Source: Oryzias latipes (taxonomy: Eukaryota > Chordata > Actinopteri > Beloniformes > Adrianichthyidae). Taken from it: a stretch of 64,000 nt of DNA. Numbering within the stretch: the stretch's first letter is position 1; every line of letters begins with the position of its first letter. The notes below the pieces were generated by a model. The model was not told the DNA's origin, did no database searches, and worked only from the letters and a program-made list of their open reading frames with translations. The stretch spans positions 9,546,586 through 9,610,585 of the forward strand of contig NC_019860.2 of assembly GCF_002234675.1 (NCBI RefSeq), given 5' to 3'. Of the stretch, positions 1 to 64,000 are shown piece after piece. The translations under genes and the position numbers were made by a program.

Positions 1-10304: not shown

Positions 10305-11439
10305 CAGTGTTTTCAACCACTGTGTGTGCCGCGAGATACTGTCAAGTGTGCCGTGGAAAATTATCAATTTGTGTGCCTGTGCAGTCTAGCGCCTGCCAGA
10401 ATAATCATTACTCTTCAGTACTCTTCCATACCAGTAGGTGGCAGCAGAATATAACTAATTGCTTTGTGCTTGGAGTCAAGCGAACGAGTGACAGGTGGCG
10501 TTGCCGGTGACATTGTGAATGACAGGACAACGGTGAAAGTGATGGATACGTTTTAGAAGAGGAAAAATTCTGGCTCTGAACTGCACCCTGGACAAAATCC
10601 GGACCCAGATGAAGGCCCTAGTATGAGTGAAGGTCAAAAGAAAGCAAAGACTGTGACGTCCAGGAAAGTTTTAAGCAATACAACGAAAGCCATCTTTCAT
10701 TTGGATTTACTTTTATCGTGATGCAACGGCACCGACTCTGTTGTGCTTGGTATGTGGTGAAAAGCTCTTCAACAAGGCTAAGGTCCCAAGTACACTTAAA
10801 CGCCATCTCCAAACGAAACAGCCTTCACTTCAAAACAAAAATGTGGAATATTGTGTTTGTCTGCGTGAATACACAGATAAATAGGCAACTTTCATGAGAA
10901 AAACTGCAAAGGTAAATGAGAGAGCTCTTAAAGCTAGCTGAACTTGAGGATAAATCCAAAAAGTCCCAGAGCAATTAATACTTCCTGCTTGCAAAGCCAT
11001 TGTAATGAGATGCTCAGACCTGAAGCGGCTAAAGAAATAGTCCAAGTCCCTCTTTTTGATAACACAATTTCCAGACGTATTAATGACATGTCTACAGACA
11101 TTGAAAGTGTGGTTTTGGACAAGATCCGTCTCAGTAATAAATTTGCGTTGCAAATTGACGAGTCTACTGACATAAGTGGACACGCTCAACTTTTGGCCAA
11201 TGTGCATTTTGTGGATGGAGACATATTCAGAGAGAACTTTCTATTTTGCAAGGCTTTGCCAGAGAAAACAACTGCAAGGCTCGACATAGCCATTTGTCCG
11301 CTGGCCCGGTCCAGCTCTCTCGAGCAGTACGGACACAAGACTTTATTTTTCAGTTGTCCGGTCGGGCCACTAAAATTTCTAACGGTTAATATATTTTTCA
11401 TCTTTTTCAATAAAGTATATTTTGCGAAAACGTGTGGAT

Positions 11440-12222
11440 CAGGGGTGCTCATTACGTCGATCGCAATAGACCAGTCGATCTTCAAGGACATGAGTGTAGA
11501 TCGCGGGCCAGAAAAGATAAAAAAATAAAATAAAATGTACTTCTTAAAAATCCACCAGCCAATCAAAATCCTCACTGAGAAGTACAGGACTTGATTGACA
11601 TGTAGATTGGCCAATCGGACATCCTCTGAAACATACATCACTGCACATGCGTGTTTAAAAACACTGAGCGCAAACTCTGTTATCAGAAAGTCGGTTTCTG
11701 CCGCGCGGCACGTCAAGTTCCCGGCAGAAGACCACTCCGGACAACCAAAATGTTTCTTGAAGCCGCCTCGCGTGTCTCTTCCTGCTATCAGCTCTGCAGT
11801 TCTCGCCCTATAAATACGAGCTCATTAAGGAAGCTGTTTTTTATGTGGCACGCGCTTCGTACGGAGCCAGCAGCGCCTTTGAAATGCAATGCTCCCCCCA
11901 TTGCACGGTTTACAGCAGAGCATGACAAATGATAGTCGCTGCTTTCTGCCTTTGTTATAAAACGCCTAATCTGTTAATACAAAAGTAGCTTTGTGTAATC
12001 TTACTGTGTAGTTCTTCATCATCAGCATATAAACAACAATGTTCAAATAAACATGTAACTAATAAACATAACTAACAAACATTTACTATTAGTATTTTAT
12101 ATATATATATATATATATATAAATATATACATACACACACATGTACATATTTTATAGGTAGATTTTCAAGACATTGTCGATTCAAAAGTAGCTCACACGC
12201 CAAAAAAGTGTGAGCACACCTG
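11440..12222. mobile_element. hAT-like short element nested inside the element at 11275-13018
   Basis: The ends are CAGGGGTGCTCA and TGAGCACACCTG, imperfect inverted repeats of hAT style. The sequence after the left end (GTCGATCGC, CCAGTCGATCT, TAGATCGCGG) recalls a common fish hAT short-element family. I saw no clear 8-bp target duplication. It contains an AT/CA simple repeat near 12097-12142. It has no coding potential that I trust. Confidence 0.6.
12097..12142. repeat. (TA)n/(CA)n microsatellite
   Basis: An uninterrupted TA run is followed by TACACACACA-type sequence. Confidence 0.85.
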
Positions 12223-13110
12223 CACTAAGCTTTAAGATGAATTTCAAAGAATCAAAGGCAACTTCAAATACCTGAATCTCAGACTCAAATGCAGTATATT
12301 GTCAAAGTACTCAATTTTGTTTTTCTTTACAACACTGTAAGCAGGAAGTATTTCTAGTCAAAAGCTAAATGATCTCAGTAATTTAATTTTATTTAATTTT
12401 TCAATTATTTAATTTATTTAAGTAACTAAAGTAACTAAAAAGTAAATGTAACCTTGCAACTTTAAACAAGTTAAAACAACATAACAGTTGTTTAACAAAT
12501 TTGAACAACATAACAGTAATTAAGGATCTAAAAAGTAAATGTAACTTTGCAACAGTAACAAAAAGTAGAACCTCAAGGCAGTCAGAGCAAAAAAGTAAAT
12601 AAAACTTCTTAACTATTGATTATGAACAAATGTGAAATAGCAGAGATTAGAAGCAGCATGAAAACTTCTTAACTAGTGTTAACTACTACACTGCAGTGCT
12701 CTCTTCAAAAAATCTGAAACAGACTAGAGCAGATTTAAGTTTGATATGGTCTATTTTCAGTAATTGAAAAGTGTAGAAATAAGTGTTAGTCACTAGAATG
12801 CACCAAATTGCACCATATTAAAATTTTACGGGGGGCATGCCCCCGGACCCCCTTAAAGTTGCAAGCACCTGTGGTGCTTGCTGCGTCCGCTGCTTGGGTG
12901 CTGCCTGTGGTGGCAGGTCGCGCTGTGTCGTGCCAGTAACTTTCAGGCAGGGCCAGTAACTTTCAAAAACTACTGGCCCTGTGGGCCAGTGCAAATTTCT
13001 GGGCTATGTCAACCCCTGAACTGGAAATGAAAATTTTCAGGTGACAGAATATCTGGAAAAAGGAGGACTTAAGTGGGAAAATTGCAAGAGTGTCTGCGCT
13101 GACAGTCGTA

Positions 13111-14500
13111 TTGGCAGCACAGGCAAAAAGCTTATGATTGAGCTTATGATTCTGGCCGAATTACACAGCCAACCAGCATCTGATGCTGCAATCAGGGAAC
13201 TCAGGCTGAAGATTGTTTAATGCTACCTTCAGCAATGAAAGCTTGTGCTGAGCAGCATTTGCAGCTGGACCCAGCTTAAAAAAAAAAAAAAAAAGCAGCA
13301 ACTGTGCTGGGGAACCTGCTGAACTCTTACACTGACAGAAGTCACTAGGCAAATGGGTGACGTCATATATGGCATTTCTTAAGAAATGTAGAGAGCATAT
13401 GTCTTAACTGCACTGACATCCAGGACACTGGATTGTCCTGCACTAGTTTCTATGAGTTAGGGAGCAGGGAGGGACAACTTTGGTCAACGTGACGCAGAGA
13501 CGCAGACACGCCCCCTCCGCGTGCTCATGCTGCTCTCTTCCTCCTGCCCGCTCGCACTGTCCAACGCTGTTAAAGGCACCACGACAATCTTAGAACACGA
13601 TAGTTATTTTACTAAACTATAGAGCCGCATGTTGCCGACCCCTGGCCTATATCATGCTTTTCTTAAGCCTTTCAGCATAAACTATATCCACATATACGAT
13701 GATATATTACCTTTAGGCACACTAAAGAATAATTTCTTGCAAAGTCATTTGCAAAGTCAGTGACAAAACTCGACCTCTGAGGCTCCGCCTTTCTCTCGAT
13801 GTGGGTGGCGCCCATTTCATGACATCAACCTAGATTCAGCCTTGGCAAGGAGTCTGAGATTCGCCAGCGAAAACAAAAAACAGACTTTTGCCAAAATGGA
13901 TGTGCATACAAAACAAAAGCGTTTAGCCGATCAGCGCTAGCTCCACAAAGAAAGTGGGTGTGTCCATTAGCCTGAGGGGGCGGAGCTGGCACTGCAGACT
14001 CTTCCTGGAAGGGGCAGTTCCTCACTTATCTACGTCACAATGTGAGAACCCAGACGTTTTCATGGATTCGGAGGGGCTGGTGCTCAGAATGCAGGTTTTC
14101 AGAGGAATACTCCCAAATGCGGATCAGAATACCACTTTGGGGCCGTTTTGGGTGTGGAAATAACAATAGTGGAATGGAAATAACATAGACAGTAAACAAA
14201 AAAGTTGATTTAACAGGCTCTTTGACGACGTTTTAAAAACCAAATGAAGGGGCAAAAACAGAAAAGTGAGTTGTGACCCCCCCCTACCACAAAACTCTGC
14301 GTCATGGTGCAATAATATGAGCTCTAATAGCTTTAATGAGCTTTAATGGTGTTGGACCAGACAGCAAAGGAAGCAGTTCAGAAAAAAACTTTTATGTTGA
14401 ATATAAGATTGATGGACAGCTTTTTTTCCCTTTTAGTCCCCGTAAAAGAGGCAGTGAAGAGACTTTAAGCTTAAATCTCTCTGGAAGCAGAACATAGTGA
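13111..14500. other. Locus 2 intron: unassigned repeats and the right end of a hAT fragment
   Basis: A hAT-type right end (GTTGCCGACCCCTG, ending at 13644) resembles the right terminus of the 1286-2378 element, so about 13370-13644 is probably a fragment of a related copy. A poly(A) run lies near 13276-13293. The stretch 13700-14300 has the look of another non-autonomous element, but I could not define its ends. No gene was seen. Confidence 0.4.
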
Positions 14501-14506
14501 ACACAC

Positions 14507-14760
14507 CTATGGAGCTGAAAGCTGTGGTTTCCAGCTGATATCCAGCAGTCTGCGCTGACGACAGAGCTCCTCCTCGTTTTGGACGATGGTTCTTTCACAG
14601 AGTCTGAAGATTTCTTCAGCAGCAGCAGCAGAAAGTTCGTCGCTGACGGACTCTCAGATGCTGAAGTGCAGACATGATGGTCGCTGCAGCTGCTCTGATG
14701 CTCTCCGATCATCCGCTGCTCTAACAATCACAGCCACGTTAGTTTTTACATGTAACACGT
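14507..14760 (-). other. Leader exon 1 of zinc-finger locus 2 (decayed former coding exon)
   Basis: The minus strand reads ELSAAAAEEIF, RTIVQNEEELCRQRR and LLDISWKPQ, the conserved N-terminal exon of fish IKEE-type zinc-finger proteins. A stop lies just upstream of this frame and a TAG lies at the donor. The ATG at 14675 is in another frame and gives a 19-residue reading frame. The donor reads CCATAG|GTGTGT (GT at 14505-14506). The pairing with the acceptor at 9615 is inferred from parallel structure in locus 1 and from codon phase (GAT, then CTC TCC). Confidence 0.55.
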
Positions 14761-14904
14761 TTCCACACATGAATGCCCCCTAAAAAAAACCCTTTACTTC
14801 TGAGACGAACAACGTATCTATCGTTTTCTTCAGGTAAAACCCGACAAACCAACGATAAAAACAGGCTGCACCCTCAAGGCCTGCTAATGCTAACGCTGCC
14901 GGAC

Positions 14905-14925
14905 TGTTTACTTCCGGGTCAGGCT
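14905..14925 (-). promoter_or_regulatory. Probable promoter of zinc-finger locus 2 with ETS-like site
   Basis: ACTTCCGGGT at 14910-14919, with conserved flank GGACTGTTT just before it, matches the locus 1 copy at 4281-4290. It sits about 235 bp upstream of the leader ATG. Confidence 0.45.
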
Positions 14926-14929
14926 AACG

Positions 14930-15676
14930 ACCTTTATTTACATCAAATGTTTTTAGATTTTCCCAGGGAAATCATTTTTATCATTTAGGTTGTTTTACTC
15001 CTTTGTTTTGCTTTCAGTCTGAGTTGCTCCATCATACCGATTTGCTCTTTTCTGTTGGACAGTTTCCCCGCTCCTCATGTTCCTGCTGCGCAGTGTTTGT
15101 GTGTGTGCGCGTGTAACTCTGTGTGTGTACTCACGTGCACACTCACGTGCACAAGTAAAAGAAAGGGATCTTGTTATTTTATGTATTATTGTTACCCCAG
15201 AAACTGTGGAGGCAGAATAAAGTGTTTAAAGAAGTTGAATTCATCTCCAGTGGATGTTCAAAAAAAAAAAAGATAAGAAAAAGAAATTTAAAAAGAGCTT
15301 CTTGGAAGACGACTCTAAACGTTTCCATGGATGTCCATAGATGGACACACTGATAAACACATCCATGTTTGTCATTTCTTTTGATTGTCTATATTAACAT
15401 TTGAACTTTTAAAAAACAATGTTTGAAATGATGTTATTGAAATATCTGTCAGGATTGTTGGTTCTTTAAGCGCATGCATGTTTTACACCAATCACAAACC
15501 TTTCTAATCACATGATCTACGCATTGAAAGCAGTGTCAGTTAACAACCTGTCATGTGACATGATGTCATTTCTGAGATAAGACATCATAGACAATGATGC
15601 AATATCTTGATGTCTTCCCTCAGATATGTGACATGATACATGATGTAATATGATGTGTAGCATCATATGACATCAT
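14930..15676. other. Intergenic DNA between zinc-finger locus 2 and the LINE
   Basis: No gene was seen. A GT-rich stretch lies at about 15095-15140. The stretch 15540-15675 is built of repeated ATGATGTCAT/GACATGATG-like words, a degenerate local repeat into which the LINE inserted. Confidence 0.4.
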
Positions 15677-17096
15677 TTCAAGATTCAAGATTCAAAGGGT
15701 TTATTATCATATGCACAGTAAAGAAACGGGTTTCCCTGCACAATGAAATTCTTTCTTTGCTGTCTGCTCCAAATGCCAAATGTATAGAGGAAACAAAACA
15801 ATTCACTCACATCATACACACAAAAACACAAGATGTCGAGTGGCAGTTGTAAAAGTGCAAATGTGCAAAAGTGACAATGACAATAGCAACAATTAGGATA
15901 GGCAAGGGTGCAGTTTGTTTTTTCCAGACTCCAGTCAGCTGTTAAGGAGTCTGATGGCAGAGGGAAAGAAAGAGTTCCTAAATCTGGTGGTCCTGCACTT
16001 CACACTCCTGTACCTCCGTCCTGAGGGGAGGAGAGTGAACAGTCCTCGTTGCGGGTGGGTGGGGTCCTTGATGATGGAGGCAGCTCTCCTGCAGACCCTG
16101 CGTTTGTAGATGCTCTGCAGCGAGGGAAGAGGAGTCCTGGTGATCTTGGACGCAGTCTTCACCACTCTCTGCAGGCGTTTGCGGTCCGCAGCGGTAGAGC
16201 TGCCGTACCACACTGTGATGCAGCTGGTCAGGATGGACTCAACCATGCAGCTGTAGAAGTTGCTGAGGATCTTTGAGGACATGCCGAACCTCCTTAGCCT
16301 CCTCAGAAAGTACAGCCGCCGATGAGCTTTCTTCACCAGCTGTGACGTGTTTAGTGTCCAGGTGAGGTCCTGGCTGAGGTGGACCCCCAGATATCTGAAG
16401 CTGCTCACTCTCTCCACTTCCAGACCCCGGATAAGAAGCGGCTGATGAGGGTTCCTCCTCTCCTTCCTCATGTCCACTATCATCTCCTTTGTCTTGTCGG
16501 TGTTGAGGGTGAGGTTGTTGTCCCCACACCATGTCACCAGACTGGCCACCTCCCTCCTGTAGGCTGCTTCGTCCCCGCCAGTGATGCGTCCTATCACAGC
16601 GGTGTCGTCGGCGAACTTCAGGATGATGTTGTCCTTGTGAGAGGCCACACAGTCATGGGTGAACAGGGTGTAGAGGATTGGGCTGAGAACACAGCCCTGT
16701 GGTGTGCCAGTGTTTGTGATGATGCTGGCTGAAGTCCTGTCCCCTATTCTGACAGACTGAGGCCTGCCAGTCAAAAAGTCCAGGAGCCAGTCACAGATGA
16801 TGGGGTGTATTCCAAGGGAGAACAGTTTGTGGGTGAGCTTGTGGGGAACGACCGTGTTGAAAGCAGAACTGTAGTCAATAAAGAGCATCCTGATGTAGGA
16901 GTCTTTATTCTCCAGGTGTGAGAGGGAGGTGTGCAGTGCTGCAGCGATGGCGTCTGAGGTGGACCTGTTGGGCCGGTATGCGTACTGCAGGGGGTCTAGT
17001 GTGTCTGGAATGCTGCTCTGGATGTGGGTCAGCATCACTCTCTCAAAGCACTTCATAATGATCGGAGTGAGTGCTACTGGTCTGTAGTCATTCATT
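15677..17096 (-). mobile_element. 5'-truncated LINE (L2/CR1/Rex group) with open reverse transcriptase C-terminal part
   Basis: The minus-strand frame 17095-15935 encodes 386 residues of a non-LTR reverse transcriptase without stops. It shows NDYRPVAL (2-9), FIDYSSAFN (72-80), [11 protein letters not shown] (129-139) and the catalytic FADD (161-164). It continues through the thumb region to [10 protein letters not shown] and [11 protein letters not shown] near the end. The endonuclease and N-terminal part are missing, as expected for 5' truncation. The 3' UTR ends in a short tandem repeat of TGAATCT units near 15677-15695 instead of a poly(A) tail, typical of L2-like LINEs. The intact frame suggests a fairly young insertion, but it cannot be autonomous. 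Confidence 0.88.
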
Positions 17097-17307
17097 TGAC
17101 ATGATGTTAAGTATAATTTGACATAATTAAAATATTGCCTTCTTAAATAAATCTTAAATATAGAGGCAGAAAACAGCAGAGTAATCTTCTTTTAGATCTT
17201 CACAGCGACACAGTGAACTTCCTAAAGATAACTGAGCTTAACTGCTATTAAAGAACAAAGGTTCTTATTTTTTTCAAGTAAACTTCACAACCTCTAAAGC
17301 AACTACA
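17097..17307 (+). other. Upstream region of the kinase gene
   Basis: AT-rich, with no clear TATA or acceptor that fixes the 5' end of the kinase transcript. The start codon at 17308 is the first in frame. Confidence 0.3.
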
Positions 17308-18249
17308 ATGAGTGAACCGAGAACGGGACACTATCTGATGGGAAAGCTGGGAATTTATGAAGTTGGGAAATTCCTGGGAGAAGGTGCTTTTGGCAAAGTG
17401 GCAAAATGTTCCAAGCTGGGAAGCAACGAATGTTTTGCCATTAAAATGGTGGATGACATGGATGCCGGCATGGATGAGGCCAAAGCCATTGGACTCATCA
17501 AATCTCTGGATCCCGATGTCAACAATCTCCTCAAGTTCCACGAGTCCTTTAAATACCTCAAGTTCATGTGCCTGGTCTACGAAATCCTGGATCAGAGCTT
17601 GGAGAGCCTCATGCGGAAAAACTCTTTCCGCCCGACTCATCTGTGTGCGATCAGAGCCATAGCTCAGCAGCTGCTGGTGGCTCTGAGCGCACTAAAGAGC
17701 ATCAATGTTTTTCACGGCGACATTAAATTAGACAATATTATGATGGTCAACCAGGACTCAACGCCCTATAAAGTCAAACTCATCGATTTTGGTTTGGCCA
17801 CGGACTCATGGGACCTGCAGCTTGGAGCCCTTGTCCAGATTGTTCCATTCAGAGCCCCACAGGTCAGTCTGGGCCTCCCTCTGGGCGTCGGTGCAGACAT
17901 GTGGTCGCTTGGTGTGGTTTTGGCCTCCTTGTACTTCGGTAAGCTACCCTTCACCTACGATGAGGAATATGATACAATCCGTTGTGTGGTGCAGTGGTTT
18001 GGTTTACCTGAAGATGAACCTCTCTTTGAAGGACTCTTCACATCAGAGTTTTTCACCTTTGAGAAGGACTGCAGCAAACCTGGCTGGAGGTTCAACTCAC
18101 CAAGCGAGTACACTCAAAAATCAGGGGAAGCAGTGCGAAGACTGAATACAATTCCAGACCTGGATCAAATGAAAGAGATTCTTGGATTCTTGGAATCTGG
18201 ATTTGTGACATCAAACCGTTTGACATTGTGTCCTGCAGTTCTTCCATGA
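17308..18249 (+). CDS. HIPK-like protein kinase, as it reads now (C-lobe replaced by inverted DNA)
   Basis: The frame has 313 codons, of which residues 1-288 are native. The kinase N-lobe has the glycine loop GEGAFGKV (24-31), VAIK lysine K46 in CFAIK, and a likely alpha-C glutamate E57. The catalytic loop is HGDIKLDN (136-143, Asp138) and the Mg-binding motif DFG is at 160-162. The P+1 loop reads FRAPQV (181-186), with Gln for the usual Glu, and lacks the DYRK/HIPK tyrosine pair. The subdomain IX aspartate lies in DMWSLG. Sequence flavour and the ESLMRKNSF region fit homeodomain-interacting protein kinases, which have many divergent relatives in fish. Residues 289-313 come from DNA that is flipped (18172-18541), so the C-terminal lobe is lost and activity is doubtful. 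No intron is evident. Confidence 0.8.
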   Translation: MSEPRTGHYLMGKLGIYEVGKFLGEGAFGKVAKCSKLGSNECFAIKMVDDMDAGMDEAKAIGLIKSLDPDVNNLLKFHESFKYLKFMCLVYEILDQSLESLMRKNSFRPTHLCAIRAIAQQLLVALSALKSINVFHGDIKLDNIMMVNQDSTPYKVKLIDFGLATDSWDLQLGALVQIVPFRAPQVSLGLPLGVGADMWSLGVVLASLYFGKLPFTYDEEYDTIRCVVQWFGLPEDEPLFEGLFTSEFFTFEKDCSKPGWRFNSPSEYTQKSGEAVRRLNTIPDLDQMKEILGFLESGFVTSNRLTLCPAVLP

Positions 18250-18541
18250 ACAGCTCATCCAAGTCCACAGCTCCACCATCAGCTGCTGGAGACTTTCCCT
18301 CCATTCCTGGAAGTTGGGCCTGTCTCATTGTGTCTTCTGCTGTGGCAGCATAAGATGCCTTACTGTCCTCTGAAAGGTGCCTCATGGTGATAAAGTTATG
18401 AGCCAGGGCTTGACTAGGAGTGAATCTTTTGCGAGGATCAAAAGTCAGCATGTTTTTGAGCAGATTCAGAAATGCTTGGTGGTCGTCGTCATCAAACTGT
18501 TCAAAGGTGTCTCTGTGGATGTTTTCATGGTCCAGACTCTT
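18172..18541 (-). pseudogene. Inverted 370-bp segment carrying the kinase C-lobe
   Basis: Read on the minus strand the segment gives KSLDHENIHRDTFEQF, then AFLNLLKNMLTFDPRKRF, then AHNFITMRHLSED and later DELFMEELQDTMS. This is the C-terminal kinase lobe and the start of the tail, following on from residue 288 (DQM) of the plus-strand gene. The ends carry short inverted homology, AAAGAG at 18172-18177 and CTCTT at 18537-18541. The segment fits the plus-strand codon phase at both ends when considered in the opposite orientation, so the gene was collinear before. A local inversion, a polymorphism or an assembly error are all possible. Confidence 0.85.
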
Positions 18542-18996
18542 CACCTGAACACATTTTTATTGGAAATCAGGACACTTCTGCCAGTGGAAAGAACAGCATC
18601 GACATCAAATCCATTGAAACTGGGATCCAGCTTCAGGAAGAACAAAACTTAAAGCAATTTTCCATGAATCTGGAGGAAGAGGAAGTAGCTTTAGTGAGTG
18701 AGGAACTCTTTTCATCTCCATTGGACAGACTGTCCTCCTCTAACACAACTGTTGGTGATGAACTAAAAACCATAACTGTGGATGCTCCACCACCAACAGA
18801 AGATCAACCAACACCAGCTGCTTCCTCAGAAAAACTACCAGACAGAACCTCAGAAGAAAATCCAACTGGCAGTGAAGAAAATCTAAAAGGTGGATCTTCC
18901 AAAGAGGAAAAAACAAAGACAAGATCAAAGTGCTTCAGAAGACTTAGGAGGTTCTTTACCAGAGTGAGAAAGTTCTTCACATTCAAAGTAACCTAA
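18542..18996 (+). pseudogene. C-terminal tail of the HIPK-like kinase gene, cut off by the inversion
   Basis: In the same frame as 17308, the plus strand resumes PEHIFIGNQDTSASGKN and runs to a stop at 18996. The tail is acidic, Ser/Thr/Glu-rich and low in complexity. It ends in a strongly basic stretch KCFRRLRRFFTRVRKFF that could bind membranes, RNA or DNA, or act as a nuclear signal. As the sequence stands, nothing joins it to the N-lobe. An A-rich run follows at 19006-19025. Confidence 0.7.
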
Positions 18997-18999
18997 AAG

Positions 19000-19205
19000 A
19001 TTTGGAAAAAAAAAAGAAAAAAAACACCTGTGGGTTTTCTCTGGGCACTCCAGGTTCCCAACTGCCCCACAACCCAGATGAGCGGAAAAAGATGGATGGA
19101 TGTCTGGAAGGGTTTTTTCTGCACAAATCACTATGTGCAGAAATATTTGTGTTCTTTTGTGCATTAGTGGGTTCTCTCCGGGTGCTCCGGCTATCCCTAA
19201 ATTCT
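19000..19205. repeat. Fragments of a dispersed fish repeat
   Basis: The words GTGGGTTTTCTCTGGGCACTC (from 19030) and GGTTCTCTCCGGGTGCTCCGG (19169-19189) are two copies of a phrase common in fish repeats. A third lies at about 19768-19800. They follow the A-rich run after the kinase. The family was not assigned. Confidence 0.4.
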
Positions 19206-19374
19206 AAATTAGACTTTTTTTTAAAGTGAATTAGAGGCTAAGAGCGCCATCTGCCCTCACCATCACCTCTACACGACACCTGCGTTCACTGTCTGCATCT
19301 ACACCTTCTCTTTCTGTAAGGCTGTCTGAGCTGCATGTGGCTAAAACTGATAGTAATAATAAGTAGTTTGTTAT

Positions 19375-19720
19375 GGTAAAAAAATATAATAATAATAATA
19401 ATAATAAAATAATAATAAAATAATAAAATATACAAATCAATTATATAATAAGCAATTACTAATAAAAAATAAATAAAAATGAAAAGTAAATTAATACATA
19501 AATAAATAATAAATAAATAAATACTGTAAATGAATAAAAAAATTAAAATAAAATACATACGTATGTACGTACATAAATACAGACATACATACTTATCTAC
19601 ATGCATAAATGCTTACATACATACATACATACATACCTACCGACCGACCTACCGACCTACCTACATACATTCATACGTACGTACGTACATACATACATGC
19701 ATAAATATATTAAATAACAG
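19375..19720. repeat. Compound simple repeat (TAA)n and (CATA)n-like
   Basis: AT-rich TAA/TAAA runs (19384-19540) are followed by ACAT/CCTAC/GTAC tetranucleotide-like runs (19550-19705). Reading frames here are products of the repeat. Confidence 0.9.
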
Positions 19721-19839
19721 TCACCTACATATTTAGATAATGAACCAAATCAAAGCCGGGCAGTCTTGTGGGTTTTCTCCGAGCATTTTGGTTTCCCCAC
19801 AGTAATTGTTAGTGATTGGCTAGTGACTGATAAATATCC

Positions 19840-19935
19840 CCTCCCTGAATCGCCACCTTATCGTGGTGGAGTGGTTTGCGAGCCCGAATGATCCAAGGAG
19901 CCAGTACCTGGGTGGTGTTCCACCTCAAACTGGTC
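19840..19935 (+). repeat. Dispersed-repeat fragment, perhaps 5' part of an RTE/Rex3-type LINE
   Basis: The phrase GAATCGCCACCTTATCGTGG and what follows matches a sequence I remember from many fish genomes at the start of RTE-type elements. This is recall, not a search result. Confidence 0.3.
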
Positions 19936-20952
19936 CTGGGAGAGGGGCTAGACTAAGGGTGATTCAACCAAAAACATTTTCATTACTAGATCCACCTTCT
20001 CTCCCCAATAAGAGTTACCAGTGCCCCACCCTGGAGCCAGACTAGTTAGTTCTTGTCTGGTGGCTTTTAATTGCTCTGGGGCAGTGGACAGTGGGGCTGC
20101 TTGTGAAGAAATCCTTCTGGATGCTCTCTCCACAGTGAAGATCCACAGCAGAGTGGGAAGTTCTCGTGTTCGGCACAGCTTCATCAAGTCTTCAGCACCA
20201 CAGGAACCTGCAGTGATGAGGCTGTGGTAACTGAAGACGAGCTGCTGCACGAGATAAAATAGGTTGCTGCCAACAGAGAGGCTCTCCAGCTGAGAGACTC
20301 CTTCATGATCCACTTTCCTGCAGAGGGAGCAGACCCATGGCACCTCCAGAATGGGGTTTTCTGTCCTCCAAGGACGGACAAACAACGGCTCTTTTGAGAG
20401 CCACCCACAAAAACTTTAAGAGTTTGATTCTCTCTTTTTCACAGTTTATATTCCAAATGTTTAAAGTCCTACATTATTTGAAAAGGTATTCATTTTCTTC
20501 TGTACCGTTTTTCCGTTTCGGGGTCACGGGGCTGCCGGAGCCTATCCTGGCCACTTGTGGAGTGGAGTTGAAAAGGTAAGAGTTTAAAACAGGTTAAATA
20601 GTACATATGGACCGGAGCAGAACTGCCCCCTTCATAAAATCACAATGCCATAGGTGCAGGATGCTGCTCAGTAGCATGAAAGCAGTCACCATTGATATGT
20701 ATTACTGGGTTGACGGTCACGTGACATACTGGCACAGGTTTTACAATCAACCGCAAAAATTACGACAGTAAAATTTTACGATCAAGAGGAATTGTCTTGC
20801 ACAGATTGGTTATCACATTTTAATAGAAAGAAAACAGGCTGGGAAGTGTGAGGTGGATGCTAACATAATAGTTTGGGTCATCAATGTAGAGTTTTATTAA
20901 GAAAGTGACTATTCGCAGATAATTTGTAAATACGAGAGGCCAGTGCTGAACC
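19936..20952. other. Unassigned region left of the hAT-like short element
   Basis: A minus-strand frame of 145 codons (20385-19948) has no domain I recognise and may be repeat-derived. A fragment near 20508-20560 (TTTCGGGGTCACGGGGCTG) again resembles a common fish repeat phrase. Nothing else was seen. Confidence 0.3.
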
Positions 20953-21731
20953 TAGGGATGGCTCGTTTGACACAACGCTTCGGCGCGCGGTTGACCTTCA
21001 TGAAACAGAGTGTTTCGGCACAGTGTTTCGGGTCGTGTGTCAACTAGCGCAGATCACGTGGTGGATGAAGAATGACGCGCCAAATGATTCGTTTGGTCGA
21101 ACCACGCTTCAGATGTCACTTGTGTTTTGAACAGTAGTAGCCCTATCTAGAAATGCGAAATGAATCCTGAACGTTTCCCGACCAGTTCCATTGTTTCCCC
21201 TGTATTGGAATCAGCGTCAGTTCACTGCACTATACCATGGCTCCTATTAAAAACGTTCTGTGGCTCAGGATCATTTCAACTCGGTTTTTCCTAATAAAAC
21301 ACTACATCATGAATGCTGTGTATCAAAAAAAACCACTGCGATGAATATATGATGGCACACCGTTTTCTTGTGGTTAGAGATAGCTTAGTGGAATAGTCAA
21401 TGGCATACACTTCCAGAGACTCCAGGATTAAATCTGGCAATATCCATATTGTTTTTGCGTGTATTTTGTTCTTCATGTGACATGTATTTTGCTGTGTCAA
21501 ACACTTCTCTTCTCATCACATGTACATTTTTCTTTTTTACGTTTTTTCATCATTATTTCCACATTGAAGTGTTACAAGGAGCTTTGTTGAAACATATTTC
21601 AATATACATCCAGTCCGCCACCAGATGCTGCTGTTCTGTGTGGTTTCGAAGCCCTGAATGGGTGGTTCATTTATCCGGCACAATAACATAAAACCCAATG
21701 AGGCTTCATGGGGCTTCTATTCCCATCCCTA
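20953..21731. mobile_element. hAT-like non-autonomous element with TAGGGATGG ends
   Basis: The left end TAGGGATGG and right end CCCATCCCTA are inverted. Flanking words GCTGAACC and CCAGAACC agree at 6 of 8 positions, compatible with an aged 8-bp duplication. No transposase is visible. It lies just before the tRNA array. Confidence 0.55.
21366..21440 (+). other. Weak tRNA-like stretch inside the hAT-like element
   Basis: TAGCTTAGTGG fits a Pol III A box, and GGATTAAATCT about 40 bases later is a poor B box. No cloverleaf could be drawn with confidence. It may be a tRNA-derived SINE remnant. Confidence 0.2.
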
Positions 21732-21965
21732 CCAGAACCTTTTTCTTTGCATCACGGACCTGGAAGAATGGTTAAGGTTAGATGTAAGTTTGCTGTGAGC
21801 CCTAACCCAACTGCTGTGATTGTGATGTGAAAATGTGTCTCTCCTATATGTGTGTATGAAGACAAAAAACTTAGCATTTCTGCTGTTCTTGAGGTCCAAC
21901 TGTGTTCTGACAAAAAAGCCCTAGAGAGCAACAAAGACTAGAACTGTGACCACCATCACCTCTCG

Positions 21966-22037
21966 GCTGTGATCGTATAGTGGTTAGTACTCTGCGTTGT
22001 GGCCGCAGCAACCCCGGTTCGAATCCGGGTCCAAGCA
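21966..22037 (+). tRNA. tRNA-His(GUG) copy 1, degenerate acceptor stem
   Basis: The anticodon GTG, D and T arms and the B box are intact. The 3' acceptor strand reads TCCAAGC instead of TCACAGC, creating two adjacent mismatches (4-68 and 5-67). It also has a genomic G just before base 1, where all other copies have A. It sits at the array edge next to a deleted unit and is probably a pseudo-tRNA. Confidence 0.8.
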
Positions 22038-23567
22038 GGATGTTCAGAAAATCTGAATGATCGCGTTCTGTAAACTTACAAGATTTTATCATGAACTCCT
22101 TCAAAGCTGTAAAACTTTACATCTTCTTGGAGCAAAAACACATCCAAGATGCCAGAACTTGGCTGTCTGGACTCCACATGCCCAACAGCTTCAGTCTGTT
22201 GGACAACACTTCCACAACTTCAAAATGCTTTGGAACTTCAATTAAACCGTCATTATTTTGGATTCCTTCATGTACGCTAAACAACGAGAATTTCAATGTC
22301 TATTACGTCACGCCTGTCCAAGGGCGGAGTGAGTTATTACTTGTCCCTGACGGCCTACGATGCTGCTGCTGGAGCTGGACGGAAAGGCCATTGTGAGCCC
22401 TAACCCAACTGAAAAAAAGATAGTCTTAAGAGTATTTGTTGTGAAAGTTGTAGGTAAGTCATACAGATTTTCAATGGTTTTAATCCCTGCTATCCTGTTG
22501 ACTGTTCAGGGGCTCTTCATGTGATCAGTGCATGTTCCTTGTGCTGACCGTCCAGGGTTGCGTATTTTTTTTGCTGCAAAGGCCTATGTAACTGAAGGTC
22601 AAAATTGTGCTATAATTAGATTATGGCTTAGGAGCTCCGTACAACAGCATCATCTGTACATCAACTTACAAGAAAATACCTCACAAAACACTTACCATAC
22701 GCACAACAATCATAGTTTCTGCTTTCAACAAGCCTAAAGGGAACTCTCAAACAAACCTGTACTCTCCTTATGAATGCAGCCACTCCTCTCTATGACCATC
22801 CATGGGCATGGATAACCCAAAAAGCTACAGCAACCGTACAGGTGCACATGGCTTTAGCTTTAAACATCTATGGCCTTTAGTCACCAAGTTCCCATCCAAG
22901 TGTAGCAGCAACACACAATTCTGTGCATTTGAATTGATCTCACTGTCAGATTCTTCTACCGGTGAAAATCTGAATAAATAGTTAGCAGCATATGCTACTT
23001 ATGCAGTGCTTTACTACCTTCCTAGGAGGCTTGCTTTAAATTCACAGTCCCATTCCCCAATAGACACACACATTCACACATTGCTAAATATTGGCACCAA
23101 CCTTAAACGACCAGGACAAAAACTGGATTTAATGTCTTGCCCAAGGACCCTTGGACACATGGGAAGGCATGGTGGAAATGAGCCTGTTATTTTTGTCTTC
23201 ATTTTGGTGTCAATTTCAGACTCAGTAAAGAGTTGGTTTTCTTGTCTCACACCTGGGTGTACCAAGATCTCTATGGTGTTTTCTGTATGGTGATTAAAGC
23301 CAGTTTCTACCCACATGCCGCTGTTAGGCTGATACTAAGTAAAGAGAGAATGGAACAATGTTTTTGACTAAAAGGGGCAAAAATATTGTGAATGAAAGAC
23401 CAGAGTGGTCACCTGCTGTGATTGTGATGTGAAAATGTGTCTCTCCTACATGTGTGTACGAAGACAACAAACTTAGCATTTCTACTGTTCTTGAGGTGCA
23501 ACTGTGTTCTGACAAAAAACACCTGGAGAGCAACAAAGACTAGAACTATGACCACCATCCCTTCTCA

Positions 23568-23639
23568 GCTGTGATCGTATAGTGGTTAGTACTCTGCGTT
23601 GTGGCCGTAGCAACCCCGGTTCGAATCCGGGTCACAGCA
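23568..23639 (+). tRNA. tRNA-His(GUG) copy 2
   Basis: A 72-nt gene: acceptor GCTGTGA/TCACAGC with all seven pairs, anticodon loop TTGTGGC with GTG, and T arm CCCGG-TTCGAAT-CCGGG. The A-box region spans 8-19, the B box GGTTCGAATCC spans 51-61, and the discriminator is A. The genome does not encode the extra G at -1, which eukaryotes add to tRNA-His afterwards with Thg1. Base 41 is T (anticodon stem CGTAG), giving a G-U pair shared only with copies 3 and 4. Confidence 0.96.
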
Positions 23640-24393
23640 AGATGTTCAGAAATTCTGAATAATCCATTTCTGTAAACTTACAAGATTTTATCATGAACCC
23701 CTTCAAAGCTGTAAAACTTTACATCTTCTTGGAGCAAAAACACATCCAAGATGCCAGAACTTGGCTGTCTGGACTCCACATGCCCAACAGCTTCAGTCTG
23801 TTGGACAACACTTCCGCAACTTCAAAATGCTTTGGAACTTCAATTAAACTGTGATTATTTGGGGTTCATTCATGTACACTAAACAATGAGAATTTCAATG
23901 TCTATTACGTCACGCCTGTCCAAGGGCGGAGTGAGTTATTACTTGTCCCTGACGGCCCACGATGCTGCTGGAGTTTGACGGAAAGGCCATTGTGAGCCCT
24001 AACCCAACTGAAAAAAAGATAGTCTTAAGAGTATTTGTTGTGAAAGATGTAGGTGAGTCATACAGATTTTCAATGATTTTAATCCCTGCTATCCTGTTGA
24101 CTGTTCAGGGGGTCTTCATGTGATCAGTGCATGTTCCTTGTGCTGACCGTCCAGGGTTGCGTATTTTTTTTGCTGCAAAGGCATATGTAACTGAAGGTCA
24201 AAATTGTGCTATAATTAGAATATGGCTTAGGAGCTCCGTACAACAGCATCATCTGTACATCAACTTACAAGAGAATACTTCACAAAACACTTACCATACG
24301 CACAACAATCATAGCTTCTGCTTTCAACAAGCCTAAAGGGAACTCTCAAACACACCTGAACTCTCCTTATGAATGCAGCCACTCCTCTCTACG

Positions 24394-24487
24394 ACCATCC
24401 ATGGGCATGGATAACCCAAAAAGCCACAGTAACCGTACAGACCATCCATGGGCATGGATAACCCAAAAAGCCACAGCAACCGTACAG
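24394..24487. repeat. 47-bp tandem duplication within one unit
   Basis: The segment 24394-24440 recurs at 24441-24487 with one base change (AGTAACC against AGCAACC). It covers the dyad ATCCATG-GG-CATGGAT. It is unique to this unit and accounts for its greater length. Confidence 0.9.
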
Positions 24488-25212
24488 GTGCACATGGCTT
24501 TAGCTTTAAACATCTATGGCCTTTAGTCACCAAGTTCCCATCCAAGTGTCACAGCAACACACAATTCTGTGCATTTGAATTGATCTCACTGTCTGATTCT
24601 TCTACCGGTGAAAATCTGAATAAATAGTTAGCAGCATATGCTACTTATGCAGTGCTTTACTACCTTCCTAGGAGGCTTGCTTTAAATTCACAGTCCCATT
24701 CCCCAATAGACACACACATTCACACATTGCTAAATATTGGCACCAACCTTAAACGACCAGGACAAAAACTGGATTTAATGTCTTGCCCAAGGACCCTTGG
24801 ACACATGGGAAGGCATGGTGGAAATGAGCCTGTTATTTTTGTCTTCATTTTGGTGTCACTTTCAGACTCAGTAAAGAGTTGGTTTTCTTGTCTCACACCT
24901 TGGTGTACCAAGATCTCTATGGTGTTTTCTGTATGGTGATTAAAGCCAGTTTCTACCCTTATGCCGCTGTTAGGCTGATACTAAGTAAAGAGAGAATGGA
25001 ACAATGTTTTTGACTAAAAGGGGCAAAAGTATTGTGAATGAAAGACCAGAGTGGTCACCTGCTGTGATTGTGATGTGAAAATGTGTCTCTCCTACATGTG
25101 TGTACGAAGACAACAAACTTAGCATTTCTACTGTTCTTGAGGTCCAACTGTGTTCTGACAATAACACCTGGAGAGCAACAAAGACTAGAACTATGACCAC
25201 TATCCCTTCTCA

Positions 25213-25284
25213 GCTGTGATCGTATAGTGGTTAGTACTCTGCGTTGTGGCCGTAGCAACCCCGGTTCGAATCCGGGTCACAGCA
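25213..25284 (+). tRNA. tRNA-His(GUG) copy 3
   Basis: Same as copy 2, including T41. Follows it by 1,645 bp; the spacing is enlarged by a 47-bp tandem duplication in the unit between them. Confidence 0.96.
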
Positions 25285-26831
25285 AGATGTTCAGAAATTC
25301 TGAATAATCCATTTATGTAAACTTAAAAGATTTTATCATGAACTCCTACAAAGCTGTAAAACTTTACATCTTCTTGGAGCAAAAACACATCCAAGATGCC
25401 AGAACTTGGCTGTCTGGACTCCACATGCCCAACAGCTTCAGTCTGTTGGACAACACTTCCGCAACTTCAAAATGCTTTGGAACTTCAGTTAAACTGTGAT
25501 TATTTGGGGTTCATTCATGTACACTAAACAACGAGAATTTCAATGTCTATTACGTCACGCCTGTCCAAGGGCGGAGTGAGTTATTACTTGTCCCTGACGG
25601 CCTACGATGCTGCTGGAGTTGGACGGAAAGGCCATTGTGAGCCCTAACCCAACTGAAAAAAAGATAGTCTTAAGAGTATTTGTTTTGAAACATGTAGGTA
25701 AGTCATACAGATTTTCAATGGTTTTAATCCCTGCTATCCTGTTGACTGTTCAGGGGCTCTTCATGTGATCAGTGCATGTTCCTTGTGCTGACCGTCCAGG
25801 GTTGCGTATTTTTTTTGCTGCAAAGGCCTATGTAACTGAAGGTCAAAATTGTGCTATAATTAGAATATGGCTTAGGAGCTCCGTACAACAGCATCATCTG
25901 TACATCAACTTACAAGAGAATACTTCACAAAACACTTACCATACGCATAACAATCCTAGCTTCTGCTTTCAACAAGCCTAAAGGGAACTCTCAAACACAC
26001 CTGTACTCTCCTTATGAATGCAGCCACTCCTCTCTATGACCATCCATGGGCATGGATAACCCAAAAAGCCACAGCAACCGTACAGGTGCACATGGCTTTA
26101 GCTTTAAACATCTATGGCCTTTAGTCACCAAGTTCCCATCCAAGTGTCACAGCAACACATAATTCTGTGCATTTGAATTGATCTCACTGTCAGATTCTTC
26201 TACCGGTGAAAATCTGAATAAATAGTTAGCAGCATATGCTACTTATGCAGTGCTTTACTACCTTCCTAGGCTTGCTTTAAATTCACAGTCCCATTCCCCA
26301 ATAGACACACACATTCACACATTGCTAAATATTGGCGCCAACCTTAAACGACCAGGACAAAAACAGGATTTAATGTCTTGCCCAAGGACACATGGGAAGG
26401 CATGGTGGAAATGAGCCTGTTATTTTTGTCTTCATTTTGGTGTCACTTTCAGACTCAGTAAAGACAGCGGCAATGATAGAGTCTTCTTCTTGAAGGTTGG
26501 TTTTCTTGTCTCACACCTTGGTGTACCAAGATCTCTATGGTGTTTTCTGTGTGGTTATTAAAACCAGTTTCTACCCACATGCCGCTGTTAGGCTGATACT
26601 AAGTAAAGAGAGAATGGAACAATGTTTTTGACTAAAAGGGGCAAAAGTATTGTGAATGAAAGACCAGAGTGGTCACCTGCTGTGATTGTGAAGTGAAAAT
26701 GTGTCTCTCCTATATGTGTGTATGAAGACAACAAACTTAGCATTTCTACTGTTCTTGAGGTCCAACTGTGTTCTGACAAAAAAGCCCTGGAGAGCAACAA
26801 AGACTAGAACTATGACCACTATCACTTCTCA

Positions 26832-26903
26832 GCTGTGATCGTATAGTGGTTAGTACTCTGCGTTGTGGCCGTAGCAACCCCGGTTCGAATCCGGGTCACA
26901 GCA
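26832..26903 (+). tRNA. tRNA-His(GUG) copy 4
   Basis: Last copy with T41. The unit before it is short (1,619 bp) because of small deletions near 26270 and 26388. Confidence 0.96.
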
Positions 26904-28461
26904 AGATGTTCAGAAATTCTGAATAATCCATTTCTGTAAACTTACAAGATTTTATCATGAACCCCTTCAAAGCTGTAAAACTTTACATCTTCTTGGAGCA
27001 AAAACACATCCAAGATGCCAGAACTTGGCTGTCTGGACTCCACATGCCCAACAGCTTCAGTCTGTTGGACAACACTTCCGCAACTTCAAAATGCTTTGGA
27101 ACTTCAATTAAACTGTGATTATTTGGGGTTCATTCATGTACACTAAACAATGAGAATTTCAATGTCTATTACGTCACGCCTGTCCAAGGGCATAGTGAGT
27201 TATTACTTGTCCCTGACGGCCTACGATGCTGCTGGAGTTGGACGGAAAGGCCATTGTGAGCCGTAACCCAACTGAAAAAAAGATAGTCTTAAGAGTATTT
27301 GTTGTGAAAGATGTAGGTGAGTCATACAGATTTTCAATGATTTTAATCCCTGCTATCCTGTTGACTGTTCAGGGGCTGTTCATGTGATCAGTGCATTTTC
27401 CTTGTGCTGACCGTCCAGGGTTGCGTATTTTTTTTGCTGCAAAGGCCTATGTAACTGAAGGTCAAAATTGTGCTATAATTAGAATATGGCTTAGGAGCTC
27501 CGTACAACAGCATCATCTGTACATCAACTTACAAGAGAATACTTCACAAAACACTTACCATACGCATAACAATCTTAGCTTCTGCTTTCAACAAGCCTAA
27601 AGGGAACTCTCAAACACACCTGTACTCTCCTTATGAATGCAGCCACTCCTCTCTACAACCATCCATGGGCATGGATAACCCAAAAAGCCACAGCAACCGT
27701 ACAGGTGCACATGGCTTTAGCTTTAAACATCTATGGCCTTTAGTCACCAAGTTCCCATCCAAGTGTCACAGCAACACACAATTCTGTGCATTTGAATTGA
27801 TCTCACTGTCAGATTCTTCTACCGGTGAAAATCAGAATAAATAGTTAGCAGCATATGCTACTTATGCAGTGCTTTACTACCTTCCTAGGAGGCTTGCTTT
27901 AAATTCACAGTCCCATTCCCCAATAGACACACACATTCACACATTGCTAAATATTGGCGCCAACCTTAAACGACCAGGACAAAAACTGGATTTAATGTCT
28001 TGCCCAAGGACCCTTGGACACATGGGAAGGCATGGTGGAAATGAGCCTGTTGTTTTTGTCTTCATTTTGGTGTCACTTTCAGACTCAGTAAAGACAGCGG
28101 CAATGATAGAGTCTTCTTCTTGAAGGTTGGTTTTCTTGTCTCACACCTTGGTGTACCAAGATCTCTATGGTGTTTTCTGTATGGTGATTAAAGCCAGTTT
28201 CTACCCACATGCCGCTGTTAGGCTGATACTAAGTAAAGAGAGAATGGAACAATGTTTTTGACTAAAAGGGGCAAAAGTGTTGTGAATGAAAGACCAGAGT
28301 GGTCACCTGCTGTGATTGTGATGTGAAAATGTGTCTCTCCTATATGTGTGTACGAAGACAACAAACTTAGCATTTCTACTGTTCTTGAGGTCCAACTGTG
28401 TTCTGACAAAAAAGCCCTGGAGAGCAACAAAGAGTAGAACTATGACCACCATCCCTTCTCA

Positions 28462-28533
28462 GCTGTGATCGTATAGTGGTTAGTACTCTGCGTTGTGGCC
28501 GCAGCAACCCCGGTTCGAATCCGGGTCACAGCA
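28462..28533 (+). tRNA. tRNA-His(GUG) copy 5
   Basis: First copy after the edge with the fully paired CTGCG/CGCAG anticodon stem, taken here as the canonical array sequence. Confidence 0.97.
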
Positions 28534-30091
28534 AGATGTTCAGAAATTCTGAATAATCCCTTTCTGTAAACTTACAAGATTTTATCATGAACCCCTTCAA
28601 AGCTGTAAAACTTTACATCTTCTTGGAGCAAAAACACATCCAAGATGCCAGAACTTGGCTGTCTGGACTCCACATGCCCAACAGCTTCAGACTGTTGGAC
28701 AACACTTCCGCAACTTCAAAATGCTTTGGAACTTCAATTAAACTGTGATTATTTGGGGTTCATTCATGTACACTAAACAATGAGAATTTCAATGTCTATT
28801 ACATCACGCCTGTCCAAGGGCGGAGTGAGTTATTACTTGTCCCTGACGGCCTACGATGCTGCTGGAGTTGGACGGAAAGGCCATTGTGAGCCCTAACCCA
28901 ACTGAAAAAAAGATAGTCTTAAGAGTATTTGTTGTGAAAGATGTGGGTGAGTCATACAGATTTTCAATGATTTTAATCCCTGCTATCCTGTTGACTGTTC
29001 AGGGGCTGTTCATGTGATCAGTGCATGTTCCTTGTGCTGACCGTCCAGGGTTGCGTATTTTTTTTCCTGACAAGGCCTATGTAACTGAAGGTCTAAATTG
29101 TGCTTTAATTAGAATATGGCTTAGGAGCTCCGTACAACAGCATCATCTGTACATCAACTTACAAGAGAATACTTCACAAAACACTTACCATACGCATAAC
29201 AATCCTAGCTTCTGCTTTCAACAAGCCTAAAGGGAACTCTCAAACACACCTGTACTCTCCTTATGAATGCAGCCACTCCTCTCTACGACCATCCATGGGC
29301 ATGGATAACCCAAAAAGCCACAGTAACCGTACAGGTGCACATGGCTTTAGCTTTAAACATCTATGGCCTTTAGTCACCAAGTTCCCATCCAAGTGTCACA
29401 GCAACACACAATTCTGTGCATTTGAATTGATCTCACTGTCAGATTCTTCTACCGGTGAAAATCTGAATAAATAGTTAGCAGCAGATGCTACTTATGCAGT
29501 GCTTTACTACCTTCCTAGGAGGCTTGCTTTAAATTCACAGTCCCATTCCCCAATAGACACACACATTCACACATTGCTAAATATTGGCGCCAACCTTAAA
29601 CGACCAGGACAAAAACAGGATTTAATGACTTGCCCAAGGACCCTTGGACAGATGGGAAGGCATGGTGGAAATGAGCCTGTTGTTTTTGTCTTTATTTTGG
29701 TGACACTTTCAGACTCAGTAAAGACAGCTGTTGTGATAGAGTCTTCTTCTTGAAGGTTGGTTTTTTTGTCTTACACCTTGGTGTACCAAGATCTCTATGG
29801 TGTTTTCTGTATGGTGATTAAAGCCAGTTTCTACCCACATGCCGCTGTTAGGCTGATACTAAGTAAAGAGAGAATGGAACAATGTTTTTGACTAAAAGGG
29901 ACAAAAGTATTGTGAATGAAAGACCAGAGTGGTCACCTGCTGTGATTGTGATGTGAAAATGTGTCTCTCCTATATGTGTGTATGAAGACAACAAACTTAG
30001 CATTTCTACTGTTCTTGAGGTCCAACTGTGTTCTGACAAAAAAGCCCTGGAGAGCAACAAAGAGTAGAACTATGACCACCATCCCTTCTCA

Positions 30092-30163
30092 GCTGTGATC
30101 GTGTAGTGGTTAGTACTCTGCGTTGTGGCCGCAGCAACCCCGGTTCGAATCCGGGTCACAGCA
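30092..30163 (+). tRNA. tRNA-His(GUG) copy 6, D-stem variant
   Basis: Canonical except for G at base 12 (GTGTAGTGG), which changes a D-stem A-U pair to G-U and also lies in the A-box region. Likely still folds; promoter strength could differ. Confidence 0.95.
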
Positions 30164-31721
30164 AGATGTTCAGAAATTCTGAATAATCCCTTTCTGTAAA
30201 CTTACAAGATTTTATCATGAACCCCTTCAAAGCTGTAAAACTTTACATCTTCTTGGAGCAAAAACACATCCAAGATGCCAGAACTTGGCTGTCTGGACTC
30301 CACATGCCCAACAGCTTCAGTCTGTTGGACAACACTTCTGCAACTTCAAAATGCTTTGGAACTTCAATTAAACTGTGATTATTTGGGGTTCATTCATGTA
30401 CACTAAACAATGAGAATTTCAATGTCTATTATGTCACGCCTGTCCAAGGGCCGAGTGAGTTATTACTTGTCCCTGACGGCCTACGATGCTGCTGGAGTTG
30501 GACGGAAAGGCCATTGTGAGCCCTAACCCAACTGAAAAAAAGATAGTCTTAAGAGTATTTGTTGTGAAAGATGTAGGTGAGTCCTACAGATTTTCAATGA
30601 TTTTAATCCCTGCTATCCTGTTGACTGTTCAGGGGCTGTTCATGTGATCAGTGCATGTTCCTTGTGCTGACCGTCCAGGGTTGCGTATTTTTTTTGCTGC
30701 AAAGGCTTATGTAACTGAAGGTCAAAATTGTGCTATAATTAGAATATGGCTTAGGAGCTCCGAACAACAGCATCATCTGTACATCAACTTACAAGAGAAT
30801 ACTTCACAAAACACTTACCATACGCATAACAATCATAGCTTCTGCTTTCAACAAGCCTAAAGGGAACTCTCAAACACACCTGTACTCTCCTTATGAATGC
30901 AGCCACTCCTCTCTACGACCATCCATGGGCATGGATAACTCAAAAAGCCACAGTAACCGTACAGGTGCACATGGCTTTAGCTTTAAACATCTATGGCTTT
31001 TAGTCACCAAGTTCCCATCCAAGTGTCACAGCAACACACAATTCTGTGCATTTGAATTGATCTCACTGTCAGATTCTTCTACCGGTGAAAATCTGAATAA
31101 ATAGTTAGCAGCATATGCTACTTATGCAGTGCTTTACTACCTTCCTAGGAGGCTTGCTTTAAATTCACAGTCCCATTCCCCAATAGACACACACATTCAC
31201 ACATTGCTAAATATTGGCGCCAACCTTAAACGACCAGGACAAAAACTGGATTTAATGTCTTGCCCAAGGACCCTTGGACACATGGGAAGGCATGGTGGAA
31301 ATGAGCCTATTATTTTTGTCTTCATTTTGGTGTCACTTTCAGACTCAGTAAAGACAGCTGTTGTGATAGAGTCTTCTTCTTGAAGGTTGGTTTTCTTGTC
31401 TCACACCTTGGTGTACATAGATCTCTATGGTGTTTTTTGTGTGGTTATTGAAGCCAATTTCTACCCACATGCCGCTGTTAGGCTGATACTAAGTAAAGAG
31501 AGAATGGAACAATGTTTTTGACTAAAAGGGACAAAAGTATTGTGAATGAAAGACCAGAGTGGTCACCTGCTGTGATTGTGATGTGAAAATGTGTCTCTCC
31601 TATATGTGTGTATGAAGACAACAAACTTAGCATTTCTACTGTTCTTGAGGTCCAACTGTGTTCTGACAAAAAAGCCCTGGAGAGCAACAAAGAGTAGAAC
31701 TATGACCACCATCCCTTCTCA

Positions 31722-31793
31722 GCTGTGATCGTATAGTGGTTAGTACTCTGCGTTGTGGCCGCAGCAACCCCGGTTCGAATCCGGGTCACAGCA
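31722..31793 (+). tRNA. tRNA-His(GUG) copy 7
   Basis: Canonical sequence with all stems paired. The unit after it is of the CCTGACAAG subtype. Confidence 0.97.
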
Positions 31794-32790
31794 AGATGTT
31801 CAGAAATTCTGAATAATCCCTTTCTGTAAACTTACAAGATTTTATCATGAACCCCTTCAAAGCTGTAAAACTTTACATCTTCTTGGAGCAAAAACACATC
31901 CAAGATGCCAGAACTTGGCTGTCTGGACTCCACATGCCCAACAGCTTCAGTCTGTTGGACAACACTTCCGCAACTTCAAAATGCTTTGGAACTTCAATTA
32001 AACTGTGATTATTTGGGGTTCATTCATGTACACTAAACAATGAGATTTTCAATGTCTATTACGTCACGCCTGTCCAAGGGCGGAGTGAGTTATTACTCGT
32101 CCCTGACGGCCCACGATGCTGCTGGAGTTGGACGGAAAGGCCATTGTGAGCCGTAACCCAACTGAAAAAAAGATAGTCTTAAGAGTATTTGTTGAGAAAG
32201 ATGTAGGTAAGTCATACAGATTTTCAATGGTTTTAATCCCTGCTATCCTGTTGACTGTTCAGGGGCTGTTCATGTGATCAGTGCATGTTCCTTGTGCTGA
32301 CCGTCCAGGGTTGCGTATTTTTTTTCCTGACAAGGCCTATGTAACTGAAGGTCTAAATTGTGCTTTAATTAGAATATGGCTTAGGAGCTCCGTACAACAG
32401 CATCATCTGTACATCAACTTACAAGAGAATACCTCACAAAACACTTACCATACGCACAACAATCATAGCTTCTGCTTTCAACAAGCCTAAAGGGAACTCT
32501 CAAACACACCGGTACTCTCCTTATGAATGCAGCCACTCCTCTCTACGACCATCCATGGGCATGATAACCCAAAAAGCCACAGCAACCGTACAGGTGCACA
32601 TGGCTTTAGCTTTAAACATCTATGGCCTTCAGTCACCAAGTTCCCATCCAAGTGTCACAGGAACACACAATTCTGTGCATTTGAATTGATCTCACTGTCA
32701 GATTCTTCTACCGGTGAAAATCTGAATAAATAGTTAGCACCATATGCTACTTATGCAGTGCTTTACTACCTTCATAGAAGGCTTGCTTTA

Positions 32791-32935
32791 AATTCACAGT
32801 CCCATTCCCCAATAGACACACACATTGACACATTGCTAAATATTGGCGCCAACCTTAAACGACCAGGACAAAAACAGGATTTAATGACTTGCCCAAGGAC
32901 CCTTGGACAGATGGGAAGGCATGGTGGAAATGAGC
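32791..32935 (-). repeat. Old dispersed fish repeat built into the array unit (representative)
   Basis: The words CACACACATT, GGCGCCAACCTTAAACGACC and CTTGCCCAAGGACCCTTGGA resemble a repeat phrase common in fish genomes that usually reads cttgcccaaggacacttcga. Every full unit carries it, so it was part of the founder unit. Confidence 0.4.
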
Positions 32936-33350
32936 CTGTTGTTTTTGTCTTCATTTTGGTGTCACTTTCAGACTCAGTAAAAACATCGGCAATGATAGAG
33001 TCTCCTTCTTGAAGGTTGGTTTTTTTGTCTCACACCTTGGTGTACCAAGATCTCTATGGTGTTTTCTGTATGGTGATTAAAGCCAGTTTCTACCCACATG
33101 CCGCTGTTAGGCTGATACTAAGTAAAGAGAGAATGGAACAATGTTTTTGACTAAAAGGGACAAAAGTATTGTGAATGAAAGACCAGAGTGGTCACCTGCT
33201 GTGATTGTGATGTGAAAATGTGTCTCTCCTATATGTGTGTATGAAGACAACAAACTTAGCATTTCTACTGTTCTTGAGGTCCAACTGTGTTCTGACAAAA
33301 AAGCCCTGGAGAGCAACAAAGAGTAGAACTATGACCACCATCCCTTCTCA

Positions 33351-33422
33351 GCTGTGATCGTATAGTGGTTAGTACTCTGCGTTGTGGCCGCAGCAACCCC
33401 GGTTCGAATCCGGGTCACAGCA
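33351..33422 (+). tRNA. tRNA-His(GUG) copy 8
   Basis: Canonical. The first run of four T downstream is at 33469-33472, 47 bases after the gene, an unusually distant Pol III stop shared by the array. Confidence 0.97.
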
Positions 33423-33468
33423 AGATGTTCAGAAATTCTGAATAATCCCTTTCTGTAAACTTACAAGA

Positions 33469-33472
33469 TTTT
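33469..33472 (+). terminator. First T4 run downstream of a tRNA copy (representative)
   Basis: In ACAAGATTTTATC, the first run of four T is 47 bases past the tRNA. The same spacing holds at the other canonical copies. Pol III usually stops within about 20 bases, so either the trailer is long or a weaker T/C-rich signal (CCCTTTCTG, about 27-35 bases downstream) is used. Confidence 0.45.
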
Positions 33473-33687
33473 ATCATGAACCCCTTCAAAGCTGTAAAAC
33501 TTTACATCTTCTTGGAGCAAAAACACATCCAAGATGCCAGAACTTGGCTGTCTGGACTCCACATGCCCAACAGCTTCAGTCTGTTGGACAACACTTCCGC
33601 AACTTCAAAATGCTTTGGAACTTCAATTAAACTGTGATTATTTGGGGTTCATTCATGTACACTAAACAATGAGATTTTCAATGTCTA

Positions 33688-33695
33688 TTACGTCA
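33688..33695 (+). promoter_or_regulatory. CRE-like TTACGTCA in the unit (representative)
   Basis: An ATF/CREB-type half-palindrome about 265 bases after the tRNA, followed by GC-rich CACGCC. Most units keep it; some read TTATGTCA (for example 30429, 43175) or TTACATCA (28799). Function unknown, and it is far from the next tRNA. Confidence 0.25.
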
Positions 33696-34979
33696 CGCCT
33701 GTCCAAGGGCGGAGTGAGTTATTACTCGTCCCTGACGGCCCACGATGCTGCTGGAGTTGGACGGAAAGGCCATTGTGAGCCGTAACCCAACTGAAAAAAA
33801 GATAGTCTTAAGAGTATTTGTTGAGAAAGATGTAGGTAAGTCATACAGATTTTCAATGGTTTTAATCCCTGCTATCCTGTTGACTGTTCAGGGGCTGTTC
33901 ATGTGATCAGTGCATGTTCCTTGTGCTGACCGTCCAGGGTTGCGTATTTTTTTTCCTGACAAGGCCTATGTAACTGAAGGTCTAAATTGTGCTTTAATTA
34001 GAATATGGCTTAGGAGCTCCGTACAACAGCATCATCTGTACATCAACTTACAAGAGAATACCTCACAAAACACTTACCATACGCACAACAATCATAGCTT
34101 CTGCTTTCAACAAGCCTAAAGGGAACTCTCAAACACACCGGTACTCTCCTTATGAATGCAGCCACTCCTCTCTACGACCATCCATGGGCATGATAACCCA
34201 AAAAGCCACAGCAACCGTACAGGTGCACATGGCTTTAGCTTTAAACATCTATGGCCTTCAGTCACCAAGTTCCCATCCAAGTGTCACAGGAACACACAAT
34301 TCTGTGCATTTGAATTGATCTCACTGTCAGATTCTTCTACCGGTGAAAATCTGAATAAATAGTTAGCACCATATGCTACTTATGCAGTGCTTTACTACCT
34401 TCATAGAAGGCTTGCTTTAAATTCACAGTCCCATTCCCCAATAGACACACACATTGACACATTGCTAAATATTGGCGCCAACCTTAAACGACCAGGACAA
34501 AAACAGGATTTAATGACTTGCCCAAGGACCCTTGGACAGATGGGAAGGCATGGTGGAAATGAGCCTGTTGTTTTTGTCTTCATTTTGGTGTCACTTTCAG
34601 ACTCAGTAAAAACATCGGCAATGATAGAGTCTCCTTCTTGAAGGTTGGTTTTTTTGTCTCACACCTTGGTGTACCAAGATCTCTATGGTGTTTTCTGTAT
34701 GGTGATTAAAGCCAGTTTCTACCCACATGCCGCTGTTAGGCTGATACTAAGTAAAGAGAGAATGGAACAATGTTTTTGACTAAAAGGGACAAAAGTATTG
34801 TGAATGAAAGACCAGAGTGGTCACCTGCTGTGATTGTGATGTGAAAATGTGTCTCTCCTATATGTGTGTATGAAGACAACAAACTTAGCATTTCTACTGT
34901 TCTTGAGGTCCAACTGTGTTCTGACAAAAAAGCCCTGGAGAGCAACAAAGAGTAGAACTATGACCACCATCCCTTCTCA

Positions 34980-35051
34980 GCTGTGATCGTATAGTGGTTA
35001 GTACTCTGCGTTGTGGCCGCAGCAACCCCGGTTCGAATCCGGGTCACAGCA
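34980..35051 (+). tRNA. tRNA-His(GUG) copy 9
   Basis: Canonical. The unit after it is interrupted 360 bp downstream by the first foldback element. Confidence 0.97.
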
Positions 35052-35415
35052 AGATGTTCAGAAATTCTGAATAATCCCTTTCTGTAAACTTACAAGATTT
35101 TATCATGAACCCCTTCAAAGCTGTAAAACTTTACATCTTCTTGGAGCAAAAACACATCCAAGATGCCAGAACTTGGCTGTCTGGACTCCACATGCCCAAC
35201 AGCTTCAGTCTGTTGGACAACACTTCCGCAACTTCAAAATGCTTTGGAACTTCAATTAAACTGTGATTATTTGGGGTTCATTCATGTACACTAAACAATG
35301 AGAATTTCAATGTCTATTACGTCACGCCTGTCCAAGGGCGGAGTGAGTTATTACTTGTCCCTGACGGCCTACGATGCTGCTGGAGTTGGACGGAAAGGCC
35401 ATTGTGAGCCCTAAC

Positions 35416-38377
35416 TATCGAATTACATAAATGCCAAAAATTGAAAGGGCGTAAAGACAACTAAGCGGGCGTATTTAGAAACTGAGTGAGTGAACCTTAA
35501 AACTGTGATGGCGCAATTCTAACCAAGCGACCCCGTATTTTACAACTGAACGGCTGAAATCCTAACTGAGCAGTAATCCTGCTCGGTCAGTTCTCTTTTG
35601 CGCCCTCACCTGGATTTACGCTCAGTGTTAAGGGGGCGTTTTTGTCACTTGGGGGCAGGAACATTTCTGGTTGATCTGATTGGCTGAAATTTGCATGCCA
35701 AGCAGCGGGGCGGGACTTTCATTTTGGGGCTTTAATAGAAAAGGAACGGCGGCTGTAACGTGGATTAAAAGCATTAAAACTGTAACAAATGCAGTGGATT
35801 TCACATGAGAAAAACTTACACCACAAAAAAACCCGCTGCACTTTCTTACCTTAGTTTTGGGTCGTTGGTTAATGTTTTAATCCACGTTACATCCACGTTT
35901 TTTTTTTCTATGATTGCCTCTAACAGGGGGGGACAAACAAGTTTGACACAAAGAGCTGACATTTCTAACTGTGATATTTAATGAGTCACAACACACACTG
36001 ACCTGCCAGACAAACACACAATTAAAGCCATGTTATGTGCCATAACCCCCTCCTCTCATTACAACAGCGCCGTTTCAGTTTTGAGTGTTTTTCTGTATTT
36101 AACGTTAACACACATACCGGTGAAACATGCATGCTGGTGTGTGTTTGAAAAAGGCAGCGAGCGCAAAACTGAGTTGGTTGTGATCTATTTTTTCAGTCAT
36201 CAATCAGCATTTCTAATCCATCAAAGTCCTCATCTTCTGCATCTGGAACAGCTGGACTACATCTCTATCAGACATACCGGCTTCCCTTTCCTCATCAGAG
36301 TCCATCTCTTTGCTATGCGGCTCCTAAGAACAGTGAAAGCAGACGCGTCAGGCCAAGTTTAAGTCCTGCAGTCCCAAAGTAATTCGCCGGCGCTGCGTCC
36401 CGGTAAGGGGGGAGGATGGACAGCTTTTCACGGTCATCTGCTGATAGCAGCGCTGAGCCTCGAGTCGATCTTCCAACGCAGGCCTTTTCTTATCCGCGGA
36501 AACTCAGCAGCTGCTGCGTCTTCTTGTCTTGTCAGAGTTGGTTTTCCAGCGTCCTCACTTCCGAACCATAGATTCATTATTTTAAATTCTCTGGCAGCTG
36601 AGGTTCGATAAGTTAGAAAGATCTTCAAGGTTCGGACTTCTTGCTTCTTCCAATAACTCTTCTGATCAACGTTCAAATATGTCAGCAAGTATCTAAATCC
36701 TTTTGTATCAACACAGAGAGTGAACCACAAATGCATTTCTGAAGAAAAAAGATCGTTTTTTTGCCTTTTAATCAAAATTGTTCGCTTTAAGCTGTGAATG
36801 CAGACATGCAGCAGCCGGCTGCCAAGGGACCGTCAACTAAGTGCAACCTCTGTGAAACACCACTGTGTAAAAATCAATAATCTTACAAAAAAATCATAAA
36901 ACTATTATAAAGCATATTCTTGTTACAATGCATATTTTGTAGGAAAGTCCATCTTTATTTTACCTTGTTTCATATACTTTTTCAAATTTTAATAGATATG
37001 AATCATGACTAAAGTTATCAGTAACTTGACATGACCTTATTGTCATACTAAAATAAAGAATGTCAATAGTTCACTTTATTTATTTATAGGAATTTTTCAT
37101 ATTTACAAATGGATCAGATTTGGTCAAAAACCCTGAATAGCTCTGAAGGTGCCAAAAATTTTTTTTGCATAATCTTTATTTTAGTAGGAAAATAAGGTCA
37201 TGATTAGTCAGTACAGGAGGTTTGGTGACAGAAGTTTTAGTATCTTCAGAGCTATTGAGTATTTATGTTATGATTCATATCTCTATTAAATTTTAAGAAC
37301 TATAAGAAATAAAATAGAGGTTGACTTTCTAACAAAATTTAGTATAATAAATAATAATGTAGCATGACTATGCTGACGAGTCTTCATTACCAGTCCATAT
37401 AAATATAGACATTTATTCGCTTTTTAAAAGTTCACTGATTTTTACAGAATGCTGTTTCACAGAGGTTGCACTTTGTTGACGGTCCCTTGGCAGCCGGCTC
37501 GCTGCTCTGTTTGCATTCACAGCTTGAAACGAACAATTCTGATTAAAAGGCAATAAAAACAAACTTTTTTCTTTAAAAATGCTTTTGTAGTTCACTCTCT
37601 GTGTTAATACAAAATGAGTGACATACTTGCTGACACATTTGAACGTTGATCAGAAGAGTTATTGAAGCAGGAAGTCAGAATCTGTGAAGATCTAATTTAA
37701 CCGAACCACAGCTGCTCTATTCCCGTGTTCCTCCGCGTAGCTGATAGCTTGCAGTTTAAACTATGCCTCATAATCGTGTCTCTTTGCATTTCCAGGGTTT
37801 CCAAAACGAAGTAGTTCTGCATTATGCTCATATCTGCTCCTTTGTACTATGGGGGGGGGGGTCTTCTTTCACGTCCTCTCCTCTCTCCGTACCGTCATCA
37901 TGCTGTTCTGCTGTTCTCTCCTCGATCCTCTTTGCTGAAGTCACACAATAACACATTAGGGCCGCTCTGTAAATTTTGGAGAAAATGTAAGACTTTCACC
38001 TTATGGTTGTGAAAGTAGTGAATATAGAAAATATGATAAAAGGCAGAGAGCTGCATGCAGCTCAAGAGCCGCCTGTTAAACCCCCCCCCCCCCGCACTGA
38101 AAAATGAAGGTCCCGCCCCTCTGCCTCGCCGATAAGCCATGCGAATTTCAGCCAATCAGATCAACCAGAAAGGTTCCTGCCCCAAAAGTGACAAAAACGC
38201 CCCCTTAACACTGAGCGTAAATCCACATGAGCGCGCAAAAAGGAATTGACCGCGCAAGATCACTTCTCAGTTAGAATTGCGCCTGCGCGGTTTTAAGGTT
38301 CACTCACTCAGTTCCTAAATACGCCCGCTTAGTTGTCTTTACGCCCTTTCACTTATTGGCAGAAACGTAATTCCATA
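35416..38377. mobile_element. Foldback-type DNA element, copy A, 2.96 kb
   Basis: Flanked by the 5-bp duplication CTAAC (35411-35415 and 38378-38382); the uninterrupted unit has a single CTAAC. The outer ends pair over about 290 bp (35416-35735 with 38098-38377), starting TATCGAATTAC against TATGGAATTAC. Inner segments pair too: about 36620-36880 with 37420-37720, and 37030-37058 with 37174-37203. Nearly the whole element is thus an imperfect inverted repeat centred near 37,116, with unpaired stretches in both arms. Reading frames of 110 and 113 codons have no known domain. The superfamily is not clear; a 5-bp site with long inverted repeats argues against typical hAT or piggyBac. Confidence 0.85.
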
Positions 38378-39575
38378 CTAACCCAACTGAAAAAAAGATA
38401 GTCTTAAGAGTATTTGTTGTGAAAGATGTGGGTGAGTCATACAGATTTTCAATGATTTTAATCCCTGCTATCATGTTGACTGTTCAGGGGCTGTTCATGT
38501 GATCAGTGCATGTTCCTTGTGCTGACCGTCCAGGGTTGCGTATTTTTTTTGCTGCAAAGGCCTATGTAACTGAAGGTCAAAATTGTGCTATAATTAGAAT
38601 ATGGCTTAGGAGCTCCGTACAACAGCATCATCTGTACATCAACTTACAAGAGAATATTTCACAAAACACTTACCATACGCATAACAATCATAGCTTCTGC
38701 TTTCAACAAGCCTAAAGGGAACTCTCAAACACACCTGTACTCTCCTTATGAATGCAGCCACTCCTCTCTACGACCATCCATGGGCATGGATAACCCAAAA
38801 GCCACAGCAACCGTACAGGTGCACATGGCTTTAGCTTTAAACATCTATGGCCTTTAGTCACCAAGTTCCCATCCAAGTGTCACAGCAACACACAATTCTG
38901 TGCATTTGAATTGATCTCACTGTCAGATTCTTCTACCGGTGAAAATCTGAATAAATAGTTAGCAGCATATGCTACTTATGCAGTGCTTTACTACCTTCCT
39001 AGGAGGCTTGCTTTAAATTCACAGTCCCATTCCCCAATAGACACACACATTCACACATTGCTAAATATTGGCGCCAACCTTAAACGACCAGGACAAAAAC
39101 AGGATTTAATGTCTTGCCCAAGGACCCTTGGACACATGGGAAGGCATGGTGGAAATGAGCCTATTATTTTTGTCTTCATTTTGGTGTCACTTTCAGACTC
39201 AGTAAAGACAGCTGTTGTGATAGAGTCTTCTTCTTGAAGGTTGGTTTTCTTGTCTCACACCTTGGTGTACATAGATCTCTATGGTGTTTTTTGTGTGGTT
39301 ATTGAAGCCAATTTCTACCCACATGCCGCTGTTAGGCTGATACTAAGTAAAGAGAGAATGGAACAATGTTTTTGACTAAAAGGGGCAAAAGTATTGTGAA
39401 TGAAAGACCAGAGTGGTCACCTGCTGTGATTGTGATGTGAAAATGTGTCTCTCCTATATGTGTGTATGAAGACAACAAACTTAGCATTTCTACTGTTCTT
39501 GAGGTCCAACTGTGTTCTGACAAAAAAGCCCTGGAGAGCAACAAAGAGTAGAACTATGACCACCATCCCTTCTCA

Positions 39576-39647
39576 GCTGTGATCGTATAGTGGTTAGTAC
39601 TCTGCGTTGTGGCTGCAGCAACCCCGGTTCGAATCCGGGTCACAGCA
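39576..39647 (+). tRNA. tRNA-His(GUG) copy 10, anticodon-stem variant
   Basis: Base 39 is T (GGCTGCAG), so the stem pair next to the anticodon loop becomes G-U. The same change occurs only in copy 22. The units around both also share a one-base shorter A run near 38800 and 61327. Confidence 0.96.
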
Positions 39648-41205
39648 AGATGTTCAGAAATTCTGAATAATCCCTTTCTGTAAACTTACAAGATTTTATC
39701 ATGAACCCCTTCAAAGCTGTAAAACTTTACATCTTCTTGGAGCAAAAACACATCCAAGATGCCAGAACTTGGCTGTCTGGACTCCACATGCCCAACAGCT
39801 TCAGTCTGTTGGACAACACTTCCGCAACTTCAAAATGCTTTGGAACTTCAATTAAACTGTGATTATTTGGGGTTCATTCATGTACACTAAACAATGAGAA
39901 TTTCAATGTCTATTACGTCACGCCTGTCCAAGGGCGGAGTGAGTTATTACTTGTCCCTGACGGCCTACGATGCTGCTGGAGTTGGACGGAAAGGCCATTG
40001 TGAGCCCTAACCCAACTGAAAAAAAGATAGTCTTAAGAGTATTTGTTGTGAAAGATGTAGGTGAGTCATACAGATTTTCAATGATTTTAATCCCTGCTAT
40101 CATGTTGACTGTTCAGGGGCTGTTCATGTGATCAGTGCATGTTCCTTGTGCTGACCGTCCAGGGTTGCGTATTTTTTTTGCTGCAAAGGCCTATGTAACT
40201 GAAGGTCAAAATTGTGCTATAATTAGAATATGGCTTAGGAGCTCCGTACAACAGCATCATCTGTACATCAACTTACAAGAGAATACTTCACAAAACACTT
40301 ACCATACGCATAACAATCATAGCTTCTGCTTTCAACAAGCCTAAAGGGAACTCTCAAACACACCTGTACTCTCCTTATGAATGCAGCCACTCCTCTCTAC
40401 GACCATCCATGGGCATGGATAACCCAAAAAGCCACAGTAACCGAACAGGTGCACATGGCTTTAGCTTTAAACATCTATGGCCTTTAGTCACCAAGTTCAC
40501 ATCCAAGTGTCACAGCAACACACAATTCTGTGCATTTGAATTGATCTCACTGTCAGATTCTTCTACCGGTGAAAATCTGAATAAATAGTTAGCACCATAT
40601 GCTACTTATGCAGTGCTTTACTACCTTCCTAGGAGGCTTGCTTTAAATTCACAGTCCCATTTCCCAATAGACACACACATTCACACATTGCTAAATATTG
40701 GCGCCAACCTTAAACGACCAGGACAAAAACTGGATTTAATGTCTTGCCCAAGGACCCTTGGACACATGGGAAAGCATGGTGGAAATGAGCCTATTATTTT
40801 TGTCTTCATTTTGGTGTCACTTTCAGACTCAGTAAAGACAGCTGTTGTGATAGAGTCTTCTTCTTGAAGGTTGGTTTTCTTGTCTCACACCTTGGTGTAC
40901 ATAGATCTCTATGGTGTTTTTTGTGTGGTTATTGAAGCCAATTTCTACCCACATGCCGCTGTTAGGCTGATACTAAGTAAAGAGAGAATGGAACAATGTT
41001 TTTGACTAAAAGGGACAAAAGTATTGTGAATGAAAGACCAGAGTGGTCACCTGCTGTGATTGTGATGTGAAAATGTGTCTCTCCTATATGTGTGTATGAA
41101 GACAACAAACTTAGCATTTCTACTGTTCTTGAGGTCCAACTGTGTTCTGACAAAAAAGCCCTGGAGAGCAACAAAGAGTAGAACTATGACCACCATCCCT
41201 TCTCA

Positions 41206-41277
41206 GCTGTGATCGTATAGTGGTTAGTACTCTGCGTTGTGGCCGCAGCAACCCCGGTTCGAATCCGGGTCACAGCA
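41206..41277 (+). tRNA. tRNA-His(GUG) copy 11
   Basis: Canonical. Near the start of the first 7.1-kb block; its partner at +8,148 bp is copy 16. Confidence 0.97.
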
Positions 41278-42836
41278 AGATGTTCAGAAATTCTGAATAA
41301 TCCCTTTCTGTAAACTTACAAGATTTTATCATGAACCCCTTCAAAGCTGTAAAACTTTACATCTTCTTGGAGCAAAAACACATCCAAGATGCCAGAACTT
41401 GGCTGTCTGGACTCCACATGCCCAACAGCTTCAGTCTGTTGGACAACACTTCCGCAACTTCAAAATGCTTTGGAACTTCAATTAAACTGTGATTATTTGG
41501 GGTTCATTCATGTACACTAAACAATGAGAATTTCTTATGTCTATTACGTCACGCCTGTCCAAGGGCGGAGTGAGTTATTACTTGTCCCTGACGGCCTACG
41601 ATGCTGCTGGAGTTGGACGGAAAGGCCATTGTGAGCCCTAACCCAACTGAAAAAAAGATAGTCTTAAGAGTATTTGTTGTGAAAGATGTAGGTGAGTCAT
41701 ACAGATTTTCAATGATTTTAATCCCTGCTATCATGTTGACTGTTCAGGGGCTGTTCATGTGATCAGTGCATGTTCCTTGTGCTGACCGTCCAGGGTTGCG
41801 TATTTTTTTTGCTGCAAAGGCCTATGTAACTGAAGGTCAAAATTGTGCTATAATTAGAATATGGCTTAGGAGCTCCGTACAACAGCATCATCTGTACATC
41901 AACTTACAAGAGAATACTTCACAAAACACTTACCATACGCATAACAATCCTAGCTTCTGCTTTCAACAAGCCTAAAGGGAACTCTCAAACACACCTGTAC
42001 TCTCCTTATGAATGCAGCCACTCCTCTCTACGACCATCCATGGGCATGGATAACCCAAAAAGCCACAGTAACCGTACAGGTGCACATGGCTTTAGCTTTA
42101 AACATCTATGGCCTTTAGTCACCAAGTTCCCATCCAAGTGTCACAGCAACACACAATTCTGTGCATTTGAATTGATCTCACTGTCAGATTCTTCTACCGG
42201 TGAAAATCTGAATAAATAGTTAGCACCATATGCTACTTATGCAGTGCTTTACTACCTTCATAGAAGGCTTGCTTTAAATTCACAGTCCCATTCCCCAATA
42301 GACACACACATTCACACATTGCTAAATATTGGCGCCAACCTTAAACGACCAGGACAAAAACAGGATTTAATGACTTGCCCAAGGACCCTTGGACAGATGG
42401 GAAGGCATGGTGGAAATGAGCCTGTTGTTTTTGTCTTTATTTTGGTGACACTTTCAGACTCAGTAAAGACAGCGGCAATGATAGAGTCTTCTTCTTGAAG
42501 GTTGGTTTTTTTGTCTTACACCTTGGTGTACCAAGATCTCTATGGTGTTTTCTGTATGGTGATTAAAGCCAGTTTCTACCCACATGCCGCTGTTAGGCTG
42601 ATACTAAGTAAAGAGAGAATGGAACAATGTTTTTGACTAAAAGGGACAAAAGTATTGTGAATGAAAGACCAGAGTGGTCACCTGCTGTGATTGTGATGTG
42701 AAAATGTGTCTCTCCTATATGTGTGTATGAAGACAACAAACTTAGCATTTCTACTGTTCTTGAGGTCCAACTGTGTTCTGACAAAATAGCCCTGGAGAGC
42801 AACAAAGAGTAGAACTATGACCACCATCCCTTCTCA

Positions 42837-42908
42837 GCTGTGATCGTATAGTGGTTAGTACTCTGCGTTGTGGCCGCAGCAACCCCGGTTCGAATCCGGG
42901 TCACAGCA
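42837..42908 (+). tRNA. tRNA-His(GUG) copy 12
   Basis: Canonical. Flanks carry private marks (AAAATAGCCC before, ATGAACGCC after) that recur at copy 17. Confidence 0.97.
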
Positions 42909-44465
42909 AGATGTTCAGAAATTCTGAATAATCCCTTTCTGTAAACTTACAAGATTTTATCATGAACGCCTTCAAAGCTGTAAAACTTTACATTTTCTTG
43001 GAGCAAAAACACATCCAAGATGCCAGAACTTGGCTGTCTGGACTCCACATGCCCAACAGCTTCAGTCTGTTGGACAACACTTCCGCAACTTCAAAATGCT
43101 TTGGAACTTCAATTAAACTGTGATTATTTGGGGTTCATTCATGTACACTAAACAATGAGAATTTCAATGTCTATTATGTCACGCCTGTCCAAGGGCGAAG
43201 TGAGTTATTACTTGTCCCTGACGGCCTACGATGCTGCTGGAGTTGGCCGGAAAGGCCATTGTGAGCCCTAACCCAACTGAAAAAAAGATAGTCTTAAGAG
43301 TATTTGTTGTGAAAGATGTAGGTGAGTCATACAGATTTTCAATGATTTTAATCCCTGCTATCCTGTTGACTGTTCAGGGGCTGTTCATGTGATCAGTGCA
43401 TGTTCCTTGTGCTGACCGTCCAGGGTTGCGTATTTTTTTTCCTGACAAGGCCTATGTAACTGAAGGTCTAAATTGTGCTTTAATTAGAATATGGCTTAGG
43501 AGCTCCGTACAACAGCATCATCTGTACATCAACTTACAAGAGAATACCTCACAAAACACTTACCATACGCACAACAATCATAGCTTCTGCTTTCAACAAG
43601 CCTAAAGGGAACTCTCAAACACACCGGTACTCTCCTTATGAATGCAGCCACTCCTCTCTACGACCATCCATGGGCATGATAACCCAAAAAGCCACAGCAA
43701 CCGTACAGGTGCACATGGCTTTAGCTTTAAACATCTATGGCCTTCAGTCACCAAGTTCCCATCCAAGTGTCACAGGAACACACAATTCTGTGCATTTGAA
43801 TTGATCTCACTGTCAGATTCTTCTACCGGTGAAAATCTGAATAAATAGTTAGCACCATATGATACTTATGCAGTGCTTTACTACCTTCATAGAAGGCTTG
43901 CTTTAAATTCACAGTCCCATTCCCCAATAGACACACACATTCACACATTGCTAAATATTGGCGCCAACCTTAAACGACCAGGACAAAAACAGGATTTAAT
44001 GACTTGCCCAAGGACCCTTGGACACATGGGAAGGCATGGTGGAAATGAGCCTGTTGTTTTTGTCTTCATTTTGGTGTCACTTTCAGACTCAGTAAAGACA
44101 GCGGCAATGATAGAGTCTTCTTCTTGAAGGTTGGTTTTTTTGTCTCACACCTTGGTGTACCAAGATCTCTATGGTGTTTTCTATATGGTGATTAAAGCCA
44201 GTTTCTACCCACATGCTGCTGTTAGGCTGATACTAAATAAAGAGAGAATGGAACAATGTTTTTGACTAAAAGGGACAAAAGTATTGTGAATGAAAGACCA
44301 GAGTGGTCACCTGCTGTGATTGTGATGTGAAAATGTGTCTCTCCTATATGTGTGTATGAAGACAACAAACTTAGCATTTCTACTGTTCTTGAGGTCCAAC
44401 TGTGTTCTGACAAAAAAGCCCTGGAGAGCAACAAAGAGTAGAACTATGACCACCATCCCTTCTCA

Positions 44466-44537
44466 GCTGTGATCGTATAGTGGTTAGTACTCTGCGTTGT
44501 GGCCGCAGCAACCCCGGTTCGAATCCGGGTCACAGCA
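44466..44537 (+). tRNA. tRNA-His(GUG) copy 13
   Basis: Canonical. The trailer reads TTCAAAAATTC, a variant found only here and at copy 18. Confidence 0.97.
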
Positions 44538-46095
44538 AGATGTTCAAAAATTCTGAATAATCCATTTCTGTAAACTTACAAGATTTTATCATGAACCCCT
44601 TCAAAGCTGTAAAACTTTACATCTTCTTGGAGCAAAAACACATCCAAGATGCCAGAACTTGGCTGTCTGGACTCCACATGCCCAACAGCTTCAGTCTGTT
44701 GGACAACACTTCCGCAACTTCAAAATGCTTTGGAACTTCAATTAAACTGTGATTATTTGGGGTTCATTCATGTACACTAAACAATGAGAATTTCAATGTC
44801 TATTATGTCACGCCTGTCCAAGGGCCGAGTGAGTTATTACTTGTCCCTGACGGCCTACGATGCTGCTGGAGTTGGACGGAAAGGCCATTGTGAGCCCTAA
44901 CCCAACTGAAAAAAAGATAGTCTGAAGAGTATTTGTTGTGAAAGATGTAGGTGAGTCATACAGATTTTCAATGATTTTAATCCCTGCTATCCTGTTGACT
45001 GTTCAGGGGCTGTTCATGTGATCAGTGCATGTTCCTTGTGCTGACCGTCCAGGGTTGCGTATTTTTTTTCCTGACAAGGCCTATGTAACTGAAGGTCAAA
45101 ATTGTGCTATAATTAGAATATGGCTTAGGAGCTCCGTACAACAGCATCATCTGTACATCAACTTACAAGAGAATACTTCACAAAACACTTACCATACGCA
45201 TAACAATCATAGCTTCTGCTTTCAACAAGCCTAAAGGGAACTCTCAAACACACCTGTACTCTCCTTATGAATGCAGCCACTCCTCTCTACGACCATCCAT
45301 GGGCATGGATAACTCAAAAAGCCACAGTAACCGTACAGGTGCACATGGCTTTAGCTTTAAACATCTATGGCTTTTAGTCACCAAGTTCCCATCCAAGTGT
45401 CACAGCAACACACAATTCTGTGCATTTGAATTGATCTCACTGTCAGATTCTTCTACCGGTGAAAATCTGAATAAATAGTTAGCAGCATATGCTACTTATG
45501 CAGTGCTTTACTACCTTCCTAGGAGGCTTGCTTTAAATTCACAGTCCCATTCCCCAATAGACACACACATTCACACATTGCTAAATATTGGCGCCAACCT
45601 TAAACGACCAGGACAAAAACTGGATTTAATGTCTTGCCCAAGGACCCTTGGACACATGGGAAGGCATGGTGGAAATGAGCCTATTATTTTTGTCTTCATT
45701 TTGGTGTCACTTTCAGACTCAGTAAAGACAGCTGTTGTGATAGAGTCTTCTTCTTGAAGGTTGGTTTTCTTGTCTCACACCTTGGTGTACATAGATCTCT
45801 ATGGTGTTTTTTGTGTGGTTATTGAAGCCAATTTCTACCCACATGCCGCTGTTAGGCTGATACTAAGTAAAGAGAGAATGGAACAATGTTTTTGACTAAA
45901 AGGGACAAAAGTATTGTGAATGAAAGACCAGAGTGGTCACCTGCTGTGATTGTGATGTGAAAATGTGTCTCTCCTATATGTGTGTATGAAGACAACAAAC
46001 TTAGCATTTCTACTGTTCTTGAGGTCCAACTGTGTTCTGACAAAAAAGCCCTGGAGAGCAACAAAGAGTAGAACTATGACCACCATCCCTTCTCA

Positions 46096-46167
46096 GCTGT
46101 GATCGTATAGTGGTTAGTACTCTGCGTTGTGGCCGCAGCAACCCCGGTTCGAATCCGGGTCACAGCA
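46096..46167 (+). tRNA. tRNA-His(GUG) copy 14
   Basis: Canonical; partner of copy 19 in the 8,148-bp offset duplication. Confidence 0.97.
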
Positions 46168-47724
46168 AGATGTTCAGAAATTCTGAATAATCCCTTTCTG
46201 TAAACTTACAAGATTTTATCATGAACCCCTTCAAAGCTGTAAAACTTTACATCTTCTTGGAGCAAAAACACATCCAAGATGCCAGAACTTGGCTGTCTGG
46301 ACTCCACATGCCCAACAGCTTCAGTCTGTTGGACAACACTTCCGCAACTTCAAAATGCTTTGGAACTTCAATTAAACTGTGATTATTTGGGGTTCATTCA
46401 TGTACACTAAACAATGAGATTTTCAATGTCTATTACGTCACGCCTGTCCAAGGGCGGAGTGAGTTATTACTCGTCCCTGACGGCCCACGATGCTGCTGGA
46501 GTTGGACGGAAAGGCCATTGTGAGCCGTAACCCAACTGAAAAAAAGATAGTCTTAAGAGTATTTGTTGAGAAAGATGTAGGTAAGTCATACAGATTTTCA
46601 ATGGTTTTAATCCCTGCTATCCTGTTGACTGTTCAGGGGCTGTTCATGTGATCAGTGCATGTTCCTTGTGCTGACCGTCCAGGGTTGCGTATTTTTTTTC
46701 CTGACAAGGCCTATGTAACTGAAGGTCTAAATTGTGCTTTAATTAGAATATGGCTTAGGAGCTCCGTACAACAGCATCATCTGTACATCAACTTACAAGA
46801 GAATACCTCACAAAACACTTACCATACGCACAACAATCATAGCTTCTGCTTTCAACAAGCCTAAAGGGAACTCTCAAACACACCGGTACTCTCCTTATGA
46901 ATGCAGCCACTCCTCTCTACGACCATCCATGGGCATGATAACCCAAAAAGCCACAGCAACCGTACAGGTGCACATGGCTTTAGCTTTAAACATCTATGGC
47001 CTTCAGTCACCAAGTTCCCATCCAAGTGTCACAGGAACACACAATTCTGTGCATTTGAATTGATCTCACTGTCAGATTCTTCTACCGGTGAAAATCTGAA
47101 TAAATAGTTAGCACCATATGCTACTTATGCAGTGCTTTACTACCTTCATAGAAGGCTTGCTTTAAATTCACAGTCCCATTCCCCAATAGACACACACATT
47201 GACACATTGCTAAATATTGGCGCCAACCTTAAACGACCAGGACAAAAACAGGATTTAATGACTTGCCCAAGGACCCTTGGACAGATGGGAAGGCATGGTG
47301 GAAATGAGCCTGTTGTTTTTGTCTTCATTTTGGTGTCACTTTCAGACTCAGTAAAAACATCGGCAATGATAGAGTCTCCTTCTTGAAGGTTGGTTTTTTT
47401 GTCTCACACCTTGGTGTACCAAGATCTCTATGGTGTTTTCTGTATGGTGATTAAAGCCAGTTTCTACCCACATGCCGCTGTTAGGCTGATACTAAGTAAA
47501 GAGAGAATGGAACAATGTTTTTGACTAAAAGGGACAAAAGTATTGTGAATGAAAGACCAGAGTGGTCACCTGCTGTGATTGTGATGTGAAAATGTGTCTC
47601 TCCTATATGTGTGTATGAAGACAACAAACTTAGCATTTCTACTGTTCTTGAGGTCCAACTGTGTTCTGACAAAAAAGCCCTGGAGAGCAACAAAGAGTAG
47701 AACTATGACCACCATCCCTTCTCA

Positions 47725-47796
47725 GCTGTGATCGTATAGTGGTTAGTACTCTGCGTTGTGGCCGCAGCAACCCCGGTTCGAATCCGGGTCACAGCA
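47725..47796 (+). tRNA. tRNA-His(GUG) copy 15
   Basis: Canonical; partner of copy 20. The shared block ends about 250 bp further on. Confidence 0.97.
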
Positions 47797-49353
47797 AGAT
47801 GTTCAGAAATTCTGAATAATCCCTTTCTGTAAACTTACAAGATTTTATCATGAACCCCTTCAAAGCTGTAAAACTTTACATCTTCTTGGAGCAAAAACAC
47901 ATCCAAGATGCCAGAACTTGGCTGTCTGGACTCCACATGCCCAACAGCTTCAGTCTGTTGGACAACACTTCCGCAACTTCAAAATGCTTTGGAACTTCAA
48001 TTAAACTGTGATTATTTGGGGTTCATTCATGTACACTAAACAATGAGATTTTCAATGTCTATTACGTCACGCCTGTCCAAGGGCGGAGTGAGTTATTACT
48101 CGTCCCTGACGGCCCACGATGCTGCTGGAGTTGGACGGAAAGGCCATTGTGAGCCGTAACCCAACTGAAAAAAAGATAGTCTTAAGAGTATTTGTTGAGA
48201 AAGATGTAGGTAAGTCATACAGATTTTCAATGGTTTTAATCCCTGCTATCCTGTTGACTGTTCAGGGGCTGTTCATGTGATCAGTGCATGTTCCTTGTGC
48301 TGACCGTCCAGGGTTGCGTATTTTTTTTCCTGACAAGGCCTATGTAACTGAAGGTCTAAATTGTGCTTTAATTAGAATATGGCTTAGGAGCTCCGTACAA
48401 CAGCATCATCTGTACATCAACTTACAAGAGAATACCTCACAAAACACTTACCATACGCACAACAATCATAGCTTCTGCTTTCAACAAGCCTAAAGGGAAC
48501 TCTCAAACACACCGGTACTCTCCTTATGAATGCAGCCACTCCTCTCTACGACCATCCATGGGCATGATAACCCAAAAAGCCACAGCAACCGTACAGGTGC
48601 ACATGGCTTTAGCTTTAAACATCTATGGCCTTCAGTCACCAAGTTCCCATCCAAGTGTCACAGGAACACACAATTCTGTGCATTTGAATTGATCTCACTG
48701 TCAGATTCTTCTACCGGTGAAAATCTGAATAAATAGTTAGCACCATATGCTACTTATGCAGTGCTTTACTACCTTCATAGAAGGCTTGCTTTAAATTCAC
48801 AGTCCCATTCCCCAATAGACACACACATTGACACATTGCTAAATATTGGCGCCAACCTTAAACGACCAGGACAAAAACAGGATTTAATGACTTGCCCAAG
48901 GACCCTTGGACAGATGGGAAGGCATGGTGGAAATGAGCCTGTTGTTTTTGTCTTCATTTTGGTGTCACTTTCAGACTCAGTAAAAACATCGGCAATGATA
49001 GAGTCTCCTTCTTGAAGGTTGGTTTTTTTGTCTCACACCTTGGTGTACCAAGATCTCTATGGTGTTTTCTGTATGGTGATTAAAGCCAGTTTCTACCCAC
49101 ATGCCGCTGTTAGGCTGATACTAAGTAAAGAGAGAATGGAACAATGTTTTTGACTAAAAGGGACAAAAGTATTGTGAATGAAAGACCAGAGTGGTCACCT
49201 GCTGTGATTGTGATGTGAAAATGTGTCTCTCCTATATGTGTGTATGAAGACAACAAACTTAGCATTTCTACTGTTCTTGAGGTCCAACTGTGTTCTGACA
49301 AAAAAGCCCTGGAGAGCAACAAAGAGTAGAACTATGACCACCATCCCTTCTCA

Positions 49354-49425
49354 GCTGTGATCGTATAGTGGTTAGTACTCTGCGTTGTGGCCGCAGCAAC
49401 CCCGGTTCGAATCCGGGTCACAGCA
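49354..49425 (+). tRNA. tRNA-His(GUG) copy 16
   Basis: Canonical; second-block partner of copy 11, with the same rare downstream mark TTTCTTATGT near 49680. Confidence 0.97.
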
Positions 49426-50984
49426 AGATGTTCAGAAATTCTGAATAATCCCTTTCTGTAAACTTACAAGATTTTATCATGAACCCCTTCAAAGCTGTAA
49501 AACTTTACATCTTCTTGGAGCAAAAACACATCCAAGATGCCAGAACTTGGCTGTCTGGACTCCACATGCCCAACAGCTTCAGTCTGTTGGACAACACTTC
49601 CGCAACTTCAAAATGCTTTGGAACTTCAATTAAACTGTGATTATTTGGGGTTCATTCATGTACACTAAACAATGAGAATTTCTTATGTCTATTACGTCAC
49701 GCCTGTCCAAGGGCGGAGTGAGTTATTACTTGTCCCTGACGGCCTACGATGCTGCTGGAGTTGGACGGAAAGGCCATTGTGAGCCCTAACCCAACTGAAA
49801 AAAAGATAGTCTTAAGAGTATTTGTTGTGAAAGATGTAGGTGAGTCATACAGATTTTCAATGATTTTAATCCCTGCTATCATGTTGACTGTTCAGGGGCT
49901 GTTCATGTGATCAGTGCATGTTCCTTGTGCTGACCGTCCAGGGTTGCGTATTTTTTTTGCTGCAAAGGCCTATGTAACTGAAGGTCAAAATTGTGCTATA
50001 ATTAGAATATGGCTTAGGAGCTCCGTACAACAGCATCATCTGTACATCAACTTACAAGAGAATACTTCACAAAACACTTACCATACGCATAACAATCCTA
50101 GCTTCTGCTTTCAACAAGCCTAAAGGGAACTCTCAAACACACCTGTACTCTCCTTATGAATGCAGCCACTCCTCTCTACGACCATCCATGGGCATGGATA
50201 ACCCAAAAAGCCACAGTAACCGTACAGGTGCACATGGCTTTAGCTTTAAACATCTATGGCCTTTAGTCACCAAGTTCCCATCCAAGTGTCACAGCAACAC
50301 ACAATTCTGTGCATTTGAATTGATCTCACTGTCAGATTCTTCTACCGGTGAAAATCTGAATAAATAGTTAGCACCATATGCTACTTATGCAGTGCTTTAC
50401 TACCTTCATAGAAGGCTTGCTTTAAATTCACAGTCCCATTCCCCAATAGACACACACATTCACACATTGCTAAATATTGGCGCCAACCTTAAACGACCAG
50501 GACAAAAACAGGATTTAATGACTTGCCCAAGGACCCTTGGACAGATGGGAAGGCATGGTGGAAATGAGCCTGTTGTTTTTGTCTTTATTTTGGTGACACT
50601 TTCAGACTCAGTAAAGACAGCGGCAATGATAGAGTCTTCTTCTTGAAGGTTGGTTTTTTTGTCTTACACCTTGGTGTACCAAGATCTCTATGGTGTTTTC
50701 TGTATGGTGATTAAAGCCAGTTTCTACCCACATGCCGCTGTTAGGCTGATACTAAGTAAAGAGAGAATGGAACAATGTTTTTGACTAAAAGGGACAAAAG
50801 TATTGTGAATGAAAGACCAGAGTGGTCACCTGCTGTGATTGTGATGTGAAAATGTGTCTCTCCTATATGTGTGTATGAAGACAACAAACTTAGCATTTCT
50901 ACTGTTCTTGAGGTCCAACTGTGTTCTGACAAAATAGCCCTGGAGAGCAACAAAGAGTAGAACTATGACCACCATCCCTTCTCA

Positions 50985-51056
50985 GCTGTGATCGTATAGT
51001 GGTTAGTACTCTGCGTTGTGGCCGCAGCAACCCCGGTTCGAATCCGGGTCACAGCA
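50985..51056 (+). tRNA. tRNA-His(GUG) copy 17
   Basis: Canonical; partner of copy 12 with the same private flanking variants. Confidence 0.97.
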
Positions 51057-52613
51057 AGATGTTCAGAAATTCTGAATAATCCCTTTCTGTAAACTTACAA
51101 GATTTTATCATGAACGCCTTCAAAGCTGTAAAACTTTACATTTTCTTGGAGCAAAAACACATCCAAGATGCCAGAACTTGGCTGTCTGGACTCCACATGC
51201 CCAACAGCTTCAGTCTGTTGGACAACACTTCCGCAACTTCAAAATGCTTTGGAACTTCAATTAAACTGTGATTATTTGGGGTTCATTCATGTACACTAAA
51301 CAATGAGAATTTCAATGTCTATTATGTCACGCCTGTCCAAGGGCGAAGTGAGTTATTACTTGTCCCTGACGGCCTACGATGCTGCTGGAGTTGGCCGGAA
51401 AGGCCATTGTGAGCCCTAACCCAACTGAAAAAAAGATAGTCTTAAGAGTATTTGTTGTGAAAGATGTAGGTGAGTCATACAGATTTTCAATGATTTTAAT
51501 CCCTGCTATCCTGTTGACTGTTCAGGGGCTGTTCATGTGATCAGTGCATGTTCCTTGTGCTGACCGTCCAGGGTTGCGTATTTTTTTTCCTGACAAGGCC
51601 TATGTAACTGAAGGTCTAAATTGTGCTTTAATTAGAATATGGCTTAGGAGCTCCGTACAACAGCATCATCTGTACATCAACTTACAAGAGAATACCTCAC
51701 AAAACACTTACCATACGCACAACAATCATAGCTTCTGCTTTCAACAAGCCTAAAGGGAACTCTCAAACACACCGGTACTCTCCTTATGAATGCAGCCACT
51801 CCTCTCTACGACCATCCATGGGCATGATAACCCAAAAAGCCACAGCAACCGTACAGGTGCACATGGCTTTAGCTTTAAACATCTATGGCCTTCAGTCACC
51901 AAGTTCCCATCCAAGTGTCACAGGAACACACAATTCTGTGCATTTGAATTGATCTCACTGTCAGATTCTTCTACCGGTGAAAATCTGAATAAATAGTTAG
52001 CACCATATGATACTTATGCAGTGCTTTACTACCTTCATAGAAGGCTTGCTTTAAATTCACAGTCCCATTCCCCAATAGACACACACATTCACACATTGCT
52101 AAATATTGGCGCCAACCTTAAACGACCAGGACAAAAACAGGATTTAATGACTTGCCCAAGGACCCTTGGACACATGGGAAGGCATGGTGGAAATGAGCCT
52201 GTTGTTTTTGTCTTCATTTTGGTGTCACTTTCAGACTCAGTAAAGACAGCGGCAATGATAGAGTCTTCTTCTTGAAGGTTGGTTTTTTTGTCTCACACCT
52301 TGGTGTACCAAGATCTCTATGGTGTTTTCTATATGGTGATTAAAGCCAGTTTCTACCCACATGCTGCTGTTAGGCTGATACTAAATAAAGAGAGAATGGA
52401 ACAATGTTTTTGACTAAAAGGGACAAAAGTATTGTGAATGAAAGACCAGAGTGGTCACCTGCTGTGATTGTGATGTGAAAATGTGTCTCTCCTATATGTG
52501 TGTATGAAGACAACAAACTTAGCATTTCTACTGTTCTTGAGGTCCAACTGTGTTCTGACAAAAAAGCCCTGGAGAGCAACAAAGAGTAGAACTATGACCA
52601 CCATCCCTTCTCA

Positions 52614-52685
52614 GCTGTGATCGTATAGTGGTTAGTACTCTGCGTTGTGGCCGCAGCAACCCCGGTTCGAATCCGGGTCACAGCA
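52614..52685 (+). tRNA. tRNA-His(GUG) copy 18
   Basis: Canonical; partner of copy 13, same trailer variant. Confidence 0.97.
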
Positions 52686-54243
52686 AGATGTTCAAAAATT
52701 CTGAATAATCCATTTCTGTAAACTTACAAGATTTTATCATGAACCCCTTCAAAGCTGTAAAACTTTACATCTTCTTGGAGCAAAAACACATCCAAGATGC
52801 CAGAACTTGGCTGTCTGGACTCCACATGCCCAACAGCTTCAGTCTGTTGGACAACACTTCCGCAACTTCAAAATGCTTTGGAACTTCAATTAAACTGTGA
52901 TTATTTGGGGTTCATTCATGTACACTAAACAATGAGAATTTCAATGTCTATTATGTCACGCCTGTCCAAGGGCCGAGTGAGTTATTACTTGTCCCTGACG
53001 GCCTACGATGCTGCTGGAGTTGGACGGAAAGGCCATTGTGAGCCCTAACCCAACTGAAAAAAAGATAGTCTGAAGAGTATTTGTTGTGAAAGATGTAGGT
53101 GAGTCATACAGATTTTCAATGATTTTAATCCCTGCTATCCTGTTGACTGTTCAGGGGCTGTTCATGTGATCAGTGCATGTTCCTTGTGCTGACCGTCCAG
53201 GGTTGCGTATTTTTTTTCCTGACAAGGCCTATGTAACTGAAGGTCAAAATTGTGCTATAATTAGAATATGGCTTAGGAGCTCCGTACAACAGCATCATCT
53301 GTACATCAACTTACAAGAGAATACTTCACAAAACACTTACCATACGCATAACAATCATAGCTTCTGCTTTCAACAAGCCTAAAGGGAACTCTCAAACACA
53401 CCTGTACTCTCCTTATGAATGCAGCCACTCCTCTCTACGACCATCCATGGGCATGGATAACTCAAAAAGCCACAGTAACCGTACAGGTGCACATGGCTTT
53501 AGCTTTAAACATCTATGGCTTTTAGTCACCAAGTTCCCATCCAAGTGTCACAGCAACACACAATTCTGTGCATTTGAATTGATCTCACTGTCAGATTCTT
53601 CTACCGGTGAAAATCTGAATAAATAGTTAGCAGCATATGCTACTTATGCAGTGCTTTACTACCTTCCTAGGAGGCTTGCTTTAAATTCACAGTCCCATTC
53701 CCCAATAGACACACACATTCACACATTGCTAAATATTGGCGCCAACCTTAAACGACCAGGACAAAAACTGGATTTAATGTCTTGCCCAAGGACCCTTGGA
53801 CACATGGGAAGGCATGGTGGAAATGAGCCTATTATTTTTGTCTTCATTTTGGTGTCACTTTCAGACTCAGTAAAGACAGCTGTTGTGATAGAGTCTTCTT
53901 CTTGAAGGTTGGTTTTCTTGTCTCACACCTTGGTGTACATAGATCTCTATGGTGTTTTTTGTGTGGTTATTGAAGCCAATTTCTACCCACATGCCGCTGT
54001 TAGGCTGATACTAAGTAAAGAGAGAATGGAACAATGTTTTTGACTAAAAGGGACAAAAGTATTGTGAATGAAAGACCAGAGTGGTCACCTGCTGTGATTG
54101 TGATGTGAAAATGTGTCTCTCCTATATGTGTGTATGAAGACAACAAACTTAGCATTTCTACTGTTCTTGAGGTCCAACTGTGTTCTGACAAAAAAGCCCT
54201 GGAGAGCAACAAAGAGTAGAACTATGACCACCATCCCTTCTCA

Positions 54244-54315
54244 GCTGTGATCGTATAGTGGTTAGTACTCTGCGTTGTGGCCGCAGCAACCCCGGTTCGA
54301 ATCCGGGTCACAGCA
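54244..54315 (+). tRNA. tRNA-His(GUG) copy 19
   Basis: Canonical; partner of copy 14. Confidence 0.97.
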
Positions 54316-55872
54316 AGATGTTCAGAAATTCTGAATAATCCCTTTCTGTAAACTTACAAGATTTTATCATGAACCCCTTCAAAGCTGTAAAACTTTACAT
54401 CTTCTTGGAGCAAAAACACATCCAAGATGCCAGAACTTGGCTGTCTGGACTCCACATGCCCAACAGCTTCAGTCTGTTGGACAACACTTCCGCAACTTCA
54501 AAATGCTTTGGAACTTCAATTAAACTGTGATTATTTGGGGTTCATTCATGTACACTAAACAATGAGATTTTCAATGTCTATTACGTCACGCCTGTCCAAG
54601 GGCGGAGTGAGTTATTACTCGTCCCTGACGGCCCACGATGCTGCTGGAGTTGGACGGAAAGGCCATTGTGAGCCGTAACCCAACTGAAAAAAAGATAGTC
54701 TTAAGAGTATTTGTTGAGAAAGATGTAGGTAAGTCATACAGATTTTCAATGGTTTTAATCCCTGCTATCCTGTTGACTGTTCAGGGGCTGTTCATGTGAT
54801 CAGTGCATGTTCCTTGTGCTGACCGTCCAGGGTTGCGTATTTTTTTTCCTGACAAGGCCTATGTAACTGAAGGTCTAAATTGTGCTTTAATTAGAATATG
54901 GCTTAGGAGCTCCGTACAACAGCATCATCTGTACATCAACTTACAAGAGAATACCTCACAAAACACTTACCATACGCACAACAATCATAGCTTCTGCTTT
55001 CAACAAGCCTAAAGGGAACTCTCAAACACACCGGTACTCTCCTTATGAATGCAGCCACTCCTCTCTACGACCATCCATGGGCATGATAACCCAAAAAGCC
55101 ACAGCAACCGTACAGGTGCACATGGCTTTAGCTTTAAACATCTATGGCCTTCAGTCACCAAGTTCCCATCCAAGTGTCACAGGAACACACAATTCTGTGC
55201 ATTTGAATTGATCTCACTGTCAGATTCTTCTACCGGTGAAAATCTGAATAAATAGTTAGCACCATATGCTACTTATGCAGTGCTTTACTACCTTCATAGA
55301 AGGCTTGCTTTAAATTCACAGTCCCATTCCCCAATAGACACACACATTGACACATTGCTAAATATTGGCGCCAACCTTAAACGACCAGGACAAAAACAGG
55401 ATTTAATGACTTGCCCAAGGACCCTTGGACAGATGGGAAGGCATGGTGGAAATGAGCCTGTTGTTTTTGTCTTCATTTTGGTGTCACTTTCAGACTCAGT
55501 AAAAACATCGGCAATGATAGAGTCTCCTTCTTGAAGGTTGGTTTTTTTGTCTCACACCTTGGTGTACCAAGATCTCTATGGTGTTTTCTGTATGGTGATT
55601 AAAGCCAGTTTCTACCCACATGCCGCTGTTAGGCTGATACTAAGTAAAGAGAGAATGGAACAATGTTTTTGACTAAAAGGGACAAAAGTATTGTGAATGA
55701 AAGACCAGAGTGGTCACCTGCTGTGATTGTGATGTGAAAATGTGTCTCTCCTATATGTGTGTATGAAGACAACAAACTTAGCATTTCTACTGTTCTTGAG
55801 GTCCAACTGTGTTCTGACAAAAAAGCCCTGGAGAGCAACAAAGAGTAGAACTATGACCACCATCCCTTCTCA

Positions 55873-55944
55873 GCTGTGATCGTATAGTGGTTAGTACTCT
55901 GCGTTGTGGCCGCAGCAACCCCGGTTCGAATCCGGGTCACAGCA
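55873..55944 (+). tRNA. tRNA-His(GUG) copy 20
   Basis: Canonical. The second foldback element starts 364 bp downstream, at the same unit position as after copy 9. Confidence 0.97.
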
Positions 55945-56308
55945 AGATGTTCAGAAATTCTGAATAATCCCTTTCTGTAAACTTACAAGATTTTATCATG
56001 AACCCCTTCAAAGCTGTAAAACTTTACATCTTCTTGGAGCAAAAACACATCCAAGATGCCAGAACTTGGCTGTCTGGACTCCACATGCCCAACAGCTTCA
56101 GTCTGTTGGACAACACTTCCGCAACTTCAAAATGCTTTGGAACTTCAATTAAACTGTGATTATTTGGGGTTCATTCATGTACACTAAACAATGAGAATTT
56201 CAATGTCTATTACGTCACGCCTGTCCAAGGGCGGAGTGAGTTATTACTTGTCCCTGACGGCCTACGATGCTGCTGGAGTTGGACGGAAAGGCCATTGTGA
56301 GCCCTAAC

Positions 56309-59275
56309 TATCGAATTACATAAATGCCAAAAATTGAAAGGGCGTAAAGACAACTAAGCGGGCGTATTTAGAAACTGAGTGAGTGAACCTTAAAACTGTG
56401 ATGGCGCAATTCTAACCAAGCGACCCCGTATTTTACAACTGAACGGCTGAAATCCTAACTGAGCAGTAATCCTGCTCGGTCAGTTCTCTTTTGCGCCCTC
56501 ACCTGGATTTACGCTCAGTGTTAAGGGGGCGTTTTTGTCACTTGGGGGCAGGAACATTTCTGGTTGATCTGATTGGCTGAAATTTGCATGCCAAGCAGCG
56601 GGGCGGGACTTTCATTTTGGGGCTTTAATAGAAAAGGAACGGCGGCTGTAACGTGGATTAAAAGCATTAAAACTGTAACAAATGCAGTGGATTTCACATG
56701 AGAAAAACTTACACCACAAAAAAACCCGCTGCACTTTCTTACCTTAGTTTTGGGTCGTTGGTTAATGTTTTAATCCACGTTACATCCACGTTTTTTTTTT
56801 CTATGATTGCCTCTAACAGGGGGGGACAAACAAGTTTGACACAAAGAGCTGACATTTCTAACTGTGATATTTAATGAGTCACAACACACACTGACCTGCC
56901 AGACAAACACACAATTAAAGCCATGTTATGTGCCATAACCCCCTCCTCTCATTACAACAGCGCCGTTTCAGTTTTGAGTGTTTTTCTGTATTTAACGTTA
57001 ACACACATACCGGTGAAACATGCATGCTGGTGTGTGTTTGAAAAAGGCAGCGAGCGCAAAACTGAGTTGGTTGTGATCTATTTTTTCAGTCATCAATCAG
57101 CATTTCTAATCCATCAAAGTCCTCATCTTCTGCATCTGGAACAGCTGGACTACATCTCTATCAGACATACCGGCTTCCCTTTCCTCATCAGAGTCCATCT
57201 CTTTGCTATGCGGCTCCTAAGAACAGTGAAACCAGACGCGTCAGGCCAAGTTTAAGTCCTGCAGTCCCAAAGTAATTCGCCGGCGCTGCGTCCCGGTAAG
57301 GGGGGAGGATGGACAGCTTTTCACGGTCATCTGCTGATAGCAGCGCTGAGCCTCGAGTCGATCTTCCAACGCAGGCCTTTTCTTATCCGCGGAAACTCAG
57401 CAGCTGCTGCGTCTTCTTGTCTTGTCAGAGTTGGTTTTCCAGCGTCCTCACTTCCGAACCATAGATTCATTATTTTAAATTCTCTGGCAGCTGAGGTTCG
57501 ATAAGTTAGAAAGATCTTCAAGGTTCGGACTTCTTGCTTCTTCCAATAACTCTTCTGATCAACGTTCAAATATGTCAGCAAGTATCTAAATCCTTTTGTA
57601 TCAACACAGAGAGTGAACCACAAATGCATTTCTGAAGAAAAAAGATCGTTTTTTTGCCTTTTAATCAAAATTGTTCGCTTTAAGCTGTGAATGCAGACAT
57701 GCAGCAGCCGGCTGCCAAGGGACCGTCAACTAAGTGCAACCTCTGTGAAACACCACTGTGTAAAAATCAATAATCTTACAAAAAAATCATAAAACTATTA
57801 TAAAGCATATTCTTGTTACAATGCATATTTTGTAGGAAAGTCCATCTTTATTTTACCTTGTTTCATATACTTTTTCAAATTTTAATAGATATGAATCATG
57901 ACTAAAGTTATCAGTAACTTGACATGACCTTATTGTCATACTAAAATAAAGAATGTCAATAGTTCACTTTATTTATTTATAGGAATTTTTCATATTTACA
58001 AATGGATCAGATTTGGTCAAAAACCCTGAATAGCTCTGAAGGTGCCAAAAAATTTTTTTGCATAATCTTTATTTTAGTAGGAAAATAAGGTCATGATTAG
58101 TCAGTACAGGAGGTTTGGTGACAGAAGTTTTAGTATCTTCAGAGCTATTGAGTATTTATGTTATGATTCATATCTCTATTAAATTTTAAGAACTATAAGA
58201 AATAAAATAGAGGTTGACTTTCTAACAAAATTTAGTATAATAAATAATAATGTAGCATGACTATGCTGACGAGTCTTCATTACCAGTCCATATAAATATA
58301 GACATTTATTCGCTTTTTAAAAGTTCACTGATTTTTACAGAATGCTGTTTCACAGAGGTTGCACTTTGTTGACGGTCCCTTGGCAGCCGGCTCGCTGCTC
58401 TGTTTGCATTCACAGCTTGAAACGAACAATTCTGATTAAAAGGCAATAAAAACAAACTTTTTTCTTTAAAAATGCTTTTGTAGTTCACTCTCTGTGTTAA
58501 TACAAAATGAGTGACATACTTGCTGACACATTTGAACGTTGATCAGAAGAGTTATTGAAGCAGGAAGTCAGAATCTGTGAAGATCTAATTTAACCGAACC
58601 ACAGCTGCTCTATTCCCGTGTTCCTCCGCGTAGCTGATAGCTTGCAGTTTAAACTATGCCTCATAATCGTGTCTCTTTGCATTTCCAGGGTTTCCAAAAC
58701 GAAGTAGTTCTGCATTATGCTCATATCTGCTCCTTTGTACTATGGGGGGGGGGGTCTTCTTTCACGTCCTCTCCTCTCTCCGTACCGTCATCATGCTGTT
58801 CTGCTGTTCTCTCCTCGATCCTCTTTGCTGAAGTCACACAATAACACATTAGGGCCGCTCTGTAAATTTTGGAGAAAATGTAAGACTTTCACCTTATGGT
58901 TGTGAAAGTAGTGAATATAGAAAATATGATAAAAGGCAGAGAGCTGCATGCAGCTCAAGAGCCGCCTGTTAAACCCCCCCCCCCCCCCCCCGCACTGAAA
59001 AATGAAGGTCCCGCCCCTCTGCCTCGCCGATAAGCCATGCGAATTTCAGCCAATCAGATCAACCAGAAAGGTTCCTGCCCCAAAAGTGACAAAAACGCCC
59101 CCTTAACACTGAGCGTAAATCCACATGAGCGCGCAAAAAGGAATTGACCGCGCAAGATCACTTCTCAGTTAGAATTGCGCCTGCGCGGTTTTAAGGTTCA
59201 CTCACTCAGTTCCTAAATACGCCCGCTTAGTTGTCTTTACGCCCTTTCACTTATTGGCAGAAACGTAATTCCATA
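56309..59275. mobile_element. Foldback-type DNA element, copy B, 2.97 kb
   Basis: Same site and same CTAAC duplication (56304-56308 and 59276-59280) as copy A. By eye the two differ by a C run (13 against 18 C near 38081 and 58975), a G/C change near 36336/57229 and an A/T shift near 37158/58051. It was therefore duplicated as part of the array. Confidence 0.85.
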
Positions 59276-60474
59276 CTAACCCAACTGAAAAAAAGATAGT
59301 CTTAAGAGTATTTGTTGTGAAAGATGTAGGTGAGTCCTACAGATTTTCAATGATTTTAATCCCTGCTATCCTGTTGACTGTTCAGGGGCTGTTCATGTGA
59401 TCAGTGCATGTTCCTTGTGCTGACCGTCCAGGGTTGCGTATTTTTTTTGCTGCAAAGGCCTATGTAACTGAAGGTCAAAATTGTGCTATAATTAGAATAT
59501 GGCTTAGGAGCTCCGTACAACAGCATCATCTGTACATCAACTTACAAGAGAATACTTCACAAAACACTTACCATACGCATAACAATCATAGCTTCTGCTT
59601 TCAACAAGCCTAAAGGGAACTCTCAAACACACCTGTACTCTCCTTATGAATGCAGCCACTCCTCTCTACGACCATCCATGGGCATGGATAACCCAAAAAG
59701 CCACAGTAACCGTACAGGTGCACATGGCTTTAGCTTTAAACATCTATGGCCTTTAGTCACCAAGTTCCCATCCAAGTGTCACAGCAACACACAATTCTGT
59801 GCATTTGAATTGATCTCACTGTCAGATTCTTCTACCGGTGAAAATCTGAATAAATAGTTAGCAGCATATGCTACTTATGCAGTGCTTTACTACCTTCCTA
59901 GGAGGCTTGCTTTAAATTCACAGTCCCATTCCCCAATAGACACACACATTCACACATTGCTAAATATTGGCGCCAACCTTAAACGACCAGGACAAAAACT
60001 GGATTTAATGTCTTGCCCAAGGACCCTTGGACACATGGGAAGGCATGGTGGAAATGAGCCTATTATTTTTGTCTTCATTTTGGTGTCACTTTCAGACTCA
60101 GTAAAGACAGCGGCAATGATAGAGTCTTCTTCTTGAAGGTTGGTTTTCTTGTCTCACACCTTGGTGTACATAGATCTCTATGGTGTTTTCTGTGTGGTTA
60201 TTGAAGCCAATTTCTACCCACATGCCGCTGTTAGGCTGATACTAAGTAAAGAGAGAATGGAACAATGTTTTTGACTAAAAGGGGCAAAAGTATTGTGAAT
60301 GAAAGACCAGAGTGGTCACCTGCTGTGATTGTGATGTGAAAATGTGTCTCTCTTATATGTGTGTATGAAGACAACAAACTTAGCATTTCTACTGTTCTTG
60401 AGGTCCAACTGTGTTCTGACAAAAAAGCCCTGGAGAGCAACAAAGAGTAGAACTATGACCACCATCCCTTCTCA

Positions 60475-60546
60475 GCTGTGATCGTATAGTGGTTAGTACT
60501 CTGCGTTGTGGCCGCAGCAACCCCGGTTCGAATCCGGGTCACAGCA
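60475..60546 (+). tRNA. tRNA-His(GUG) copy 21
   Basis: Canonical; first copy after the second foldback element. It lacks the T39 seen in copy 10 at the matching place after the first element. Confidence 0.97.
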
Positions 60547-62103
60547 AGATGTTCAGAAATTCTGAATAATCCCTTTCTGTAAACTTACAAGATTTTATCA
60601 TGAACCCCTTCAAAGCTGTAAAACTTTACATCTTCTTGGAGCAAAAACACATCCAAGATGCCAGAACTTGGCTGTCTGGACTCCACATGCCCAACAGCTT
60701 CAGTCTGTTGGACAACACTTCCGCAACTTCAAAATGCTTTGGAACTTCAATTAAACTGTGATTATTTGGGGTTCATTCATGTACACTAAACAATGAGAAT
60801 TTCAATGTCTATTACGTCACGCCTGTCCAAGGGCGGAGTGAGTTATTACTTGTCCCTGACGGCCTACGATGCTGCTGGAGTTGGACGGAAAGGCCATTGT
60901 GAGCCCTAACCCAACTGAAAAAAAGATAGTCTTAAGAGTATTTGTTGTGAAAGATGTGGGTGAGTCATACAGATTTTCAATGATTTTAATCCCTGCTATC
61001 ATGTTGACTGTTCAGGGGCTGTTCATGTGATCAGTGCATGTTCCTTGTGCTGACCGTCCAGGGTTGCGTATTTTTTTTGCTGCAAAGGCCTATGTAACTG
61101 AAGGTCAAAATTGTGCTATAATTAGAATATGGCTTAGGAGCTCCGTACAACAGCATCATCTGTACATCAACTTACAAGAGAATACTTCACAAAACACTTA
61201 CCATACGCATAACAATCATAGCTTCTGCTTTCAACAAGCCTAAAGGGAACTCTCAAACACACCTGTACTCTCCTTATGAATGCAGCCACTCCTCTCTACG
61301 ACCATCCATGGGCATGGATAACCCAAAAGCCACAGCAACCGTACAGGTGCACATGGCTTTAGCTTTAAACATCTATGGCCTTTAGTCACCAAGTTCCCAT
61401 CCAAGTGTCACAGCAACACACAATTCTGTGCATTTGAATTGATCTCACTGTCAGATTCTTCTACCGGTGAAAATCTGAATAAATAGTTAGCAGCATATGC
61501 TACTTATGCAGTGCTTTACTACCTTCCTAGGAGGCTTGCTTTAAATTCACAGTCCCATTCCCCAATAGACACACACATTCACACATTGCTAAATATTGGC
61601 GCCAACCTTAAACGACCAGGACAAAAACAGGATTTAATGTCTTGCCCAAGGACCCTTGGACACATGGGAAGGCATGGTGGAAATGAGCCTATTATTTTTG
61701 TCTTCATTTTGGTGTCACTTTCAGACTCAGTAAAGACAGCTGTTGTGATAGAGTCTTCTTCTTGAAGGTTGGTTTTCTTGTCTCACACCTTGGTGTACAT
61801 AGATCTCTATGGTGTTTTCTGTGTGGTTATTGAAGCCAGTTTCTACCCACATGCCGCTGTTAGGCTGATACTAAGTAAAGAGAGAATGGAACAATGTTTT
61901 TGACTAAAAGGGGCAAAAGTATTGTGAATGAAAGACCAGAGTGGTCACCTGCTGTGATTGTGATGTGAAAATGTGTCTCTCCTATATGTGTGTATGAAGA
62001 CAACAAACTTAGCATTTCTACTGTTCTTGAGGTCCAACTGTGTTCTGACAAAAAAGCCCTGGAGAGCAACAAAGAGTAGAACTATGACCACCATCCCTTC
62101 TCA

Positions 62104-62175
62104 GCTGTGATCGTATAGTGGTTAGTACTCTGCGTTGTGGCTGCAGCAACCCCGGTTCGAATCCGGGTCACAGCA
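62104..62175 (+). tRNA. tRNA-His(GUG) copy 22, anticodon-stem variant
   Basis: Carries T39 like copy 10, marking the two as lineage partners. Confidence 0.96.
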
Positions 62176-63733
62176 AGATGTTCAGAAATTCTGAATAATC
62201 CCTTTCTGTAAACTTACAAGATTTTATCATGAACCCCTTCAAAGCTGTAAAACTTTACATCTTCTTGGAGCAAAAACACATCCAAGATGCCAGAACTTGG
62301 CTGTCTGGACTCCACATGCCCAACAGCTTCAGTCTGTTGGACAACACTTCCGCAACTTCAAAATGCTTTGGAACTTCAATTAAACTGTGATTATTTGGGG
62401 TTCATTCATGTACACTAAACAATGAGAATTTCAATGTCTATTACGTCACGCCTGTCCAAGGGCGGAGTGAGTTATTACTTGTCCCTGACGGCCTACGATG
62501 CTGCTGGAGTTGGACGGAAAGGCCATTGTGAGCCCTAACCCAACTGAAAAAAAGATAGTCTTAAGAGTATTTGTTGTGAAAGATGTAGGTGAGTCATACA
62601 GATTTTCAATGATTTTAATCCCTGCTATCATGTTGACTGTTCAGGGGCTGTTCATGTGATCAGTGCATGTTCCTTGTGCTGACCGTCCAGGGTTGCGTAT
62701 TTTTTTTGCTGCAAAGGCCTATGTAACTGAAGGTCAAAATTGTGCTATAATTAGAATATGGCTTAGGAGCTCCGTACAACAGCATCATCTGTACATCAAC
62801 TTACAAGAGAATACTTCACAAAACACTTACCATACGCATAACAATCATAGCTTCTGCTTTCAACAAGCCTAAAGGGAACTCTCAAACACACCTGTACTCT
62901 CCTTATGAATGCAGCCACTCCTCTCTACGACCATCCATGGGCATGGATAACCCAAAAAGCCACAGCAACCGTACAGGTGCACATGGCTTTAGCTTTAAAC
63001 ATCTATGGCCTTTAGTCACCAAGTTCCCATCCAAGTGTCACAGCAACACACAATTCTGTGCATTTGAATTGATCTCACTGTCAGATTCTTCTACCGGTGA
63101 AAATCTGAATAAATAGTTAGCAGCATATGCTACTTATGCAGTGCTTTACTACCTTCCTAGGAGGCTTGCTTTAAATTCACAGTCCCATTCCCCAATAGAC
63201 ACACACATTCACACATTGCTAAATATTGGCGCCAACCTTAAACGACCAGGACAAAAACAGGATTTAATGTCTTGCCCAAGGACCCTTGGACACATGGGAA
63301 GGCATGGTGGAAATGAGCCTATTATTTTTGTCTTCATTTTGGTGTCACTTTCAGACTCAGTAAAGACAGCTGTTGTGATAGAGTCTTCTTCTTGAAGGTT
63401 GGTTTTCTTGTCTCACACCTTGGTGTACATAGATCTCTATGGTGTTTTCTGTGTGGTTATTGAAGCCAGTTTCTACCCACATGCCGCTGTTAGGCTGATA
63501 CTAAGTAAAGAGAGAATGGAACAATGTTTTTGACTAAAAGGGACAAAAGTATTGTGAATGAAAGACCAGAGTGGTCACCTGCTGTGATTGTGATGTGAAA
63601 ATGTGTCTCTCCTATATGTGTGTATGAAGACAACAAACTTAGCATTTCTACTGTTCTTGAGGTCCAACTGTGTTCTGACAAAAAAGCCCTGGAGAGCAAC
63701 AAAGAGTAGAACTATGACCACCATCCCTTCTCA

Positions 63734-63805
63734 GCTGTGATCGTATAGTGGTTAGTACTCTGCGTTGTGGCCGCAGCAACCCCGGTTCGAATCCGGGTCA
63801 CAGCA
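63734..63805 (+). tRNA. tRNA-His(GUG) copy 23
   Basis: Canonical; last copy in the window, in a unit cut by the right edge. Confidence 0.97.
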
Positions 63806-64000
63806 AGATGTTCAGAAATTCTGAATAATCCCTTTCTGTAAACTTACAAGATTTTATCATGAACCCCTTCAAAGCTGTAAAACTTTACATCTTCTTGGAG
63901 CAAAAACACATCCAAGATGCCAGAACTTGGCTGTCTGGACTCCACATGCCCAACAGCTTCAGTCTGTTGGACAACACTTCCGCAACTTCAAAATGCTTTG

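Follow-up and report, generated by a model that had tools for sequence, protein, structure and literature searches.

The window, a 64,000-nucleotide stretch of the medaka contig C2, carries 23 genes of a tRNA-His(GUG) tandem array that consists of 35 contiguous units in the assembly (C2:9568551-9631357, about 62.8 kb, without N). Comparison with the rest of the genome suggests that these may well be intact Pol III genes of a second tRNA-His(GUG) isodecoder (U3:A70), kept alike by unequal exchange and representing a putative oocyte/early-embryo class. The array architecture is already known in fish; what attracts interest is that isodecoder and upstream sequence differ between the array chromosome and single genes elsewhere.

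Structure and extent of the array

ARAGORN identified 23 tRNA-His(gtg) genes in the whole window, all on the plus strand (span 21966-63805), and no other tRNAs. The same 23 genes were recovered with the Rfam model RF00005 (Infernal) with scores of 49.9-60.8 bits at a gathering score of 29. The earlier note on this DNA had described 23 same-strand genes, one per 1.63-kb unit, 22 of them sound, and both programs, used in place of tRNAscan-SE, bore this out. A pseudogene array was rejected, since 22 of the 23 window copies scored 56-61 bits; copy 1 alone, with a damaged acceptor stem, was not sound. The expected copies beyond the window were also found: 12 further contiguous units extend the array to 21 kb past the window, followed by 7 looser tRNA-His copies, the last of which starts at C2:9667530. 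The array itself stood as described, while its start shifted from 21794 to 21808, where unit homology begins in BLAST. Features of the window are as follows (window coordinates):

21808..64000, plus strand: window part of the tRNA-His(GUG) tandem array, 23 tRNA genes, unit of about 1.63 kb, running on to C2:9631357 (35 contiguous units in total)
21966..22037, plus strand: unit 1 tRNA-His, damaged acceptor stem, 49.9 bits
23568..26903, plus strand: units 2-4, tRNA-His starts at 23568, 25213 and 26832, T41 variant (G29:U41 wobble)
28419..28440, plus strand: upstream element of the unit 5 tRNA (-43 to -22), one example; with up to 2 mismatches confined to the C2 tRNA-His clusters
28462..30091, plus strand: unit 5, reference unit, tRNA-His at 28462-28533 followed by a 1558-bp spacer
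30092..30163, plus strand: unit 6 tRNA-His, G12 variant (G12:U23 wobble)
35416..38377, plus strand: DNA transposon of 2962 bp with inverted ends in unit 9, 5-bp target duplication CTAAC
39576..39647, plus strand: unit 10 tRNA-His, T39 variant, shared with unit 22 at 62104
56309..59275, plus strand: second transposon copy, in unit 20 at the same place in the unit; the interrupted units are 99.57% identical over 4.6 kb

Most units are spaced by 1629-1631 bp. The left edge departs from this with 1602, 1645 and 1619 bp, and the two units interrupted by the transposon reach 4596 and 4602 bp. The GC content of the array is about 42%. Paired stems, the GUG anticodon, a B-box, A73 and no encoded CCA characterize 22 of the 23 window copies and 33 of the 35 array copies (units 2-34), while units 1 and 35 are damaged. 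A chance arrangement was rejected in view of 23 genes of the same kind and strand at a mostly 1.63-kb spacing, and a dispersed tRNA-derived element because core matches are limited to C2 and four other places. The single open reading frame searched in the reference unit had no Pfam match, and a protein-coding gene within the unit was likewise rejected. Stretches of the unit 5 spacer match other contigs at about 73-83%. Zinc-finger coding sequence is present near the array. A histone gene, considered on account of a stem-loop match near 20.4 kb, was rejected since visual inspection of 19701-20430 in three frames revealed none.

Sequence turnover in the array

Units 7, 8, 14, 15 and 19 are exactly identical, as are units 11-14 to units 16-19, although assembly duplication may be an alternative source of such blocks. 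The end units are the most diverged of the 35, with mean mismatches to the others of 54.9 (unit 1) and 40.4 (unit 35). With homogenized units, copied blocks and diverged ends, the array bears the marks of concerted evolution. The transposon appears most simply to represent one insertion that was duplicated along with the array. It is taken as non-autonomous, since its two longest open reading frames have no Pfam match. Its inverted ends, 5-bp target duplication and position in the spacer led to rejection of a Dada identity; these elements (PMC3706591) have 6-7 bp target duplications, lack terminal inverted repeats and insert inside an RNA gene. Unequal exchange is the cause suggested by the identical units, the transposon copied with its unit and the divergence of the end units. 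Through unequal crossing-over and duplication of blocks the family would grow and its copies would stay alike, with the end units left to diverge.

One exact tRNA sequence is common to 27 of the 35 array copies. Within units 2-34 three tRNA variants occur, T41, T39 and G12 (three, two and one copies in the window, matching the variants reported earlier), and each of them keeps a G:U pair; 15% of random changes would be expected to preserve pairing in this way. Purifying selection in the array, sought by diversity, was not demonstrated: the tRNA has 3 variable sites, whereas 72 bp of spacer contain 5.1 on average, and diversity as low as that of the tRNA is seen in 24% of spacer windows.

Two classes of tRNA-His genes

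The genome contains 72 core matches; C2 has 68 of them, and the other four are single matches on C3, C4, C6 and C7. With 8 more diverged copies, C2 carries at least 76 tRNA-His copies versus 4 single genes on other contigs. The acceptor pair is U3:A70 in all 62 C2 copies compared and C3:G70 in all four single genes. The two groups also differ downstream. TTTT within 35 nt, a cut-off that was set after the data were seen, is absent in 61 of the 62 C2 copies and present at the four single genes. Each of the 35 array units has its first TTTT at +47, compared with +3, +21, +26 and +32 for the single genes. The +47 T-run may still work as a terminator, while the missing nearby one could indicate poor expression of most C2 copies. 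Damaged copies are present in clusters B, C and D.

The upstream element precedes 66 of the 68 C2 core-match copies but is not present before any of the four single genes. At up to 2 mismatches it has 73 matches in the genome, which all fall in one C2 interval from 9.387 to 10.052 Mb; allowing 3 mismatches adds 11 more, compared to 10 for a reversed-pattern control. The element is altered in one cluster C copy and absent (more than 3 mismatches) at two C2 core matches, those at 10.091 and 10.095 Mb. It is also not seen at up to 2 mismatches in the C2 copies that have diverged most (8.95 and 7.49 Mb). From -36 to -12, however, the consensus of these copies retains 17 of 25 bases, which is equalled by 0-1 of 100,000 shuffles. 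Between clusters A (5 units) and C (8 units) tRNA identity is 96.5%, dropping to 37-53% in the next 50 nt, and the upstream element is kept at 0.87-0.89. Other spacer blocks are kept too (211-240 at 0.84-0.85 and 301-315 at 0.97).

The single-isoacceptor fish array with signs of concerted evolution envisaged by the earlier note stands, but arrays of this type are not unusual within the genome. The layout of tRNA-Cys genes is similar, with 78 copies in one C13 array, mostly about 0.75 kb apart, and 3 single genes; the isodecoder also differs between the 6 array genes and the 3 single genes read. At C2:9.06-9.08 Mb tRNA matches occur about every 2.26 kb, and the two that were read are tRNA-Arg(TCG).

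Interpretation and known systems

A largely silent, satellite-like repeat is a possible reading, in which unequal exchange would amplify a tRNA-bearing unit and the copies would be intact through youth and homogenization, not use. The lack of a nearby T-run in nearly all C2 copies, the tRNA diversity not clearly under that of the spacer, the damaged copies of clusters B, C and D, and the spacer stretches common to other contigs all fit it. Against it, clusters that have diverged in their other flanks still share the tRNA and an upstream block, base pairing is preserved in the three interior variants, and one exact tRNA sequence prevails in the array, though homogenization alone could yield the latter. 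It is improbable that every copy serves every tissue and raises total tRNA-His. Such generic dosage would agree with the excess of C2 copies over single genes, but the differences in isodecoder and upstream sequence between C2 copies and single genes suggest separate regulation, and the similar layout of tRNA-Cys also argues against it. The plain dosage reading of the earlier note is therefore incomplete, since the C2 genes, compared with the four single ones, encode another isodecoder, have other sequence upstream and for the most part lack a T-run terminator close by. A chromatin boundary, as suggested for the tRNA repeat at human 1q23.3, is very unlikely. A barrier role is possible for tRNA genes (PMC4041453), but the array is far from the GC-rich human unit in composition, and a simple consensus scan of one unit found no CTCF-like site beyond chance (best match with 3 mismatches, equalled by 58 of 60 shuffles).

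In the favoured reading, the clustered U3:A70 class would be active mainly in oocytes, aided by its own upstream element. The egg would be stocked with tRNA-His from this class, and somatic cells would be supplied by the single C3:G70 genes. The putative oocyte role would parallel zebrafish, where repetitive regions are the source of the isodecoders of eggs and early embryos, and scattered genes that of later ones (PMC11417395). Several points count against this reading: the missing nearby T-runs, tRNA diversity not clearly under that of the spacer, the damaged copies, the C2 copies with an altered or absent upstream element, the other conserved spacer blocks, and certain zebrafish isodecoders with copies in both contexts. 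More tentatively, and with some doubt, two parallel tRNA gene sets could exist. One would consist of single genes that end in ordinary T-runs. The other, to which the tRNA-His array would belong, would consist of germline arrays of one isoacceptor each, with their own isodecoder, their own upstream element replacing the usual flanks and an unusual transcription ending.

A 2010 survey (PMC2888827) described the tRNA genes of medaka as predominantly isolated, a statement that the array qualifies; clustering was defined there as spacing under 1000 nt, and a 1.63-kb unit would thus be missed. An egg-specific tRNA set and its control by upstream sequence or genomic context become testable in a second fish, since the isodecoders of the array chromosome and the single genes differ by a compensated base pair and are directly distinguishable by tRNA sequencing.

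Xenopus laevis has oocyte-type tRNA genes and a tandem tRNA unit tied to oocyte expression, but the unit there contains multiple tRNA genes. The medaka array resembles zebrafish tRNA genes of repetitive regions, mainly the long arm of chromosome 4 (PMC11417395, PMC11075544): copies are numerous and lie in repetitive clusters, their isodecoders are not those of scattered genes, and zinc-finger coding sequence is nearby. It differs in comprising one isoacceptor in 1.63-kb units, with 5S and U6 genes mostly on other contigs among the best-scored candidates. Among the 47 of 16,807 first-look 5S candidates that were scored, the best are mostly on C3, and C2 has a weaker one at 12.39 Mb. For U6 (48 of 66,741 first-look candidates scored) the best are on C13 and C11, and three weaker ones are on C2 at 13-15 Mb. 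Among these candidates C2 thus does not look like a full copy of the zebrafish chromosome 4 block, where 5S and snRNA genes are also found. The human 1q23.3 repeat is also a homogeneous tandem repeat with tRNA genes and is variable in copy number; its unit (PMC4041453) is 7.3 kb long, GC-rich and CTCF-bound and carries tRNA-Leu/Gly/Glu/Asp, in contrast to the single tRNA-His per medaka unit. The arrays of Entamoeba, a protist, share tandem tRNA genes and largely uniform units, but PMC2652664 reports 25 unit types with up to 5 tRNA genes each and, in E. histolytica and E. dispar, short tandem repeats between the tRNA genes, unlike the medaka array.

The tRNA-His array and its units

ARAGORN and Infernal agreed on 23 tRNA-His(GUG) genes in the window, all on the plus strand, from 21966 to 63805, which bears out the number and common orientation given in the earlier note. 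The unit length of about 1.63 kb that it proposed was also correct, since a unit of ~1630 bp consists of a 72-bp tRNA gene and 1558 bp of spacer. In two units of the window, a transposon inserted at the same place (2962 and 2967 bp, respectively) raises the length to 4596 and 4602 bp. The copies expected beyond the window were found: the contiguous array comprises 35 units from C2:9568551 to 9631357 (62.8 kb, without N) of C2, the contig on which the window occupies 9546586-9610585. Beyond it are seven looser tRNA-His copies, the last starting at C2:9667530, with a run of 1000 N (C2:9661279-9662278) among them. In the window together with adjoining DNA (C2:9486586-9680585), ARAGORN detected 42 tRNA-His genes and no other tRNA. 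The inserts and the features of the left flank were as follows.

8293-9630, minus strand: C2H2 zinc-finger ORF
15935-17191, minus strand: reverse-transcriptase ORF
17242-18249, plus strand: protein-kinase ORF
20382-20426, plus strand: histone 3' UTR stem-loop (39.7 bits, above the Rfam gathering score)
35416-38377 and 56309-59275: DNA transposon with inverted ends, starting with TATSGAATTAC; target duplication of 5 bp

No histone reading frame was recognised by eye 5' of the stem-loop.

Apart from the transposon, no difference separates units 7, 8, 14, 15, and 19, or the four-unit blocks 11-14 and 16-19; units 26 and 30 and units 33 and 34 also form exactly identical pairs. The two interrupted units share 99.57% identity over 4.6 kb, insert included, and their transposon is therefore most simply explained by a single insertion copied along with its unit. 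The first 585 bases of the insert have at least 52 related pieces across many contigs (the best 40 of 977 first-look candidates were scored), so it belongs to a dispersed transposon. Mean divergence was highest for unit 1 (54.9 mismatches) and unit 35 (40.4), with 20.2 to 37.8 for the other 33 units, and only units 1 and 35 have broken tRNA stem pairs. Identical blocks together with diverged ends are the pattern that would be expected of unequal exchange with end divergence. Some of the exactly identical blocks might instead be assembly duplications.

One exact tRNA sequence is common to 27 of the 35 units. Three tRNA variants, G12, T39, and T41, occur in units 2-34, each turning a Watson-Crick pair into G:U, a class that would make up 15% of random single changes. 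The tRNA has 3 variable sites versus a mean of 5.1 in 72-bp spacer windows, 24% of which are as low; variable sites are thus not clearly fewer in the tRNA, and diversity does not demonstrate selection inside the array.

Clustered and single tRNA-His genes

The assembly surveyed comprises 734 Mb in 25 contigs. A 52-base tRNA-His core pattern matched 72 places genome-wide with up to 3 mismatches, 68 on C2 and one each on contigs C3, C4, C6, and C7, while the reversed pattern, used as a control, had no match. The C2 matches comprised 42 in the array region (A), 6, 6, and 12 in the clusters listed below, and 2 at 10.091 and 10.095 Mb.

C2:9387744-9436066, minus strand: cluster B, 7 tRNA-His copies
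C2, starting at 10015513: cluster C, 8 tRNA-His copies at ~585-bp spacing
C2, ~10.042-10.052 Mb: cluster D, the fourth tRNA-His cluster

ARAGORN added eight more diverged C2 copies (9427880, 10016092, 10017262, and five at 8.95 and 7.49 Mb), bringing the C2 total to at least 76. The other four genes are called single as the only core match on their contigs, with ~600 bases read around each.

Nucleotides U3 and A70 were present in all 62 C2 copies compared (42 from region A, 7 from B, 8 from C, and 5 at 8.95/7.49 Mb). The U3:A70 pair was also found in two D copies read and in four others showing 100% identity over 72 bases. All four single genes have nucleotides C3 and G70, which is also the state of human tRNA-His. 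The two classes therefore differ by a compensated base pair.

At positions -43 to -22, GGAGAGCAACAAAGACTAGAAC or a close variant of it is common to the clustered copies. This upstream element occurs with up to 2 mismatches at 73 places in the genome, every one of them in the 9.387-10.052 Mb stretch of C2; a further 11 matches, on other contigs, differ at 3 positions, a number close to the 10 given by the reversed-pattern control. By comparison of coordinates by hand, 68 of the 73 stand before a detected tRNA-His gene. Five element copies in cluster D (C2:10.0454-10.0501 Mb) have no following core match within 3 mismatches, and the element may have outlasted its tRNA there. Conversely, the element precedes 66 of the 68 core matches on C2 and was not found before those at 10.091 and 10.095 Mb. 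Of the eight copies with more divergence, it is present before two and altered before 10016092; no match within 2 mismatches was obtained for the five at 8.95/7.49 Mb. The consensus of these five keeps 17 of 25 bases at -36 to -12, a stretch picked after the alignment had been seen, and 0 or 1 of 100,000 shuffles reach 17. The element was not found at the four single genes, three of which have AGTAGCTC immediately 5' of the tRNA.

Selection on the tRNA appears clearer between clusters than inside the array: five units of A and eight copies of C share 96.5% identity in the tRNA versus 37%-53% in the next 50 bases. Within cluster C, the tRNA (94.1%) is no better conserved than its flanks (81%-95%), and damaged copies are present in B, C, and D. 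Between A and C, the upstream block (0.87-0.89) ranks with unit positions 301-315 (0.97) and 211-240 among the most conserved sequence outside the tRNA. The latter (e.g., window 28672-28701) is a second conserved spacer block 3' of the tRNA, with an identity of 0.84-0.85 between A and C/D and a predicted hairpin around CCAACAG...CTGTTGG.

Terminators and other RNA gene arrays

The tRNA-His array is nothing special in this genome, since tRNA-Cys is likewise arrayed.

C13:13609157-13671927: tRNA-Cys(GCA) array, 78 core matches, mostly ~0.75 kb apart
C2:9032386-9106134: tRNA matches, partly at multiples of ~2.26 kb
C3:1639950-1721985: 5S rRNA array, with further copies at C16:7713806

The tRNA-Cys pattern matched 81 places, the 78 on C13 and one each on C8, C12, and C19. 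Six array copies were read, and their T arm differs from that of the C8, C12, and C19 genes; in our reading it has A53:U61, which would alter the B box. Ten tRNA matches at C2:9.058-9.081 Mb lie at multiples of ~2.26 kb, and the two read were tRNA-Arg(TCG). The tRNA-Arg(TCG) copies read in C2:9032386-9106134 are alike upstream.

The first TTTT lies 47 bases 3' of the tRNA throughout the 35-unit array and in the seven looser copies. Two cluster B copies have it at 28 and 47 (five have none within 120 bases), three cluster C copies at 45, 60, and 63 (absent in five), and three of the five 8.95/7.49-Mb copies at 42, 67, and 88 (absent in two). The single tRNA-His genes have it at 3, 21, 26, and 32. 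TTTT occurs within 11 bases in the Cys genes on C8, C12, and C19 (3/3) and the Ala genes on C7, C10, and C24 (3/3), while no TTTT follows a C18 Thr gene within 100 bases. None was found in the 93-100 bases read for array Cys on C13 (0/6) and Thr on C15 (0/2), or within 35 bases of Arg(TCG) on C2 (0/8). Thus, TTTT within 35 bases characterizes 0/4 array families (His, Cys, Arg, and Thr) versus 10/11 single genes (Fisher P 0.004, a small post-hoc comparison), the B copy with TTTT at +28 being an exception. In this comparison, the Ala, C18 Thr, and Cys genes were taken as standing alone from 300-370 surrounding bases, the C15 Thr group was classed as an array from three tRNA matches, and several Arg(TCG) copies counted as array are scattered along C2 without tandem arrangement.

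Possible role and comparison with known systems

In zebrafish, repetitive regions are the source of the isodecoders found in the egg and early embryo, and scattered genes give rise to those that increase later; isodecoders present at all stages have copies in both contexts (PMC11417395). The split between array and single genes fits this pattern, and by analogy we propose that the array would supply tRNA-His to the oocyte and early embryo. Equally, the absence of close terminators could point to poor expression of the array, and this is the main rival reading. A maternal role of the tRNA genes on zebrafish chromosome 4 is itself put forward as a hypothesis in PMC11075544. Among the best candidates scored, 5S genes lay on C3 and partly on C16, U6 genes lay on C13 and C11, and C2 had one weaker 5S and three weaker U6 genes; judging from this placement, C2 seems to be no full equivalent of the chromosome 4 block.

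A 2010 survey, which counted tRNA genes as clustered at spacings under 1000 nt, found those of medaka predominantly isolated (PMC2888827). Among the listed matches of a literature search on medaka and fish tRNA arrays and isodecoders, titles and abstract openings contained no description of the C2 array. Tandem arrays of tRNA genes as a kind are already known from zebrafish, Entamoeba (PMC2652664), and human 1q23.3 (PMC4041453).
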